Positions 1 to 64,000 of a DNA stretch of 64,000 bases are shown here, in pieces. The position numbers were made by a program, and so were the translations under genes. Under the pieces are notes generated by a model that did no database searches, had not been told where the DNA came from, and saw only the letters and a list, made by a program, of their open reading frames with translations. The stretch is from Actinomyces johnsonii (GTDB taxonomy: Bacteria; Actinomycetota; Actinomycetes; Actinomycetales; Actinomycetaceae): NCBI RefSeq assembly GCF_006546835.1, contig NZ_VICB01000019.1, positions 127,070 to 191,069 of the forward strand. Direction: 5' to 3'. How positions within the stretch are numbered: the stretch's first letter is position 1; each line of letters starts with the position of its first letter.

Positions 1-171
1 GGCGCGCAGACGCTGCTGAGTCAGGGCGGCCGCCACCAGAGCGGGGGAGTGCCCCTCCTCGCGCAGGGAGCGTCCCAGCGACAGGGCCTCGGCCGGGTCG
101 TAAGGGGGCAGGGAGGACAGAAGCTCCCAGCCCTCGGGCGTCAGGAGGAGCGCTACGTGGTTCTCAGCCAT
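1..171 (-). CDS. N-terminus of a class I SAM-dependent methyltransferase (THUMP-like), partial
   Basis: The minus strand reads an open frame from ATG at 171 to the left edge of the window (57 codons, no stop), so only the N-terminus is visible. It carries LLTPEGWELLSSLPPYDP followed by ALSLGRSLREEG and LVAAALTQQRLR. This opening (hydrophobic start, TPEG, LPPYDP, then ALTQ) is what I know from actinobacterial THUMP-like SAM-dependent methyltransferases, whose catalytic domain comes later and is not in the window. The function is therefore inferred from the N-terminal signature alone. It is divergent from the SanA-like gene on the other side. Confidence 0.55.
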   Translation of the reverse strand, partial: MAENHVALLLTPEGWELLSSLPPYDPAEALSLGRSLREEGHSPALVAAALTQQRLRA

Positions 172-340
172 CACGACAGATCATTCCACGGCGAACCTGC
201 CGATGCGCATGATGTCCGCTGGGTGGAGTGCGAGGAGGCCCCGGAGAGCCGGCGGGCACCCGGGTGGGTAGTGTTGTGCGTAACGCCCCGCGCTCCGGTG
301 GGGTCGCACGACGGTGGACGGAAGGACGGGTGGGGAGGCG

Positions 341-1156
341 ATGGCTGATGAGGAGCCGCGGATCGGCGCTACCGGCGCGTTTGACGCCGCCGCGGACCGC
401 GGTGATGATCGCGGTGCTCATGGCAGGGGGGATCCGGAGCCGACTTCTCGTCCCGGAGGTGGTCGTAGAGCTCTTCTGCGGCGGCTGACACTGGTCCTTC
501 TCTTCCTGGCCGGCGTTCTGGCCGTCGTCACGGCCGGGGCCGGCATCTGGGCCTGGACTGTCAGTTCCGGGCATATCGAGGTCGCCGGTGAAAGCGATGA
601 TGACGGCGCGGCACGGGCTCCGGTGGCGATCGTGCTGGGAGCCGCCGTGCACGCCGACGGGCGGCCCTCGCCCTGGCTGGCCTACCGGCTCGATGTCGCC
701 GCCGACCTCTACACCAGCGGCAGGGTCGAGGCGATTCTGGTATCCGGGGACAATCGGCGCGTCGGCTACGACGAGCCTACCGCCATGCGCGACTACCTCG
801 TCTCCAAGGGAATTCCCCACCAGGCGATCGCCCTGGACTACGCGGGCTTCGACACCTACGACACCTGCGTACGGGCCCGCAGGATCTTCGGGATCGAACG
901 CGCCCTGCTCGTGACCCAGGACTTCCACGAGCCGCGTGCGGTCGCCATCTGCCGCACGGTCGGCGTCAGCGTCGACGGCGTCGGCGACTCGCGGGCCCGT
1001 GGCGACCGCACCACCTGGGCAGTCAGCTGGGTGCGTGAGCGTCCGGCCACGATCAAGGCCGTGGCCGACGTTGTCTCCCGGCGCGAGCCGACCCTGGGGC
1101 GCCGGGAGACGAGCGTGAAGGAGGCCATCACCTGGACCCGCGAGCACCGTCGCTGA
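341..1156 (+). CDS. SanA/YdcF-like DUF218 membrane protein
   Basis: 271 aa. I start at ATG 341 because TGGGGAGG lies just upstream; an ATG at 314 in frame lacks such a site. A disordered N-terminus of about 45 residues is followed by one membrane segment (LTLVLLFLAGVLAVVTAG) and an outside DUF218 domain with VAIVLGAAVHADGRPS, AILVSGDN, EPTAMRDYL and LVTQDFHEPRA, the conserved blocks of the SanA/YdcF family. SanA in enterics affects envelope permeability and vancomycin exclusion; the biochemical activity of the family is not established. It stands alone between the divergent methyltransferase and the groES operator. Confidence 0.8.
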   Translation: MADEEPRIGATGAFDAAADRGDDRGAHGRGDPEPTSRPGGGRRALLRRLTLVLLFLAGVLAVVTAGAGIWAWTVSSGHIEVAGESDDDGAARAPVAIVLGAAVHADGRPSPWLAYRLDVAADLYTSGRVEAILVSGDNRRVGYDEPTAMRDYLVSKGIPHQAIALDYAGFDTYDTCVRARRIFGIERALLVTQDFHEPRAVAICRTVGVSVDGVGDSRARGDRTTWAVSWVRERPATIKAVADVVSRREPTLGRRETSVKEAITWTREHRR

Positions 1157-1193
1157 CGAGGGCTGACGCCCACGGCGAAACCGGCGCCGCGCT

Positions 1194-1234
1194 TTGGCAC
1201 TCGCGTTGACTGAGTGCTAACGCCGTCGTAGATT
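1194..1234 (+). promoter_or_regulatory. CIRCE operator (HrcA site) overlapping the groES promoter
   Basis: TTGGCACTC, nine bases, then GAGTGCTAA (1194-1220) matches the CIRCE consensus TTAGCACTC-N9-GAGTGCTAA with one mismatch. Inside and beside it is a good housekeeping promoter: TTGACT at 1206-1211, a 17-base spacer and TAGATT at 1229-1234. The operator covers the -35 box, so HrcA binding should block transcription of groES. The transcript would have a leader of about 165 bases before the groES start. Confidence 0.9.
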
Positions 1235-1406
1235 CTCCGTCAGGCGCAGCGGAGTGCTCGCACTGGTCCTGGGACGCAGGCGGGTGCCTTCTGCGACTCG
1301 CACTCCTGCTTCGTGCCGGACCGGCACCCGCGACGGCGGTCGGGCGCGCCTCGGGAGGGCGATCAAGCCGATCTACTGCACGTTGAAGAGAAGGAGGAGG
1401 TCTCCG

Positions 1407-1703
1407 ATGTCGATCTCCATCAAGCCGCTCGAGGACCGCATCGTCGTCCAGACCCTCGAGGCCGAGCAGACCACCGCATCCGGCCTGGTCATCCCCGACA
1501 CCGCCAAGGAGAAGCCCCAGGAGGGCAAGGTCGTGGCCGTGGGCCCCGGCCGCGTCGACGACTCCGGCAAGCGCGTCCCGGTCGACGTCGCCGAGGGCGA
1601 TGTCGTCATCTACTCCAAGTACGGGGGCACCGAGGTCAACTACGCCGGTGAGGACTACCTGATCCTGTCGGCCCGCGACGTCCTGGCGGTCGTTGCCAAG
1701 TGA
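1407..1703 (+). CDS. groES: Co-chaperonin GroES
   Basis: 98 aa, the normal family length. It opens with [45 protein letters not shown] (given here only as a landmark: the mobile loop is around [10 protein letters not shown]) and ends in [11 protein letters not shown], as GroES proteins do. AAGGAGGAGG sits before the ATG at 1407. The heptameric lid works with GroEL in ATP-driven folding in the cytoplasm. No groEL follows: the gene ends at a strong terminator and the next gene is a convergent whiB, so GroEL must be encoded elsewhere, a common actinobacterial arrangement. Confidence 0.97.
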
Positions 1704-1740
1704 CCCGCTGAAATTGCTCGCGCCGCACGGCGCCGCAACG

Positions 1741-1780
1741 TGTTGAGGGGGAGGCACCGCATGGTGCCTCCCCCTCAACA
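1741..1780 (+). terminator. Terminator after groES, convergent with whiB
   Basis: A perfect 18-bp inverted repeat with a GCAT loop (TGTTGAGGGGGAGGCACC and its complement). It lies between the groES stop at 1703 and the end of the minus-strand whiB gene at 1886, so it can serve both directions. There is no T tract, as is usual in actinobacteria. Confidence 0.85.
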
Positions 1781-1885
1781 CATATGCGCAATATGCCTGC
1801 TGCATGTGTGCGCCGCGTCCGGAAGAATGTCCGGACGTGAACTGGGAACGTCTGTGCTGTCGATTCCCTGAAACAGGGCGGAGCG

Positions 1886-2188
1886 TCAGGCCGGTTCATT
1901 GGCGAAACGGCGTGCCTGCTGCTCGTAGTAAGCGCGCCGCTCCTCCTCGCTCATGCCTCCCCAGACGCCATAGGGCTCGCGAGTGCTTAGAGCGTGCTCC
2001 CGGCACTCTTCCAGGACGGGGCAGTCCTGACAAATGGCCTTTGCTCGTTCGTCCCGTCGTCGACGGGAACCGCCTCTCTCTCCTTCGGGGTGGAAGAAAA
2101 CCGAGGAATCCATGCCGAGACAGGCCCCCCGGTACTGCCACTCCCAGAGGGTGGAGATCGGGCCGGGCAGACGCGATGAGTCGTGCAT
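1886..2188 (-). CDS. whiB3: WhiB-family iron-sulfur transcription factor, WhiB3/WhiD-like
   Basis: 100 aa. Four cysteines for a [4Fe-4S] cluster are at C23, C53, C56 and C62 (GACLG ... ICQDCPVLEEC), followed by the G[VI]WGG turn at 74-78 and a basic C-terminus. The opening LPGP...LWEWQYRG, the stretch MDSSVFFHPEGERG and EPYGVWGGMSEEER match my memory of WhiB3 (WhiD in Streptomyces) better than WhiB1 or WhiB2, so this subfamily is likely. WhiB3 proteins sense redox state or NO and act with the sigma factor region 4. The gene is monocistronic; its promoter must lie in the long AT-rich region above it. Confidence 0.88.
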   Translation of the reverse strand: MHDSSRLPGPISTLWEWQYRGACLGMDSSVFFHPEGERGGSRRRRDERAKAICQDCPVLEECREHALSTREPYGVWGGMSEEERRAYYEQQARRFANEPA

Positions 2189-4130
<1,942 letters not shown>

Positions 4131-4163
4131 GCCCGTGGGCCGTTCCTCCGCGAGCTCTGCGGC

Positions 4164-4946
4164 TCAGCACGCGGGGGAGTCCGGCAGGGGCCAGGCGATC
4201 TGGGCCGGGGCGCGCGAGGGGTTCTTGCGCGCCAGCCACTCGTTGAAGGACTCGGCCCAGCGACGGTGGGCCCGGGCCTGGAAGGCCACGAGCTCCTCCG
4301 GCCCGAGATCCGCTACCTGCGGGTGCGCGATGGCCAGGGCCTCGAGCACGTCGAGGGTGGCGGCCACGTCCACATCCGCGCTGTGCAGGGCCTCATCGAG
4401 CTGAATGCCGTAGACCTCGCAGAGGTCGCCCAGGCGGCGCTTACCCCGGCGGTAACGGTCCACGGCCCGGTCCAGGACCAGGGGATCGGCGATGGGACCC
4501 GGCTCGCGATTCAGGCGCTCGCGGATCGTGGGCAGGCCGTGGCGGGCGAGCTCGGACTCCATGAGCGTCAGGTCGTAGGAGGCGTTGAAGATGACCACCG
4601 GGGTGCCTGCTGCCATCGCGGACACCAGAAGATCGCTCACCTCCGCCAGCACTTCGGTCACCGGCCTCCCCTCTGCCCGGGCCCGTTCGGTGGTCACGCC
4701 GTGGACCGCGGAGGCCGCTTCGGGGATCTCTACACCGGGGTCGGCGAGCCAGGTGGTCACCGACTGCCGCCTGTCCCCGCCGGACGACCGCTCGCCGCGC
4801 CAGACCAGTGCCGCCGTGACGAGGCGGTCCTGGCCGGGGTCCACGCCGGTGGTCTCGGTGTCGAAACCGAGCAGGGGACCGAAGGGCCAGGCGGGGAAAG
4901 CGGCGGGGGCGGCGTCGGATGCGGGGGCGGGCCGGTGGGTGCTCAT
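4164..4946 (-). CDS. DnaQ-like 3'-5' exonuclease (DEDDh family)
   Basis: 260 aa, starting at ATG 4946 with a CTGGGGG stretch before it; longer frames upstream run into the guaB3 promoter and are not credible. Exo I is GFDTETTGVDPGQDRL, Exo II is NASYDLTLMESEL, and Exo III is HSADVDVAATLDVL, giving the four acidic residues and the histidine of DEDDh exonucleases. It resembles stand-alone epsilon-type proofreading or RNase T-like enzymes rather than a polymerase fusion. The exact substrate cannot be read from the sequence. It is convergent with guaB and divergent from guaB3. Confidence 0.85.
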   Translation of the reverse strand: MSTHRPAPASDAAPAAFPAWPFGPLLGFDTETTGVDPGQDRLVTAALVWRGERSSGGDRRQSVTTWLADPGVEIPEAASAVHGVTTERARAEGRPVTEVLAEVSDLLVSAMAAGTPVVIFNASYDLTLMESELARHGLPTIRERLNREPGPIADPLVLDRAVDRYRRGKRRLGDLCEVYGIQLDEALHSADVDVAATLDVLEALAIAHPQVADLGPEELVAFQARAHRRWAESFNEWLARKNPSRAPAQIAWPLPDSPAC

Positions 4947-5069
4947 GCCCCCAGCATGCCACCGGGGTATGACGCCTATGTAAGTCGCCAAGTTGCCCCT
5001 GCCTGTTGTTCGCTGTCGCGCCTCTCTGCTGCGGGGCCGGTCGCTCCGGTAGATGTGGGCTGGGCCCAC

Positions 5070-5082
5070 TAGGATCGGGCCA
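5070..5082 (+). promoter_or_regulatory. Predicted leaderless promoter of guaB3 (-10 TAGGAT)
   Basis: TAGGAT at 5070-5075 is followed after six bases (CGGGCC) by the ATG at 5082. No Shine-Dalgarno sequence lies in front of that ATG, which supports initiation on a leaderless mRNA. Confidence 0.6.
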
Positions 5083-6206
5083 TGAGCACAGAGGTCGAGA
5101 TCGGACGCTCCAAGCGCGCCCTGCGCGCCTACTCCTTCGATGACATCGCTCTGGTGCCGGCTCGTCGCACCCGCGACACCTCCGAGGTGCGCGTGGGCTG
5201 GCAGATCGATGCTTACCACGTGGACCTACCGGTCATGGCATCGCCCATGGACTCGGTCATGAGCCCCGAGACCGCCATCATGGTCGGACGCCTGGGCGGG
5301 ATCGGCGTGCTGGATCTGGAGGGCCTGTGGACCCGCTACGAGGATCCCTCCGAGGCCCTCGAACGCATCCGTCAGGCGGACCCGTCCCGGGCCACCAGCG
5401 TCCTGCAGGAGGTCTACCGCGCACCCGTGAGCCCCGAGCTCATCACCGAGCGGCTCATGCAGATCCGCGCCGCCGGCGTCGTCGTCGCCGGGCGGCTCAG
5501 CCCCGCCCAGACGCAACGGCACTGGCGCACCGTCGTCGAGGCGGGCGTGGACCTCATGGTCATCCGCGGCTCCTTCGTGTCGGCCGAGCACGTCTCCGGA
5601 GCCGTCGAGCCCCTCAACCTCAAGCGCTTCATCTACGAGCTCGACGTGCCCGTGGTCGTCGGCGGGGTGACCACCTACACCGCCGCCCTCCACCTCATGC
5701 GCACCGGCGCGGCCGGGGTCCTCGTGGGGCAGGGCGGTGGTGCCTCCTCGTCGGTGCGCCAGGTCCTGGGCCTGCACATGCCCATGGCCACCGCCGTGGC
5801 CGATGTCGCCGGGGCCCGGCGCGACTACCTCGATGAGTCCGGGGGACGCTATGTCCACGTCATCGCCGACGGCTCGGTGGGAAACTCCGGCGACGTCGTC
5901 AAGGCCATCGCCTGCGGCGCCGACGCCGTCATGCTCGGCGCCGCCCTCGCCCGGGCCGAGGAGGCTCCCGGCGGCGGTTACCACTGGGGTGCCGAGGCCC
6001 GCCACGAGCGCCTGCCACGGGGCTTCCGCAGCCATGTGGGCACGGTTGGCACTATGGCGGAGATCCTCAACGGTCCTTCCGACCGCGCCGACGGTACCCT
6101 CAACATCATGGGTGCCCTGCGTCGCACCTTGGCCACCACCGGCTACGCCGACGTCAAGGAGCTCCAGAGGGTCGAGGTCGTTCTGGCCCCCTATGCGGGT
6201 TCCTGA
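5082..6206 (+). CDS. guaB3: GuaB3-family IMP dehydrogenase-related protein
   Basis: 374 aa, a TIM barrel related to IMPDH and GMP reductase but without CBS domains. Visible blocks are YSFDDIALVPARRTRD, GRLGGIGVLDLEGLW, VVVGGVTTY, the phosphate-binding part VIADGSVGNSGDVVKAIACGADAVMLG and the end DVKELQRVEVVLAPY. Where IMPDH has the catalytic GPGSICTTR loop, this protein reads GQGGGASSSVRQVLG, with serine in place of the cysteine. Family members from Mycobacterium are usually stated to lack IMPDH activity; reductase-like or regulatory roles have been proposed. It sits next to guaB on the same strand with its own promoter, the usual actinobacterial context. Confidence 0.92.
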   Translation: MSTEVEIGRSKRALRAYSFDDIALVPARRTRDTSEVRVGWQIDAYHVDLPVMASPMDSVMSPETAIMVGRLGGIGVLDLEGLWTRYEDPSEALERIRQADPSRATSVLQEVYRAPVSPELITERLMQIRAAGVVVAGRLSPAQTQRHWRTVVEAGVDLMVIRGSFVSAEHVSGAVEPLNLKRFIYELDVPVVVGGVTTYTAALHLMRTGAAGVLVGQGGGASSSVRQVLGLHMPMATAVADVAGARRDYLDESGGRYVHVIADGSVGNSGDVVKAIACGADAVMLGAALARAEEAPGGGYHWGAEARHERLPRGFRSHVGTVGTMAEILNGPSDRADGTLNIMGALRRTLATTGYADVKELQRVEVVLAPYAGS

Positions 6207-6373
6207 GCGGACCCCGCCATGCCCGGCGGTGTTTCTGAGGGTCGGAACAGTGCAACTGAGCCATGATCTCGGGTAGTCTCGGCCGAGACGGCAGCCGTCG
6301 CGCTGCTCACACCGGTGCGGGGCCATGTCCGGTTCCCGTGCCGTTAGCCCCCACATGTCATAAGGAGCTTCAC

Positions 6374-6640
6374 ATGGCCCAGGTCACCGCCACCATCGCT
6401 TCCAAGGTCGGTCTGCACGCCCGTCCCGCCGCCACCTTCGTCAAGGCCGTCGCCGAGAAGGGCGTCCCGGTCACCATCGCCAAGGAAGGCGGCGCTGCGG
6501 TCGACGCCTCCTCCATCCTCGGCGTGATGACTCTGGGCGCCGGCTTCGGCGACGTCGTCACCCTGGCTTCTGACGCCGACGGCGCCGACGCCGCCCTCGA
6601 GGAGCTCAAGGCTCTCCTGGAGACCGACCTGGACGCCTGA
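6374..6640 (+). CDS. ptsH: Phosphocarrier protein HPr of the sugar PTS
   Basis: 88 aa, the standard size. The ATG at 6374 has AAGGAG eight bases upstream. The active-site histidine is H15 in KVGLHARPAA, which accepts phosphate from enzyme I and passes it to EIIA domains. The region around residues 44-52 (DASSILGVM) has serine at the position that HPr kinase phosphorylates in Firmicutes; whether this organism has such a kinase is not visible. The gene is monocistronic, ending at a strong terminator, with no ptsI nearby. Confidence 0.96.
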   Translation: MAQVTATIASKVGLHARPAATFVKAVAEKGVPVTIAKEGGAAVDASSILGVMTLGAGFGDVVTLASDADGADAALEELKALLETDLDA

Positions 6641-6658
6641 GAACAGTCCCAGCCTGAC

Positions 6659-6687
6659 GGGGCGCGCTCCACTGCGGAGCGCGCCCC
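6659..6687 (+). terminator. Terminator after ptsH
   Basis: A perfect 12-bp stem, GGGGCGCGCTCC, with loop ACTGC and its complement, 19 bases after the ptsH stop codon. Confidence 0.85.
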
Positions 6688-6991
6688 GTTCATGTTGGGA
6701 CGCTCAGGAGCACCCGTGACGGACAGTGCCGTGGACATCGGGACGTCGCAGTGGGGATCGTGGCGGCCGCCGTCGCCCTGGAACTGACGGGACTGGTGTC
6801 GCAGGCCTGGACGAACCGGCTGGTCAGTGACGGCGAGAAGCCCCGCCGCACCACCCAGCCGCGCACGAGCAGGACCCTGTGGATCGTGTCCGGGGAACTC
6901 GATCAGCCGGGACTGTTGGTTCAGCTGCCGGCCCTGACGGAGAAGTTTCGCCCCGAGCCCGTGGGGCCCTTCCCGGGCTGGGCTCCCGTCC
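6688..6991. other. Gene-free stretch between ptsH terminator and the DUF6891 gene
   Basis: About 300 bases. An open frame on the plus strand (6751-7041, 96 codons) runs through it into the 3' end of the neighbouring minus-strand gene, but it has no ribosome-binding site and no family features I recognise. It may be degraded sequence. I see no repeat or promoter that I would defend. Confidence 0.4.
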
Positions 6992-7684
6992 TCAGCCCTG
7001 CCCCGCTGGGAGCAGCGGGACGTACCACTGGACGCCGGTGAGGAGGATGCGGGTGTCCACGTTTCCCTCCCAGCTGACGCCGATGCCGTGTTCCTGGAGG
7101 ATCGGGATGACGACGGTCCTCATCAGTTTGACGGTCGTGGCGTCGTAGAGCTCCTTGCGCCGGGAGTTGTTCAGGGCCTTGTACTCCTCCTCGCTAATGT
7201 GAGCGGGCCAGAAGATGCCGTAGCTGAGGTAGGTGCTGCCGCTCTCCACGAGGCCCTCGGTGTCCTGCTGGTGGAAGAACACGTACCCCAGGTCGCCCTG
7301 GCCGCCCTCGATCTCCGCGTGTCCGCAGGTGTTGCAGCAGGCGAAATCCTGCTCCGCGACGACGTGGGCCCTCCGCAGCGCCTCGAAGGCGCGGTCCAGC
7401 CTGGTAGCGGGCACATCCCCGAATCCCGCCTGTTGGGCGCGGCGCGCATCGATCAGGTACTGGGCGATGGCACGGCACTGCTCGTCGGACAGCGTGCCGT
7501 CGCCCTCCGCGTCCTCCACCGCGGAGGCGATCTCGAAGGAGTGGTCGTTGATGCAGTCATTCCCGCGCACGAGTTGCATCCAGATGAGGTCGCGGATGTA
7601 CTCCTCGAGTTCGGGGTCAACCACGCCCCCGAGCAGCTCGTCGGGAATTCTCAGTCCGTCGGGCTGGGCGTTCAGTTCGGTCAT
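6992..7684 (-). CDS. DUF6891 domain protein
   Basis: 230 aa from ATG 7684. The N-terminus is mixed helical; the distinctive part is FACCNTCGHAEI followed by GDLGYVFFHQQDTEGL and LSYGIFW, then VIPILQEHGIGVSWEGN and a hydrophobic end. That combination is the DUF6891 signature as I know it; molecular function is unknown. The three cysteines and a histidine in CCNTCGH look like a possible metal site (inference). Upstream, TAGGGT (minus strand 7697-7692) is seven bases before the ATG without a ribosome-binding site, so the transcript may be leaderless. Confidence 0.75.
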   Translation of the reverse strand: MTELNAQPDGLRIPDELLGGVVDPELEEYIRDLIWMQLVRGNDCINDHSFEIASAVEDAEGDGTLSDEQCRAIAQYLIDARRAQQAGFGDVPATRLDRAFEALRRAHVVAEQDFACCNTCGHAEIEGGQGDLGYVFFHQQDTEGLVESGSTYLSYGIFWPAHISEEEYKALNNSRRKELYDATTVKLMRTVVIPILQEHGIGVSWEGNVDTRILLTGVQWYVPLLPAGQG

Positions 7685-7697
7685 GGTCGAGACCCTA
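7684..7697 (-). promoter_or_regulatory. Predicted leaderless promoter of the DUF6891 gene (-10 TAGGGT)
   Basis: TAGGGT on the minus strand (7697-7692), a seven-base spacer, then ATG at 7684-7682. No Shine-Dalgarno sequence is present. Confidence 0.45.
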
Positions 7698-7846
7698 ACA
7701 ATCACCACCGACGGAAAGGGGCTTGGTGGCTCTGCCCGGCCCCTAGACGACACCTCTCGCTGCCAGGGGTTCTGGCCCGGATAACCCTGATGGCCGGGCT
7801 GACCCTGGACCGGATACGGGACTGGCTCAGCCTGGTTCAGGCGCGC

Positions 7847-8077
7847 TCATTCCTGCTCGCCCCCAGAGGGGGTCGGCTTGATCCACCACCACAGGCCCAT
7901 ACCCGCAGCGATGGCGAGCAGGCCCAGGCCAGCCCACAGGTTGGCGTTGATGCCTCCGGTCTTGTCCATCTCGTCGGCGCTGTTAAACAGGACCGAGCAC
8001 ACCACCAGGTACAGGCCGATGAGCCCCAGTGCCCCGGTGATGACCGCCCGGATGTCCGTGAGTGAACGATTGCTCAT
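7847..8077 (-). CDS. Small two-segment membrane protein, partner of the symporter
   Basis: 76 aa. Two hydrophobic segments (AVITGALGLIGLYLVVCSVLF at about 11-31 and LWAGLGLLAIAAGMGLWWWI at about 47-66) separated by a polar loop SADEMDKTGGINAN. AAGGAGAACACTC precedes the ATG. It begins 30 bases after the stop of the SSS symporter, clearly in the same operon. I do not know a named family; a small subunit that assists or regulates the symporter is a reasonable inference from the tight linkage. Confidence 0.75.
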   Translation of the reverse strand: MSNRSLTDIRAVITGALGLIGLYLVVCSVLFNSADEMDKTGGINANLWAGLGLLAIAAGMGLWWWIKPTPSGGEQE

Positions 8078-8107
8078 GAGTGTTCTCCTTCGTGTATCCG
8101 GGCGGAT

Positions 8108-9826
8108 CTAGTGGAAGATGCTGTTGAGTGTGATGACCAGGGCCCCGGCGATGATCCCCAGCGGGATCGGACGGCGGTACCAGGGCAGCTCGTGCAGGTG
8201 CGGGTCGGTGCGCTCGCTCTTGGGGGTCAGGGCGTAGACGAAGCCCTTGAGTTCGGAGTCGGGCTTCGGCTTCGTGGCCAGGGAGACCAGCACCGTGATG
8301 ACGACGTCGACCGTGAAGGCCACGCCCGCCGCCAGGAAGGCGCCGCCCTGACCCGGCATGACCAGGGTCCCGGTCTTGATGAGGATGTTGACCACCAGGG
8401 AGCCCAGGGTTCCGCCGACGAGTCCGGTCCAACCGGCCTGGGACGTGGCCCGCTTCCAGAACATTCCGATGATGAAGGTCGCGAACAGCGGCGCGTTGAA
8501 CATCGAGAACAGTATCTGGAGGTAGTCCATGAGGTTGGAGTAGCTCGCGGCGATGATCGCGGTGAGGATCGCGACCACGGAGGCCGTCAGGGTCGAGAGC
8601 TTGCCGACCTTGAGGTAGTGGGCGTCGTCGGCGTCCTTCTTGAGGTAGTGCTGATAGATGTCTACGCCCCACACTGTGTTGAAGGCGGAGATGTTCGCGG
8701 CCATACCGGCCATGAAGGAGGCCAGCAGACCCGTGATCGCCAGGCCCAGCAGACCGTTGGGCAGTAGGTCGCGCATGAGGTAGAGGACCGCGTCGTTGTA
8801 CTGGTAGTTCGTGTTGGCCCCGGATTTGAGCTGCTGGACCTCGGTGACCAGGACGCCTGCGACCATGCCCGGGATGATGACGAGGAAGGGCACGAACATC
8901 TTGACGAAGGTGCCGATGATCGGGGTCGACTGGGCCGAGGAAATCGAGTCCGAGGCCATGGCCCGCTGCACCTCGACGAAGTTCGTCGTCCAGTAGCCGA
9001 AGGACAGCACGAAGCCCAGGCCGAAGACCAGGCCGATCACCGACATCGCATTGGAGTCGAAGCCGGAGATCGAGTTGCCGGGCCAGGAGTGCAGCTGCTG
9101 GGCCGGGTCGGTGCCGGCGAGCTTGGCGGCGGCGGTGATCTTGTCAGTCAGGCCGTGCCAGCCGCCCACGCGGTGCAGGCCGATGAGGGTCAGGGGCAGC
9201 AGCGCGGCCACAATGACGAAGAACTGGAGGACCTCGTTGTAGATCGCCGCGGAGAGCCCACCCATGGTGATGTAGGAGAAGACGATGACGGCGGCCACGA
9301 TGAGTCCCACCCACAGGGGCCAGCCCAGCAGCCAGTTCATGATCTTGCCCAGCAGGTACAGGTTGATGCCGGCGATGAGCAGCTGGGCCAGGGCGAAGCT
9401 GAGCGCGTTGACCAGGTGAGCGGCGGTGCCGTAGCGCTTGAGCATGAACTCGGGTACCGAGCGCACCTTGGAGCCGTAGTAGAAGGGCATCATGACCAGT
9501 CCCAGGAAGATCATGGCCGGGACCGCGCCGATCCAGAAGTAGTGGAAGGTCGGCATACCATACTGGGCGCCGTTGGCGGACATTCCCATGATCTCGACCG
9601 CGCCAAGGTTCGCCGACACGAAGGCGATACCGGTCACCCAGGCTGGCAGGGAACGGCCAGAGGTGAGGAAGCCGTCCGCCGTGGCAGCCTTGGATCGGGC
9701 GATGAGTCCGACGCCGATGACGAAGGCGAAGTAGATGGCGATGGGGATGTAGTCGTACCAGCGCGCGGCAATGAGTGTGCCGGATGACGCTGACGAGGCT
9801 GACAGAGCGTGCAGCGTGGAGGACAT
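8108..9826 (-). CDS. Sodium:solute symporter (SSS family)
   Basis: 572 aa with about 13-14 membrane segments. Family marks include YFAFVIGVGLIARSKAATADGFLTSGRSLPAWVTG near the N-terminus (cited as a landmark at residues 32-66), GLSAAIYNEVLQFFVIV, and FNTVWGVDIYQHYLKKDADD. These recall sugar/inositol-type SSS transporters such as SglT more than PutP, but substrate cannot be fixed from sequence. AGAGG lies seven bases before the ATG. The gene heads a two-gene operon with the 76-aa membrane protein and is divergent from rnhA. Confidence 0.88.
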   Translation of the reverse strand: MSSTLHALSASSASSGTLIAARWYDYIPIAIYFAFVIGVGLIARSKAATADGFLTSGRSLPAWVTGIAFVSANLGAVEIMGMSANGAQYGMPTFHYFWIGAVPAMIFLGLVMMPFYYGSKVRSVPEFMLKRYGTAAHLVNALSFALAQLLIAGINLYLLGKIMNWLLGWPLWVGLIVAAVIVFSYITMGGLSAAIYNEVLQFFVIVAALLPLTLIGLHRVGGWHGLTDKITAAAKLAGTDPAQQLHSWPGNSISGFDSNAMSVIGLVFGLGFVLSFGYWTTNFVEVQRAMASDSISSAQSTPIIGTFVKMFVPFLVIIPGMVAGVLVTEVQQLKSGANTNYQYNDAVLYLMRDLLPNGLLGLAITGLLASFMAGMAANISAFNTVWGVDIYQHYLKKDADDAHYLKVGKLSTLTASVVAILTAIIAASYSNLMDYLQILFSMFNAPLFATFIIGMFWKRATSQAGWTGLVGGTLGSLVVNILIKTGTLVMPGQGGAFLAAGVAFTVDVVITVLVSLATKPKPDSELKGFVYALTPKSERTDPHLHELPWYRRPIPLGIIAGALVITLNSIFH

Positions 9827-9948
9827 CTGTGTACCTCTCGAGGATCTGTTTCAGGTGAGCAAGCTCATTCTTGCTGCTTGGCAGACTAGCACGGCGACGA
9901 CATCGGCATAGATGATTGTGCCTGCCCGGGGCCATCGGCGTCGCTGGG

Positions 9949-9962
9949 TAGAGTGCCTTCCA
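9949..9962 (+). promoter_or_regulatory. Predicted leaderless promoter of rnhA (-10 TAGAGT)
   Basis: TAGAGT at 9949-9954 lies seven bases before ATG 9962, without a ribosome-binding site. An in-frame GTG at 9953 overlaps the box itself and is therefore unlikely as the start. Confidence 0.5.
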
Positions 9963-10528
9963 TGACTCTGACTGCTGCTGCCGACGGCTCCTCCCTGGGC
10001 AACCCGGGACCGGCCGGCTGGGCCTGGTACGTGGACGATGACTGTTGGGCCGCCGGAGGCTGGGAGAGCTCGACCAACAACCGCGGCGAGCTCACCGCCG
10101 TCCTGGAGCTCCTGCGGGCCACCGAGGCCGCTGGACTCGCTGGCGAGGAGCTCCTCATCCAGTGCGACTCCCAGTACGTCATCAACTCCCTGACCAAGTG
10201 GCGCCACGGGTGGAAGAAACGCGGCTGGCGCAAGGCCGACGGCAAGCCGGTCCTCAACGCCGACCTCGTCAAGGACCTCGACGCCGCGCTCGCGGGCCGC
10301 ACGGTGCGCTTCGAGTGGGTGCGCGGGCACGTCGGCCATCCCATGAACGAGGCCGCTGACTCTCGGGCCCGCGGCGCCGCGACCGCCTACCAGCAGGGCC
10401 GCCCGGTGCCCTCCGGACCCGGCTGGACCCGGGCAGGCCGTGCACAGGAAGCGGCACCCGACGTGGTCTTGGACGCGGCGCCGTCGAGCGCTCCTGGCGG
10501 CGCGCCGCGGACCGACGCCCTGTTCTGA
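9962..10528 (+). CDS. rnhA: Ribonuclease HI
   Basis: 188 aa. The catalytic acidic residues are visible: D8 (AADGSSLGNPGPAGW), E43 (NNRGELTAV), D69 (IQCDSQYVINS) and D133 (MNEAADSRAR), with H123 in WVRGHVGHP. It cuts the RNA strand of RNA-DNA hybrids. Compared with the roughly 150-residue core, about 45 extra residues follow (from TAYQQG on), rich in alanine, glycine and proline and probably disordered. Divergent from the symporter operon; GtrA follows 115 bases later. Confidence 0.92.
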   Translation: MTLTAAADGSSLGNPGPAGWAWYVDDDCWAAGGWESSTNNRGELTAVLELLRATEAAGLAGEELLIQCDSQYVINSLTKWRHGWKKRGWRKADGKPVLNADLVKDLDAALAGRTVRFEWVRGHVGHPMNEAADSRARGAATAYQQGRPVPSGPGWTRAGRAQEAAPDVVLDAAPSSAPGGAPRTDALF

Positions 10529-10643
10529 GTCGCGGCTCCGGAGGCCTCTTCCCCGTTCCCCGGAACCATCACCGCACGCCCTCACAGGAACAGCACAGGC
10601 ACGTCAAACAGGTGGCATAAGGCCTGCAGCCAGGCTTATCGCC

Positions 10644-11150
10644 ATGACGACGACGAGCCCCGTCCTCCCCGCATCGGCCAATCTTCTCCTCTCCCGACCC
10701 ACCGTCCTGAACCGGTTGGCGAGCCTGCGTTCTCGCATTCCGACGGTCTTCCTCTTCGCCGCCGTGTCCTTCTCCGGCTGGACGATCGACTACGCCCTGG
10801 TGCTCATCCTCAACTCGCTGACCGGCTCGGTCCTCTACGCCGTCGTCGGAGCCCGGGTTGTCTCCTGCACCCTGGGATTCCTGCTCAACCGGCGCCTGTT
10901 CCGGGCTGCTCCGGAGACTTTCTGGCGCTCGGCCGGCGGCTACGCGGCGGTTCAGGGCGGGGTCGCGGCGACGTCGTACGCCGGTATCGCGGTCCTCACC
11001 GGGGCAGGGGCGCCCCTGTGGCTGGCCAAGGTGCTGGTGGACTCCACGCTCTTCATCGTCAACTACCTGGCCCAGTCCCGCCTCGTCTACCGGGCTCCGG
11101 CCCCGGCAGAGCGGCCCGTACCGGTGCAGGCTCTGGCGACAGCGGCCTGA
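10644..11150 (+). CDS. GtrA-family membrane protein
   Basis: 168 aa from ATG 10644. Four hydrophobic segments (around residues 34-54, 60-80, 92-115 and 120-145) and the family pattern FAAVSFSGWTIDYALVLILN ... ARVVSCTLGFLLNRRLF ... VDSTLFIVNYLAQSRLVYR. GtrA proteins are thought to flip or present lipid-linked sugars for cell-surface glycosylation. No glycosyltransferase is adjacent, so the partner is unknown. I found no convincing ribosome-binding site. Confidence 0.82.
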   Translation: MTTTSPVLPASANLLLSRPTVLNRLASLRSRIPTVFLFAAVSFSGWTIDYALVLILNSLTGSVLYAVVGARVVSCTLGFLLNRRLFRAAPETFWRSAGGYAAVQGGVAATSYAGIAVLTGAGAPLWLAKVLVDSTLFIVNYLAQSRLVYRAPAPAERPVPVQALATAA

Positions 11151-11165
11151 GGAGCCGACTACGGC

Positions 11166-11885
11166 TCAGGACTGGGCGTCGCGCATGAGGATGACGAGCT
11201 GGACCCTGTCGCGCAGGTCCAGCTTGGTCAGAATCCGGGTGACGTTCTTCTTGACCGAGTCCGGGGCCAGGACGAGTCGCTGAGCGATCTCCGCGTTCGT
11301 CAGTCCCTCGGCCACCAGCTCGGACACCTCTCGTTCACGCGGGCTGAGATGGTTGAGACGTCGCCGCGCCGCGCGCTGTTGGGGTGAGGCGACGGGCCTG
11401 AGCATGTGCCGGTTGAGCAGCTCGCGGGTGATGCGTGGGGTGAGGATCGCGTCCCCGGAGTTGACCGCCCGCAGCGCCTGGTGGAGCTGGGCCGTGCGGG
11501 TGTCCTTGAGCAGGAAGCCCGAGGCGCCCGCGGACAGCGCCCCGAAGGCGAACTCGTCCTGGTCGTAGGTGGTCAGCACCAGGGTCCGGATCGAGGGGTA
11601 GAGCTGGGTGATGCGCGCTGTGGCGTCGATCCCGTTGAGAACCGGCATACGCACATCCATGAGGACGACGTCGGGAAGCGGCCGGTGCTCTTGAAACAGG
11701 ACGACGAGCTGGTCGAGGGCGTCCTGGCCATGGACCGCCTCGGCCACGACCTTCAGGTCGTCGGCCCGGTTGATGATGAGCGACAGGCCCATGCGGGTCG
11801 CCCTCTGGTCATCGACGATCATGACCCCGATTGGGGCAGGACGCTCCAAGGGGAGCGGGGAGGAAGGAGAGCAGACAGGTGTCAT
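11166..11885 (-). CDS. NarL/LuxR-type response regulator
   Basis: 239 aa. The receiver domain begins IGVMIVDDQRATRMGL and has the phospho-acceptor D77 in VVLMDVRMP; the output helix-turn-helix is NHLSPREREVSELVAEGLTNAEIAQRL followed by VKKNVTRILTKLDLRDR. Its ATG overlaps the kinase stop codon as ATGA (11885-11882), so translation of the pair is coupled. It is the last gene of a four-gene minus-strand unit: ABC ATPase, ABC permease, kinase, regulator. Such modules commonly sense and export antimicrobial peptides; the signal here is unknown. Confidence 0.93.
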   Translation of the reverse strand: MTPVCSPSSPLPLERPAPIGVMIVDDQRATRMGLSLIINRADDLKVVAEAVHGQDALDQLVVLFQEHRPLPDVVLMDVRMPVLNGIDATARITQLYPSIRTLVLTTYDQDEFAFGALSAGASGFLLKDTRTAQLHQALRAVNSGDAILTPRITRELLNRHMLRPVASPQQRAARRRLNHLSPREREVSELVAEGLTNAEIAQRLVLAPDSVKKNVTRILTKLDLRDRVQLVILMRDAQS

Positions 11886-13210
11886 GCTCCCTCCTGAATA
11901 GGAACGTAGACCGGGACGACAGCGTGCAGCACCCAACCACCGGATCCCGGGGCGATGCTGGGGCCGACGTCGAGCGCGCCGCCGCGCTCGCGGATCACGG
12001 AGGCCAGGTTGGTCAGACCGTGACCGGTCGACGGCTCGGAGGAGTCCCGTGAGTAATCGGAGGGGACAGTGACCTGGCCGTCGTCGGACACGGTGATCCG
12101 GGTGCATGAGCCGGTGTGGTCCAGGGATACGACGACGCGCGTGGCGCCCTCGGCGTGCCGCATGACATTGGTCAGGGCCTCCCGAACGACGATGTAGACG
12201 AGCTCCCCGATCGCCCGGCCCGCCGCCGTGCCACTGGGTCGTCGACCGGTCTCGGTAAGAGCCGCACTGATGCCGGTCGCCCGCATCGTGGCCAGCAGAT
12301 CCTCCAGCTGTTCCCAGCCCCGTGCGCCCGTGACGACCATCGGGCGCGGGCTGGTCACCGCACCGGAACCGAAGTCGTCGAGGATGCCGGGTGAGGATTG
12401 CAACGAGGCGACCGCGTTCCTCGTGTCGGCCAGGCCGTCGCGGGCCAGGGAGTTGACCATGTCGATCGCCTCGTCGACATCCGGGTTGCCACTGGCGCCG
12501 TGGAGTCCCTCGGACAGGGCGATGATCGCGGTCAGGGAGTGGCCTACGGAATCGTGGAGCTCAGCAGCAACCCGGGCCTGGTACTGGGCGGCATCGCGTT
12601 GCGCCGTGAGCTGCTGCTCGGCCGTCTGGGAGGCGAGCTGGGCATCTCCGTGCTCCAGGGCCTCCCGGCGCGACCGGGTGATCGATGCCACGGTGACCAC
12701 GGCGATGAGGAGTCCGGCCTCCTCCATGAAGTCTGACAGCGGCACCTTTTCCCGCATGAGACCTGTCACTGGTCCGTTGATCGACATGAGATAGGGTATG
12801 GACATGAAGACCAGGGTGGCGGCGATGCCCAGGAGTCGCTCCCGGACGCTCGCGATGGCGATCAGGGTGTAGATCGCCACCAGCAGCGGGAGGAGGAACT
12901 CTGCGGAGCCAGTCTTGATCATCTTCATCATCAGGGCCACGTTGTTGATGATGACGACCACCAGTGGCCAGTGCCGTCGCCAGATCAAGGACAGGCTGGT
13001 CATCACGCTGAGCACGCACTTGAGCGCTAGCGTGCTCATGCCAAGCGAAGAGGCGTATCCGATGCCGGCGGTCTGGAACAGGGCGTTGATGACGACGACG
13101 CTCCACGTCCCCACGGGGCTGGCGCGGTACCACTCGGCGATGCGGTCCAGACGTGTGCGCGGGACCCTGGGCCCGGCTTCGGGGATCTGTTCGATGGACG
13201 TGCCGCTCAT
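11882..13210 (-). CDS. Sensor histidine kinase (HisKA_3 type)
   Basis: 442 aa. Five to six membrane segments fill residues 33-180, with no large outside domain, so it probably senses within the membrane or through the ABC partner. A short coiled stretch leads to the phospho-acceptor H219 in AELHDSVGHSLTAI, then the ATPase domain with the N box VREALTNVMRHAEGA and G boxes VSDDGQ and GHGLTNLASVIRERGG. The start ATG at 13210 follows the permease gene by 28 bases. It phosphorylates the downstream regulator (family knowledge). Confidence 0.92.
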   Translation of the reverse strand: MSGTSIEQIPEAGPRVPRTRLDRIAEWYRASPVGTWSVVVINALFQTAGIGYASSLGMSTLALKCVLSVMTSLSLIWRRHWPLVVVIINNVALMMKMIKTGSAEFLLPLLVAIYTLIAIASVRERLLGIAATLVFMSIPYLMSINGPVTGLMREKVPLSDFMEEAGLLIAVVTVASITRSRREALEHGDAQLASQTAEQQLTAQRDAAQYQARVAAELHDSVGHSLTAIIALSEGLHGASGNPDVDEAIDMVNSLARDGLADTRNAVASLQSSPGILDDFGSGAVTSPRPMVVTGARGWEQLEDLLATMRATGISAALTETGRRPSGTAAGRAIGELVYIVVREALTNVMRHAEGATRVVVSLDHTGSCTRITVSDDGQVTVPSDYSRDSSEPSTGHGLTNLASVIRERGGALDVGPSIAPGSGGWVLHAVVPVYVPIQEGA

Positions 13211-13237
13211 GACTGGTGTCTCATCTGCGTTTCACCG

Positions 13238-14137
13238 TCATCTCACCGCCGTCTTCACTGTTCGTAGCAGGGCCAGGGCGAAGAGCGTCACCCAAGCCAC
13301 GCTGATGAGGCTGTCGGAGGCGGCCGAGTCCGCCGAGGCAATGGCCCCGGGATTCAGGGAGGCGGTTGCCCGGGTCAGCGCGGTCATGGGGTTGAGGACG
13401 CTCAGCGGCTGGGCCGTCAGGAACATCGCCGTCCCCGCGATCGTTCCCAGGACCACAGTGGTCATCGTGGTGGTGAAGGACCTCAGGACGGCTCCCAGCC
13501 ATGTGACGAGGGTGAGGATGACCCACATGCCCAGCGCAACCGCACCGAATCGGGGCAGGTAGGAGGTCAGGTCCGGTAGTTCGAAGCCGGCCATGAGACC
13601 GGTGAGAGTGGTGGTCAGGACGAGGATCGCGGTGGTGGCGACCGCGACCTGCAGCCCGTGGAGCAGCTTGCCCGCGACCATGGCCGTCTCCAGACGGTTG
13701 GCGCTCATTCGTTGCCAGTTGCGCCCCTGGTGCTCGCCGATGGCGATCTGCGCCGCGAAGCCGCCCAGTGCCAGTGGCAGGAGCCACATGGAGAGCATCA
13801 GTGTGGACTGGGACCAGATGATGCCCCAGGTGAGGTCTTGGGACTGGAAATCGCCCTGGTGGGTGCGGTACTGCAGGTAGCCGGACAAGCAGGCCATGGT
13901 GCACAGCACGGTGACGGCAGCCCAGTACCACCGGTTGGGGGCCTTGCGGTTCTCCCAGTACCAGGCGGCACGTACCGAGGGTCGGCGAGACTCTGCGGGA
14001 GTGGTCTGCGATGCGGAGGCGGGCGGTTGTGACGGCGTCGTGAGGAGACTGGGGGCGCGGAGGTGGGACGACGTGGACTGTAGTGGCTGCATGGGCTGCC
14101 TCGTAGCGAGGTGCTTGGACGGTGCGGCGGTGCTCAT
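13238..14137 (-). CDS. ABC-2 type transporter permease of the two-component-linked exporter
   Basis: 299 aa. After a polar, proline- and serine-rich N-terminus of about 60 residues there are six hydrophobic segments, starting with WYWAAVTVLCTMACLSGYL and including LMLSMWLLPLALGGFAAQIAIGEHQGRNWQRM, the GEHQ-type cytosolic turn (cited as landmarks) seen in lantibiotic-immunity-like ABC-2 permeases. It lies between the ATPase and the kinase on the same strand and is presumably the membrane half of that transporter. Confidence 0.82.
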   Translation of the reverse strand: MSTAAPSKHLATRQPMQPLQSTSSHLRAPSLLTTPSQPPASASQTTPAESRRPSVRAAWYWENRKAPNRWYWAAVTVLCTMACLSGYLQYRTHQGDFQSQDLTWGIIWSQSTLMLSMWLLPLALGGFAAQIAIGEHQGRNWQRMSANRLETAMVAGKLLHGLQVAVATTAILVLTTTLTGLMAGFELPDLTSYLPRFGAVALGMWVILTLVTWLGAVLRSFTTTMTTVVLGTIAGTAMFLTAQPLSVLNPMTALTRATASLNPGAIASADSAASDSLISVAWVTLFALALLRTVKTAVR

Positions 14138-14230
14138 CGGTAGTCTTCCTTATGGACAATAATGGCGCAGAAGAGGAGGGTCAGCCACCTGCTGCCGGCG
14201 CGGCCGGCTCAACCACCTCAACCAACCCGA

Positions 14231-15424
14231 TCAGGGCGGCCAGGCTTCACGGGTGGCCGTGAGCGGCTGGGTGACGGGGGAGGGCGGGTCTGTCAACTCC
14301 AGGAAGGCCTCCTCCAGGGTCCTGCGCACGGTCTGGACCCGGTAGACGGTTGTGCCGGAGGTGACGATGCTGGTGATGAGCTCGCCGATGGCGTTGTCGG
14401 ACATCATGGCGGTGCGCACCACGGCATCGTGGACCTCGTGGGGCACTCCGAGGGAGGTCAGGAGGGTGGAGACCGCCGTGGGTGCGGAAACGGTCATCTC
14501 GATGACGCCGTCGTCGTGCAGCCCGGACAGAGGGCCCTGGTAGCGCAGTCGCCCGGCGTGGATGACACCGACGGTGTCTGCCATCTGCCCGATCTCGGAC
14601 AGGAAACGGGAGGAGACGATGATCGTCTTCCCCTCCTGACGGGCCAGAGTGACGATGAGCCCGCGGATCTCGGCCGCCTCTGCCGGGTCGAGCCCGTTGG
14701 TGGGCTCGTCCAGGACGATGAGGGGCGGATCGGCCAGAAGCGCCATGGCCAGCCCGAGGCGCTGCCTCATGCCCGTGGAGTAGTGCTTGACCCGCTTGTT
14801 CTCATGCCCGGACAGGTCGACGCCGGCCAGGACGTACGTGACCCGGCTGCTCGGCAGCCCCAGGTAGGAGGCCATCATGGTGAGGTTTTCCCGGCCAGTC
14901 AGACCCGTGTAGTAGGAGGGGCCCTCGATGAGGGAACCGATCGCTCCCGGTGGCGGGGGATGGCGGGGGCTGACCGGGTGGCCCAGGATGCTCATGCGGC
15001 CCGACGTCGGTCGGGTCAGTCCTACCAGGAGCTTCAGAATGGTGGACTTGCCGGCTCCGCTGGGGCCGAGGAGCCCGTAGATGCCGCCGGTGGGCACCCG
15101 CAGGTTCACCCCGTCGACGGCGTTGATGCCGTTGTAGGAGCGGGTCAGGCCGTCGGTGGTTACCGCGATCTCTCTGGTCGGGACCGGGATGGCTTCAGGG
15201 GCGGTGAGAGCGACAAGATGCGGGCTCGCAGGAGAAGCGGACGCAGGCACCGGGGGCGAAACACAATGATCGGCGGGGCTCATCACCGGACCGGTAGCGG
15301 AGTCGGCCGCAGGGGTGGATACGATCTCCGGCTCGGGAAGGCCGATCGTTGGTGGTGCGGTCGCCGTGGCTGTCATCGAGGAGCTGAACGATGCAGTCGG
15401 AGGTGCGGTGCTCATGGGCATCAT
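14231..15424 (-). CDS. ABC transporter ATP-binding protein with altered H-loop
   Basis: 397 aa. The nucleotide-binding domain starts near residue 85 (IAVTTDGLTRSYNGINAV): Walker A is GPSGAGKST, the signature is YSTGMRQRLGLA, Walker B is LIVLDEPTNGLDP. The H-loop, normally SSH, reads VSSRFLSEI, with arginine instead of histidine. About 80 N-terminal residues are serine-, proline- and alanine-rich and not part of the domain; the start at 15424 (AGGAG 13 bases upstream) may be too early, with a second ATG at 15415. Partner of the permease 93 bases downstream; likely peptide or drug export. Confidence 0.85.
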   Translation of the reverse strand: MMPMSTAPPTASFSSSMTATATAPPTIGLPEPEIVSTPAADSATGPVMSPADHCVSPPVPASASPASPHLVALTAPEAIPVPTREIAVTTDGLTRSYNGINAVDGVNLRVPTGGIYGLLGPSGAGKSTILKLLVGLTRPTSGRMSILGHPVSPRHPPPPGAIGSLIEGPSYYTGLTGRENLTMMASYLGLPSSRVTYVLAGVDLSGHENKRVKHYSTGMRQRLGLAMALLADPPLIVLDEPTNGLDPAEAAEIRGLIVTLARQEGKTIIVSSRFLSEIGQMADTVGVIHAGRLRYQGPLSGLHDDGVIEMTVSAPTAVSTLLTSLGVPHEVHDAVVRTAMMSDNAIGELITSIVTSGTTVYRVQTVRRTLEEAFLELTDPPSPVTQPLTATREAWPP

Positions 15425-15488
15425 ACAAATGGATGAGCTCCTATGAGCGCATCGGTCTCATCCTATTTGTCCCCCTCGGGGGACGAAC

Positions 15489-15530
15489 GCGGTGCCGCAG
15501 TCGTCCCTGAGGGGGCGACTGCGGCACCGC
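15489..15530 (-). terminator. Terminator after ackA
   Basis: A perfect 15-bp stem (GCGGTGCCGCAGTCG and complement) around a 12-base loop that can itself pair three more bases. It lies about 60 bases beyond the ackA stop on the minus strand. A smaller hairpin (GTCCCCC-TC-GGGGGAC, 15469-15484) follows it and sits just upstream of the ABC ATPase gene. Confidence 0.8.
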
Positions 15531-15591
15531 GTGGAGGCGTCCCGGTCCGCGAGGGCCCGAGACGAGCCCTCCCGGTTTCTCGGAAGACAGT

Positions 15592-16776
15592 TCAGATGAG
15601 GGTGAGCGACTGGCGGGCGATGGCGAGTTCCTCGTTGGTGGGCACCACGAGCACCGTGACCTTCGAGTCCGGGGTGGAGATGACGCGCGGCTCGTCGGAG
15701 CGGACGGCGTTGAGCTCGGGATCGATCTCCACGCCCATGTAGGCCAGGCGCTCGCCGAGCTCGCGGCGCAGGTTGGCGTCGTTCTCACCGATACCGGCGG
15801 TGAAGGTCAGTGCGTCCAGGCCCCCCATGACGGCGGTGTAGGCGCCCACGTACTTCACGAGGCGGTGCAGGTAGATGTCCATGGCCTCGCGGGCCTCCTG
15901 CTCGCCGGCGCCGATACGCTTCCACACCTCTCGCATGTCATTGTCCCCGGCCAGGCCCTTCATGCCCGAGCCGCGGTTGAACAGGTGGTCGATCTCGTCG
16001 ATCGACATGCCGGCCACGCGAGCCAGGTGGAAGACGGCGGCCGGGTCGATGTCTCCGGTGCGCCCGCCCATGACCAGGCCTTCCAGCGGGGTCAGGCCCA
16101 TGGAGGTGTCCACGGCGCGCCCGGCCACGACCGCCGAGGCCGAGGCTCCGTTGCCCAGGTGCAGGACGACCTGCTTGAGGTCGTCGCGTCCCAGGAGCTC
16201 GGAGACCGCCCCTGAGACGAACTGGTGGCTGGTGCCGTGAGCCCCGTAGCGGCGGATGGAGTAGGTGTCGGCGACCTCTCGGTCCAGGGCGTAGCGGGCG
16301 GCCTCCTCGGGCAGATTCTGGAAGAAGGCGGTGTCGAAGACGGCCACGTGCGGTACGTCGGACAGGAGGCGGCGGCCCACCTCGATGCCCTTGAGGTGGG
16401 CGGGGTTGTGTAGCGGGCCCAGCGGCACGAGCTGCTCGATGCGGGCCACGACCTCATCGTCGATGAGGGCCGGGCCGGAGAAGTAGCGCCCGCCCTGGAC
16501 GACGCGGTGCCCCACGGCAACGATGTGGGCGTCGGCCAGCGAGGGACCCTGCTGCTCGAACAGGCGTAGCACCTCGGACAGGCCGTAGCCGTGGTCGGGG
16601 ATCGGCTCGGTGATCTCGGTGCGCTCCTCGCCGTGCTTGTGCGTGATGGCGCCGGTTTCCTCGCCGATGCGCTCCACCAGGCCGGAGGCGAGCGAGGCTC
16701 CAGAGTCGGGGTCCACCAGCTGATACTTGATGGAGGAGGAGCCGGAGTTGATAACGAGGACGGTGCGCTGAGTCAC
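15592..16776 (-). CDS. ackA: Acetate kinase
   Basis: 394 aa, normal length. Opens VLVINSGSSSIKYQLVD (phosphate-1 motif of the acetate/sugar kinase fold) and carries HRVVQGGRYFS, AVFDTAFFQNLPEEA, RRYGAHGTSHQFVS, HLGNGASASAV, GLVMGGRTGDIDP and FTAGIGENDA. It converts acetyl phosphate plus ADP to acetate plus ATP. It follows pta by 110 bases, which hold a strong hairpin, so expression of the two may be uncoupled in part. Together they yield ATP from acetyl-CoA, including that formed by IolA. Confidence 0.97.
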   Translation of the reverse strand: MTQRTVLVINSGSSSIKYQLVDPDSGASLASGLVERIGEETGAITHKHGEERTEITEPIPDHGYGLSEVLRLFEQQGPSLADAHIVAVGHRVVQGGRYFSGPALIDDEVVARIEQLVPLGPLHNPAHLKGIEVGRRLLSDVPHVAVFDTAFFQNLPEEAARYALDREVADTYSIRRYGAHGTSHQFVSGAVSELLGRDDLKQVVLHLGNGASASAVVAGRAVDTSMGLTPLEGLVMGGRTGDIDPAAVFHLARVAGMSIDEIDHLFNRGSGMKGLAGDNDMREVWKRIGAGEQEAREAMDIYLHRLVKYVGAYTAVMGGLDALTFTAGIGENDANLRRELGERLAYMGVEIDPELNAVRSDEPRVISTPDSKVTVLVVPTNEELAIARQSLTLI

Positions 16777-16842
16777 GGGGTGCCTTTCAAGAACGGTCGG
16801 GGATGACTGGATGGCTGATGAGGATCCTGGGCGAGTGAGCCT

Positions 16843-16880
16843 CAGCGGCGCGGGGACCGGGACCCTGTCCCGCGCCGCTG
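16843..16880 (-). terminator. Hairpin between pta and ackA
   Basis: CAGCGGCGCGGGGAC pairs with GTCCCGCGCCGCTG across about ten bases, with one bulged G. It lies seven bases past the pta stop and before ackA. It may be a partial terminator or an mRNA-stabilising structure that sets the pta:ackA ratio. Confidence 0.6.
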
Positions 16881-16886
16881 AAGGGC

Positions 16887-18941
16887 TCAGCCCTGGGCCT
16901 GGACGGCGGTGATGGCGACGGTGTTGATGATGTCCTCCACCAGGGCGCCGCGCGAGAGGTCGTTGACCGGCTTGTTGAGGCCCTGGAGGACCGGGCCGAT
17001 GGCGATGGCGCCCGAGGAGCGCTGGACCGCCTTGTAGCCGATGTTGCCGCTGGACAGGTCCGGGAAGATGAAGACGTTGGCTCGCCCGGCCACGAGCGAG
17101 TCGGGGGCCTTCTTGGCGGCCACGGTCGGGTCGATGGCGGCGTCGTACTGGATGGGGCCCTCGACGGCGAGCTCGGGCTCCTTGGCGCGCACCAGCTCGG
17201 TGGCCTCACGGACCTTGTCGACATCCGCGCCCTTGCCGGAGGTCCCGGTGGAGAAGGACAACATCGCCACGCGAGGCTCGACGCCGAACTGACGGGCCGT
17301 GGCGGCCGAGGAGATCGCGATGTCGGCCAGCTCGGCGGCGTTGGGCTCGGGGTTGACGGCGCAGTCGCCGTAGACGAGCACCCGGTCCTGCAGCAGCATG
17401 AGGAAGACCGAGGAGACGATCGAGGTCCCCGGCTTGGTCTTGATGATCTGGAAGGAGGGGACGATCGTGTGGGCGGTGGTGTGGGCTGCGCCCGAGACCA
17501 TGCCGTCGGCGTCGCCCATATGGACCATCATCGTGCCGAAGTAGGACACGTCCTGGACCTTCTCGCGGGCCTGCTCCAGGGTGACGCCCTTCTTGGCGCG
17601 CAGGCGGGCGAACTCCTCGGCGTACTTCTCCAGCAGCTCGGGGTCGTTGGTGGCGATGACCCGGGCGGCGGCAATGTCCAGGCCCAGCTCGGTGGCGCGG
17701 GCGCGCACCGTGGTCTCGTCGCCCAGCAGTACCAGGTCGGCGATGCCGCGGCGCAGGATGGCGTCGGCAGCCCGCAGGACCCGGTCGTCGTCGGGCTCGG
17801 GCAGGACGATCGTCCTGCGGTTGGTGCGTGAGCGCTCCACCAGTTCGGCCTGGAACATGATGGGGGTGACGACCTCGGAGGGCTCGACCTCCAGGGCGGA
17901 CAGGAGGGCGTCGACGTCGGCCTCCTGCTCGAAAGTGGTCACGGCGACGTCAATCTTGCGCTCCGAGCCGTGGGCGAGCAGGCCCTGGAGGGAGCCGGCT
18001 GCCGAGGCCGCGGTGAAGGTGTCCAGCGGGGAGGTCATGACCGGGATGTTGACGTCCAGGCCCTCCAGGAGGCGCAGCGCGTGGGGCGCCACCTCGAAGC
18101 CGCCGTTAAGGACGAGGCCGGACAGGATCGGGAAGCTGGAGGAGGCCTGGGCCGCCATGAGCGAGATGAGCATGGCGGAGCGGTCGGCCGGCACGATGGC
18201 GAGCTGGCCTGCGGTCAGGCGCTCCAGGACGTGGGACACGTCCATGGCGCACACGAGAACGGACTCGGCCTCGCGGTCCAGGAGGGTCTCGTCACCGGCG
18301 ATGAGAGTGCCCTCGACGGCGTCGAGCACCTCGTGCACCGCCGGGGCGGCCAGCAGCGGCACCTCGGGCAGTGTGGTGGAGGTAATGCCTTCGATCGCGG
18401 CCAGGGCCTCGGTGATGGGCCGGCGATTCTCGGGGTGGCACTTGTTGGCCACGACCGCGACGGTGCGGGCGTGGTTGTCGGCGATCTCGGCCATGGAGAC
18501 CTCCACGGAGCCGACGACGTCCTCCACGTCGTGCTGGCCGGAGACCACCAGCAGGACCGGCACACCGATGTTGGCGGCCACCCGGGCGTTGAGGGCCAGC
18601 TCGGGGTTGCCGGCGACATCGGTGAAGTCCGAGCCGTCGATGATGACGACGTCGTGCTCGCGCGCCAGGGCCCGGTAGGCGTCGACGATGCGGGCCAGAG
18701 CCTCCTCGGGGTCGGCGTGGAACTCGTCCCAGGTCGCACCGACGCACTGTTCAGCGGGCGTGGTGGAGCCGGCACGGTTCAGCAGGAGGGTGAGGAAGGC
18801 GTCGCCCTCACGGCTCTCCACGAAGGGACGGAAGACGCCGACCTTGGCGACCACCTTGGTCAGGCAGGAGACCAGCCCGAGGGCCACAGTTGACTTCCCG
18901 GTTCCGGCGTTGGGTGAGGCGATGTAGATACTGCGCGCCAC
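16887..18941 (-). CDS. pta: Phosphate acetyltransferase
   Basis: 684 aa, the long form of Pta. The N-terminal BioD-like domain has a P-loop (SPNAGTGKSTVALGL), a DRTGG regulatory domain follows at about 215-330, and the catalytic PTA_PTB domain fills the C-terminal half (RTIVLPEPDDDRVLRAAD, GTMMVHMGDADGMVSGAAHTTA, FPDLSSGNIGYKAVQR). It interconverts acetyl-CoA and acetyl phosphate. First gene of the pta-ackA pair; no convincing promoter box is visible in the 175 bases before it. Confidence 0.96.
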   Translation of the reverse strand: MARSIYIASPNAGTGKSTVALGLVSCLTKVVAKVGVFRPFVESREGDAFLTLLLNRAGSTTPAEQCVGATWDEFHADPEEALARIVDAYRALAREHDVVIIDGSDFTDVAGNPELALNARVAANIGVPVLLVVSGQHDVEDVVGSVEVSMAEIADNHARTVAVVANKCHPENRRPITEALAAIEGITSTTLPEVPLLAAPAVHEVLDAVEGTLIAGDETLLDREAESVLVCAMDVSHVLERLTAGQLAIVPADRSAMLISLMAAQASSSFPILSGLVLNGGFEVAPHALRLLEGLDVNIPVMTSPLDTFTAASAAGSLQGLLAHGSERKIDVAVTTFEQEADVDALLSALEVEPSEVVTPIMFQAELVERSRTNRRTIVLPEPDDDRVLRAADAILRRGIADLVLLGDETTVRARATELGLDIAAARVIATNDPELLEKYAEEFARLRAKKGVTLEQAREKVQDVSYFGTMMVHMGDADGMVSGAAHTTAHTIVPSFQIIKTKPGTSIVSSVFLMLLQDRVLVYGDCAVNPEPNAAELADIAISSAATARQFGVEPRVAMLSFSTGTSGKGADVDKVREATELVRAKEPELAVEGPIQYDAAIDPTVAAKKAPDSLVAGRANVFIFPDLSSGNIGYKAVQRSSGAIAIGPVLQGLNKPVNDLSRGALVEDIINTVAITAVQAQG

Positions 18942-19043
18942 GTTGGGTCCTTCTCGCGTTGTCTTGGAGTCAGGGGCGCCGGCTCATTCCGGTGCCGTAC
19001 GGGTCCGATTGTGCCCCCACCTGCGGGTTGTCTGCGACCAAAG

Positions 19044-19080
19044 GCCCGGTCTCAGTGTGTCTTGTGATGTGGGACCGGGC
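19044..19080 (-). terminator. Possible terminator after the PepSY gene
   Basis: GCCCGGTC and GACCGGGC form an 8-bp stem around 21 bases, 37 bases past the stop of the minus-strand PepSY gene and upstream of pta. Moderate strength, no T run. Confidence 0.4.
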
Positions 19081-19116
19081 ACATGCGGGGTCTCGCGGCG
19101 GGGCCACGGGCGGGCG

Positions 19117-20151
19117 CTATCCGGCTCGAGCGCTCGGCTCCCGGCCGGGTGCGGAGGGGACTGCGGTCCGCCCTGTGTCGGGGTCGATGCTCACCGAGAT
19201 GTCGCCCAGGGCCCGCCCGTAGGTGCCAGGCGCGCCTTGGGAGAGCCAGACCGTGTAGGTGGACGACGGATCGCCTGGCTCGGGGAGGAACAGGGCGATC
19301 GGTTCGCCCCCGTGCGCCTCCTGCGCTGCGGCAACGGCGCGGCGCGGACCGATATCCCGGTCCTGTCCGGTCCCTGACCGCCCGGGCAGGGCCTCGGGCG
19401 CCGTGACGGAGGTGGGGGGAGTCTGCCGGATGGGGTGAAGACCAAAGGCGCTGGCGTAGTACCCCCACAGGAACAACAGGGGCAGCATGACCAGCCCGGC
19501 GGCCTTGAACAGGTCGGTGTTCCTCGACAGGCGCCTGCTGCGCCAACTGGGGGACAGGGCGGTGCGCCGGTAGCGTTGCAACGGCCACCACACCCTGAGA
19601 CCACTGACGGTGAGGACCAGCAGGATCACGCTCGAGGCGGCGACGACGAGGCCGCCGACGCTCAGGCCCCTGTGCGCTCCCCACCAGCGGGTGTGAGGGA
19701 TCTCCCGGGACATCCAGCGGACGTGACCGGGTCCCTGACAGGACAGGAGACAGCGGTGCAGGTTGTCCAGGGCGGCGAGCCACGATCGGGGACCGGCCAC
19801 CTGGGCGATCTCCTCTCCGGAGGAAGGGTCGACCGTGTAAGCGGTCTGCTTGGTCTTGACCTCGATCACGTCGTCGATCCGGGACGCGGAGACAACGGAC
19901 TCTCCGGGGTGGTCGATCTCGATCGTTTCGATGGCCTGGGGCAGCGAGACCCGATCAGGAACGGGAGCGCGGGAATGGGCGGCCGGTTTCAATGAACGCA
20001 TGACCTCGCCCTGGTAGGGCGAGACGGCGCCACTGAGCGTCATGGCCAGCAGGATCAGGCCTGCCGCCGCCGACAACCATCGGCGGGCGAGAGCCATCGC
20101 CCGGGAGACTCGGGAGGGTTGGGAGGGGAGGGAATCGGTCGTGGGCTGCAT
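19117..20151 (-). CDS. PepSY-associated membrane protein, apparently shortened at the C-terminus
   Basis: 344 aa. It has the layout of PepSY-TM proteins: an N-terminal membrane helix (LSAAAGLILLAMTLSGAV), a PepSY-like segment (LPQAIETIEIDHPGESVVS ... YTVDPSSGEEIAQV), HRCLLS and then two helices (GLVVAASSVILLVLTVSG, AGLVMLPLLFLWGYYASAF) and a second PepSY-like segment ending ISVSIDPDTGRTAVPS. Family members usually continue with at least one more helix; here the frame stops 16 residues later. PepSY-TM proteins are often linked to iron reduction or uptake, but nothing nearby proves that. It follows a small membrane protein by 15 bases. Confidence 0.7.
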   Translation of the reverse strand: MQPTTDSLPSQPSRVSRAMALARRWLSAAAGLILLAMTLSGAVSPYQGEVMRSLKPAAHSRAPVPDRVSLPQAIETIEIDHPGESVVSASRIDDVIEVKTKQTAYTVDPSSGEEIAQVAGPRSWLAALDNLHRCLLSCQGPGHVRWMSREIPHTRWWGAHRGLSVGGLVVAASSVILLVLTVSGLRVWWPLQRYRRTALSPSWRSRRLSRNTDLFKAAGLVMLPLLFLWGYYASAFGLHPIRQTPPTSVTAPEALPGRSGTGQDRDIGPRRAVAAAQEAHGGEPIALFLPEPGDPSSTYTVWLSQGAPGTYGRALGDISVSIDPDTGRTAVPSAPGREPSARAG

Positions 20152-20166
20152 GACGGAGTTACATGA

Positions 20167-20565
20167 TTAGAACCCGGCGGGAGCCAGCAGGGCGGCAAGG
20201 GTGCACAGGCAGGTGAGAACTGCGATAAAGGCATAGGCGCGGCGTCCCCGATCGCGCCGCATCCACAGTGAGCGGGCGCCGCTGACGCAGACCGCGGCCC
20301 CCGCGACCTGGATGACCGTGGCCGCGCCGACGGTCAAAGGCCCGACGGCACCGATGGCGGGGGCCAGGGCGTGGACGATGACGTACCGCAGGCCCGAGGC
20401 CCACAGTCCCAGCATGACGGCGTGGACGTCGCCACTGACCAGGAGGGAGGCATCGGGGGCGACCTCAGAAGAATCGGAAGCGTCGGCGGGCGCGTCGTCG
20501 AGGCCGTCGCCGGCATCTCCGCCCGGCGAGGCATCAACATAATCAATACCGGCCATACTCTTCAT
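20167..20565 (-). CDS. Small membrane protein upstream of the PepSY gene
   Basis: 132 aa if started at ATG 20565; an ATG nine bases later (20556) and a longer frame to 20604 are alternatives. The first 45 residues are acidic and alanine-rich; then come three hydrophobic segments (VHAVMLGLWASGLRYVIVHAL, VGAATVIQVAGAAVCVSG, AYAFIAVLTCLCTLAALLAPA). I do not recognise the family. The 15-base gap to the PepSY gene suggests one operon and a shared membrane role. Confidence 0.6.
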   Translation of the reverse strand: MKSMAGIDYVDASPGGDAGDGLDDAPADASDSSEVAPDASLLVSGDVHAVMLGLWASGLRYVIVHALAPAIGAVGPLTVGAATVIQVAGAAVCVSGARSLWMRRDRGRRAYAFIAVLTCLCTLAALLAPAGF

Positions 20566-20724
20566 ATTGATGAATACGGTAACGTTCAGGATAAAACGCG
20601 TCAATGCTCCGGTGCGAGGCGAAGATGTGATGTCAGGCGGGCTGTCTTGAAGGAAATACTTGTTGATGGGCCCCCATCCCGAGCGCCGGAGAAATAGGGT
20701 CCCCTGATGGTGCGCTCCTGATGG

Positions 20725-21555
20725 CTACCGCAGCAGGGGGAGTGCGGAGACGATGGTCAGTGCGATGATGATCGGCTCGAAGACTCGCTGATCCATGCGT
20801 TCGGCAAGCCTGCGGCCGGCCAGCGCCGAGGCGATGACGGCCGGAGCGGCGATCCCGGTCAGGGACAGTGTCGTGGCGTTGACCAGGCCGGCCGAGACGG
20901 AGAAGGGCAGCTTGACCAGGTTGACCAGGAAGAAGAACCAGGCGGTCGTCCCCAGGAAGGCCTTGACCGGGTAGCGGCAGGCCAGGAAGTACATGGAGGT
21001 CACCGGGCCGCCGGCATTAGCGACCATCGTGGTGAAACCGGCCAGACTGCCGTAGACCAAGCGGGCGGCCCGGCCGCCGGTCGCGGGGGCTGCGGATGCT
21101 TCGAGCGCTTCGGGCGCCCCACTCGCCCCAGATGCCGGAGGCGCCATGGGCGGGACCGGGGACCGGGTGGGGACTCTGCTCCTGCCGGCGGCGCGACGCT
21201 GGAGGAGGGTAATGGCTACCAGGAGCAGCAGCACGATGCCGATGAGGCGCCGGGTGGAGCTGTCGGAAGCCAGGTGCAGGAACAGGGCACCGGCGCCGAC
21301 TCCCGCCAGGACCGCCGGAACGAGTCGGCGCAACATGCGGAAGTCGGCGTCTCGGCGGTAACTCCATACGGCCAGCAGGTCGCCGGTCATGAGCATGAGC
21401 AGGATGGCACCGGTGGACTCCTTGGCGGGCAGTACCGCGGTGCACAGGGCGACGGCGATCGTGGCCGCCCCGGGCAGGGCGGTCTTGGCGATGCCGCACA
21501 GCGCCGCCACGACCATGAGGAGGATCCAGGAGGTTGCGGTCAAAGTGGGGGGCAC
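20725..21555 (-). CDS. TauE/SafE-family permease
   Basis: 276 aa with seven to eight membrane segments. Family features are GIAKTALPGAATIAVALCTAVLPAKESTGAILLMLMTGDLLAVW near the N-terminus (landmark, residues 20-63) and the second-half repeat LAGFTTMVANAGGPVTSMYFLACRYPVKAFLGTTAWFFFLVN (residues 164-206). The family exports or imports sulfite, sulfoacetate and other small organic anions. A poly-acidic insertion rich in A, P and S lies between the halves (about 118-155). No sulfur gene is adjacent, so the substrate is open. Confidence 0.87.
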   Translation of the reverse strand: MPPTLTATSWILLMVVAALCGIAKTALPGAATIAVALCTAVLPAKESTGAILLMLMTGDLLAVWSYRRDADFRMLRRLVPAVLAGVGAGALFLHLASDSSTRRLIGIVLLLLVAITLLQRRAAGRSRVPTRSPVPPMAPPASGASGAPEALEASAAPATGGRAARLVYGSLAGFTTMVANAGGPVTSMYFLACRYPVKAFLGTTAWFFFLVNLVKLPFSVSAGLVNATTLSLTGIAAPAVIASALAGRRLAERMDQRVFEPIIIALTIVSALPLLR

Positions 21556-21711
21556 GGGGCTGCCTCTCGGCGGTGAGAAGGACGGGAAAGGAGAGGGGGC
21601 GGACTTTGTCCGGACTTTTGTCCAGCCTAGCGGATGAATGTCGACGGCGAGGACCGATTGGTCGGGGTCCTCGCCGTCGATGTGGTCGGGGTCGCGGTTT
21701 CCGGAGTCCGC

Positions 21712-22710
21712 TCAGAGTCTGGTGGCGGCCTCCAGGAGGTTGCGTGCGGAGATCTGGAGCCCCTCGACGTTGCCGTACTCGGCGTCTTCGTGCTCGATGT
21801 TGACGTTCATCTCCGGGTCGACCTCGGTGATGGCGGTCAGGAATTCGGCCCAGTAGTCGGTGTCGTGGCCCAGCCCGAAGGCGACGAATCGCCAGGCCGG
21901 GTCCTGGGGCCAGGAGTTGCACCAGTAGCCGTAGGCCACCGGGACCTTGCCCTCGGCCTCGGCGGGCACGTGGCCGAAGTCGGTGTCCAGGACCCCGCGG
22001 TAGGCGGCGCCGGGGAAGATCCTGGTGTCCTTGGCGTGGACGTGACCCACGAGGCGGCCCAGGCGCCTGGTGGCGGCGATCGGGTCCATCTGCTGCCAGA
22101 ACAGGTGGGAGGGGTCCATGTTGACCTTGATGTTGGTCGCCCCGGTCTCCTCGACGAGCCGTTCGAAGGAGGGGACGTTGAAGACCAGGTTTCGCGGGTG
22201 CAGCTCCAGGCAGACCTGGACGTCGTTGTCGCGGGCCAGGGCGTCGATCTCCTTGAAGAAGGGGACGACGACGCTCCACTGGTAGTCCAGGATCTCCATG
22301 TCGATCCCGTTCCACGGGTTGACGACCCAGGTGGGGTACTTCGCGCTCGGGTCGGTGCCCGGGGTACCGGACATGGTGACGATCTCCTTAACCCCGAGCA
22401 GGCCCGCCAGGCGGATGGCCGCTCGGATGTCCTCGGCGTGCTTGAGGCCCTCGTTGGGCAGCGGCGAGGTGGGGTTGCCCGAGGTGTTGAGGCCCGAGAG
22501 CGTCATTCCCTTGTCCTGGAAGAGGCCCAGGTACTCGTCGCGGGCGGTGGGTGAGGCCAGGAGGGCGTCGACGGGGCAGTGCGGGGAGGGGATGAATCCT
22601 CCGACGTTGACCTCCGCTCCGGTCAGGCCAGCGTCCTTGAGGACGTCGAGGGCCTCGGGCAGGGAGCGGTCCTGGAGGCAGGCGGTGTAGGCGCCGTAGG
22701 TCAATGGCAT
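21712..22710 (-). CDS. Sugar phosphate isomerase/epimerase (xylose isomerase-like TIM barrel)
   Basis: 332 aa. AP-endonuclease-2/IolE-IolI fold with the four metal-ligand regions CLELHPRN, VNMDPSHLFWQQMDP, GHVHAKDT and NIEHEDAEYGN. GAGGTCTCTC precedes the ATG. It is the second gene of a unit with the oxidoreductase at 22791-24017 (80-base gap), a pairing typical of dehydrogenase-isomerase steps in inositol or sugar-acid breakdown. The substrate cannot be told from sequence; it belongs to the inositol locus by position. Confidence 0.85.
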   Translation of the reverse strand: MPLTYGAYTACLQDRSLPEALDVLKDAGLTGAEVNVGGFIPSPHCPVDALLASPTARDEYLGLFQDKGMTLSGLNTSGNPTSPLPNEGLKHAEDIRAAIRLAGLLGVKEIVTMSGTPGTDPSAKYPTWVVNPWNGIDMEILDYQWSVVVPFFKEIDALARDNDVQVCLELHPRNLVFNVPSFERLVEETGATNIKVNMDPSHLFWQQMDPIAATRRLGRLVGHVHAKDTRIFPGAAYRGVLDTDFGHVPAEAEGKVPVAYGYWCNSWPQDPAWRFVAFGLGHDTDYWAEFLTAITEVDPEMNVNIEHEDAEYGNVEGLQISARNLLEAATRL

Positions 22711-22790
22711 GAGAGGTCTCCTTGTGCGTCTTTGCGTTGTTGCTTGTCTGAACGTGTCGGCCCAATGGGCCGACTGGCGATGAATGGGCC

Positions 22791-24017
22791 TTACAGGCTC
22801 GCGAGCTCGGGCAGGTCCGCGACGTCGACGGCGGCGCCCCCGGTGGCGGCCGAACGGGCCACGGCGTCGGCTAGGAGCATCTCGCGGTAGCCGTCGGCGA
22901 AGCTGGCGCAGGGCGGCAGTGCCCCTTGCTCGGGAGTGATACCGGCGATCTGCTGGAGGAAGGCGTGGGCCTGGTAGGTGAACTGCTCGATCTGGGTCAG
23001 GCCGACCCCGCCGAAGGCCATGGAGGAGCCCCGCGCGAAGTAGGGGAAGTCGGGACCCACCAGGACCCGGCGGGCGCCTCCCAACCCGGCGGGGGAGTTG
23101 ACGTCGTCGATCTTGATCTCGCCGCAGCGGGCCAGGTCCCAGGAGGCGCGGCCCTTGGTACCCAGTACGTCGACCATGAGGGAATTGGGCAGTCCCCAGG
23201 CCACGCGCGAGCAGGAGAAGGTGCCCACGGCGCCGCTGGCGAAGTGTGCGGTGAAGGTGGCGACGTCGTCGTTCTCCACCGGCTCATAGGTGACATTGGC
23301 GGAGTCGCCGGTGTCGAGGGCGGTGCCGCGGGTGACGTGGCCGGTGGCCACGGGGCGCTCCTTGATGGAGGTCATCATGGCGGCGCCCGAAACCGAGACG
23401 ATGGGGCCGCAGATGACCTCGGCGGTATCGATGAGGTGGCTGCCGACGTCGCCCAGGGCCCCCGAGCCCATGGGGCCCTTGTAGCGCCAGGCCATGGGGG
23501 TGGCCGGGTCCACGCCGTAGTCGCACCAGTAGCGGCCGTCGAAGTGGTTGATCTCGCCCAGGTGGCCCTCGGCGACGAGCTTGGCGAGCTCGGCCACGGC
23601 GGCGTTGCGGCGGTAGGTGAAGCCCACGCCGGTGACGACGCCGGCCTCCTTCTCGACCTGCGCCATGGCGCGGGCGCTCTCAAGCGTGTCCGCCAGGGGC
23701 TTCTCGCACAGGACGTGTTTGCCGGCCTTGATGAGGGTCTCGGCGATCTCGCGGTGCAGGGCGTTACCCACCACGATGGAGACGATGTCGATGTCCGGAT
23801 CCTCAGCCACTGCCCGCCAGTCGTCCACGGCGCGCTCGTAGCCGTAGCGCTGGGCGGCGTCCTCGGCGAAGGGGAGGTAGGCATCGGCGATGGTGTGCAG
23901 ACGGACTTGCGGCAGGCCCAGATCGAAGACGGTGCCGACCTGGCGCCAGGCGTTGGCGTGAGTGGTGCCGGCCATTCCAGCACCGATGACGGCGACTGAC
24001 AGGGGAGTGGTGTTCAT
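22791..24017 (-). CDS. Gfo/Idh/MocA-family NAD(P)-dependent oxidoreductase
   Basis: 408 aa from ATG 24017 (GAGG upstream). Rossmann motif VIGAGMAGTTHANAW, the catalytic-lysine block HVLCEKPLADT, then GVGFTYRRNAAVAELAKLV and GALGDVGSHLIDTAEVICG with the D/H pair of the active site. The form with Y-R-R-N and a GS-HLID block resembles sugar dehydrogenases acting on disaccharides or inositol stereoisomers. It probably oxidises a cyclitol or sugar that the downstream isomerase then processes. A LacI gene lies upstream on the same strand, and two operator-like sites lie between. Confidence 0.85.
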   Translation of the reverse strand: MNTTPLSVAVIGAGMAGTTHANAWRQVGTVFDLGLPQVRLHTIADAYLPFAEDAAQRYGYERAVDDWRAVAEDPDIDIVSIVVGNALHREIAETLIKAGKHVLCEKPLADTLESARAMAQVEKEAGVVTGVGFTYRRNAAVAELAKLVAEGHLGEINHFDGRYWCDYGVDPATPMAWRYKGPMGSGALGDVGSHLIDTAEVICGPIVSVSGAAMMTSIKERPVATGHVTRGTALDTGDSANVTYEPVENDDVATFTAHFASGAVGTFSCSRVAWGLPNSLMVDVLGTKGRASWDLARCGEIKIDDVNSPAGLGGARRVLVGPDFPYFARGSSMAFGGVGLTQIEQFTYQAHAFLQQIAGITPEQGALPPCASFADGYREMLLADAVARSAATGGAAVDVADLPELASL

Positions 24018-24079
24018 GGTTGCCTCTGGTGTCCTCATCGATGAGCGGGTAACTGATTGAAGTCCTGTGCTGACATGAA

Positions 24080-24093
24080 TTCACGCGCGTGAA
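24080..24093 (-). promoter_or_regulatory. Palindromic operator TTCACGCGCGTGAA, likely LacI-type
   Basis: A perfect 14-bp palindrome with a CG centre, the usual form of LacI/GalR operators, 63 bases before the oxidoreductase start at 24017. A consensus -35 TTGACA (minus strand 24134-24129) lies upstream, so this operator would sit near or just after the transcription start. The LacI regulator at 24292-25320 is the obvious candidate to bind it (inference). Confidence 0.6.
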
Positions 24094-24148
24094 CTCATGA
24101 CCTCAGTCTGTGATTCCGGCGGTGGTGATGTCAACCGGTGAGGAGAAC

Positions 24149-24162
24149 TTCATCCTGACAAA
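24149..24162. promoter_or_regulatory. Degenerate GntR/IolR-type operator upstream of the 24017 operon
   Basis: TTCATCCTGACAAA matches the locus consensus TTTGTCCTGACAAA at 12 of 14 positions. It lies about 130 bases before the oxidoreductase start and upstream of the LacI-type palindrome. Confidence 0.45.
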
Positions 24163-24291
24163 GGAGGTCGTTCCGAGGGACTGGCGAAGAGACTGGGACC
24201 GTGGTCCCCGGCCGGGAAGATGGCGCAAGGTGCCGTTGCTGTCCGAGGGTGGTCGGTGCGTGAGCCGGCTCGGTGCCGGACGTATCGCTCG

Positions 24292-25320
24292 TCAGCGTCC
24301 CAGGGAGGAGGCTCGGGTGACGAGCTGTGGCTTCAGGACCACACTGCGGGCCTGGGGTCCGGCGAGCGCCCCGGCCTGTAGTCCGTCGTCGGGCGCCAGC
24401 CCTGCGCGTCGGCACACCAGGTCCACGGCCTGCTCGCCCAGGAGATCCTCGGGCTGGTCGATGCTGGTCAGTGAGAACTCCTTGCGCAGGGCCAGGTAGG
24501 TGTTGTCGTAGGAGACCAGGGCGACGTCGCCCCCGGGCTTGCGGCGGCGCTCTCGCAGGACGGGCACGGCGTCGATGGCCAGGACGTCGTTGTGAATGAC
24601 CAGGCCCAGCGGCTCGGAGTGGTCCTGCAGGGCCGCGCGGGTGGCGGGGCCCGCGTCCTCGCCGCAGCTGCGCACCTCGAAGTCCAGTCCGGTTGCCTGA
24701 GCGGCTTGAGCCAAAGAGCGTTCTCTGTCCTGGCGGGAAGCAGCGTCGGTCATTCGCGGGCCGATATAGCAGATCGTGCGCATGCTTAAGGCCGCCAGAT
24801 GGTCGACGACGAGCCGGGCGGCGGCCTCCTCATCGACCCGCACGGAGTCGACCCGCCCACCGGGACTGCACCGCCCGATGACGCAGGTCGGCACCTCCTC
24901 GCCGATGGCGAGCAGGTCCTCGCCGGGCAGCCAGGGTGAGACGAAGATGATGCCAGCGACCCGCACCCCCAGCAGGCTCTCGACGGCCTGGTGCAGGACT
25001 TCGGGCTGATCGGAGCCGACCGTGACGAACAGGGTGAGGCCGCGCTGGGCGGCCGCCCGTCCCAGGCAGGCCGCGATCTGCTCGAAGAAGGCGTTGCGCA
25101 GGTTGGGCAGCACCAGACCGATGATGGTCGAGCGCTTGCGGGCCAGCGAGGAGGCTGAGACGTTGACCCGGTAACCGAGAGAGGCGGCCACTTCCTCGAT
25201 GCGCTCGCGGGTGCTGGCGGCGACCTTGGGTGAGCCGCTCAGGGCCAGTGAGACCAGGCTGCGCGAGACCCCGGCGACGCGAGCGACGTCGCTCTGGGTG
25301 GCGGCATGAGCCTTGGTCAC
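24292..25320 (-). CDS. LacI-family transcriptional regulator
   Basis: 342 aa. The N-terminal helix-turn-helix is QSDVARVAGVSRSLVSLALSG with the hinge ERIEEVAASLGYRVNVSASSLA, followed by a periplasmic-binding-protein-like ligand domain (TIIGLVLPNLRNAFFEQIA ... VALVSYDNTYLA ... TSIDQPEDLLGEQAVDLV). It most likely represses the oxidoreductase-isomerase operon transcribed in the same direction 275 bases downstream. A 12-bp palindrome GTGCGATCGCAC 43 bases before its own start may allow autoregulation. The ligand is not known; a sugar or cyclitol is expected. Confidence 0.9.
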   Translation of the reverse strand: MTKAHAATQSDVARVAGVSRSLVSLALSGSPKVAASTRERIEEVAASLGYRVNVSASSLARKRSTIIGLVLPNLRNAFFEQIAACLGRAAAQRGLTLFVTVGSDQPEVLHQAVESLLGVRVAGIIFVSPWLPGEDLLAIGEEVPTCVIGRCSPGGRVDSVRVDEEAAARLVVDHLAALSMRTICYIGPRMTDAASRQDRERSLAQAAQATGLDFEVRSCGEDAGPATRAALQDHSEPLGLVIHNDVLAIDAVPVLRERRRKPGGDVALVSYDNTYLALRKEFSLTSIDQPEDLLGEQAVDLVCRRAGLAPDDGLQAGALAGPQARSVVLKPQLVTRASSLGR

Positions 25321-25362
25321 CGTCTCTCCTGGTCCTCTCGCGACGGGGTGCCGTCTTTAGGG

Positions 25363-25374
25363 GTGCGATCGCAC
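25363..25374 (-). promoter_or_regulatory. Palindrome GTGCGATCGCAC upstream of the LacI gene
   Basis: Perfect 12-bp palindrome, 43 bases before the LacI start codon at 25320, in a position suited to autoregulation. It differs from the CG-centred palindrome at 24080, so binding by the same protein is uncertain. Confidence 0.35.
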
Positions 25375-25556
25375 TGCCCGGTTGCCAAGAAGGCTACAGG
25401 CAGACAAGGGGACTGTGGCAGTAGTGGATCGACATGCTCGGGTGTCGGCGGGGAGCACAACGACGCTCCCGACCGGTGGTGGTCGGGAGCGTCGAAGTGA
25501 GGCGTCAGCCGGTGGGGTCCGCCCGGAGGGGGAGTCCGTGCGAGCCCCGCGACGCC

Positions 25557-26483
25557 TCAGGCTTTGAAGAGCGTGCCCTCGAGGTAGGCGCGCGCCTTGC
25601 GGGCGTACTCCAGGGGGTTGGCGATGGCCGGGTCCTGCTCGGCCTCCACCAGGATCCAGTTGCGGTAGCCGTGGTCCACCAGGAACTTGTAAGGCACGGT
25701 GAAGTCGATCGTGCCGTCGCCGGGAACGGTGAACATGCCGGCCAGGAAGGAGTCGAGGAAGGAGCGCTCGGCGGCCTTGGACTCCGCCATCTTCTCGGGG
25801 CGCACGTCCTTGAAGTGGACGTGCTTGACGCGGTCGATGGTGGCCTCCAGCAGGCCCATGACGTCGCCGTCGCCCACGTAGGCGTGGCCGGTGTCGAACA
25901 GGAGGGAGACCTTGGCCGGGTCGGTCAGCTCCATGAGGCGGATGGTCTCCTCCTTGGTCTGGATGACCGTGCCCAGGTGGTGGTGGTAGACGAGCTCGAG
26001 GTCGTGGGCGTGGGCGACGTCTCCCAGGCGGTCCAGGCCCTCGGCCAGGACCGGCCACTGCTCCTCGGTGAGCACCGGCTTGTTGGTGAAGATGCAGACG
26101 TCGCGGATGCCCTGGACCGAGCCGGTCTGCTCGGAGACGACGACGCGGGTGGCGCCCAGGTACTCCAGGTAGGCGCAGGTGGCCTCGAACTCGGGGATGA
26201 CGGCCTCGACGCCGTCGCGCAGGATGAAGGAGGAGAACCACTGGGCGACGATCTTGATGCCGCGGGCCTCGGCGGCAGCCTTGACCTCCTCCTTGGGTGG
26301 GAAGAAACCGGCGCACTCGGTGCCGGCGAAGCCGGTGTCGGCCAGGTCGAGGAGCATGTCCTCCAGGGTGTTGAAGGCGCCGACCTCGGGGATGTCGTCA
26401 TTGCGCCAGGTGATGGGGTGCATGCCCCAGGAGATGCCGTGGGGGTCGGAGATTGCGGTTGCGGGGTCGAGTGAGAAGGACAT
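25557..26483 (-). CDS. iolE: Inosose dehydratase (2-keto-myo-inositol dehydratase)
   Basis: 308 aa from ATG 26483 (AGAAGGAC sits inside the start, a weak site upstream). It matches IolE over its whole length: GMHPITWRNDDIPEVGA, GFAGTECAGFFPP, AQWFSSFILRDG, VVVSEQTGSVQG, LVYHHHLGTVIQTKEE, LLFDTGHAYVGDGD, VKHVHFKDVR, FLAGMFTVPGDGTIDF and ILVEAEQDPA. IolE removes water from 2-keto-myo-inositol to give the cyclic dione that IolD opens. It is a single gene with its own operator-promoter, separate from the iolC-B-D group ten kb away. Confidence 0.93.
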   Translation of the reverse strand: MSFSLDPATAISDPHGISWGMHPITWRNDDIPEVGAFNTLEDMLLDLADTGFAGTECAGFFPPKEEVKAAAEARGIKIVAQWFSSFILRDGVEAVIPEFEATCAYLEYLGATRVVVSEQTGSVQGIRDVCIFTNKPVLTEEQWPVLAEGLDRLGDVAHAHDLELVYHHHLGTVIQTKEETIRLMELTDPAKVSLLFDTGHAYVGDGDVMGLLEATIDRVKHVHFKDVRPEKMAESKAAERSFLDSFLAGMFTVPGDGTIDFTVPYKFLVDHGYRNWILVEAEQDPAIANPLEYARKARAYLEGTLFKA

Positions 26484-26644
26484 CGTTGCTCCGTGTCTGG
26501 TTGGGGGTCTAGCTGGTGTGGTGGTCTGTGGGTGAATGGTGAGCCATGAGCCGGTGGCTGGTACGCCGTCGGCCTGTGGCCGCGGTCGGGTGCTCCCGGG
26601 AGGCGGGTGCCGGCGTCGGTGCCGGGCGATGGGCCCGTGCAACG

Positions 26645-26674
26645 AACCTAGCAACAGGACTTTGTCCTGACAAG
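26645..26674 (-). promoter_or_regulatory. iolE promoter with embedded GntR/IolR-type operator
   Basis: TTTGTCCTGACAAG at 26661-26674 contains the exact 12-mer TTGTCCTGACAA. Read on the minus strand, its half TTGTCA (26673-26668) is a -35 box followed by a 17-base spacer and TAGGTT as -10 (26650-26645). A regulator bound to the palindrome would cover the -35 box. It lies about 165-190 bases before the iolE start. Confidence 0.75.
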
Positions 26675-26716
26675 CCTCAAAGTTGCCTCCCGGGAGCGCG
26701 TGCCGCTGGGACGGGG

Positions 26717-28372
26717 TCAGGAGTAGAGCTTCTCCATCTCGACCTCGATCTCCTCCAGGGACTTGTCCTTGGTCTCCGGCATGATCTTGAACAGGATGAC
26801 GGCCACGACCAGGTTGAGCACACCGTAGATGGTGTAGGTGACGCCGCCGCCCAGGGTCTCCATCATGGGCGGGAAGGTCCAGGTGATGATGGCGTTGGCG
26901 GTCCACATGCAGAAGATCGCCGTGCCGTTCATGATGCCGCGGACGTTGGCCGGGAAGATCTCACCCATCATCGTCCACACGATCGTGCCGTTGGAGGACT
27001 GCACGATGAGCATGAAGACGGACATGAGCCCCAGGATGAGATAGGCGGCCCAAGCGGGCGGGGTGGTGTGGCTGGCCATGTGAGGGGCGATGAAGAACTG
27101 GAAGGTCGCGGCGATACCCAGCAGGGTGACGCCCACGCCGATGACGTCGCCGATGAGCACCTGGCGACGGCGGAACTTCAGGATGAGCCAGATGCCGATG
27201 GCCGAGCCGATGACCGACATGACGCCGTTGGCCACCTGGGCGGTGATGGACGCGGAGGTGGACATGCCGGCGTACTCCAGCACCTTGGGGGCGTAGTACA
27301 TGACGGTGTTGACGCCGGTGGTCTGGTTGACCACGGCCAGGAAGATGCCGACCAGGAGCAGCTTGCGCAGCCAGGGTGTGGCCATGACATGGCTGAAGCC
27401 CTTGCGCTGGGACTCCTCCTGCTTCTCGTGCTGACGAGCCTCGACCATCTCCATGATCTCGTCCTCGATGGAGCCGTCCTTCTCCGGGACGCGCACGCGC
27501 TTGAGGGAGCCGATGGCGTCGTAGAGGCGCTCCTTGGCCAGGTACCAGCGCGAGGACTCGGGCATGAGTCGGATCCCGATCCACAGGGCCACGGCCGGGA
27601 TGGAGCACAGGACCAGCATGTAGCGCCAGGCCTCGCCGTTACCGGCGCTGATGCTGAGCTGGTCGAGGAAGGCGTGGTACTCGGCCCCGCTCATTGAACC
27701 GCCCTTGGAGGCCTGGAGCTTGGTGATCTCATCGAAGACGTAGGTGCCTGGGGAGAAGTGCCCGCTGGGGTCGTTGGCGATGGTGATCTTCGGGCCGCCC
27801 TGGAGGGAGTTGATGATGGCGTTCATCGAGAAGGCGAGCAGCTGACCGGTGACGATCATGAGCTGGTCGATGGCCACGATGGAGCCGCGAATGCGTTTGG
27901 GCGCCGTCTCCGCCAGGTAGACGGGGACCGTTGCGGAGGCGGCGCCGACGGCGAAGCCTAGGATGACGCGGAAGGGGTACATGACCCACACGTTGGGGGC
28001 GATGGTGGTTCCGATCGCGCCGATGAAGAACAGGGCGGCCAGGACCGTGATGTTGTGCCGCCGGCCCCAGCGGTCCGACATGAGCCCGCCCAGCAGCGCG
28101 CCCAGCGCGGCGCCGACCAGCAGGGTGCCGCCGATGGCGCCTTCCTCAAAGGAGGTCAGCTGAAGGCCCTTGGCGTCGAAGGGCATGTACATGTACGGCA
28201 GGGCGCCGGAGATGACGCCGGTGTCGTAGCCGAAGAGCAGTGAGCCGAGTGTGGCCACGGCGGCGATGGCGACGACGCCGCGGTGCTTGCCCGATGGCGG
28301 GGTGTCGGCCACCGCCTTGCTGAGCTCTTCTCTGGTGAGTCCGCGCAGGGACGTCGTGACTCCCTGTGACAT
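26717..28372 (-). CDS. iolT: Myo-inositol-type MFS sugar porter (first copy)
   Basis: 551 aa, 12 membrane segments, starting at ATG 28372 with GAGGAG upstream. Sugar-porter marks: LGSLLFGYDTGVISGALPYM, DRWGRRHNI, AETAPKRIRG, PESSRWYLA, NQTTGVNTVMYYAP and the end MPETKDKSLEEIEVEMEKL. The GYDTGVI...ALPYM pattern and a long loop between segments 5 and 6 are typical of actinobacterial IolT-like inositol transporters. It lies downstream of an oxidoreductase gene on the same strand, with a hairpin in the 112-base gap. A second close relative is at 46278. Confidence 0.9.
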   Translation of the reverse strand: MSQGVTTSLRGLTREELSKAVADTPPSGKHRGVVAIAAVATLGSLLFGYDTGVISGALPYMYMPFDAKGLQLTSFEEGAIGGTLLVGAALGALLGGLMSDRWGRRHNITVLAALFFIGAIGTTIAPNVWVMYPFRVILGFAVGAASATVPVYLAETAPKRIRGSIVAIDQLMIVTGQLLAFSMNAIINSLQGGPKITIANDPSGHFSPGTYVFDEITKLQASKGGSMSGAEYHAFLDQLSISAGNGEAWRYMLVLCSIPAVALWIGIRLMPESSRWYLAKERLYDAIGSLKRVRVPEKDGSIEDEIMEMVEARQHEKQEESQRKGFSHVMATPWLRKLLLVGIFLAVVNQTTGVNTVMYYAPKVLEYAGMSTSASITAQVANGVMSVIGSAIGIWLILKFRRRQVLIGDVIGVGVTLLGIAATFQFFIAPHMASHTTPPAWAAYLILGLMSVFMLIVQSSNGTIVWTMMGEIFPANVRGIMNGTAIFCMWTANAIITWTFPPMMETLGGGVTYTIYGVLNLVVAVILFKIMPETKDKSLEEIEVEMEKLYS

Positions 28373-28389
28373 AGGGGGTCTCCTCTCAG

Positions 28390-28413
28390 CCCTGCGGCGA
28401 CAGTGCCGCAGGG
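28390..28413 (-). terminator. Hairpin between oxidoreductase and iolT
   Basis: CCCTGCGGC-GACAGT-GCCGCAGGG, a perfect 9-bp stem, between the end of the 28485 gene and the start of iolT. It may act as an attenuator within an operon or as a terminator. Confidence 0.5.
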
Positions 28414-28484
28414 GGTTGTAGTGATAGGTAGTGATGGTGGGAAAGATGGGGTGAGCCGGCTTGGCTCGGAGCACTCGGCGCGTC

Positions 28485-29681
28485 TCAGGCGTCGAAGGTG
28501 GTCCGGCCCTCGACGCGGGGCACCTTGTGCCACTGGCCGTCGGCGGCCGAGGCGACGACAGCCTCGTCGACCTCTGCGGCGCACCAGGCGTCGGCGGCCG
28601 AGGGGGCGACCTGCTTGCCGGTGATGATCGACTCGATGAACTGAGCGGCCTCGATGGCCTTCATGTCGTCGAAGCCCATGGAGGTGCCGATGGCTGGTTG
28701 GAAGCGCTGCCACTGGCCCCACTGGGGGCCGGCCATGGCGCGGGTGTAGCCGTGGGAGGCGCCGCCGTCGAGCACGGGGCAGATCTCCAGCTCGTTGAGG
28801 CGCTCGAAGTTCCAGCGGGCCGAGCCCTTCGTGCCGTAGACCTCGACGACGTACTCGGCGCGCGGGCCCACGCTGACGCGGGAGGACTCCATGGTGCCGA
28901 CGGTGCCGTTCTCGAAGCGCACCAGCATGGAGACGTAGTCTTCGTTCTCCACCGGGCCCACTTCATCGCCGATCTCGAAGCCGGAGTGGCCGATGCCCAT
29001 CTTGGTGGGAATGGGGCGCTCGGTGATGAAGGTGTCGGTGACCGCGGTGACCGAGGCGATACGCCCCACGATGTACTGGGCCAGATCCGCGCCGTGGCTC
29101 ATGAGATCGGGCACGACGCCGGCCCCGGCCTTCTCCTTTGAGGCCCGCCAGGTCAGGGGGCCCAGGGGGGAGGAATTGTAGTCAGCGATGAACCACACGC
29201 GAACGTTGGTGATGCGGCCGAGCTCGCCGCCGCGCACCAGGGAGCGCAGGTACTCGATCGCCGGGGTGTGGCGGTAGTTGAAGCCGACGGCGGTGACGAG
29301 GTCCGCCTTCTCGGCGGCCTGGGCGATCTCGCGGGACTGTGCGGCACTGACCCCCATGGGCTTTTCGATCCAGAAGGGCTTGCCGGCCTTGACGGCCGCA
29401 AGGGCCATCTCATGGTGGAGGAAGTTGGGGGCGCAGATGGAGACGGCCTCCACCTCGGGGTCGGCCAGCAGATCGTGGTAGTCGGCGTAGGCGCGCTCGA
29501 AGCCCAGATTGTCCACCGCCTCCTGACGCACCTGGTCCACCGGATCGGCGGCCGCAACCAGACGCGGGACCACGCCCAGCTCGGGGAAGCGCTCGGCGAT
29601 GGCGCGGTAGCTGCGGGCATGGAGCCGCCCCATCCATCCCAGGGAGATGACTCCGAGGCTCAATATTCTCTTGTCGGTCAT
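28485..29681 (-). CDS. Gfo/Idh/MocA oxidoreductase of the inositol regulon
   Basis: 398 aa from ATG 29681 (AGGAACGTT upstream). Nucleotide fold LGVISLGWMGRLHARSYRAI (serine in the usual G-x-G-x-x-G spacing), catalytic block PFWIEKPMGVS, then FNYRHTPAIEYLRSLV and MSHGADLAQYIVG. Its promoter carries the GntR-type operator, and it is followed by iolT, so it should act on an imported inositol or a relative such as scyllo-inositol. Which isomer and which cofactor cannot be told from sequence. Confidence 0.86.
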   Translation of the reverse strand: MTDKRILSLGVISLGWMGRLHARSYRAIAERFPELGVVPRLVAAADPVDQVRQEAVDNLGFERAYADYHDLLADPEVEAVSICAPNFLHHEMALAAVKAGKPFWIEKPMGVSAAQSREIAQAAEKADLVTAVGFNYRHTPAIEYLRSLVRGGELGRITNVRVWFIADYNSSPLGPLTWRASKEKAGAGVVPDLMSHGADLAQYIVGRIASVTAVTDTFITERPIPTKMGIGHSGFEIGDEVGPVENEDYVSMLVRFENGTVGTMESSRVSVGPRAEYVVEVYGTKGSARWNFERLNELEICPVLDGGASHGYTRAMAGPQWGQWQRFQPAIGTSMGFDDMKAIEAAQFIESIITGKQVAPSAADAWCAAEVDEAVVASAADGQWHKVPRVEGRTTFDA

Positions 29682-29773
29682 AACGTTCCTTTCCGACAAC
29701 ACTGTCGGCTGCTGCGTGTGTGGAAGTACGTCCGGAAGACCCGGGAAGCACCCGTCGTTAATGACGTCACAGG

Positions 29774-29803
29774 AACATATCAGAGTGACTTTGTCCTGAC
29801 AAG
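29774..29803 (-). promoter_or_regulatory. Promoter and GntR/IolR-type operator of the 29681 gene
   Basis: TTTGTCCTGACAAG at 29790-29803. On the minus strand the half site TTGTCA (29802-29797) is a -35 box, followed by a 17-base spacer and TATGTT as -10 (29779-29774). This is the same architecture as at iolE, about 95-120 bases before the start codon. Confidence 0.78.
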
Positions 29804-29810
29804 ATGAAAG

Positions 29811-29830
29811 TTGGATGAAAGTTCATCCAA
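29811..29830. promoter_or_regulatory. 20-bp perfect palindrome in the divergent region
   Basis: TTGGATGAA, AG, TTCATCCAA: nine-base arms with a two-base centre, eight bases from the GntR-type operator. It lies between the oxidoreductase gene (minus) and the LacI gene (plus). Likely a second regulator's operator, the divergent LacI protein being the first candidate (inference). Confidence 0.5.
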
Positions 29831-30079
29831 TGTGACCCGGGATGTTGGTCGGACCTGCCCGAGTGGCCTTCATCCGCCTGCCGGTGCAGGGTGCGCGCTG
29901 CTCGACCGTATTGCGGGTGCGGTCCGGGCGGGCTGATTGCGGGCCTACGAGTGGCCATCTACCTGCTGAAACGGCGTCGTCGGATAGGATGGGGCGAACG
30001 GTGCCCGAGGTCGGGTGCCGGGTCTCGCGCAACATGCGGGATCGGTAGGCACAACGGTGTGGGAAGGGAGGCATTTGCG

Positions 30080-31135
30080 GTGAAGGAACTTCGAGGGCGC
30101 GGTGGCAGGGTCACGATCAGGACCGTGGCCGAGCACGCCGGCCGTTCCATCTCCACCGTCTCGGCGGCACTCAACGGCTCCGACGGCGTCGCCGAGAAGA
30201 CCCGCGAGGAGATCCTGCGCATCGCCGCCGAGCTCGGTTACCAGGCGGACCCGCGCGCCCAGTTCCTGCGCCGTAGCCACACCGGGCTCATCGGGGCCAG
30301 TTTCGCCATCGGGCAGGCCTATCAGGGACTCGTTGTGGACGGGCTCTACCAGGCGGCCTCCAACCTGGGGCACGGTCTGGTCCTGGCTACCTCCACCCCG
30401 CACCGGGACGTGGCCGATGGACTGCGCGCCCTGCTGCTGGAGCGCTGCGAGGGGCTCGCCCTCGTCGACCCCGATATCCCGGTGGATGCCCTGGCCCGCA
30501 TCGTGGGTCGTACTCCGGCGGTCGTCATCGGTACCACCACCGAGTTGAGTGACGTCGACGAGATCCACTCCCGCGACGACGTCGGCATCCAGCTGCTCGT
30601 CGATCATCTCGCAGGTACCGGGCGGCGTCGTATCACCCATGTGGACGGTGGGGAAGAGACCTCGGCGAAGCGACGGGTCGAGCGCTTCGGCCAGGCCATG
30701 GAGCAGCGCGGACTGGGGGGCACCATCCGGGTGGTGCCCGGGGGAGGCGATGAGAACAGTGGTGCCAGAGCGGTCCACCACCTCATCGAGTCCGGTGAGC
30801 TGCCCGAGGCCTTGCTGTGCTTCAACGACCATTGCGCCGTCGGGGCTCTCATGGAATTGCGCCGTCAAGGCGTACGCGTCCCGCAGGACGTGGCTGTCAC
30901 CGGCTATGACGGCATCCCGGTGACAGCGGCTACGGCCTTCTCTTTGACCACAGTGCGTCAGAATGCCGGTCTCATCGCCGAGGTGGCGGTGCGGGCGCTG
31001 CTGACCCGCATGCACCCGGATCAGGATGGCCGGATCCCCGCGGAGGTGGCCTGCGAGGACCGGCGCCTGGGCGGCCGCCTCTATCGGGTGGTGCCCGACC
31101 TGGTCGTCCGGGACACGACGGCCCGCGCCGCGTGA
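30080..31135 (+). CDS. LacI-family transcriptional regulator
   Basis: 351 aa from GTG 30080, chosen because GGGAGG lies eight bases before it; the frame is open much farther upstream but without a site. Helix-turn-helix VTIRTVAEHAGRSISTVSAALNG, hinge TREEILRIAAELGYQADPRAQFL, ligand domain (GLIGASFAIGQAYQGLVVDGLYQAA ... VAVTGYDGIPVTAATAFSLTTVRQNA). A -10-like TAGGAT is at 29984-29989. It is transcribed with the aldose epimerase downstream (150-base gap) and away from the inositol oxidoreductase. The ligand is unknown. Confidence 0.88.
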   Translation: MKELRGRGGRVTIRTVAEHAGRSISTVSAALNGSDGVAEKTREEILRIAAELGYQADPRAQFLRRSHTGLIGASFAIGQAYQGLVVDGLYQAASNLGHGLVLATSTPHRDVADGLRALLLERCEGLALVDPDIPVDALARIVGRTPAVVIGTTTELSDVDEIHSRDDVGIQLLVDHLAGTGRRRITHVDGGEETSAKRRVERFGQAMEQRGLGGTIRVVPGGGDENSGARAVHHLIESGELPEALLCFNDHCAVGALMELRRQGVRVPQDVAVTGYDGIPVTAATAFSLTTVRQNAGLIAEVAVRALLTRMHPDQDGRIPAEVACEDRRLGGRLYRVVPDLVVRDTTARAA

Positions 31136-31285
31136 ACCGTGGGAGTCGAAGTGTGAGCGCCGGAGCAAGCCGCGTACCGCTGGCCGCATCTGAGGCCGCA
31201 GGTCGGAGCGTGAGTGGCGTACGGTGATGCCAACCATCATGCCAATACCGTGGGGCGCAGGCCCCCGCACACTGGGACAGGAACC

Positions 31286-32248
31286 ATGATCAACGGAGAA
31301 CTCATCGACCTGGTTGCCGGCGACTACGAGGCGCGCATCGCCTCATCGGGCGCCATGCTCGTTCATCTGCGACGGCAGGGACGCGACCTCATCATGCCCT
31401 TCGACGCTGAGGCCACGTTGCCCGCCGGCTGGCAGGGCAAGACCCTGCTGCCGTGGGCCAATCGCATCGCCGGGGCCCGCTACGACTACGGCGGAACCGA
31501 GTTCCTCGTGGCCTGCAACGAGCCTGCCAGCGGCTCTGCCCTCCACGGCCTGGCCGGTTGGATGGACTGGCAGGTCGTCGACGACGATCCCTCCGGGCCT
31601 GATGACGGCGCGCCCCGCAGCCGGGTGGTTCTTGAGCTGAGCCTGCTCGCCTCCTACGGCTACCCGTGGAGCCTGGAGGCCAGCGCTCGCTTCCAGCTCG
31701 ATGGCGAGCGGGGCCTGAGCGTCACGGTGACGGCCACCAACGTCGGTGCGGCGCGTCCGGCCCCTCCGGTCCCCGGCGCCCCGGAGGCCGACGGCGACCT
31801 CGCCCCCGCCCCCTACGGCGTCTCCTGCCACCCCTATCTGACTCGCTCGGTGCCCCTGGATGACTGCGTCCTGACCATTCCGGCGGCCGAGGTCCTCGAT
31901 GTCGACGAGCGCATGGCGCCTACCCGGCGGCGCAGCGTGGAGGGCACCGACTGGGACTGGCGCCAGGGCCGGCTCGTCGGCGCCACCCAGACGGACAACG
32001 CCTACACCGCCCTGCCCGAGGGTACCTGGCAGGTGAGCCTGCGCGGCGGGCAGGGAAACCGTGCCGTCGTCATGAGCTCGGACGCCCCCTGGGTGCAGGC
32101 CTACACCGCTGACGAGCTTTCCCGGCCCGGCGTGGCCATCGAGCCCATGACCTGCCCGCCCAACGCCTTCAACAGCGGGGAGGGCCTCGTCGCCCTGGCG
32201 GTGGGGCAGTCCCACTCCTTCACCTATCGACTGCACGAGGAGGATTGA
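31286..32248 (+). CDS. Aldose 1-epimerase family protein
   Basis: 320 aa from ATG 31286 (GGACAGGA upstream). GalM-like beta-sandwich protein: LPWANRIAGARYDYGG, LHGLAGWMDWQV, the conserved SCHPYLT with histidine, DNAYTA, and the catalytic-glutamate end GVAIEPMTCPPNAFN. Such enzymes mutarotate free sugars. An insertion rich in proline and alanine (about residues 160-180) precedes the SCHPY block. Linked to the LacI gene rather than to the inositol genes; it may handle a hexose taken up by another route. Confidence 0.88.
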   Translation: MINGELIDLVAGDYEARIASSGAMLVHLRRQGRDLIMPFDAEATLPAGWQGKTLLPWANRIAGARYDYGGTEFLVACNEPASGSALHGLAGWMDWQVVDDDPSGPDDGAPRSRVVLELSLLASYGYPWSLEASARFQLDGERGLSVTVTATNVGAARPAPPVPGAPEADGDLAPAPYGVSCHPYLTRSVPLDDCVLTIPAAEVLDVDERMAPTRRRSVEGTDWDWRQGRLVGATQTDNAYTALPEGTWQVSLRGGQGNRAVVMSSDAPWVQAYTADELSRPGVAIEPMTCPPNAFNSGEGLVALAVGQSHSFTYRLHEED

Positions 32249-32290
32249 GCGGGCAACGGGCTGCCGGGCCCGGCTACATTGGGAATGCAC

Positions 32291-32330
32291 GGTGGGCGTC
32301 GTCGAGATGGATCGCTCGACGACGCCCACC
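32291..32330. terminator. Bidirectional terminator between aldose epimerase and iolG
   Basis: GGTGGGCGTCGTCGAG with its exact complement around the loop ATGGATCG: a perfect 16-bp stem between two convergent genes. Confidence 0.88.
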
Positions 32331-32361
32331 GGCGTCTACAGGCGCGCGCTTCGCCCGAGTG

Positions 32362-33351
32362 TCAGTTCAGGCGCACGGGCTGGCCGGAGTGAGCAGACTC
32401 CGTGGCGGCCTCGGCCAGGCGCAGGGCGGCGATGGCGTCGCCGATGCCGGTGGGAGGCGTGGTGCCGGCCTCGACGGCCTCGATGAAGGCGCTCAGCTCG
32501 ATGCGGTAGGCGTCGGCGTAGCGCTCTAGGAAGAAGTCGAGGTAGGGCTCCTGGGCGTCGGTGACCTCGCCGTTGGACAGGCGCACTGTGGTGGCGCGAA
32601 TGTTCTCGGCGAACAGGGCGCCCTCGCGCCCGGAGGCCTCCAGGCGCTGGTCGTAGCCAGAGGAGCAGTGGCGGTTGTTGATGATGGTGGCCACGGCGCC
32701 CGAGGCGGCCTTGAGGGTGACGACGGCGGCGTCGAAGTCGCCGGTGTCCTTCAGTGCCGGGTCGAGGTTCTGGCCGGCGGCGTAGACCTCCTCGATCTCG
32801 CCCAGGAAGAAGCGGGCGGTGTCGAAGTCGTGGATGGTCATGTCGCGGAAGATGCCGCCGGAGACCTTGATGTACTCCGCTGGCGGGGCGGCCGGGTCGC
32901 GGCTGATGATGGTCAGCTGCTCGATGTCGCCGATCTTGCCGGCCTCGACCGCGGCGCGGGCGGCGGCGAAGCTGGGGTCGAAGCGGCGGTTGAAGCCGAA
33001 CATGACGGGCACCTCGACGGCGTCGAGCTCGGCCTGGGCGGCCTCGACGTCCTTCATGTCCAGGGCGATCGGCTTCTCGCACAGCACCGCCTTGCCCGCC
33101 TTGGCGGCGGCCAGCAGGTGGGGGATGTGCAGCGGTGTGGGTGAGCCGACGATGACGGCGTCGATCTCGGGGTCGGCGAAGACCTCCTCGGCGTCCTTGC
33201 AGGACCGAGCCCCGTAGTCGGCGGCGAGCTTCTCGGCGGCGTCCCCGAAGGGGTCGCAGACCAGCGCGAGACGGGCCTGGGGGTGGGCGGCGATGGTCTT
33301 GGCGTGGACGTGGCCGATGCGGCCGGCGCCGATGACGGCGATGGAGAGCAT
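32362..33351 (-). CDS. iolG: Inositol 2-dehydrogenase (IolG)
   Basis: 329 aa from ATG 33351 (GGAGCAAGG upstream). Nucleotide fold AVIGAGRIGHVHAKTI, VGSPTPLHIPHLLAAAKAGK, catalytic lysine in VLCEKPIALD, FGFNRRFDPSF and the active-site D/H pair in GGIFRDMTIHDFDTARFFLG, the pattern of classical myo-inositol 2-dehydrogenases. It oxidises myo-inositol to 2-keto-myo-inositol with NAD, the first step of the pathway. It is second in a minus-strand pair with the transaldolase (185-base gap). Of the four Gfo/Idh/MocA genes in the window this is the best match to IolG. Confidence 0.9.
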   Translation of the reverse strand: MLSIAVIGAGRIGHVHAKTIAAHPQARLALVCDPFGDAAEKLAADYGARSCKDAEEVFADPEIDAVIVGSPTPLHIPHLLAAAKAGKAVLCEKPIALDMKDVEAAQAELDAVEVPVMFGFNRRFDPSFAAARAAVEAGKIGDIEQLTIISRDPAAPPAEYIKVSGGIFRDMTIHDFDTARFFLGEIEEVYAAGQNLDPALKDTGDFDAAVVTLKAASGAVATIINNRHCSSGYDQRLEASGREGALFAENIRATTVRLSNGEVTDAQEPYLDFFLERYADAYRIELSAFIEAVEAGTTPPTGIGDAIAALRLAEAATESAHSGQPVRLN

Positions 33352-33536
33352 CCTTGCTCCTTCTGCGTGTGAGTGCGTGTCTGGGTTGGTGTCTGAACTG
33401 CGGTCAGTGGCGGGATGGGCGGGTCGACGACGCGCGGAACGTGTCTGAGCGCGCCGCGGCCCGCTCCGGTGCGGCGGATGTCGCCGGTGGCCGCCCGGGT
33501 TCCCACCGGGACCCGGGTCGGCCGGATCGGGTCCGA

Positions 33537-34613
33537 TCAGGGCTGGGGCATGATGACGTCGCGCACCAGGGCGTCCAGGTCGGCGTCGGCCTGGAGGAAT
33601 CCGCGCAGGGTGCGGCGAGTGGCGCCGAAGGAGTCGAACTCCTCGGGGGTCATGCCATCGGGCTCGTAGGCGCGCACGAACTCGGGAATCGACAGGAGCG
33701 TCTCCATGATCTCGGGAGCCACGGGCTCGTCGATGCGCTCGACGACCTTGTAACCGGAGTCGTTGATGAGCTTCTGCCAGGCGAAGGGCGGGGAGACGAC
33801 CAGATCGCCGCCGACCAGCTCGGACCACTGCAGCACGTTGCGGAAGGCGGCCGACAGCACGCGGGCGCGCAGGCCGCGGGCCTGGAACTCCTGGTAGGCG
33901 CGCTTGAGGGCGGCCACGCCGCCCCACTCCAGGTGGCCGGGGTCGAGGAAGAGCTTGTCCCGCTTGGCCACGATCTTGAGCCAGTCGTCCAGGCGACCGC
34001 CCATGAGGGTGACGACCGGGCCCATGGTGGAGACGTCCTTGCCCTCGGCCTCGCGGCGCTTGAGACCGCGCTCGATGGCCTCACCGGTGGCCACGGCCTG
34101 GGGCACCGAGAAGGAGACCGTCACGTTGACGGACACGCCGCGGTAGGTGGCGTCCTCGATGGCCTTGACGCCCACGGAGGTGGCGGGAATCTTGACGATG
34201 ATGTTCTTGGCGAGGTTCGAGAACTCCTCGGCCTGGTCGGCCAGGGCCTTGGCGCTGCGGGCCAGGCGCGGGTCGGTCTGCATGGACAGACGGCCGTTGC
34301 GCCCCTTGTGCTCTTCGAAGACGGGCTCGAGCAGCTTGGCCGCCTCGATGCTCATCTCGCGCACGACCTGCCAGCCGATCTCGGACTCGGTGGCCTCGGG
34401 CATCTCCTCGGCGAGCTCGGCGATGCGGGGGAGCCACACGTCCTTGCGCTGGTTGATGCAGGTGTAGGCGATGGTGGGGTTGCAGGTGGCGCCCACGCCG
34501 CCGAAGGAGATGGACTGGCGCAGCTCGTCGGGGTCGGCCGAGTCGTTCCACAGTGCGGTGGGCGTGTTGCGGGCGGCGTCGAGAAGGGGGCCGGGGGTGT
34601 ATTCGATACTCAT
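33537..34613 (-). CDS. Transaldolase-family protein in the inositol regulon
   Basis: 358 aa from ATG 34613; an ATG at 34640 in frame is an alternative. Transaldolase-type TIM barrel: LWNDSADPDELRQSISFGGVGATCNPTIAY at the N-terminus (landmark; GATCNPT is the family signature), MQTDPRLA, the Schiff-base lysine in NIIVKIPAT, VNVTVSFSVPQAVA, and VLSAAFRN. The length is that of a divergent 'transaldolase family' rather than of pentose-pathway TalB. It has its own promoter with the GntR-type operator and precedes iolG, so a role in inositol or a related polyol is implied; the reaction is unknown. Confidence 0.82.
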   Translation of the reverse strand: MSIEYTPGPLLDAARNTPTALWNDSADPDELRQSISFGGVGATCNPTIAYTCINQRKDVWLPRIAELAEEMPEATESEIGWQVVREMSIEAAKLLEPVFEEHKGRNGRLSMQTDPRLARSAKALADQAEEFSNLAKNIIVKIPATSVGVKAIEDATYRGVSVNVTVSFSVPQAVATGEAIERGLKRREAEGKDVSTMGPVVTLMGGRLDDWLKIVAKRDKLFLDPGHLEWGGVAALKRAYQEFQARGLRARVLSAAFRNVLQWSELVGGDLVVSPPFAWQKLINDSGYKVVERIDEPVAPEIMETLLSIPEFVRAYEPDGMTPEEFDSFGATRRTLRGFLQADADLDALVRDVIMPQP

Positions 34614-34678
34614 CTGTTCTGTGCTCTCTTTCGGGTTCATCCGCGCAGGCGTCCTTGCAGCCGCGGTCCGGTAGCCCT

Positions 34679-34724
34679 ATTGAAGTGTGCTCAGCGCCAT
34701 CTGTCAACAAATTGTCAGGACAAA
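34679..34724 (-). promoter_or_regulatory. Transaldolase-iolG promoter with GntR/IolR-type operator
   Basis: The operator ATTGTCAGGACAAA at 34711-34724 contains the exact 12-mer TTGTCAGGACAA. Three bases downstream on the minus strand is a consensus -35 TTGACA (34707-34702), then 17 bases and TTCAAT (34684-34679). Here the operator lies just upstream of the -35 box instead of overlapping it. Confidence 0.72.
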
Positions 34725-34765
34725 GTTTCCTGAGAATGGCGACGGCGCCTGCGCCGGCGTGAGAG

Positions 34766-35518
34766 CTAGCTCGAAAACAGGGACGTCTCGAAGGTGTAGC
34801 GCGAGGCGCGGTAGATGTGCTGTCCGTACTCGATGACGCGACCCGACTGGTCGTAGGTGATACGGGTGGCGGTCAGTAGAGCGGTACGGCGGCGTTCGTG
34901 GAGCAGTTCGGCCTCGCGGGTGGTGGCGTTGCGGGCCCCGATGGTCTGCTTGGCGGTGGTGGGGACGATGTCCTTGGCGCGCAGAAGGTCGTAGAGGCCG
35001 CCGGCCTCCAGCTCTTCGAGGGTGGGGGCGACGGCTGCCGGCATGAGGTTGGACAGGACGGCGATCGGCTCGCCGTCGGCGCAGCGGATGCGGGTGCAGG
35101 ACACGACGGCGGTGCCCTCCTCGACCTCGAGGTGCTCGGCGTCATCGGCATCGGCTTCGTGTTCGGTGTAGTCCAGCACGTTAGTGGAGGTCTCGTGGCC
35201 GGCTGCGGACAGATCCGCCAGCAGACTGGTCAGCTGCATCGGCCGGTGGACGTGCATGGGGGAGACGATCGTGCCCACGCCCCGACGGCGCTTGACCAGG
35301 CCGCGGTCCACCAGGTGCTGGAGGGCCTGGCGCGCCGTGGGACGGGAGACCTCTAGGCGCTTGGCCATCGACAGCTCGTCCTCGAGTCGGGCGCCGGCCG
35401 GCAGTGTGCCGTCGAGGATGAGGGAGGCCAAAGGCTCGGAAATTTGCGTGTGCAGCGGCGTCTTGGAGCCGCGGTCGATTGTGATGTTGAGGGCGAAAGG
35501 GGATGCTGAGTCGGACAT
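34766..35518 (-). CDS. GntR-family regulator with UTRA domain, candidate inositol regulator (IolR)
   Basis: 250 aa from ATG 35518. Winged helix-turn-helix at about 10-80 (TPLHTQISEPLASLILDG, ARLEDELSMAKRLEVSRPTARQALQHLVDRGLVKRRRGVGTIV), then a UTRA effector domain of the HutC/FarR type (LTSLLADLSAAGHETSTNVLDY ... VVSCTRIRCADGEPIAV ... YGQHIYRASRYTFETSLF). It sits divergently from iolC-aldolase-iolB-iolD and is the only GntR gene in the window. The palindrome TTTGTC-N2-GACAAA repeated at nine units is of the kind HutC-type GntR proteins bind, and matches the IolR motif of Corynebacterium as I recall it. That it binds these sites is inference. Confidence 0.88.
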   Translation of the reverse strand: MSDSASPFALNITIDRGSKTPLHTQISEPLASLILDGTLPAGARLEDELSMAKRLEVSRPTARQALQHLVDRGLVKRRRGVGTIVSPMHVHRPMQLTSLLADLSAAGHETSTNVLDYTEHEADADDAEHLEVEEGTAVVSCTRIRCADGEPIAVLSNLMPAAVAPTLEELEAGGLYDLLRAKDIVPTTAKQTIGARNATTREAELLHERRRTALLTATRITYDQSGRVIEYGQHIYRASRYTFETSLFSS

Positions 35519-35818
35519 GAGATAAGCCTGTGCGTCAGACGTGATAATGACTTGAGCATACGGACGGCGCGCGCCGATGTCACGCACCGTCGCCATCACG
35601 GCCATGACGACGGCGGCTGTGGTCTCCGTCGCCGCGCCTGCCGGTGCGGGCCTCGTGCTGTCTGTGGAGTCCGGTTGGCCTCAGAGTCGTCTGACGTCAA
35701 ATGTTCTGACAAATGCTTGACCTGGAGCCTGACTGTGAGGCAGGCTTCGCAGTGACGCCCGGCGCAGACCCCATCCCTGGAGGCCTGCGGGCCCCAAGGA
35801 TGTGGAGACGCGATCACC
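35519..35818. other. Divergent gntR-iolC intergenic region with a degenerate operator at 35700-35713
   Basis: Three hundred bases between the divergent regulator and iolC. ATGTTCTGACAAA (within 35700-35713) keeps the right half CTGACAAA of the operator and matches 11 of 14 positions overall. A TTGACC box lies at 35717-35722 but I see no good -10 at the right distance. The site could serve both autoregulation and iolC control. Confidence 0.5.
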
Positions 35819-36862
35819 GTGACGACAGCAACGACTGCAACCAGCGAGACGACCGAGGCGGCTACGCCCGGCAGAAGGTCCGACAACCACAAGCCGCTTG
35901 ACGTCCTGACTATCGGACGTTGCGGCATCGACATCTACCCCCTCCAGGTCGGCGTCGGGCTGGAGGACGTGGAGAGCTTCGGCAAGTTCCTGGGCGGTAG
36001 CCCCACCAACGTGGCCGTCGCCGCCGCCCGCTACGGGCACGGCTCCGCCGTGCTCACCGGAGTGGGCAACGACCCCTTCGGGCGCTTCGTGCGCACCGAG
36101 ATGCGCCGCCTGGGGGTCGACGACCGTCATGTCGTCACCAAGGCCGCCTACAACACCCCGGTCACCTTCTGTGAGATCTTCCCGCCGGACAACTTCCCCC
36201 TCTACTTCTACCGCGAGCCCTCGGCCCCCGACCTGGAGCTGACCTGGGAGGACCTGCCACTGGACGCCATTCGCGATGCCTCCATCTTCTGGATCTCGGC
36301 GACCGGGCTGAGCAAGGAGCCCTCGCGCTCGTCCCACCACGCGGCCCTGGGCGCCCGCGACCGGCGGCGCTTCACCATCGCCGACCTCGACTACCGCCCC
36401 ATGTTCTGGAAGGACAAGGAGACGGCTCACCGCGAGGTCTCCAAGATTCTGCCCAAGATCACCGTCGCCATCGGTAACCGCGAGGAGTGCGAAGTCGCTG
36501 TCGGCGAGCGCGACCCCGAGCGCGCCGCCGACGCCCTCCTGGATGCCGGTGTCGAGCTGGCCATCGTCAAGCAGGGCCTTGAGGGGACGCTGGCCAAGAC
36601 CCGCACCGAGCGGGTGGAGATGCCCGTGACCTCGGTGACCACGAAGAACGGCCTGGGTGCTGGTGACGCCTTCGGTGGGGCTATCTGTCACGGTCTGCTG
36701 TCGGGGTGGTCCCTGGAGAAGACCATCTTCGCCGCCTCCACAGCCGGAGCCATCGTCTCCTCCCGCCTGGAGTGCTCCACCGCCATGCCCACCGAGTCCG
36801 AGCTGCTCGAGCTCATGCGCGCCCGCCGCGACGAGGTCGCCCCGGGCCTGACGGACCTGTGA
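35819..36862 (+). CDS. iolC: 5-dehydro-2-deoxygluconokinase
   Basis: 347 aa from GTG 35819 (GGAG about 13 bases upstream). PfkB-family kinase: DVLTIGRCGIDIYPLQVG, GKFLGGSPTNVAVAAARYG, the family-specific PDNFPLYFYREPSAPD, DLDYRPMFWK and the catalytic GLGAGDAFGGAICHGLLSGW. The first 25 residues are threonine- and alanine-rich and extra to the fold. IolC phosphorylates 2-deoxy-5-keto-gluconate to DKGP. It leads the run iolC-aldolase-iolB-iolD; the next ribosome-binding site GAGGAG overlaps its stop codon. Confidence 0.95.
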   Translation: MTTATTATSETTEAATPGRRSDNHKPLDVLTIGRCGIDIYPLQVGVGLEDVESFGKFLGGSPTNVAVAAARYGHGSAVLTGVGNDPFGRFVRTEMRRLGVDDRHVVTKAAYNTPVTFCEIFPPDNFPLYFYREPSAPDLELTWEDLPLDAIRDASIFWISATGLSKEPSRSSHHAALGARDRRRFTIADLDYRPMFWKDKETAHREVSKILPKITVAIGNREECEVAVGERDPERAADALLDAGVELAIVKQGLEGTLAKTRTERVEMPVTSVTTKNGLGAGDAFGGAICHGLLSGWSLEKTIFAASTAGAIVSSRLECSTAMPTESELLELMRARRDEVAPGLTDL

Positions 36863-36873
36863 GGAGACCCCCG

Positions 36874-37797
36874 ATGAGCACGACACCCACTCCCGCCGCC
36901 GGCTCCGTCTCCGCCAGCGGTCCCAGGCCGTTGACCGACGTCGTCACCGAGGTCCGGGCGACCGACCCCGCCCGCATCGGCCGGGTGCTGGCCCAGCGCC
37001 CCCGCGCCGACCTGTCGGGGGCCGGCCGCCTCATGGTCATCGCCTGCGACCACCCCGCCCGCGGGGCTCTGGGCGCCGGCGAGCGGCCTCTGGCGATGGC
37101 CGACCGTGAGGACCTCCTCCAGCGCTGCGTGACGGCGCTGTCCCGCCCCGGCGTCAATGGCTTCCTCGGAACCGCCGAGATCATCGAGGACCTGGCGCTC
37201 CTGGGCGCCCTGGACGGAAAGCTCGTGTGGGGCTCGATGAACCGGATCGGCCTCCAGGGGGCCTCCTTCGAGATGGACGACCGCTTCGGCGCCTACGACG
37301 CCGAGGGCATCGAAGCCTCCCACCTCGACGGCGGCAAGATGCTCACCCGCATCAACTACGCCGACCCCGCCAGCGCCGCGACCCTGAAGGCCAGTGCCGA
37401 GGCCATCGACTCCCTGTCCGAGCGCGGGCTGAACGCCATGATCGAGCCCTTCATCTCCCGGTGGGAGGACGGGCGCATCATCAACGACCTCAGCGAGGAT
37501 GCGGTCATCCGCTCCATCTGCATCGCCCAGGCACTGGGCCGCAGCTCAGCCCGCACCTGGCTCAAGCTGCCCTGCGTGAGCGAGCCCGCCTCGATGCGAC
37601 GGGTCATGGCCTCCACCTCTCTGCCCAGCCTTATCCTGGGCGGCGAGGTCTCCGCCGACCCCGAGGCCACCCGGGCCTCCTGGGCGGCCGCTCTCGAGCT
37701 GCCGGGCGTCAGGGGCCTGGTCGTGGGCCGATCCCTGCTCTACCCCCGCAACGACGACGTCGAAGCGGCTGTCGACGCCGCCGTCGCCCTGCTGTGA
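36874..37797 (+). CDS. Cgl0158-type (beta/alpha)8-barrel aldolase, probable DKGP aldolase
   Basis: 307 aa from ATG 36874 (GAGGAG eight bases upstream). It belongs to the class I aldolase-like family known from the gene next to iolC in Corynebacterium: LMVIACDHPARGALGAG, FLGTAEIIEDLALLGALDGKLVWGSMNR, the lysine-bearing GGKMLTRINY, MIEPFISRW, WLKLPCVSEP and GLVVGRSLLYP. In the pathway the missing step after IolC is cleavage of DKGP to dihydroxyacetone phosphate and malonate semialdehyde, and no IolJ (class II) gene is present, so this protein is the likely aldolase (inference from position and fold). Confidence 0.85.
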   Translation: MSTTPTPAAGSVSASGPRPLTDVVTEVRATDPARIGRVLAQRPRADLSGAGRLMVIACDHPARGALGAGERPLAMADREDLLQRCVTALSRPGVNGFLGTAEIIEDLALLGALDGKLVWGSMNRIGLQGASFEMDDRFGAYDAEGIEASHLDGGKMLTRINYADPASAATLKASAEAIDSLSERGLNAMIEPFISRWEDGRIINDLSEDAVIRSICIAQALGRSSARTWLKLPCVSEPASMRRVMASTSLPSLILGGEVSADPEATRASWAAALELPGVRGLVVGRSLLYPRNDDVEAAVDAAVALL

Positions 37798-37907
37798 GCG
37801 CCTGACGCACTCGGAGGATAGACGCCCCGCGCTTCGCCGATCGGCCCCGGCCGGGCCGCACATACGAGACAATCCGCACCAGTACCAGGAGCCGAAGGAG
37901 CACCACC

Positions 37908-38834
37908 ATGGGTCACACTGACCACCCCGCCCAGCCCGAGACGTCGGGCCAGTCCCGCTACGTCATCCGCGCCGGCGAGCTCGCCCACGACACCTACGAG
38001 CTGGACCTGACCCCCGAGCGGGCCGGCTGGGAATGGTCCTCCCTGCGGGTGGTGGCACTCGCCCCCGGGGGCAGTCTGACCGTGCCCGCCGGAGAGCACG
38101 AGTACCTCGTCCTGCCCCTGTCCGGGGGCTGCGGCGTCCAGGCCGGTGGCGAGCGCTTCGAGATCGCCGGGCGCGACTCGGTCTTCACCGACATCACCGA
38201 CTACGTCTACGTCCCCCGCCGTACCGAGGTGACCCTCACCAGCGCCGGGGGCGCCCGCATTGCCCTGCCCGGGGCCAAGGCCACCGCTGACAAGCCGCTG
38301 CGCTACTGCCCGCGCTCCGAGGTCGGCACCGGCCTGCGCGGCGCCGGCCCCTCCTCGCGCCAGGTCAACAACTACGCCCTGGGCAACGAGGTGGAGACCT
38401 CCCACCTGCTGGCCTGCGAGGTCCTCACCCCGGGGGGTAACTGGTCCTCCTACCCGCCCCACAAGCACGACGAGCACACCGAGGTCGAGCGGGTCCTGGA
38501 GGAGATCTACTACTACGAGGTCCGCTCCGGCGAGGGCGACGCCGAGGGCTTCGCTCTCCAGCGCATCTACCCCTCGCCCGGCCACGACATCGACGTGTGC
38601 ACCGAGGTGCGCGGCGGCGACGTCGTCGTCATGCCCTACGGCTACCACGGGCCCTCCGTGGCCGCCCCCGGCTACGACCTCTACTACCTCAATGTCATGG
38701 CCGGTCCCGCCGAGGACTCCGTGTGGCTCATGACCGACGACCCCCACCACACCTGGGTGCGCCAGACCTGGGAGGGTCAGGAAGTCGACCCGCGCCTGCC
38801 CATGACCCCCATGAACGACGAGAAGAACGACTAG
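37908..38834 (+). CDS. iolB: 5-deoxy-glucuronate isomerase
   Basis: 308 aa from ATG 37908 (AAGGAG upstream). Double-cupin protein: VVALAPGGSLTVPAGEHEYLVLPLSGG in the first half, then the metal site YPPHKHDEHTEVERVLEEIYYYEV, HDIDVCTEVRGGDVVVMPYGYHGPSVAAPGYDLYYLNVMAG and DPHHTWVRQTWEGQEVDPRLPM (landmarks). It isomerises 5-deoxy-glucuronate to 2-deoxy-5-keto-gluconate. A 110-base gap separates it from the aldolase, 57 bases from iolD. Confidence 0.95.
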   Translation: MGHTDHPAQPETSGQSRYVIRAGELAHDTYELDLTPERAGWEWSSLRVVALAPGGSLTVPAGEHEYLVLPLSGGCGVQAGGERFEIAGRDSVFTDITDYVYVPRRTEVTLTSAGGARIALPGAKATADKPLRYCPRSEVGTGLRGAGPSSRQVNNYALGNEVETSHLLACEVLTPGGNWSSYPPHKHDEHTEVERVLEEIYYYEVRSGEGDAEGFALQRIYPSPGHDIDVCTEVRGGDVVVMPYGYHGPSVAAPGYDLYYLNVMAGPAEDSVWLMTDDPHHTWVRQTWEGQEVDPRLPMTPMNDEKND

Positions 38835-38891
38835 TCGCCCGCCTTTCGATCCCGCTACCCGAGCACCCGAGAAGAGCAGAGAAGAACCACG

Positions 38892-40799
38892 ATGAGCAAC
38901 GAAGCCTACGCCGGCACGATCCGCCTGACGGTCGCCCAGGCCACCATCCGTTTCCTGTCCAATCAATACTCCGAGCGCGACGGCGTCGAGCAGCGCCTCA
39001 TCGCCGGCGCCTTCGGCATCTTCGGCCACGGCAACGTGGCCGGCATCGGCCAGGCCCTCCTGCAGAATGAGATCGCCCGCGCCGACGACGAACAGGAGAT
39101 GCCCTACATCATGCCCCGCAACGAGCAGGGGCAGGTGCACGCGGCCGCCGCCTTCGCCAAGACCACCAACCGCCTCCAGACCTACATGTGCACGGCCTCC
39201 ATCGGCCCGGGCTCCCTCAACATGGTCACCGGTGCCGCCCTGGCCACCACCAACCGCCTGCCGGTGCTGCTGTTCCCCTCCGACCAGTTCGCCACCCGCG
39301 TCCCCGACCCCGTGCTCCAGCAGCTGGAGGACCCCACCAGTCTGGACGTGAGCGTCAACGACGCCTTCCGGCCGGTCTCGCGCTTCTTCGACCGCATCAA
39401 CCGCCCCGAGCAGCTCATCCCCTCGCTGCTGAGCGCCATGCGCGTCCTCACCGACCCCGCCGAGACCGGCGCGGTCACCATCGCCATGCCCCAGGACGTC
39501 CAGGCCGAGGCCTTCGACTGGCCCGTGGAGTTCTTCCGCAAGCGCGTGTGGCACGTGCGCCGCCCGGTGCCCGAACCCGCTGCCCTTCAGCGCGCCGTCG
39601 CCCTCATCAAGTCCGCCAAGCGGCCCCTCATCATCGCCGGCGGAGGCACCATCTACGCCGGCGCCAGTGACGAGCTGCGTGCCCTGGCCACCGCCACCGG
39701 CATTCCGGTGGGCGACACCCAGGCCGGCAAGGGCGCCATCAACTTCGACCACCCCGGCGCCGTGGGCGGCGTGGGATCCACCGGCTGCGACTCCGGCAAC
39801 CACATCGCCGACAAGGCCGACCTCATCATCGGCGTGGGCACCCGCTACTCCGACTTCACCACGGCCTCCAAGACCCAGTTCAAGAACCCCGACGTGAAGT
39901 TCGTGAACATCAACGTCGCCCCCTTCGACGCCGCCAAGGAGAGCGCCGAGATGGTCGTGGCCGACGCCCGCGAGGCTCTGGCCGCCCTCACCGAGGCGCT
40001 CGCGGACTACCACGTCGATGAGGCCTACTCCGCCGAGATTGCCGCAGAGAAGGAGGCCTGGCTCAAGGCCACCGAGCGCTGCTACCACCTGAACCACGGG
40101 CCCCTGCCCGCCCAGACCGAGGTCTTCGGCGCCCTCAACGAGCTCATGGGGGAGGAGGACGTCGTCATCAACGCCGCCGGCTCCATGCCCGGCGACCTCC
40201 AGGCCCTGTGGCAGGCCCGCAGCCCACTGCAGTACCACGTGGAGTACGCCTTCTCCTGCATGGGCTACGAGGTTCCCGCCGCGATGGGCGTCAAACTCGC
40301 CCGACCCGAGGCCGAGGTGGTCTCCATCGTGGGCGACGGCACCTACCAGATGCTCCCCATGGAGCTGGCCACCGTGGTCCAGGAGAACATCAAGGTCATC
40401 TACGTCCTGCTGCAGAACTACGGCTTCTGCTCCATCGGCGCCCTGTCGGAGTCCCGCGGCTCCCAGCGCTTCGGCACCAAGTACCGCCAGCGCGGCGAGG
40501 GCAGCCACCTGGCCGACGAGCAGGTCATCGACGGCGTCAACATCGCCGTCAACGCCCGCTCCTGGGGATTGGACGTCCTCGAGGTCCACACCATCGAGGA
40601 GTTCAAGGAGGCCTACCGCCAGGCCGAGGCCTCCGACCGTCCCACAATGATCCACATCGAGACCGACCTCTACGGCCCCAACCCGCCCGGGTCGAGCTGG
40701 TGGGACGTCCCGGTCTCGGGCGTCTCCGCCCTGGAGTCCACCCAGCGCGCCTACGAGGACTACCAGCGCGACCGCAAGCCCCAGCGTCACTACCTGTAA
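38892..40799 (+). CDS. iolD: 3D-(3,5/4)-trihydroxycyclohexane-1,2-dione hydrolase
   Basis: 635 aa, thiamine-diphosphate enzyme of the acetolactate-synthase fold. Visible: TVAQATIRFLSNQYSERDG, ARADDEQEMPYIMPRNEQGQVHAAAAFAKTTNRLQT with the activating-glutamate region, FDWPVEFFRKRVWHVRRP, GGVGSTGCDSGNHIAD, VINAAGSMPGDLQALW and the ThDP motif IVGDGTYQMLPMELATVVQENIKVIYVLLQNYGF. It hydrolyses the cyclic trione/dione to 5-deoxy-glucuronate, opening the ring. Last gene of the iolC group, followed by a strong terminator. Confidence 0.96.
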   Translation: MSNEAYAGTIRLTVAQATIRFLSNQYSERDGVEQRLIAGAFGIFGHGNVAGIGQALLQNEIARADDEQEMPYIMPRNEQGQVHAAAAFAKTTNRLQTYMCTASIGPGSLNMVTGAALATTNRLPVLLFPSDQFATRVPDPVLQQLEDPTSLDVSVNDAFRPVSRFFDRINRPEQLIPSLLSAMRVLTDPAETGAVTIAMPQDVQAEAFDWPVEFFRKRVWHVRRPVPEPAALQRAVALIKSAKRPLIIAGGGTIYAGASDELRALATATGIPVGDTQAGKGAINFDHPGAVGGVGSTGCDSGNHIADKADLIIGVGTRYSDFTTASKTQFKNPDVKFVNINVAPFDAAKESAEMVVADAREALAALTEALADYHVDEAYSAEIAAEKEAWLKATERCYHLNHGPLPAQTEVFGALNELMGEEDVVINAAGSMPGDLQALWQARSPLQYHVEYAFSCMGYEVPAAMGVKLARPEAEVVSIVGDGTYQMLPMELATVVQENIKVIYVLLQNYGFCSIGALSESRGSQRFGTKYRQRGEGSHLADEQVIDGVNIAVNARSWGLDVLEVHTIEEFKEAYRQAEASDRPTMIHIETDLYGPNPPGSSWWDVPVSGVSALESTQRAYEDYQRDRKPQRHYL

Positions 40800-40875
40800 G
40801 GGCACTTACTACCTGGCTACCTGGAGGGATCGCAGGTAGGACGCGGAAAGGCGTGCAGCTCCAGCGCCAACCGCA

Positions 40876-40916
40876 ACGGCGGGGTCCACGGCAATCAAAG
40901 TCGTGGACCCCGCCGT
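40876..40916 (+). terminator. Terminator after iolD
   Basis: ACGGCGGGGTCCACG and its exact complement (15 bp) around an 11-base loop, 76 bases beyond the iolD stop. It separates the iolC-D operon from iolA, which has its own operator. Confidence 0.88.
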
Positions 40917-41018
40917 CCGCCTCGGTACGCGTACGTAAGCTTCTGGCTGGGGCCTCGGGGTGTCGCCGGGGGGCGCAGGGGAGACCCGGGAAGATCACGA
41001 TGTGGCCAACACCCCCAT

Positions 41019-41032
41019 TATGTTCTGACAAA
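41019..41032 (+). promoter_or_regulatory. GntR/IolR-type operator upstream of iolA
   Basis: TATGTTCTGACAAA matches the consensus TTTGTCCTGACAAA at 12 of 14 positions. It lies about 155 bases before the iolA start. Candidate -10 boxes TAGGAC (about 41050) and TAGGCT (about 41058) lie just downstream. Confidence 0.6.
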
Positions 41033-41188
41033 ATGACGATTTCTGCCGCCTAGGACGTTAGGCTGGGGGCACATGCAAGGCGCTGGGCGCCCGACCGGCC
41101 CTCCACTGAGACCTTGGTCGGGGTTGTGCCCGGTTAACCCCATAGGCGGGGACGGGCCCGCGAAACCGACAATCAGGAGTCGATAACG

Positions 41189-42682
41189 ATGAGAACGATT
41201 GCGCACTGGATCGACGGAAAGCCCTATGAGGGCACTCCGATCGGCCGTTTCGCCGTCGAGAACCCGGGAACCGGTGAGGTTGAGGCCGAGCTGCTCCAGG
41301 CCTCCGACGCCGACCTTGACCACGCCGTCGAGGTGGCTCGCCGCGCACAGAAGGAGTGGGCCAAGGTCTCCCTGGCCAAGCGCACGGAGATCATGTTCCG
41401 CATGCGCCAGCTGGTCCTGGACCACCAGGACGAGATGGCCAAGCTGATCGTGGCCGAGCACGGCAAGAATTACTCCGACGCCGTCGGCGAGATCCAGCGC
41501 GGCCGCGAGACCCTCGACTTCGCCACCGCCATCAACGTGGCCCTCAAGGGCGAGTTCTCCTCCGGCATCTCCACCGGCGTAGACATCCACACCCTGCGCC
41601 AGCCGGTCGGCGTCGTCGCCGGCATCTGCCCCTTCAACTTCCCGGCGATGGTGCCCATGTGGATGCACCCCATCGCCATCGCTACCGGTAACGCCTTCGT
41701 GCTCAAGCCGGCCTCGGCCACCCCCTCGGCGGCGCTGCTGACGGCCGAGCTCTACAAGGAGGCCGGCTTGCCCGACGGCGTCTTCAACGTCGTTTCCGGC
41801 AACCGCACCATGGTCTCCAAGGTCCTCGAGCACCCCGGCATCGACGCGATTTCCTTCGTGGGCTCCACCCCGGTGGCCCACATCGTCCAGAACACCGGCG
41901 TCACCCACGGCAAGCGCGTCCAGGCCCTGGGCGGAGCCAACAACCACGCCATCGTCATGCCCGACTCCGACCTGGACTTCGCCGCCCAGCACATCTCCGC
42001 CGCCGCCTTCGGGGCCGCCGGCGAGCGCTGCATGGCCCTGCCCGTCGTCGTGGCCGTGGGCGGTTGCGGGCCGGACCTCGCTCGCCGTGTCAAGGCCCAC
42101 GCTGAGAAGATCAAGGTCGGCTACGGCATGGACGAGGGCGTCGAGATGGGTCCGGTCATCGACGCCAAGTCCAAGGAGTTCATCACCGGTCTCATCGACG
42201 ACGCCGAGTCCCGGGGCGCCGAGATCGTCCTCGACGGTCGTCCGCTGGTGATCCCCGGTCACGAGAAGGGCCACTTCCTCGGCCCGACCATCGTCGACAA
42301 CGTCCCCCTGGAGTCCTCGCTCTACACCGAGGAGGTCTTCGGACCGGTGCTCGCGATCGTCCACGCCGACACCTATGAGGAGGCCATCAAGCAGGTCAAT
42401 TCCTCGCCCTTCGGCAACGGGGCGGCCATCTTCACCAACGATGGCGGCGTGGCACGCCGCTTCGAGCTCGACGTCGAGGCCGGCATGGTCGGTATCAACG
42501 TGCCGATTCCGACGCCGGTGGCCTACTACTCCTTCGGCGGATGGAAGGAGTCGCTCCTGGGCGACACCCACATCCACGGTCCCGAGGGCGTGCGGTTCTA
42601 CACCCGCGCCAAGGCGGTCACCAGCCGCTGGCCCTCGGAGAAGACCTACGCCGCGACTATGTCCTTCCAGCGCGAGGAGTAG
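41189..42682 (+). CDS. iolA: Methylmalonate/malonate semialdehyde dehydrogenase (acylating)
   Basis: 497 aa, CoA-dependent aldehyde dehydrogenase. Visible: HWIDGKPYEG, GICPFNFPAMVPMWMHPIAIATGNAFVLKPA, SFVGSTPVAHIV, ALGGANNHAIVMPDSD, and the catalytic cysteine in GERCMALPVVV, where the GANN-N/GxRCMA pattern is specific for MmsA/IolA. AGGAGTC lies before the ATG. It turns malonate semialdehyde into acetyl-CoA and CO2, ending the pathway. Monocistronic between two strong terminators, with its own operator. Confidence 0.96.
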   Translation: MRTIAHWIDGKPYEGTPIGRFAVENPGTGEVEAELLQASDADLDHAVEVARRAQKEWAKVSLAKRTEIMFRMRQLVLDHQDEMAKLIVAEHGKNYSDAVGEIQRGRETLDFATAINVALKGEFSSGISTGVDIHTLRQPVGVVAGICPFNFPAMVPMWMHPIAIATGNAFVLKPASATPSAALLTAELYKEAGLPDGVFNVVSGNRTMVSKVLEHPGIDAISFVGSTPVAHIVQNTGVTHGKRVQALGGANNHAIVMPDSDLDFAAQHISAAAFGAAGERCMALPVVVAVGGCGPDLARRVKAHAEKIKVGYGMDEGVEMGPVIDAKSKEFITGLIDDAESRGAEIVLDGRPLVIPGHEKGHFLGPTIVDNVPLESSLYTEEVFGPVLAIVHADTYEEAIKQVNSSPFGNGAAIFTNDGGVARRFELDVEAGMVGINVPIPTPVAYYSFGGWKESLLGDTHIHGPEGVRFYTRAKAVTSRWPSEKTYAATMSFQREE

Positions 42683-42707
42683 GCGCGACCGCTCCGCCAC
42701 CCATCGC

Positions 42708-42777
42708 CGCGGACGCACCACAGGCCTCAAAGACTGATCCTGCAGGGTCAGTTCGTAAGTCCTGTGGTGCGTCCGCG
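42708..42777 (+). terminator. Branched terminator after iolA
   Basis: A perfect 17-bp outer stem (CGCGGACGCACCACAGG at 42708-42724 with its complement at 42761-42777) encloses an inner near-palindrome, ACTGATCCTGCAGGGTCAGT. The RNA could fold as a long stem topped by a second hairpin. Confidence 0.75.
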
Positions 42778-42841
42778 TACTGTAACGGAAGGGGGGCGGT
42801 TGGCTGGGGGTACTTGTCTCATCCGCCAAAGGTCAGACATC

Positions 42842-42855
42842 TTTGTTAGTACAAA
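42842..42855 (+). promoter_or_regulatory. Palindromic operator TTTGTTAGTACAAA upstream of the 42939 gene
   Basis: The outer arms TTTGT and ACAAA of the locus operator are perfect; the four central bases differ (TAGT instead of CCTG). It lies about 85 bases before the start codon at 42939. TACAGT further on (about 42889) could be the -10 box. Confidence 0.55.
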
Positions 42856-42938
42856 GTCCTAGGCATTTGGCCGCCGGGGGCGTACAGTGGGTGTCACATC
42901 CGAAACGATTCGGAGATCGCCTCACGAAGGAGACAACG

Positions 42939-43868
42939 ATGTCCAAAGCCGTCAACACCAACGACCCCAAGTACTCCAAGCTCACCATCGGCGTCTGCCC
43001 TGACCAGTGGGGCGTCTGGTTCCCCGAGGACCCCAAGCAGATGGACCCCCGTCAGGCCTGGGAGGAGATGGCCGAGGCTGGCTTCGAGGTCATCGAGACT
43101 GGCCCCTTCGGCTACTTCCCGACCGACCCCAAGGAGCTCCAGAAGTGGTGCGACGAGTTCGGCTTGAGGGTGGTGGCCGGTACCGGCTGGGGCATCCTGC
43201 ACAAGCAGGAGGCCTGGGAGACCACGCTCAAGACCTTCCGCGCCATCGCCGAGACCCATGCCGCCGTCGGCGCCGAATACATCGTCCACCTGCCCCCGCT
43301 CTACCGCGACGACAAGACCTGGGAGTGGACCGACGACCGCGTCCTGTCCGACGACGCCTGGAAGCTCTACGTCGAGCATGCCAACGCCCTGGGCCAGATG
43401 CTCCTGGATGAGTACGGCCTCAAGATGGTCCTCCACCCCCACGGCGACTCCCACATCGAGACGCCCGAGGAGATCGCCCGCATCTTCGACGCCACCGACC
43501 CGACCTACGTCAACCTGTGTCTGGACTCCGGGCACGTCGTCTACGGCGGCGGCGACCCGGTCGAGTTGTGCCGGAAGTACCCCGAGCGCATCACCTATGT
43601 CCACATCAAGGCCTTTGACGAGGACATCACCCGCGAGGCCCACGAGAAGGACTGGCCTTTCGGTGAGGCCGTCACCAAGGGTGCCTCGGTCTGCCCGCCC
43701 GCCGGCCTGCCCGAGATGCACGAGTTCGTCGACGCCTTGGCGGCCCTGGACAAGCCGATCTACGCGATCTGCGAGCAGGACTGCTACCCCTGCGACCCCT
43801 CCTTCCCCAAGCAGAACGCCATCAACATGCGCACGTACCTGGCCGAGTGCGGCCTGGGACTGGCATGA
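42939..43868 (+). CDS. Sugar phosphate isomerase/epimerase, inosose-handling type
   Basis: 309 aa from ATG 42939 (GAAGGAGA upstream). Xylose-isomerase-like barrel: IGVCPDQWGVWFPEDPKQ, AGFEVIETGPFGYFP, GTGWGILHKQEAW, MVLHPHGDSHIETPEE, LCLDSGHVVYGGGDP, ITYVHIKAF and ICEQDCYPCDPS. The layout resembles IolE/IolI relatives that isomerise or dehydrate inososes. It is translationally close to the next oxidoreductase (62-base gap), so the two probably act in succession on a second cyclitol or its keto form. Exact reaction unknown. Confidence 0.85.
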   Translation: MSKAVNTNDPKYSKLTIGVCPDQWGVWFPEDPKQMDPRQAWEEMAEAGFEVIETGPFGYFPTDPKELQKWCDEFGLRVVAGTGWGILHKQEAWETTLKTFRAIAETHAAVGAEYIVHLPPLYRDDKTWEWTDDRVLSDDAWKLYVEHANALGQMLLDEYGLKMVLHPHGDSHIETPEEIARIFDATDPTYVNLCLDSGHVVYGGGDPVELCRKYPERITYVHIKAFDEDITREAHEKDWPFGEAVTKGASVCPPAGLPEMHEFVDALAALDKPIYAICEQDCYPCDPSFPKQNAINMRTYLAECGLGLA

Positions 43869-43930
43869 GGCCTCCTGCCACTCGACTTGGCCGACCTATC
43901 ACTGACCCCACCTCAACGAGGAGACACATC

Positions 43931-44941
43931 ATGACTGTACGCATCGGACTCATCGGCGCTGGCGGTATGGGCCGCGCCCACCTGGCCCGCATTGCGGGTG
44001 TCCTGTCCGGCGGCGAGATCGTCGCCGTGGCCGACATCAACCACGACGCCGCGGTCTCGGCCGCGGAGCCCTATGGTGCCAAGGCCTATGACAGCGCCGA
44101 TGAGCTCATCAACGATCCGAACGTCGACGCCGTCCTCATCGCCACCTTCGGCAAGGTCCACGCCCCCGACGTCATCAAGGCCATCGAGGCCGGCAAGTAC
44201 GTCCTGTGCGAGAAGCCCTTGGCCACCACCGCCGAGGACTGCATCGCCATCATGGAGGCCGAGCAGAAGGCCGGCAAGAAGCTCGTCACCGTGGGCTTCA
44301 TGCGCCGCTTCGACGTCGCCTACAACGAGATGAAGAAGGTTCTTGACGACGGCGAGAACGGCCAGGCCCTCCTGGTCCACAACCGTCACCGCAACCCCAC
44401 CGTGCCGGAGTCCTACACCTCGCGCATGGCCATCGACGACACGGCGATCCACGAGATCGACACGATGCGCTGGCTCCTGGGCGAGGAGATCGTCAAGGTG
44501 CGCGTCGAGCGCCCCAAGTCGACCACTCACCGCTTCGACCACCTCATCGACCCGGTCGTCGTCGTGATGTACACCGAGTCCGGCGTGCGCATCGATGACG
44601 AAGTTAACGTCAACCTGCAGTACGCCTACTCCATCGAGTGCGAGCTCGTGCTGGAGACCGCCGCGGTGAGGCTGGGCGACCAGGAGCGGATCCACATCCG
44701 CGACATCCACGGCGACCGCAACGCCATGTGCCAGTCGCACATCGACCGCTTCGAGGCCGCCTTCAACCGCGAGGTGCAGGAGTGGATCAACGCCGTGGCC
44801 CGCGATGAGCACACCGGCTCGACCTCCTGGGACGGCTACGCGGCCACCTCCGTGGTCGACGCGGCGGTTGCCTCGCTGGAGGACGAGTCCTCGCCGATGG
44901 TCGACGTCAAGCTCATCGCCAAGCCCGCCTTCTACGCCTGA
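43931..44941 (+). CDS. Inositol 2-dehydrogenase-like Gfo/Idh/MocA oxidoreductase
   Basis: 336 aa from ATG 43931 (GAGGAGA upstream). Nucleotide fold IGLIGAGGMGRAHLARI, catalytic lysine YVLCEKPLATT, GFMRRFDVAYNEMKKV and the active-site block MAIDDTAIHEIDTMRWLLGEE, an IolG-like arrangement. It shares the operon and operator of the 42939 isomerase. With iolG at 32362 it gives two good inositol dehydrogenase candidates; one may prefer another isomer (scyllo- or chiro-inositol) or another cofactor. A terminator hairpin follows. Confidence 0.88.
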   Translation: MTVRIGLIGAGGMGRAHLARIAGVLSGGEIVAVADINHDAAVSAAEPYGAKAYDSADELINDPNVDAVLIATFGKVHAPDVIKAIEAGKYVLCEKPLATTAEDCIAIMEAEQKAGKKLVTVGFMRRFDVAYNEMKKVLDDGENGQALLVHNRHRNPTVPESYTSRMAIDDTAIHEIDTMRWLLGEEIVKVRVERPKSTTHRFDHLIDPVVVVMYTESGVRIDDEVNVNLQYAYSIECELVLETAAVRLGDQERIHIRDIHGDRNAMCQSHIDRFEAAFNREVQEWINAVARDEHTGSTSWDGYAATSVVDAAVASLEDESSPMVDVKLIAKPAFYA

Positions 44942-45066
44942 CAAGCCTCCCCGTCGTCGTCTCTCCTGGCGCACGGCTGCTGCCGGGGCGCTCGCGATTG
45001 CTGCGTGTTCGCCAGCGCTCCGGCAAGCTCACCGGGCAGACGGCGACGGGGTCCGTCCACCTCGTT

Positions 45067-45102
45067 CGTCCCGGGAGGCGCTCGGTCCCGCCTCCCGGGA
45101 CG
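45067..45102 (+). terminator. Terminator after the 43931 gene
   Basis: CGTCCCGGGAGGCG and its exact complement (14 bp) around the loop CTCGGTCC, 125 bases past the stop codon, before the next operator-controlled gene. Confidence 0.8.
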
Positions 45103-45188
45103 ACGACTATTCGGCGGCAGGAAGGGGAACTCCCAGACGTCGTCGCAACGATTGAAAACTGCCGCCCTCAACCACTTCCCCCGACGCA

Positions 45189-45202
45189 ATTGTCATGACA
45201 TT
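45189..45202 (+). promoter_or_regulatory. GntR/IolR-type operator upstream of iolH
   Basis: ATTGTCATGACATT with the perfect 10-bp palindrome TGTCATGACA at 45191-45200, 46 bases before the iolH start. This core is an exact fit to the Corynebacterium IolR motif (KGWCHTRACA, from memory). Confidence 0.72.
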
Positions 45203-45247
45203 ATGGGTGTTGTCGACATAGCCGTCGGCACCTGAGAGGAGACTTCC

Positions 45248-46117
45248 TTGGTAGACATCGCCCTTGACCCGAACATGTACTACCGCACCATGCCCACGGT
45301 GCGAACCCTTGACAAGGCGGCCGAGCTGGGCTTCGAGTACGTCGAGCTCTCGCCCAACGCGGACTTCCACTTCTGGCACCACCGTCCCGCCGCCGACGAC
45401 GCCTTCGTCGCCGAACTCAACAAGGCGCAGAAGGAGACGGGCGTGAAGGTGCGCACCCTCAACCCCGTCTTCAACTGGTCCTCGCCCGACGAGGAGGAGC
45501 GGTGCGCCCAGGTGTCCAACTGGCGGCGCCTGCTCGAACTGGCCGACCAGATTGACGTCCGGGAGATCACCTCGGAGTTCTCCGGGGACCGCAACCAGGC
45601 TCGCCGCAGTGAGGAGCAATGGTTCCGTTCCATCGAAGAACTCATCCCCGACTTCGAGCGCTACGGCATCCGCCTCAACATGGAGGCCCACCCCTACGAC
45701 TTCGTCGAGCTGCACGACCCGGCCCTGAACCTCGTGCGCGCGGTCAACAAGGACTGGATCGGGTACGAGTTCTGCTGCCCGCACGCCTTCCACCTCTCCG
45801 ACGGCGTTGGTGACGTCGAGCGCATGATCCGCACCGCTCACGAGGCCGGCAAGCTGCGCGAGGTCCACATCGCCGACGGTTTCAACCACCGTGCCAACGA
45901 CGGCAACCGCTACATCATCAACCCGCCTGGCGCTGATGTCACCGTCCACCAGCACAACGAGGTCGGCAACGGTGAAGTCGACTGGGACGCCGTCTTCTCC
46001 ACGCTGCGAGACATCGGCTTCGACGGTGTGCTCTCCGTGTGCGTCTTCGGCTGGCACGAGCACGCCGATGACATCAACCGCCGAGTGCTGGCCCGGCTCC
46101 ACGAAGAGCTCGGCTGA
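45248..46117 (+). CDS. iolH: IolH-type sugar phosphate isomerase/epimerase
   Basis: 289 aa, the length of Bacillus IolH. The start is a TTG at 45248: AGGAGACTTCC is ideally placed before it and no ATG is available, while the alternative GTG at 45251 would be one codon shorter. Blocks: DIALDPNMYYRTMPTVRTLDKAAELGFEYVELSPNADF, WSSPDEEERCAQVSNWRRLLELADQ, LNMEAHPYDF, HIADGFNHRAND and VTVHQHNEVGNGEVDWDAVF. IolH is a conserved member of iol operons whose precise reaction is not settled. It is followed by the second iolT. Confidence 0.88.
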   Translation: MVDIALDPNMYYRTMPTVRTLDKAAELGFEYVELSPNADFHFWHHRPAADDAFVAELNKAQKETGVKVRTLNPVFNWSSPDEEERCAQVSNWRRLLELADQIDVREITSEFSGDRNQARRSEEQWFRSIEELIPDFERYGIRLNMEAHPYDFVELHDPALNLVRAVNKDWIGYEFCCPHAFHLSDGVGDVERMIRTAHEAGKLREVHIADGFNHRANDGNRYIINPPGADVTVHQHNEVGNGEVDWDAVFSTLRDIGFDGVLSVCVFGWHEHADDINRRVLARLHEELG

Positions 46118-46277
46118 CCCTCATCGGTTCTCTCCGTTCACTATGAGGACCGCCCATGCTGCCGGCTCCCGCTCCTGCGCTGCGGGGCGGTGACCGGCGG
46201 ACCGGGACTCTCGGTCCATCCAGCAGCGCCTTTTTCGCCTCCGCCAACGACGGCGGACGACCCAAGGAGTTCCATCC

Positions 46278-47894
46278 ATGTCCACACCATTGAATTCTGC
46301 GGCGCAGTACACGCCGGAGAAGATTCAGGAGCTGGTCGACCAGACTCCCGCCTCGGGTCCGAAGCGCTCGCTCGGACTCATCGCCCTGGTCGCCACCCTC
46401 GGCTCGCTGCTCTTCGGCTACGACACCGGAGTGATCTCAGCCGCGCTGCCGTATATGTATCTGCCTCACGACGCCAGTGGCCTTCAGATTAACTCGGTGG
46501 AGGAAGGTCTCGTAGGGACCTTCCTGTGCCTGGGCGCCGCATTGGGCGCCTCGGTCGGCGGCAAGCTTTCCGACAAGTACGGGCGTCGCCACAACATCAC
46601 GCTCCTGGCCGCCGTCTTCTTCTTCGGCGCACTGGGGTGCACCTTCTCGCCGAACATCTGGATCCTCTACTTCTTCCGCATCGTCCTGGGCTTCGCCGTC
46701 GGCGGCGCCTCGGCGACGGTCCCGGTCTTCCTCGGTGAGACGGCCCCCAAGCGCATCCGCGGAACGCTCGTGGCCGTGGACCAGATGATGATCGTCTTTG
46801 GCCAGTTCCTCGCCTTCTCGATGAACGCGGTCCTGACCCAGATCCACGGTGGTCCGGAGGTCACCGTCGCCAAAGACGTCGTCAACAATTCCGGCGAGGT
46901 TGTCGCCAAAGCGGGCGAGACCGTCTCCTGGGAGTCGGTCCAGCACCTGGCCAACGTCGCCGTCGAGTCCGGTAACGGTACGACCTGGCGCTACATGCTT
47001 GTGCTGGCCTCGCTGCCGGCCATCGCGCTGTGGATCGGGATCCGTCTCATGCCGGAGTCCTCGCGCTGGTACGTCGCCAACTTGCGTATCGCCGAGGCCA
47101 TCGGAGCCCTCAAGCGCGTGCGCGATGAGTCCAAGGACGGCCCCATCGCCGACGAGATCGACGAGATGCTCGAGGTCCAGCGCAGGGAGGCCAGCCAGGA
47201 GAAGTGGGGCCTGGCCCAGATCCTGGGCGTCAAGTGGACCCGGCACCTGCTCATCATCGGCATTATCCTGGGCCTGGCGGACCAGCTCACCGGTATCAAC
47301 ACGGCCATGTACTACACGCCCAAGGTGCTCTCCGCGGCAGGTCTGCCCATGAGTGACGCGATCTCCCTCAACGTCGTCTCCGGATTCATCTCCTTCGTGG
47401 GATCGGCGGTCGGCCTGTGGCTGGTCACCAAGTTCGCCCGCCGGCACGTGGGCATCTACCAGGAGGCCAGCATCGTGGTCTCCCTGGGGCTCTTGGCCGC
47501 GGTCTTCTTCTTCCTCATCCAGCCCTATCAGGATGCCGACGGCAACATCAAGGGCGCTCCCACCTTCGCCCCCTACCTGGTGCTGTTCATCGTCTCCCTG
47601 TTCGTCTTCGCCAAGCAGTCCGGAACGGTCACCTGGGTCCTCGTGGCGGAGATCTTCCCCGCCAAGGTCCGCGGCACGGCCATGGGGCTGGCGGTCGGCG
47701 CTCTGTGGGTCGCCAACGCGATCGTCGCCCTGGTCTTCCCCATCATGATGGAGAAGCTCGGGGGAGCAGGCACCTACCTCATCTTCTGTCTCATCAACGT
47801 GTTGTCTCTCATCTTCTACATGAAGTACGTGCCCGAGACGAAGTACCACTCCCTGGAGGAGCTCGAGGAGCGCTTCGAGAAGGAGTTCAGCTGA
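46278..47894 (+). CDS. iolT: Myo-inositol-type MFS sugar porter (second copy)
   Basis: 538 aa, 12 membrane segments, AAGGAG before the ATG. LGSLLFGYDTGVISAALPYM, DKYGRRHNI, GETAPKRIRG, PESSRWYVA, DQLTGINTAMYYTPKVL and the end VPETKYHSLEELEERFEKEF mark a sugar porter closely related to the one at 26717, with a similar long loop between segments 5 and 6. It lies 160 bases after iolH without an operator of its own, so it is probably co-transcribed; a small hairpin GGACCG-N7-CGGTCC followed by a T run (46199-46234) lies in the gap and may attenuate. Confidence 0.9.
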   Translation: MSTPLNSAAQYTPEKIQELVDQTPASGPKRSLGLIALVATLGSLLFGYDTGVISAALPYMYLPHDASGLQINSVEEGLVGTFLCLGAALGASVGGKLSDKYGRRHNITLLAAVFFFGALGCTFSPNIWILYFFRIVLGFAVGGASATVPVFLGETAPKRIRGTLVAVDQMMIVFGQFLAFSMNAVLTQIHGGPEVTVAKDVVNNSGEVVAKAGETVSWESVQHLANVAVESGNGTTWRYMLVLASLPAIALWIGIRLMPESSRWYVANLRIAEAIGALKRVRDESKDGPIADEIDEMLEVQRREASQEKWGLAQILGVKWTRHLLIIGIILGLADQLTGINTAMYYTPKVLSAAGLPMSDAISLNVVSGFISFVGSAVGLWLVTKFARRHVGIYQEASIVVSLGLLAAVFFFLIQPYQDADGNIKGAPTFAPYLVLFIVSLFVFAKQSGTVTWVLVAEIFPAKVRGTAMGLAVGALWVANAIVALVFPIMMEKLGGAGTYLIFCLINVLSLIFYMKYVPETKYHSLEELEERFEKEFS

Positions 47895-47911
47895 CTCACT
47901 CGGTCAGGGGG

Positions 47912-48008
47912 CTGAGACAGTGTTGACTCGGTGACAGGCCGTCGGGTTGGTGGGCCCGCCAGGAGCGGATTGAAGCCGACCGCCCGGTTCTGACACACTG
48001 TCTCAGCT
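47912..48008. repeat. Long-range inverted repeat between iolT and a degenerate porter
   Basis: GCTGAGACAGTGT (47912-47924) and its exact complement (47996-48008) are 71 bases apart; flanking bases continue the match imperfectly. The space between has no gene. It may be a terminator of unusual size, a cruciform or the trace of a mobile element. Confidence 0.55.
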
Positions 48009-48097
48009 CCCGTCCGACGTCGTCAGCGTCAGCTGATGCCACATCTGAACAGACATCTACACACAATGCCGCCCATGACGTACACGGTGACCGGTCC

Positions 48098-49378
48098 ATG
48101 ACCCCGCATCCGCCGCGCAGCGCGCCACCCGCCCCGGTTCGCCTCCGCCTGTACGCATGGGCGGTAGGCCTGTTCCTGGGGGCTCTCGAAGGGGCTCTCG
48201 CCATCGGGGTTGCGGGCGCCCGCGGAGGCGCCCTGCCGCTCGTCGGCGTCGTCGGTGCGGCGATGGTTCTGGGGACCGTCGCCGGCAGGCCCCTCTCCCG
48301 GCACCTGGGCCGCAGGCGAACCGGCCTGGTCATGGCCGTGCTGGCCGCGGCGGGAGCGGGACTCGCAGCAGGGCTCGAGGGTATCCCCGTCCTCATCGGA
48401 GCCGGCCTCGCGGGTCTGGCCTCGGGCGGGATGCTCGTCGTGGCTCCACTGGTCTGCCACGAGCTCTCCCTACGCGGACACAAGCGCCTCATGCCGCAGG
48501 TCATGGCCCTCGGGCCCGCCGGAGCGGGCGTGGTGGCACTAGCGGCCTGGTGGAGTCCAGCGCGAGTGCCCGCCGCCTGGGGGGTGTTCGGGGGTGCCGC
48601 GCTGATCTACCTGGTCTGCGTCCTGCGTCTTCCCGAGAGTCCGGTCTGGCTCGTGGGGCAGTGCCGGGATGTCGAGGCCTTTGAGGCGCTGCGCCGCCTG
48701 CACGGAACTCTGGAGGCCTCCGTGGCCATCGACTGGACCCGCCTGGATGCCGAGATGCTGGCCGAGCAGCAGGCACTGACCCCCGCCGACCTGCGGGTGC
48801 CCCAGGTGCGTAGCGCCGTGCTGACCGGAGCTGTGCTCATCCTGGCCCAGGAGGCGCCGCTGGGGGCGGCGGCTCTGGTCCTCGCTCCGCTGGTTGTGGC
48901 CGATCTCGGCCTCGGCTCGGGTGCGATCGCCGTCAGCGCCACGACCTGGGTGGGGTGGACGCTCCTCGCCCTGGCGCTGGTGACCCGGGTCGAGCGGTTG
49001 CGCTTCCTGCGCGTGGTCCTGGGCGCTGTTGTGGCCGTCCTGGGGGCGACCTTCCTGGTCGTCGGTATGTCTCTCGGGGGAGCGGCGGGCGCCTGGATGA
49101 TCGTCATCTCATTGACGATCCTCGTGGCCAGTCAGTCGGTGCTGGTCTTGCCGGCCTGTCAGGGGGCGATCGACCCGCGGATCCCGCCGTGGCTGGTCGA
49201 AGCCCAGCGAAGAGCCTCGGCGACCGGAGGGGCCCTGGCGCGCGCGGGCGTCCTCATCGCTGCGCTGCTCGTCGTGGTTCACCTTGGGATGCCAGTCCTA
49301 TACTGGGCGGCCTTCGCGCTGTCGCTGGTCAGCGCCGTCGTCGTGCTCCTGCGGCTGCCGCGGGAACTGAAGGTCTGA
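48098..49378 (+). CDS. Degenerate MFS sugar porter-like protein
   Basis: 426 aa, about 12 hydrophobic segments. It keeps parts of the sugar-porter pattern: SRHLGRRRTGLVM after segment 2 and LPESPVWLVGQCRDVEAFEALRRLH after segment 6. But the GYDTG motif of segment 1 is gone (LFLGALEGALAIGV), the loop between halves is short, and there is no PETKG-type end. It is about 110 residues shorter than both iolT copies. Transport is doubtful; a sensor-like or altered-substrate role is possible. No ribosome-binding site is clear before the ATG. Confidence 0.75.
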   Translation: MTPHPPRSAPPAPVRLRLYAWAVGLFLGALEGALAIGVAGARGGALPLVGVVGAAMVLGTVAGRPLSRHLGRRRTGLVMAVLAAAGAGLAAGLEGIPVLIGAGLAGLASGGMLVVAPLVCHELSLRGHKRLMPQVMALGPAGAGVVALAAWWSPARVPAAWGVFGGAALIYLVCVLRLPESPVWLVGQCRDVEAFEALRRLHGTLEASVAIDWTRLDAEMLAEQQALTPADLRVPQVRSAVLTGAVLILAQEAPLGAAALVLAPLVVADLGLGSGAIAVSATTWVGWTLLALALVTRVERLRFLRVVLGAVVAVLGATFLVVGMSLGGAAGAWMIVISLTILVASQSVLVLPACQGAIDPRIPPWLVEAQRRASATGGALARAGVLIAALLVVVHLGMPVLYWAAFALSLVSAVVVLLRLPRELKV

Positions 49379-49433
49379 GAGGACGGGTATGAAGGGTACC
49401 CGCGACCGGATTCCGAGAATCCGACTTCAGACC

Positions 49434-49452
49434 TATAATTTGTCAGGACAAA
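49434..49452 (+). promoter_or_regulatory. Alcohol dehydrogenase promoter (TATAAT) with perfect GntR/IolR-type operator
   Basis: A consensus -10 TATAAT at 49434-49439 is joined to the full operator TTTGTCAGGACAAA at 49439-49452 (they share one T). TTCCGA lies 17 bases upstream as a weak -35 box. A bound regulator would cover the transcription start. Confidence 0.8.
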
Positions 49453-49532
49453 TGTCGTAGGGTGGGGGAGCGGCCTGAGGAGGCCGCCCGACGGCCCGAC
49501 GTCGTCGATATCCGACAGAGAGGCAGCTGAGC

Positions 49533-50699
49533 ATGACGAGCAACGAGGCAGTCCAGACCTCAGAGACAACCGAGTCCATCCCCAAGACCATGAAGGCCGC
49601 GGTCCTGCGGGACCACGAGGTCGGACTGGAGATCGAGACCCTGCGCACCCCCCGGCCCAAGAGCGGCGAGGTCCTCATCAAGGTGGCCGCCTGCGGGCTG
49701 TGCCACTCCGACCTCCACGTCATCGGCGGTGCCATCGCCTTCCCGCTGCCGGCGGTGCTCGGCCATGAGGTCTCCGGCACCATTGTGGAGCTCGGCTCCG
49801 GCAACGAGCACACCGGGCTGGAGGTCGGGCAGAAGGTGGCTGGGGGCTTCCTCATGCCTTGCGGTCAGTGCGACGCCTGCGCCTCAGGCCGCGACGAGCT
49901 GTGCGGGCCCTTCTTCGACCTCAACCGGCTCAAGGGCGTCCTTTACGATGGCACCACCCGCCTGGCCACCCCTGACGGTGAGCCGGTGGCCATGTACTCC
50001 ATGGGCGGCCTGGCCGAGTACGCCGTCGTCCCCTCCACCGCCGTGGCCCCCGTGCCCGAGACCATCGACATGGTGCCGGCGGCCATCCTGGGCTGCGCCG
50101 CCATGACCGGCTACGGGGCCGTGCGCCGCGGCGCCGACCTGCGCTACGGGGAGACCGTCGCCGTGGTCGCCACCGGCGGTGTGGGTACCAACATCGTCCA
50201 GATCGCCCGGGCCTTTGGCGCCAGCCAGGTCATCGCCATCGACGTCGACGATGACAAGCTCGCCCCCATGCTCGACTACGGGGCGACCGCCGTGGTCAAC
50301 TCCGTCACCCAGAACGCCCGCGAGGAGGTCTTCCGGCTCACCGACGGCAAGGGTGTGGATGTCTCCTTCGAGGCGCTGGGCATCCCGGCCACCTGGACCA
50401 CCGCCCTGGACGTCCTGGCCGACGGCGGCCGCATGGTTCCGATCGGCCTGGGGGCCGGTGTGCAGACCGCCGGGGTGGAGATCAACCGCACCGTGCGCCG
50501 CTCGCAGTCGATCCTCGGATCCTACGGTGCGCGCACCCGCCAGGATCTGCCGGCCGTTGTCGACCTGGCCGACAAGGGCGTCATCAACTACCGCGACGTT
50601 GTCTCGCGCCGCCTGCCGCTTGAAGAGGCCGGTGCCGGCTACACCGCGCTGCGCAACCGCGAGATCCAGGGGCGTGCCGTCGTCGACATGTCGCTGTGA
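49533..50699 (+). CDS. Zinc-dependent alcohol dehydrogenase of the inositol regulon
   Basis: 388 aa, GAGAGG before the ATG. Medium-chain dehydrogenase: catalytic zinc ligands in CGLCHSDLH and LGHEVSG, structural zinc site CGQCDACASGRDELC, nucleotide fold VVATGGVGTNIVQIARAFGASQVIAIDVDD. About 18 extra residues precede the usual start MKAAVLRDHE. Substrate unknown; its perfect operator places it with the inositol genes, so reduction of an aldehyde such as malonate semialdehyde, or oxidation of a polyol, would fit (inference). Confidence 0.9.
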   Translation: MTSNEAVQTSETTESIPKTMKAAVLRDHEVGLEIETLRTPRPKSGEVLIKVAACGLCHSDLHVIGGAIAFPLPAVLGHEVSGTIVELGSGNEHTGLEVGQKVAGGFLMPCGQCDACASGRDELCGPFFDLNRLKGVLYDGTTRLATPDGEPVAMYSMGGLAEYAVVPSTAVAPVPETIDMVPAAILGCAAMTGYGAVRRGADLRYGETVAVVATGGVGTNIVQIARAFGASQVIAIDVDDDKLAPMLDYGATAVVNSVTQNAREEVFRLTDGKGVDVSFEALGIPATWTTALDVLADGGRMVPIGLGAGVQTAGVEINRTVRRSQSILGSYGARTRQDLPAVVDLADKGVINYRDVVSRRLPLEEAGAGYTALRNREIQGRAVVDMSL

Positions 50700-50708
50700 G
50701 CCCAGGCA

Positions 50709-50735
50709 GTGAAGTCCCGGTCGCCGGGGCTTCAC
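50709..50735 (+). terminator. Terminator after the alcohol dehydrogenase
   Basis: GTGAAGTCCCGG, loop TCG, CCGGGGCTTCAC: a 12-bp stem with one G-U pair, nine bases after the stop codon. Confidence 0.82.
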
Positions 50736-50751
50736 CGTGACCTCCTGTCCT

Positions 50752-50949
50752 CGCGCCTCCTGCTCAGGCTTTGTTGCTCTGAGTGGGAGGCGCGATGCGT
50801 GATCCGAAATCGAGGCGGAGGACGCGTCGTGTCCAAATCGGTGACAAAGGAACCTGTGGCTCGATCAGGCCGCTGATGGAACCGCGGAATCACGCGGTTT
50901 CTTATCGGTGGTGTGAGCCTGGATTCCGCCTTTGTATCCGATTTGGACA
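50752..50949. repeat. Nested inverted repeats in a gene-free stretch, possible MITE remnant
   Basis: Three structures follow one another in the 334 bases between the alcohol dehydrogenase and the SnoaL-like gene. A 16-base imperfect hairpin is at 50752-50794. A pair of 21-base inverted repeats (50830-50850 and 50929-50949; 19 of 21 positions match, arms beginning TGTCCAAATCGG) frames a 120-base unit. Inside it a hairpin AACCGCG-GAATCA-CGCGGTT (about 50880-50898) is followed by a short T run. No open frame of note. Confidence 0.5.
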
Positions 50950-51033
50950 TCTCGGGTGTCGCGGCGGTGTGCCGTCGGCCGCGGAGGGCCTCTGACTGAC
51001 TATCGTGACCATTGCTAAGAGGAGGAGTCCCGT

Positions 51034-51420
51034 ATGTCCACTGATCTGGAGCGCAACAAGGAGAACGTCAAGGCCTTCTACGACCTCATGTTCAACCAGT
51101 GCCGGCCGCGCCAGGCGCTGGAGCGATACGCCGGCGACGAGTACCGGCAGCACAACACCCACGTGGCCGACGGCAAGGAGGCCTTCGTCGAGTACTTCGA
51201 GCGGATGGCCCGCGACTACCCCGGTAAGAGCGTGGAGTTCGTGCGTGCCTTCGCCGAGGGCGACCACGTCATCCTGCACTGCCACCAGAGGTGGCCGGGG
51301 TCGGATGACTACGCGGGTATCGACATCTTCCGGCTCGATGAGCACGGCAGAATCGTGGAGCACTGGGATGTGCTTCAGGTGATCCCGGAGACCTCCGCCA
51401 ACGACAACGGCATGTTCTGA
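51034..51420 (+). CDS. SnoaL-like / NTF2-fold protein
   Basis: 128 aa, AGGAGGAGT before the ATG. Small cone-shaped NTF2-type domain: [51 protein letters not shown] is the SnoaL/polyketide cyclase-like opening (landmark, residues 6-56), followed by [44 protein letters not shown]. Proteins of this type are predicted small-molecule isomerases or hydrolases of unknown substrate. Single gene, convergent with the SirTM gene. Confidence 0.85.
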
Positions 51421-51441
51421 CTCCTGCACCGGCGCCGCGTG

Positions 51442-52353
51442 TCAGCTCTGCACCAGAGCCTTCCAGACCTCGATGCTGGCGGCGATGTCCCCGGGGACAG
51501 CGATAGAGCGCTGCGCGATCTGCCGAGGAACCTCCGGTTCCTGGTTGAGGGTGGCGAAGACGGCCGAGGTATTGGCATAGGTCCGCTGCCAGAATGGGAA
51601 CTTGATGAGCGAGGGCGTGTTCCATCCCACCCCGATCTCCAGGTAGAGGACCCGATCCGACTTGTGCTTGGACAGGAACCGGCGGTATCGCTCAGCAGCG
51701 TTGTGCCAGTGCCCATCCTCCACGAAGGTGCCGTCCACCCGCAGGTTCATCGCCGCAGGTTCCCCGCACCTGGGGCATACGGGCAACAATGATGATGGAA
51801 TGCGCAGGTCCCGCTGCCGCTCCACCATCTCTCGCACGGCTGACTCGTTGGACCACGTTCCGGCGTGGCAGGGGACGGAACACTGCCACAGTCCATAGTC
51901 ACCCTGCGTGGCGAACAGACGTGACTCGTCGAAGCCGTTGCGGACGAAGGCATGGTCGACGTTCGTGGTGATGACGAAGTAGTCCGTGTCCTCCAGGCTG
52001 TCCAGAATGGTCCTCAGATCCTGATAGAGGGGGAGGATGGGCTTGTTATAGCGGTTGGCCATGATGTGCCGGGACCAGTAGGCCCATCGGTGCTCCGGTG
52101 TCGGGAAAGGGTAGAACCCGGAGGAGTACATGTCTCTCAGACCGAACTCCTCGATGAAGTCAGGGAAGAGGCGTGTGAATCGGGGGCCCGAGTAGGACAG
52201 GCCCGCTGCGGCCGACAGCCCCGATCCGGCACCGAGAACGACGGCGTCAGCCTGGGAAGCTGCCTCGGATAGGCGTCGGATCGCCGCCGGCTCCTCAGCA
52301 GTCAGGACCGAGGAGAGCGCGATAGATCGATTCGTCGATTGGGTCGAAGACAT
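51442..52353 (-). CDS. SirTM-class sirtuin, predicted protein ADP-ribosyltransferase
   Basis: 303 aa. Rossmann opening VVLGAGSGLSAAAGLSYSG, then ITTNVDHAF with N131 and ATQGDYGLWQC with Q150, where deacetylase sirtuins have a catalytic histidine. Four zinc cysteines: C158, C162, C193, C196 (QCSVPC ... CPRC). This N/Q pair and the macrodomain neighbour are the marks of class M sirtuins, which ADP-ribosylate a lipoylated GcvH-like carrier in Firmicutes. Here no GcvH-L or LplA gene is adjacent. Start ATG 52353 (AAAGGTGG upstream) lies 59 bases inside the macrodomain gene, so translation is likely coupled. Confidence 0.88.
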   Translation of the reverse strand: MSSTQSTNRSIALSSVLTAEEPAAIRRLSEAASQADAVVLGAGSGLSAAAGLSYSGPRFTRLFPDFIEEFGLRDMYSSGFYPFPTPEHRWAYWSRHIMANRYNKPILPLYQDLRTILDSLEDTDYFVITTNVDHAFVRNGFDESRLFATQGDYGLWQCSVPCHAGTWSNESAVREMVERQRDLRIPSSLLPVCPRCGEPAAMNLRVDGTFVEDGHWHNAAERYRRFLSKHKSDRVLYLEIGVGWNTPSLIKFPFWQRTYANTSAVFATLNQEPEVPRQIAQRSIAVPGDIAASIEVWKALVQS

Positions 52354-53116
52354 TGAAGACCACCTTTGTGAGTGACTGGCAGTGGGGGAGGACTTCGCGA
52401 ACGGTGCGGACCGCGATGGTGGCAGCCTCGGCCTTGGGGTAGCCGAAGATGCCGGTGGAGATGCAGCACAGCGCGATGCTGGTGGCCCGCAGATCCTCGG
52501 CAGCGAGCAGGCAGGATTGGTAGGAGGAGGCTAGGAGCGCCTCGTGCTCGGCGGTTGGCTTGCCTTGCACGATCGGCCCGACGGTGTGGATGACGTGGGC
52601 GGCTGGCAGGTGGTGGCCGCCGGTCACGGTTGCCGTGCCGGTGGGCTCAGGACGGCCTCGAGCGGCCATGATGTCCGCGCACTCCTGGCGTAGTCCGGGG
52701 CCGGCGGCCGAGTGGATGGCATTGTCGATGCAGGCGTGCAGCGGCTGGAAACATCCGAGCATGGCGGAGTTCGCCGCGTTGACGATCGCGTCTGCCCGGA
52801 TCGTCGTGATGTCGCCGCGCCACAGTGACAGGCGTGGATCGAGGGATGTCCCTGGCAGGCTGAGGGCGTCGACGGTTTCTCGCTCGGCGGTCTCGGCGGC
52901 CAGGAGCCGCTCCAGTGAGACGTTTAGCTCCGCGGGCAGCGGGATCGCGGGTCGCATGGCGAGCAGGGCCCGCAGTGCCAGTCGGCGTTGACCAGGATCG
53001 CTGGCCGAAACGGCGTCTACGAGCTGCTGCGCTTCGGGCTGTTCCTGAACGAGAAGCGCCAATGACGTATCAACGAGGGCGCCGCGTTGCGACTGAGTCA
53101 GTGGCGTCGATATCAT
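52295..53116 (-). CDS. Zinc-containing macrodomain, protein-ADP-ribose hydrolase
   Basis: 273 aa from ATG 53116 (GAGAGGACC upstream). About 95 helical N-terminal residues precede the macrodomain: LWRGDITTIRADAIVNAANSAMLGCFQPLHACIDNAIH, with the putative zinc ligands C122, H127 and C129 of the SirTM-linked macrodomains, then AHVIHTVGPIV, SCLLAAEDL and CCISTGIFGYPKAEAATIAV. It should remove the ADP-ribose that the SirTM protein adds. It is first in the two-gene operon; a promoter-like AT-rich stretch (TATAAAAGTAACTAT on the minus strand, about 53163-53149) lies just upstream. Confidence 0.9.
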   Translation of the reverse strand: MISTPLTQSQRGALVDTSLALLVQEQPEAQQLVDAVSASDPGQRRLALRALLAMRPAIPLPAELNVSLERLLAAETAERETVDALSLPGTSLDPRLSLWRGDITTIRADAIVNAANSAMLGCFQPLHACIDNAIHSAAGPGLRQECADIMAARGRPEPTGTATVTGGHHLPAAHVIHTVGPIVQGKPTAEHEALLASSYQSCLLAAEDLRATSIALCCISTGIFGYPKAEAATIAVRTVREVLPHCQSLTKVVFNVFDPIDESIYRALLGPDC

Positions 53117-53290
53117 GCCCGGTCCTCTCAGCTGGTGCGGAAGAGACGAATAGTTACTTTTATACACTAAGCATCAAGTAGAGAGTAATGAGGCCAGGGC
53201 GGGCTCTGTGGCGTCTGTCGTGGGGTGCTTGATCGTCGTCGCACCAGCAGGTGGTGATGTGTTGTGCGTGGCCGGGGGTTTCTGGGCATG

Positions 53291-53321
53291 AGAAAAGGGG
53301 CGCCGCTTTGTGCGGTGCCCC
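53291..53321 (-). terminator. Terminator of the 53471 membrane-protein gene
   Basis: On the minus strand, GGGGCACCGC-ACAAA-GCGGCGCCCC followed by TTTTCT: a 10-bp stem with one mismatch and a T run, 150 bases past the gene's stop. The rest of 53117-53470 holds only the macrodomain promoter region. Confidence 0.78.
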
Positions 53322-53470
53322 TCGGGTTGCCATGGCTGCGCGGGCTTCCTTGGCCGCGCAGCCTCGTTGTTCTATGCCCTTGCTGGGCTGGGTCCGGGTC
53401 CTGCGTTGCTTGTGAAGCGTGGTCCAGACCTGGTGGCGGGCTCGGGTGAGCTCGTTGGAGTCCTCGACGC

Positions 53471-53734
53471 TCAGCGGGCCTCGAGGAGGTTGACGCCGGT
53501 GTAGATGCCCACACCCATGGTGATTGCGGCCAGGACGGAGGCGGCGAACATGATGGTCGGGATACCGGTGACGGCGCCGACCACGGCCATGACCATGACC
53601 GCGACCATGATGGCGATCATGGCGACGGCGAAGGTGAGGCGGTTGGCCTCGGCCTGGGTGTTGGTGGCGGTGGCCTGAGCGGTGGTGGCGGTCTCGACGG
53701 TCTGGGTGGGGTGCTCGGTGATGGTGGCGGTCAT
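53471..53734 (-). CDS. Small two-segment membrane protein with operator-controlled promoter
   Basis: 87 aa, GAGAGGAAC before the ATG. The first 30 residues are threonine- and alanine-rich and polar; then two hydrophobic segments (LTFAVAMIAIMVAVMVMAVVG at about 33-53 and IMFAASVLAAITMGVGIYTGV at about 61-81). No family recognised. It is monocistronic with a defined promoter, a 110-base leader carrying two hairpins (53822-53839 and 53782-53801) and a T-run terminator, so it is a deliberately regulated gene rather than a chance frame. Confidence 0.72.
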   Translation of the reverse strand: MTATITEHPTQTVETATTAQATATNTQAEANRLTFAVAMIAIMVAVMVMAVVGAVTGIPTIMFAASVLAAITMGVGIYTGVNLLEAR

Positions 53735-53846
53735 GTGAGTGTTCCTCTCGATGTGTGTCGAGCAGGTCCGCCTGACTACCAGTCGTGCGTCCCTGCACGA
53801 CGGTGTGCAGCCCGTAGGCCGGACGGAGGTTTCTCCGTCAATCAGA

Positions 53847-53880
53847 ACTCTAGGAACGCTCCATCTGATTGTCTAGACAA
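53847..53880 (-). promoter_or_regulatory. Promoter with palindromic operator TTGTCTAGACAA
   Basis: The perfect 12-bp palindrome TTGTCTAGACAA is at 53869-53880. On the minus strand its bases TAGACA (53875-53870) serve as -35, followed by 17 bases and TAGAGT (53852-53847) as -10. The operator resembles the inositol-locus sites in its TTGTC...GACAA arms and also the DasR/NagR type of GntR site in its CTAG centre. Confidence 0.65.
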
Positions 53881-54164
53881 AGGATCGTGACGTGTGTTGC
53901 GTTGGCGACTTGTGGATCACAGAGGATCGCTGGGATGGCTGTGGTTCGGTTGCAGGAGCATATGGGCGGATGTGGCGTCATGGAGGGTATTACTGGTCCT
54001 GGTGGGGGTCGGGAAGGTTTGTGTCATGGGTAGTTTTGATCTGGAAACGTGACCTGTGAGGCGGACGTGCGATGTGAACCACTGGTCTAGTCCTCTTGTG
54101 TCAACGTCGGAGCCCGGGGCGCCAGCGGCCGGCAGGGCGGAAGGCGGCCGGTTGCCGCCCCGGC

Positions 54165-54176
54165 TATCCTGAGCGG

Positions 54177-54177
<1 letters not shown>
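54165..54177 (+). promoter_or_regulatory. Predicted leaderless promoter of guaA (-10 TATCCT)
   Basis: TATCCT at 54165-54170, six bases (GAGCGG), then GTG at 54177. No ribosome-binding site. Same design as guaB and guaB3. The 280 bases before it (53881-54164) hold no gene; ACTGGTCTAGTCC near 54082 is a partial palindrome of unknown meaning. Confidence 0.6.
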
Positions 54178-55763
<1,586 letters not shown>

Positions 55764-55965
55764 CGGGCAAGTTGGAGCGACTGCCTGCCGTTACTGGGCC
55801 CTGCCGGCGCTGAAGCGCTGGCGGGGCCTTGTTTTGTCCGTCGCTGAGCGGTCTGGAGCGTCTATCGGTCCTGGTCGGGGAGGCGACTGGCGGTTCGGCA
55901 GGGCGGCGTGGCCGGCGGTCCGGCCGATGCGGCTGGACCTGCGTATCGAGGACTGCGATTCTCGC

Positions 55966-56053
55966 CGGGAACGTACTTTTCCTGCAGTTGACTGAGACCT
56001 GCCACCAGTGGTCTGCGGGAGGGATCAGTCCTCGTCGAGAAAGTACGTTCCCG
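55966..56053. repeat. 88-bp imperfect palindrome in a 540-base gene-free region
   Basis: CGGGAACGTACTTT at 55966-55979 is repeated inverted at 56040-56053; inside, GACTGA/TCAGTC and a centre near CCACCAGTGG continue the symmetry with gaps. It sits between guaA and the DUF2510 gene (55764-56305), where I see no convincing larger gene. It may be a repetitive palindromic element or a remnant of a small transposable element. Confidence 0.6.
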
Positions 56054-56087
56054 ATCGGGTTGGACCTGGATTCAGGAGCAGTGGTCG

Positions 56088-56232
56088 CGTGAACTACGAG
56101 AGTGATGGGGTGTTTGTCTCCGAACTCAACGAGGACTTTGAGAAATCACTGATAGGTCGATATTGCTTTGCGACTTTTGTGTCTCGAATAAAACAAAAGT
56201 GTGGGGTATTTGACGGGGTGAATGATTGTTAA
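56088..56232 (+). CDS. Possible 47-aa protein
   Basis: GTG at 56088 with AGGAG about 11 bases upstream opens a 47-codon frame (ESDGVFVSELNEDFEKSLIG ... FVSRIKQKCGVFDG). The composition looks protein-like and the region is lower in G+C than its surroundings, like the following genes. No family known and no other support, so this is only a candidate. Confidence 0.2.
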
Positions 56233-56305
56233 AGGTCTGTGTTTCCGAAGAGTTCTGGTGGTGCTACGATCGCGCTGATCGAGTGCATTCAATGGAGGTG
56301 TCGGG

Positions 56306-57319
56306 ATGTCTGTTCCTGCGGGTTGGTATGACGATGGAACGGGCCGTCAGAGATGGTGGGATGGCAATGCATGGGGTGTATACGCGCAGGATGTCTCCTC
56401 TGTTCAGGTGGAGGCTCGTCCAATGGGCTATGGTCAGGTGTCCGCTCCGGTTGCGCAGCCCTCTAAGGCGCCCGGATTGTTCAATGCGTTGGGTCAAGCC
56501 GTTAAGAATGCGGCGGCCGAACGGAAGGATGTGGCGATTGGGGCACTGACTGCTGGGGTGAGAGCACGCAGGCAGCGTGAGGAGCATGAACGGGAGGAGC
56601 GACTTCGACAGGCCGAGCATGCTCGGATGGCAGGAAGGAGAGTCACGAGCGGGATATTCGGGACCTCGACGATCGAAATCTATGAAAACGGGTATGTTCG
56701 TGTGGCTGGTCCAGACGCTGTGGGGCGCTCTTGTCAGATAAGCGACTCGACTCCTTACGAAAGTCTTATTTCCATCTCTTTCGAGCGTCCCGATAATGGC
56801 GATGCTGGCTCGATCGGAGCGGTAGCGACGCCGTCGGTTGCGACGGCCGGTGCTGCGGTGAAGGTGGTCTCAATGATCACCAAACGTAATCCTGCGGTCA
56901 TGGCGATATCTGCCGGTGCTGGTATCGCGGCTGCCGGTGCTGGCGCGGTCGCTAAGATCGTGTCGGCGAAAGCTGTTTTGACTATTACCACTGATCAGAA
57001 GATTCATGCACTGACCAACCAGGTGAAGCACCCAACGACGGGGATTATGATGCCCAGGAAGGATCATGAAAGTGTTGGTGAGGTTCTGGAGCAAACGGGC
57101 AACTCGGTTCTGAGCGCCCTTGGGCGTGGGCCTGTGTCACCAAGCGTTCCCGCTCTGCTGTCCGGTCAGGTCGAGGTGCCTCAAGAGCTGAGTTCTCCTG
57201 GCGTATCTTCTGAAGACGTCGCGAAACGTCTACGTGATCTGGATGAACTGCGCAAGGAAGGCATCCTGGACGACGCCGACTTCCTCATCGCCAAGCGCCA
57301 GTTGTTGGGGAGGCTGTAG
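56306..57319 (+). CDS. DUF2510 - SHOCT domain protein
   Basis: 337 aa, GGAGGTG before the ATG; TACGAT at 56264-56269 is a likely -10 box with TTTCCG 17 bases before it. N-terminal DUF2510 (PAGWYDDGTGRQRWWDGNAW), a charged helical stretch REEHEREERLRQAEHARMAG (about 85-105), a beta-rich centre (TIEIYENGYVRVAGPDAVG), a glycine/alanine-rich stretch (AISAGAGIAAAGAGAVAKI) and a C-terminal SHOCT helix pair (VAKRLRDLDELRKEGILDDADF). Such proteins are common in actinobacteria; function unknown, possibly membrane-surface or oligomerisation. Codon use and base composition are less G+C-rich than in the neighbouring genes, hinting at acquisition. Confidence 0.8.
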   Translation: MSVPAGWYDDGTGRQRWWDGNAWGVYAQDVSSVQVEARPMGYGQVSAPVAQPSKAPGLFNALGQAVKNAAAERKDVAIGALTAGVRARRQREEHEREERLRQAEHARMAGRRVTSGIFGTSTIEIYENGYVRVAGPDAVGRSCQISDSTPYESLISISFERPDNGDAGSIGAVATPSVATAGAAVKVVSMITKRNPAVMAISAGAGIAAAGAGAVAKIVSAKAVLTITTDQKIHALTNQVKHPTTGIMMPRKDHESVGEVLEQTGNSVLSALGRGPVSPSVPALLSGQVEVPQELSSPGVSSEDVAKRLRDLDELRKEGILDDADFLIAKRQLLGRL

Positions 57320-57526
57320 ATTAGTCTCCACGTCATGTTATCGGAGATCACGGAAAGATTGAGATTTGTGCGGTAAATATGTGACCGTATTGAAATGCTA
57401 GATTCCTGCTTTTCGTACTTCCGGGCATTCAATGTTGGTGTGGTTCTGACTACGATGGGTGAAGCAGTGGATATCACTGCATTAGATTGTCTTATTTCGG
57501 CATACCGTCGAATATCAGGAGCCACA

Positions 57527-58366
57527 ATGTCGTATCCTCCTCAGTCCAACCCGCCTCAGCAATATCCGCCTCAAGGTCAGGTGCCCGCGCCAATGCAGCA
57601 AGTGCCAGCGCCGTTGAAGAAGGGGCGCAACACCGTGGGTATCGTCGCCTTGGTGATGGCGGTCATCGGGTTCATTTTTGCCTGTGTTCCCGGCGCGCTC
57701 ATCATCGGCTGGATCCTGCTGCCGATCTCCTTCATAGTCGGCCTGGTGGGACTCTTCCGAAAGGGAGAAGTATTGTGGCCCGCGGTTACCGCCGTGGTCA
57801 TCTCGGTGGTCGGCACGATCGTCGGAGTCATGGTGTTCCTGACGGTCCTGTCGAATGCTGTTGGTGAGGCCGTCTCATCCTCCGGTGCGGTCTCTGCGTC
57901 GGTAGCTCCTGGCGGTGCAGGATCCTCTGGGCAGGGAAAGACCCGTGAGAACCCCTACCCGCTTGGTACCGAGATCTCCAGCAAGGACTGGAAGGTCGTC
58001 ATCAACTCGGTCACGTTCAACGCCAATGACGCGGTTGCCGCGGCTAACGAGTTCAACGATCCGCCTGCTGATGGAAAACAGTATGTCCTCATCAACTACA
58101 CGGCCACCTACATCGGTGATGACTCGAGTGGAGAATCTGCGGCCTTCGTCTCGGTTGACTACGTCACGGCCGACGGAGTCACCGTCGATGGAACCGATTC
58201 GATGGCCGTCGCCCCGGACGCCATCGACTCTCTGACGACTCTGTACAACGGTGCGAGTGTCACCGGGAACGTTGTCCGGGCTGTTCCCGTTGACAGTGCG
58301 CAGGACGGAGTTCTGGCGGTTCGCCCCGGACTGCTCGCTGACAAGGTCTTCGTCGCCGTGAAGTAG
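57527..58366 (+). CDS. DUF4352-type membrane-anchored protein
   Basis: 279 aa from ATG 57527 (CAGGAG upstream). A proline/glutamine-rich N-terminus (PPQSNPPQQYPPQGQVPAPM) is followed by two or three membrane segments (NTVGIVALVMAVIGFIFACV, LIIGWILLPISFIVGLVGLF, AVTAVVISVVGTIVGVMVFL) and an outside beta-sandwich beginning NPYPLGTEISSKDWKVVINSVTFNAN and containing KQYVLINYTATYIGDDSS, the DUF4352 pattern. Probably displayed on the cell surface; function unknown. It follows the DUF2510 gene by 207 bases on the same strand. Confidence 0.78.
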   Translation: MSYPPQSNPPQQYPPQGQVPAPMQQVPAPLKKGRNTVGIVALVMAVIGFIFACVPGALIIGWILLPISFIVGLVGLFRKGEVLWPAVTAVVISVVGTIVGVMVFLTVLSNAVGEAVSSSGAVSASVAPGGAGSSGQGKTRENPYPLGTEISSKDWKVVINSVTFNANDAVAAANEFNDPPADGKQYVLINYTATYIGDDSSGESAAFVSVDYVTADGVTVDGTDSMAVAPDAIDSLTTLYNGASVTGNVVRAVPVDSAQDGVLAVRPGLLADKVFVAVK

Positions 58367-58674
58367 CGTTTGCGCCTCAGCCCTCGATACCGGGGTCGGT
58401 CGCCGGGGTGGCGGCCGGCCCCGTCCTCGTGCGCGACGGGTCTTGTCCCTGTCCAAGAAATGGACTGCGACGGCGCCGCCATTGACAGGCTCCGGTGATG
58501 GTCTGCATATGATTTCGGCGAACGCGCCGCTGGCACTGGGCCTCGGCCGCATCCCCTGAAGGATGTCCCATGACGAGTACCGGTCGAAGCGCCACCGTGC
58601 TGCCGCTCGTCGTCCGCACCGCGCGAAGCGAGCGCGTTGCTGCGCCCTCCCCGTCCTTCGCCCTCTCACACGCC

Positions 58675-58719
58675 ATGAACCGGCAGGTCATGGCGTGTTG
58701 TTGTCGCTGTATGCCGTAG
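58675..58719 (+). CDS. Putative cysteine-rich leader peptide (14 aa)
   Basis: ATG at 58675 opens MNRQVMACCCRCMP and a TAG at 58717. Four of 14 codons are TGT for cysteine, clustered near the end, the layout of an attenuation leader peptide that senses charged tRNA-Cys. An in-frame-independent longer frame (ATG 58570) also ends at this TAG. A promoter-like TTGACA (58482-58487) with CATATG about 18 bases on lies upstream. What follows is a wrecked ABC permease gene, so the leader may have lost its target. Unproven. Confidence 0.4.
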   Translation: MNRQVMACCCRCMP

Positions 58720-58890
58720 GCGTTCGTACTCCTGGCAGCCCCCGCAATGAACGCGGCCCGACGCTTGCACGTCGGACGCGCTCCGGACTGGCTAGCAGTC
58801 CACCTGTGCGGACTCCTCACCCCTTCCCAGGGCCGTGAGCGCAGCGACGTCGTAGCGCGCGGCCGCCGAACCGGGACCGAAGGAATCCCT

Positions 58891-59280
58891 GTGTCTGCCG
58901 CCTCCTCCACCGTCTCCACCAGCGCGTCACCCACCGCGCCCACCACCACCCGCGACTCCGACGAGGCCCGTGCGGTGGCGCGCCGCCAGGCACCGCGCCA
59001 CCGCACGATTCGCCCTCACCCACCTCATCCAGGGCATCTTCGTCGTCTGGGTCGCCGTCACCATCACCTTCATCGGCCTGCACCTGGCGCAGCGCCTTCG
59101 GCGAGCCGGGTGATGGCAAACCGGTCGACGGCAACCCCACCGAGCGCTGGAACGCCCCAGCCAATCGTGAGCACCTGGGAGGATCGCCCCTTCTTCTCAT
59201 GTCCCGGCGGCGCCGGCAGTTGGGAGCAGTTGCGCGGCTGGACCGAGGCCCGCCGCGCCGGCAACCTGACCGGGCTGTGA
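58891..59280 (+). pseudogene. Remnant of a DppB/OppB-type ABC permease operon
   Basis: GTG at 58891 follows GAAGGAATCCCT and begins VSAASSTVSTSASPTAPTTT. After about 32 codons the protein-like reading moves to another frame, where RFALTHLIQGIFVVWVAVTI (from 59006) continues to TFIGLHLAQ, the first membrane helix of dipeptide-type ABC permeases; this frame stops at 59113. The remaining frame reads on to VSTWEDRPFFSCPGGAGSW and a stop at 59280, which could be the tail of a different gene. A frameshift plus a large internal deletion joining the first and last genes of an operon would explain it (inference). Confidence 0.5.
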
Positions 59281-59433
59281 GGATATCGGGGCCGGTCGTC
59301 CCGGAAGAAGGTGGGGAAGGATCTGCGACAGTATCTGCAGATAGACGCTGGACCAGCCCCTGCCGGAACCGCCGGAGCGACCGGCCCGACTGCGCTCTCC
59401 AGCCTGACGCCGACTGCAGACCGAGGATCAACC

Positions 59434-60918
59434 ATGACCGATCACCCCACTGAGCCCACCACCACCGACTCCGAGGCGGAGGCCGTCCACTGGACCACTC
59501 CGCCTACCGACGGCGGTGAGCGTCTCGACGGACGCTCGGCCGCACTGGTGAGTGCCGACCGCCTCCTCACCGGTCGGCGCGGCCAGGTGGAGGGCAGCCT
59601 TGAGACGATCGGAATCCGGACCAGTAGTCCGAGCGAGGCCGAGGTCGCCCAGGCGCGTACGGCCGGCCAGGGTGGTGCCGTCCTCCTGCGGGGACGGGAC
59701 ATCCTGGCCGTCGGAACGACCGTCGAGCTCGAAGGGTGCCTGACCGAGCTTCTTCCCGACGTCGACCCCAATGACGTCGTACGCGTGGACCTGCCCGGCA
59801 CTACCCTCATGCCTGGGCTCATCGAGACCCACGACCACCTGCCCACCTCCGGCACCGACGTCGAGTACCCCGACTACGGGCCTCATGAAGTTGCCCGCCT
59901 CACCCTTAACGCCGCCCGCGCCGCTCGCGAGCTGCTCAGCGAGGGCGTCACCAGCGTCCAGTCCCTCGGGGCGCGCCACTACGTTGACGTCGCCCTGCGC
60001 GACGCCGTCGACGCCGGAGACTTGCGCGGGCCCCGGATCATCGCCTCCGGGCCGCAGATCACCACGACCGGCGGGCACGCCCACCACGCCGGAGGCGCCG
60101 CGGACTCCCTGGACGAGATCCGCCACCAGGTCCGCCACCACCACCTCATGGGCGCTGACACGATCAAGGCGATGGCCACCGGTGGCTTCATGACCGATGG
60201 TTCTGCTCCCTGGTTCGCCCAGTTCACCTCTGAGGAGCTGCGGGTCCTCTTCGACGAGGCCCACCGCCTGGGGAGGTGGACGGCTGCCCATGCCCACGGC
60301 ACCCAGGGCATCGAGCGGGCCGTGCGCGCCGGGGTCGACTACATCGCCCACGCCTCCTTCGTCTCGGCGGCCGGGCGCAGCGAGTTCGACCCCCACCTGG
60401 CCGACGAGATGGCGCGCGCCGGCGTGTACGTCGACTGCACGATCGTGGCCGACCTGCCCGGCATCATCGCGGCCGACCCGACCTTCGCCCCACCCGCCCG
60501 CCAGCTGTGGGAGCACGGGGTGAGAATCGTCGCCGGCCACGACGCTGGCATCCCCGCCTCCCCGCAGCGCGCCTACGTCGGTGGCCTCCAGGCCCTGGAG
60601 TCCGTGGGCCTACCCCGTACCGAGGTCCTGCTGGCCGCCACCTCCAGGGCCGCCGCCGCGATCGGACGCGCCGGCGTCACCGGGGTGCTCGCCCCCGGCT
60701 TCGAGGCGGACCTCATCGCGGTCGCCGGGGACCCGAGCCAGGACCTGGCCGCCCTGCACGACCTGCGCCTCGTGGTGGCTCGCGGCCGCGAGTTCCGCCC
60801 CGATCGGGTCGAGGGCCTGGCCGCCTCCCAGGCTCCCACCGAGGCAGTCGGTCCGTCGGCGACCCTGGCCGAGTGGCGAGAGCGCAGCGCCCGGGCAGCC
60901 CGCCACCCGGAGGTCTGA
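59434..60918 (+). CDS. Metal-dependent amidohydrolase, Xaa-Pro dipeptidase-like
   Basis: 494 aa from ATG 59434 (GAGGATCAACC upstream). Amidohydrolase barrel: composite beta-domain (VLLRGRDILAVGTT, VRVDLPGTTLMPGLIETHDHL with the first histidine pair), the carboxylated-lysine strand IKAMATGGFM, HAHGTQGIERAVRAGVDYIAHASF with two more histidines, and the aspartate in VAGHDAGIP, ending GVLAPGFEADLIAVAGDP. Such enzymes hydrolyse proline dipeptides, acyl amino acids or related amides. It overlaps no gene but leads the DUF885 peptidase by two bases, so the pair is an operon, perhaps once fed by the lost transporter. Confidence 0.88.
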   Translation: MTDHPTEPTTTDSEAEAVHWTTPPTDGGERLDGRSAALVSADRLLTGRRGQVEGSLETIGIRTSSPSEAEVAQARTAGQGGAVLLRGRDILAVGTTVELEGCLTELLPDVDPNDVVRVDLPGTTLMPGLIETHDHLPTSGTDVEYPDYGPHEVARLTLNAARAARELLSEGVTSVQSLGARHYVDVALRDAVDAGDLRGPRIIASGPQITTTGGHAHHAGGAADSLDEIRHQVRHHHLMGADTIKAMATGGFMTDGSAPWFAQFTSEELRVLFDEAHRLGRWTAAHAHGTQGIERAVRAGVDYIAHASFVSAAGRSEFDPHLADEMARAGVYVDCTIVADLPGIIAADPTFAPPARQLWEHGVRIVAGHDAGIPASPQRAYVGGLQALESVGLPRTEVLLAATSRAAAAIGRAGVTGVLAPGFEADLIAVAGDPSQDLAALHDLRLVVARGREFRPDRVEGLAASQAPTEAVGPSATLAEWRERSARAARHPEV

Positions 60919-60920
60919 GC

Positions 60921-62759
60921 GTGCAGGATCAAGCACCGGGGGACAGGCGGAGAGACAGTTGGAAAGACTCCTGGGGGCCGGCTCGCGCCCGGCTGACCGA
61001 CCTGGCCGAGGACTACGCCCGACTCCTGGCCTCACAGGACCCGGCGGCGGCCGAGGCCACCGGTCTGCCGAGCCGAACGCTTCTGCCCGACGTCGGCCCT
61101 GAGGCCCTGGCGGAGAGAAACAGGGTCGAGCGCAGGCTGCATCAGCTCGTCCGCGCCGTCGAAACGCCCCGGTCCCTGACCGGTAACCACGGGGCGAAGG
61201 ACGACGACGCTCGAGACAGCACGCCCGGCGACGGCGATCCTTGGGGTAGGGCACCCTTGGCAGTACGCGTCCTGCGCGCCCATCTGCTCGAGCGTCTGGG
61301 GACCTCCATCGACCTCATCGAATCGGCGGACCAGGGCGCTGAGCTCAACATCCTCACCTCACCCTTCCAGGGCGTGCGCCGACGCCTCATCACCCTGCCC
61401 ACTGACCTGCCTGGTTCCACCTCCTCCGTACAGGACTGGGCGGACCTGGTCGACCGGTACCGTGCCGCACCCCGGGCCCTGACGGGAATCCGCGACTCCC
61501 TGGCGGTCAGTGCGGCCCAAGGCGTTCTGCCTCCTCGCGGACAGGTCGAGGCCGTCGCCCGGCAGACCGACGACCTGGCGCGCATCCTGGCCTCCCAAGC
61601 CCGCGGCGACCTGAGCGGCGGCGGCCATGCTGCGCCGGGCGGCGCCCTCGGTCGGGACCTCCAGGTCGCCGCGAACGACGCCGCCCAGGCGGTATCCGAC
61701 CTCGGTCGCTACCTGCGCGGCGAGCTGGCCCCGCTGACCCCGGTCCGCGAGGGCGTAGGGCCGAGCCGCCACGCCTGCTGGGTGCGCCGTATGCTCGGGA
61801 CCTCCATCGATACCGCCGAGGTCTACCAGTGGGCGCGCCAGGAGCTGGTCGACGTCGTCGCCGCCCAGGACGCTTTGGCCGCCGAGGTCCTCGGGACGGG
61901 ATCGCGGGCCGGCGACCTTGATGCGCACCTGCGCGCCGACCCCTCCACCGGAATGAGCCCCGAGGACTTCCCCCGCTGGGCGCAGGGCGTGGCCGATGAG
62001 GCCTGGGACGCCGTCGTCGGCCGCCTGCTCGACGTCCCTGACGGCCTGGGCCGACCAACGGTGCTGCTCGACACCCCGGGCGGCGGCGTCCACTATGAGG
62101 AGCCCGAGCCCAGCCGGAGTCTGTCCGGGAGGGTATTGCGCTCCTTCGCCGTCGGCGATGAGACGGTCTGGCCCTGGGCGGAGCGCACCACGGTGCTGCA
62201 CGAGTCCGTCCCCGGCCACCACACTCACTCCGGCGCGCAGAGCCTTGATCCCTCACTGACTCTCTGGCAGCGGTACCTGGGGAAGGTCCCTGGCTGTAAC
62301 GAGGGCTGGGCCCTGTACGCCGAGAGGCTCGCGATCGAGACCGGGTTGCTGAGTAAACCCGCCGACCGCTTCGGGTGGCTGGCGGCGCGGCGCTGGCGGA
62401 TCGTGAGGGTCCTGGTGGACCTCGGTGTGCACTCCTGGTTGCCGGTGCCCGCCGAGATCGCCGCTCTGCCTGGTGCCGGCGGCGGCACGCAGTGGGACCG
62501 GCCCACGGTGGAGGCGGCGCTGCGCGCACACACGGTCCTGGGCGAGGGGTTTCTCCAGTTCGAGGTGGACAAGCAGCTGGGCTGGCCCGCCCAGGGGCTG
62601 GCATACATGCTCGGCGAGCGGGTCTGGTTGGCGGGCCGCGAGCGGGCGCAGCACCGGGCCGAGGAGGTGCGGAAGAAGCTCGACCTGCGGGCCTTCCACA
62701 ACCGCGGCATCGGCTTGGGGAGCGTGGGCCTGGACCTCCTGATCCGCGAGCTGGGCTGA
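60921..62759 (+). CDS. DUF885 family peptidase
   Basis: 612 aa from GTG 60921, chosen because GGAGG lies just before it inside the end of the previous gene; the frame is open far upstream as a G+C artefact. DUF885 marks: ESADQGAELNILTSPFQGVR, the zinc motif TVLHESVPGHHTHSGAQ (HExxx-G-HH), GCNEGWALYAERLAIE with the third-ligand glutamate, and GWPAQGLAYMLGERVWL. These are M32-like/DUF885 metallopeptidases, probably cytosolic or exported without a visible signal. Operon with the amidohydrolase; a terminator follows. Confidence 0.9.
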   Translation: MQDQAPGDRRRDSWKDSWGPARARLTDLAEDYARLLASQDPAAAEATGLPSRTLLPDVGPEALAERNRVERRLHQLVRAVETPRSLTGNHGAKDDDARDSTPGDGDPWGRAPLAVRVLRAHLLERLGTSIDLIESADQGAELNILTSPFQGVRRRLITLPTDLPGSTSSVQDWADLVDRYRAAPRALTGIRDSLAVSAAQGVLPPRGQVEAVARQTDDLARILASQARGDLSGGGHAAPGGALGRDLQVAANDAAQAVSDLGRYLRGELAPLTPVREGVGPSRHACWVRRMLGTSIDTAEVYQWARQELVDVVAAQDALAAEVLGTGSRAGDLDAHLRADPSTGMSPEDFPRWAQGVADEAWDAVVGRLLDVPDGLGRPTVLLDTPGGGVHYEEPEPSRSLSGRVLRSFAVGDETVWPWAERTTVLHESVPGHHTHSGAQSLDPSLTLWQRYLGKVPGCNEGWALYAERLAIETGLLSKPADRFGWLAARRWRIVRVLVDLGVHSWLPVPAEIAALPGAGGGTQWDRPTVEAALRAHTVLGEGFLQFEVDKQLGWPAQGLAYMLGERVWLAGRERAQHRAEEVRKKLDLRAFHNRGIGLGSVGLDLLIRELG

Positions 62760-62762
62760 ACA

Positions 62763-62802
62763 TCGCTGTGGGCCAGCTGGAAGACCAGCTGGCCCACAGC
62801 GA
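62763..62802. terminator. Bidirectional terminator between the DUF885 gene and the ABC-2 permease
   Basis: An 18-bp perfect stem (TCGCTGTGGGCCAGCTGG and complement) with loop AAGA, between two convergent genes. Confidence 0.88.
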
Positions 62803-62815
62803 CGTCCTCCGTATC

Positions 62816-64000
62816 CTATAGTGACGACCGCGCACGGGTGCGGCCCACGGCCATGGCCACCGAGAGGATCGCGACGGCGAACAGGGCGCAGATCCCGCAG
62901 TCCACGAGCAGAGGGCGAATGACGTCGGCGGACATCGAGGTGGCGGTGTACGCCCCTGAGATCGCCTGGGCCGCCCAGTATCCGGGGGTGAACTTGGCGG
63001 CTTGGACGACGGCGTCGGGTAGCCACTCGGTGGGCACCCACGCCCCCGATAGGAAGGACATGGCCAAGCCACCGATATTGGCGACCGCGCTGGCCACGTT
63101 CTGGCTCGGGCTGATCTGACCCAGGAGGAAACCGAGCGAGACTGCAAAGAGCATGAAGGCGCCCAGGGCCGCACCGACGATCGCCAGTAGCGGGGCCGAT
63201 GTCGTCACGGCACTGGCCCCGAGGGCCGTGACCCCCAGCCCAAAGATCCACAGCCACCCGACCAAACCGATGACGAGGCAAGCCCCTACGGCCCCGAGGC
63301 TGCGGGATCTGCTGCTCACCGGTGCCGCGGTGAGGCGGGAACGGACTGACCGGCGTCCCAACGCCATCATGAGCGTTGAAATCGTCACGATCGCGAAGGC
63401 CGTGATCGGGTAGATGGAGAACATGGCGTAGACGACGAAGCCATGCGGCAGGGGCTTCGCGTCCTGGGCGATCCGCTCGGCGGGGGCGGAATGGTTCATC
63501 GTTTCCCTGGCCAGGGCGACGGCATGGGCCGGGTCATCGGTGAGCGTCGACAGGTAGTCGGCGACCTGCCCCGCGTAGGAGTCGGTGCGCACGTTCATGA
63601 GTGCGCCGGATGCCGACTCGTACCCGATGACTGTGTCCATTCGAGGTGGCTCAGCCCCCTCACGAGCCGCCTGCTGGAACTGTTTGCCGTATCCGGCCGG
63701 AATGATGAGGATGTAGCTGATCCGGTTCTGCGCGGTGGCGTTTTGAATGGCCTGTCTGGAGTCCTCCAGCGGCTGAGCCTTGCCGGCGGACTCGACGTAG
63801 TCCTTGACCCCCCGGGAGATCGTGGAGCCGTCGCGGTCGATGACGGCCACGCTTGTTGTGGCTTCCTTGACCTGGCTGGATGCGTCCTCGGTCCGGGCGG
63901 CTCCCACATTCAGACCGAGCAGGGACAGTGCCACCAGGTAGACCAGGACGTAGCTCCGATGGGCCGCCATGATCTTCAACGATGTCTTAAAGGTGCTCAT
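62816..64000 (-). CDS. ABC-2 family transporter permease
   Basis: 394 aa; the ATG occupies the last three bases of the window, so its promoter is not visible. One N-terminal helix (SYVLVYLVALSLLGLNVGA), a long outside domain (about 35-190) with SVAVIDRDGSTISRGVKDYVES and ILIIPAGYGKQFQQAAREG, then five or six helices including GFVVYAMFSIYPITAFAIV and SFLSGAWVPTEWLPDAVVQAAKFTPGYWA. This is the YhaP/NatB-like ABC-2 layout used for export of drugs, lipids or ions. Its ATPase partner is presumably beyond the edge. Confidence 0.86.
   Translation of the reverse strand: MSTFKTSLKIMAAHRSYVLVYLVALSLLGLNVGAARTEDASSQVKEATTSVAVIDRDGSTISRGVKDYVESAGKAQPLEDSRQAIQNATAQNRISYILIIPAGYGKQFQQAAREGAEPPRMDTVIGYESASGALMNVRTDSYAGQVADYLSTLTDDPAHAVALARETMNHSAPAERIAQDAKPLPHGFVVYAMFSIYPITAFAIVTISTLMMALGRRSVRSRLTAAPVSSRSRSLGAVGACLVIGLVGWLWIFGLGVTALGASAVTTSAPLLAIVGAALGAFMLFAVSLGFLLGQISPSQNVASAVANIGGLAMSFLSGAWVPTEWLPDAVVQAAKFTPGYWAAQAISGAYTATSMSADVIRPLLVDCGICALFAVAILSVAMAVGRTRARSSL

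Follow-up and report, generated by a model that had tools for sequence, protein, structure and literature searches.

A conserved palindromic operator at the inositol locus of Actinomyces johnsonii and the GntR-type repressor predicted to bind it

Background

The inositol locus of Actinomyces johnsonii raises the question of whether its many transcription units are held together by one operator and, if so, which regulator reads it. In Bacillus, the inositol regulator IolR is of the DeoR type. LacI-family inositol regulators form seven groups, one example being named IolR, in the listed passages of PMC4052901, and a reference title in PMC9603128 assigns the rhizobial IolR to the RpiR type. For Corynebacterium glutamicum, passages of the same source describe IolR as a repressor of the GntR type that acts on genes for inositol transport and catabolism, and two article titles cited in PMC6608401 (Yu 2015, Yu 2016) present SCO6974 and SCO6256 of Streptomyces coelicolor as GntR-type regulators of myo-inositol catabolic genes. 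Here, we analyse a 64,000-nucleotide stretch of contig NZ_VICB01000019.1 (the window), for which an initial annotation had proposed that nine units are preceded by one palindrome, TTGTC-N2-GACAA, bound by the product of the local GntR/UTRA gene.

Gene content of the locus

The locus holds the following genes, given with their profile matches where there are any.
25557 to 26483, minus strand: IolE, myo-inosose-2 dehydratase (TIGR04379, 335.1 bits, cut-off 290)
32362 to 33351, minus strand: IolG, inositol 2-dehydrogenase, collinear with the transaldolase (TIGR04380, 398 bits, cut-off 355)
33537 to 34613, minus strand: transaldolase-family protein (TAL_FSA profile match)
34766 to 35518, minus strand: GntR/UTRA regulator of the HutC subfamily, proposed binder (Pfam GntR and UTRA)
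35819 to 36862, plus strand: IolC, 5-dehydro-2-deoxygluconokinase (TIGR04382, 390.9 bits, cut-off 300)
36874 to 37797, plus strand: Cgl0159-like aldolase (PF22649, on frame 36706-37797)
37908 to 38834, plus strand: IolB, 5-deoxy-glucuronate isomerase (TIGR04378, 324.2 bits, cut-off 205)
38892 to 40799, plus strand: IolD, acylhydrolase (TIGR04377, above cut-off)
41189 to 42682, plus strand: IolA, CoA-acylating (methyl)malonate-semialdehyde dehydrogenase (TIGR01722, 629.6 bits, cut-off 448.5)
42939 to 43868, plus strand: second IolE-like protein (TIGR04379, 146.2 bits, under the cut-off of 290)
43931 to 44941, plus strand: second IolG-like dehydrogenase (NF052679, 361.8 bits, under the cut-off of 540)
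49533 to 50699, plus strand: zinc alcohol dehydrogenase (ADH_N, ADH_zinc_N)
53471 to 53734, minus strand: small protein of 87 amino acids, membrane-like by eye, with no Pfam match

Lys141 of the transaldolase sits at the position of the KIPAT/KVPAT lysine of solved transaldolases, and the Cgl0159-like aldolase presumably performs the iolJ-type step. The locus also encodes two LacI regulators, at 24292-25320 (minus strand) and 30110-31135.

Operator sites and their occurrence in the genome

All nine sites of the initial annotation were found where it had placed them, with identical letters in the four that it had spelled out; a tenth, at 53868-53881, had been missed. The sites are given below with the share of orthologous promoters that carry a site at the stated score.
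24149 to 24162: TTCATCCTGACAAA, before Gfo/Idh 22791-24017 (minus) and TIM-barrel 21712-22710 (minus); at least 9/12 in 12 of 14
26661 to 26674: TTTGTCCTGACAAG, exact core, before iolE 25557-26483 (minus); at least 10/12 in 15 of 20
29790 to 29803: TTTGTCCTGACAAG, exact core, before Gfo/Idh 28485-29681 (minus) and MFS sugar porter 26717-28372 (minus); at least 10/12 in 18 of 18
34711 to 34724: ATTGTCAGGACAAA, exact core, before transaldolase 33537-34613 (minus) and iolG 32362-33351 (minus); at least 10/12 in 21 of 21
35700 to 35713: AATGTTCTGACAAA, gntR/iolC divergent region; at least 9/12 in 17 of 21 gntR and 9 of 10 iolC upstreams
41019 to 41032: TATGTTCTGACAAA, before iolA 41189-42682 (plus); at least 9/12 in 18 of 19
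42842 to 42855: TTTGTTAGTACAAA, before iolE-like 42939-43868 (plus) and iolG-like 43931-44941 (plus); at least 9/12 in 14 of 14
45189 to 45202: ATTGTCATGACATT, before TIM-barrel (iolH-like) 45248-46117 (plus), then MFS 46278-47894 (plus); at least 9/12 in 9 of 14
49439 to 49452: TTTGTCAGGACAAA, exact core, before zinc alcohol dehydrogenase 49533-50699 (plus); at least 10/12 in 20 of 20
53868 to 53881: ATTGTCTAGACAAA, exact core, before the small membrane-protein ORF, a candidate tenth target; at least 10/12 in 15 of 16 fetched regions with the ORF

The strict consensus TTGTC-N2-GACAA fits five of the ten sites, and the other five deviate from it. Similarly, KGWCHTRACA, the Corynebacterium IolR motif to which the sites had been likened, has five matches in the window, all at sites already annotated (26661, 29790, 34711, 45189 and 49439), while the remaining four of that set, and 53868, deviate.

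The exact core TTGTCNNGACAA occurs at five places in the 3,348,294 bases of the 3.35-Mb genome (26662, 29791, 34712, 49440 and 53869), four of them in previously annotated sites and the fifth in the tenth, whereas the control, the core read backward, has none. TTTGTCAGGACAAA is the sole perfect 14-mer of the genome. The genome-wide search confines the exact core to the window, with no copy elsewhere in the genome. The core with up to two mismatches does not exceed its control (454 places against 509), which makes that count uninformative; the 14-mer TTTGTCNNGACAAA at the same tolerance has 26 places, eight of them at the inositol locus, against 12 for its control. On these counts, the sites at 24149, 35700, 41019, 42842 and 45189 cannot be called real from one genome, and we rejected that way of judging weak sites because the two-mismatch core is no commoner than its control; chance-like in a single genome, they are supported by their conservation across genomes. 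For a regulon that might extend beyond the locus, the best candidate place is C10:10408 (TTTGTCCGGACGAA), about 113 bp ahead of a G5-domain gene. The stretch around it is present in 7 of the 35 genomes that were searched, counting that of the window, and each of the seven keeps TTTGTCCGGAC with a varying second half-site. The remaining off-locus places were examined for gene layout, with Pfam applied to three of the genes there.

Conservation across Actinomyces

Among promoters of the nine units from the window and 20 congeners, which are related genomes and hence not independent, a site of at least 9/12 was present in 144 of 161 and one of at least 10/12 in 117 of 161, compared with 33 and 4, respectively, of 805 dinucleotide shuffles. 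The regions ahead of nine other genes, most of them inside operons (21712, 26717, 31286, 32362, 36874, 37908, 38892, 43931 and 48098), had no site of at least 9/12 in 147 cases. Promoters without such a site belonged to iolE (5/20), iolH (5/14), gntR (4/21), 22791 (2/14) and iolA (1/19). Orthologs below 55% identity, tblastn matches beginning past residue 25 and stretches cut by an end were dropped, and base frequencies come from sites picked by their likeness to the consensus.

Four genes stood outside both pools, with sites of at least 9/12 ahead of LacI 24292 in 1/13, LacI 30110 in 8/16, MFS 46278 in 3/13 and iolC in 9/10, where the tblastn start filter drops 11 of 21 genomes. LacI 30110 shares the divergent region of the 29790 site, and the three positives of MFS 46278 are genomes without iolH ahead of the MFS gene.

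One conserved operator ahead of the units of the inositol locus is, given this conservation across 21 genomes, the best reading, as the initial annotation had suggested. The transaldolase and the zinc alcohol dehydrogenase, which that annotation had placed in the predicted regulon, are among its best-conserved members.

The proposed binder

The protein encoded at 34766-35518 carries both domains of the HutC subfamily above cut-off (PF00392, 48.3 bits; PF07702, 130.8 bits); only GntR and UTRA pass the Pfam cut-offs, and no DeoR or RpiR domain was found. Its closest solved relatives are 2ra5, which we take to be SCO6256, YvoA/NagR, 2p19, presumably a C. glutamicum protein, and DasR. The gene lies within the inositol cluster, with sites ahead of cluster units and in its own promoter, as is characteristic of an actinobacterial GntR-type inositol repressor. 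The geometry of the sites, TTTGT-CNNG-ACAAA, follows the palindrome with GT-4 nt-AC given for HutC-subfamily operators in the passages of PMC4494728.

An ortholog of the regulator (E<=1e-60) is present in 46 of 49 genomes of the genus, including all 42 that are iolD-positive; its three absences are all iolD-negative (Fisher p 0.0019, kinship ignored), and those genomes hold 0, 1 and 0 exact cores. Four genomes (G022, G014, G061 and G015) have the regulator without iolD. Across 60 named regulator loci, a site of at least 10/12 lay no more than 300 bp to either side of the gene in 38 of 44 with iolB, iolC or iolD nearby and in 8 of 16 without; of 1088 single 300-bp windows drawn at random, 31 had one.

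In the NagR-DNA structure, Arg48 reads G-4 and Arg38 reads G-5. Among 15 proteins (one from the window, 14 from congeners), the counterpart of Arg48 is invariant and that of Arg38 is always Leu or Val, and the operator sites carry G-4 and T-5. The regulator is thus without the NagR arginine that reads the differing core base, and this residue/base match supports the GntR protein as binder. A count over 61 proteins is skewed by the scan behind it, which looked for the peptide patterns EDE[LV]SMA[KR] and VSRPT[AT]RQA; the 15-protein set does not share this bias.

Together with conservation in 21 genomes, co-occurrence with iolD, the lack of a close ortholog of either LacI gene in some genomes that keep the sites and the HutC geometry, this match argues strongly for the local GntR/UTRA protein as binder, in line with the initial annotation. 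We consider it very likely that the ten sites are its operators, through which it would repress gntR itself as well as the units for inositol catabolism; at 35700, autoregulation of gntR and control of iolC-iolJ-iolB-iolD are predicted. A dimer would bind TTTGTC-NN-GACAAA, either on the promoter or next to it, and so block transcription, until inositol or a breakdown product binds the UTRA domain and the DNA is released; repression and the effector are the parts that we infer.

Activation by the GntR protein, alone or alongside repression, is improbable. In its favour, some sites (transaldolase, iolC) do not, by eye, cover the -35-like element but sit a little upstream of it, and consensus scans give a correctly oriented promoter-like pair overlapping the site in only two of ten cases. 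Against it, those two, 53868 and 29790 (over TTGTCA-17-TATGTT), do show such an overlap, and the C. glutamicum relative is a repressor in the passages describing it. Reading of the sites by another GntR/HutC paralog of the DasR/NagR kind appears more remote still. The genome has four GntR-like matches in all and NagR/DasR-type sites share GTC-NN-GAC, but the two others listed are 32 and 34% identical, the sites cluster about the local gntR and its promoter, in other genera too, and T-5 is ill suited to an Arg38-type reader.

Least probable is a LacI regulator of the locus, although both LacI genes lie within it and the 29790 site falls between LacI 30110 and Gfo/Idh 28485. In whole-genome searches, LacI 24292 had no match above 34% identity in seven genomes that keep the sites (G065, G010, G007 and G003, 6/6 promoters each; G024, 4/6; G035, 6/8; G009, 4/5), and LacI 30110 none above 35% in G024, G035, G028 and G009, which keep them as well (G028, 6/7). 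Most LacI palindromes, in the passages listed, have a central CG, which the ten sites lack and a separate palindrome possesses.
24080 to 24093: TTCACGCGCGTGAA, LacI-type palindrome with central CG; unique in the genome when up to one mismatch is allowed; in 12 of 14 orthologous promoters
With close orthologs absent from some genomes where the sites persist, and with this different, CG-centred palindrome in the locus, the LacI genes were rejected as binders. The palindrome is likely the operator of LacI gene 24292-25320 (minus strand), which suggests dual control of unit 22791-24017 by GntR-type and LacI-type palindromes.

Comparison with known systems

By its description rather than its sequence, C. 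glutamicum IolR, in the passages listed, is a GntR-type inositol repressor like the Actinomyces regulator; it belongs to another genus, and the regulon predicted here adds the transaldolase, the zinc alcohol dehydrogenase and the small protein. In the C. pacaense relative (L099), the gene is divergent beside iolC as in Actinomyces, with a 10/12 site between. According to passages of PMC6460773, repression by IolR is relieved by an A-to-G and by a C-to-G exchange in the promoter of iolT1, which would suit an AC core. The likeness to SCO6974 and SCO6256, drawn from titles alone, is one of regulator kind. NagR and DasR share domains, half-site geometry and the Arg48 counterpart, but the Actinomyces regulator has Leu/Val for Arg38, its sites T-5 for G-5, and it serves another pathway.

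Passages of the survey PMC9430895 place Actinomyces among the genera with inositol clusters, mention an IolR of A. ruminicola and report the gene order CBDE in 28% of positive actinobacterial species; the order iolC, B, D matches the present locus. The passages listed hold no operator description, and the word transaldolase has 0 occurrences in the survey's text. Among the literature matches listed, which included this survey, no title concerned an Actinomyces inositol regulon and none was relevant to transaldolase in inositol loci.

Implications

Control by GntR-type inositol repressors is familiar; the new place is Actinomyces, where one repressor very probably controls the inositol cluster. 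The result is a testable regulon for the genus and a residue-to-base prediction in a well-studied repressor family, Leu/Val for Arg38 and T-5 for G-5. The conserved operators also link inositol use to three further proteins, namely transaldolase, alcohol dehydrogenase and the small protein, whose metabolic roles in it are conjectural. It is conceivable, though we hold it only tentatively, that all three stand for genuine but unrecognised steps by which fermenting actinobacteria use inositol, and that they have stayed under control of the inositol repressor throughout the genus; if so, they may serve, for example, to rearrange sugar phosphates, to reduce an aldehyde intermediate for redox balance and to fill a role at the membrane.

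Gene content of the inositol locus

The inositol locus spans approximately 21.7 to 50.7 kb of the window and includes iolC, a Cgl0159-like aldolase gene, iolB, iolD and iolA, as well as the following features:

25557-26483, iolE, above the curated family cut-off
32362-33351, iolG, above the curated family cut-off
Second iolE-like and iolG-like pair, scores under the curated cut-offs
Further enzymes and transport: Gfo/Idh dehydrogenases, TIM-barrel proteins, sugar porters, a transaldolase and a zinc alcohol dehydrogenase
Regulators: two LacI proteins and one GntR/UTRA protein (34766-35518, minus strand; hereafter the regulator)

The closest named relatives of the regulator, at 90-94% identity, are from Actinomyces sp. 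ZJ308, A. sp. oral taxon 170, A. oris and A. naeslundii, and the transaldolase retains the KIPAT-motif lysine. Further along the window, a macro-domain protein gene (52295-53167, minus strand) adjoins 51442-52353 (minus strand), which is Sir2-like by eye and without a Pfam match.

Operator sites and their conservation

All nine sites that the initial annotation had placed before transcription units of the locus were found in the window sequence. The exact core (a perfect TTGTC-N2-GACAA-type palindrome) occurs at five places in the genome, all inside the window (P near 1e-10 under random scatter, a value that presumes independent placement and a region that was in fact drawn after the sites were known). 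Two-mismatch matches were no commoner than in the control, and the variant sites therefore required further evidence.

Of the 48 other genomes covered by genus searches, 20 were used for ortholog mapping, each through a fetched region of 32.7 to 40 kb that surrounds the regulator. Scored against the 12-position palindrome TTTGTC-NN-GACAAA, the promoters of the nine units carried a site with at least 9/12 matches in 144/161 cases and at least 10/12 in 117/161, compared to 33/805 and 4/805 in the shuffle control and 0/147 upstream of nine other, mostly operon-internal genes; outside both pools were LacI 24292 (1/13), LacI 30110 (8/16), MFS 46278 (3/13) and iolC (9/10). Promoters with no site of at least 9/12 were those of iolE (5/20), iolH (the TIM-barrel gene at 45248-46117, plus strand; 5/14), gntR (4/21), the Gfo/Idh gene 22791 (2/14) and iolA (1/19). 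The transaldolase and zinc alcohol dehydrogenase, unusual members claimed for the regulon, proved to be among its most consistent, with a site of at least 10/12 before every counted ortholog (21/21 and 20/20), as also for Gfo/Idh 28485 (18/18). The distance from site to start codon varied little for several units: -104 to -137 in 21/21 transaldolase promoters, -97 to -142 in 14/14 promoters of the iolE-like/iolG-like pair (site 42842), and, within a full range of -60 to -213, -93 to -95 in 13/20 promoters of the alcohol dehydrogenase gene.

ATTGTCTAGACAAA at 53868-53881 is a tenth site, 134 bp ahead of an 87-aa ORF (53471-53734) with a membrane-protein look, and is overlapped by a promoter-like pair; both site and ORF are beyond the coordinates of the initial annotation. 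Among 16 fetched regions with this ORF, 15 carry a site of at least 10/12, two of them perfect, and G032 has 8/12. Off the locus, TTTGTCCGGACGAA is found at C10:10408 of the same genome (L149 1501-1514), ahead of a G5-domain gene; TTTGTCCGGAC is retained in 7/7 genomes where this stretch was found, and the second half-site is not.

A second palindrome before Gfo/Idh 22791

Upstream of the Gfo/Idh gene 22791-24017 (minus strand), a LacI-type palindrome, TTCACGCGCGTGAA at 24080-24093, occurs only once genome-wide when up to one mismatch is allowed and precedes 12/14 orthologs, with a variant in G020 and none in G028. Its centre is a CG, as is typical for operators of LacI proteins (PMC4052901), and its likely reader is the neighbouring LacI gene, and the 22791 unit is therefore probably controlled by two regulators. 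The palindrome is also found ahead of an additional sugar porter in G023 and G032.

The regulator as predicted binder

Across the genus, the regulator has an ortholog in 46/49 genomes and iolD is present in 42/49, with the regulator in 42/42 of the iolD genomes. Exact cores total 146 across the 49 genomes versus 25 for the same core read backward, with a mean of 3.3 per iolD genome and 0 to 2 in each of the other seven. Four Actinomyces genomes (G022, G014, G061, G015) have the regulator without iolD; at the A. dentalis locus L069, a transaldolase fragment, an iolG fragment and a sugar porter persist beside the regulator, with a perfect site.

Named loci around regulator relatives were counted for 60 of 61, excluding L107, a short distant match. 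Sites of at least 10/12 flank the regulator gene, before or after it and no more than 300 bp away, in 38/44 loci with iol genes and 8/16 without; the rate in random 300-bp windows was 2.8%, the fair figure being about twice this because loci were scanned on both sides and random windows singly. The transaldolase is directly downstream of the regulator in 38/60 loci (among loci with iol genes, 37/44 have it and 7/44 lack it), and site-bearing regulator loci also occur in Cutibacterium, Gleimia, Nocardia and Propionibacterium. In whole-genome searches, seven site-keeping genomes lacked a close LacI 24292 ortholog (best match 34% identity) and four lacked one of LacI 30110 (35%).

In NagR, Arg48 contacts G-4, Arg38 contacts G-5 and Gly69 reaches into the minor groove (PMC4333415). 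At these two positions the Actinomyces sites carry G-4 and T-5, with base frequencies drawn from sites selected for consensus likeness. In 15 aligned regulator proteins, from 15 of 30 loci, the Arg48 counterpart is unchanged (15/15) and the Arg38 counterpart is Leu or Val (15/15); Arg occupies the latter position in 0/61 of a wider set, biased by the peptide search patterns used to collect it. In the HutC subfamily, Arg at position 28, which we infer to equate with NagR Arg38, favours G/C and disfavours A/T (PMC4494728). Leu or Val for Arg38 alongside T-5 for G-5 is a fitting prediction, the contact itself being predicted from sequence.

Relation to known systems

A GntR-type inositol repressor regulon has been described in C. 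glutamicum (PMC9603128), GntR-type inositol regulators are indicated for S. coelicolor by the titles of cited works, and Actinomyces inositol clusters and an IolR are already named in a survey (PMC9430895). Domains, genomic place and operator geometry all agree with this kind, and the Actinomyces system is predicted to be a further regulon under a GntR-type inositol repressor, like those of C. glutamicum and S. coelicolor.
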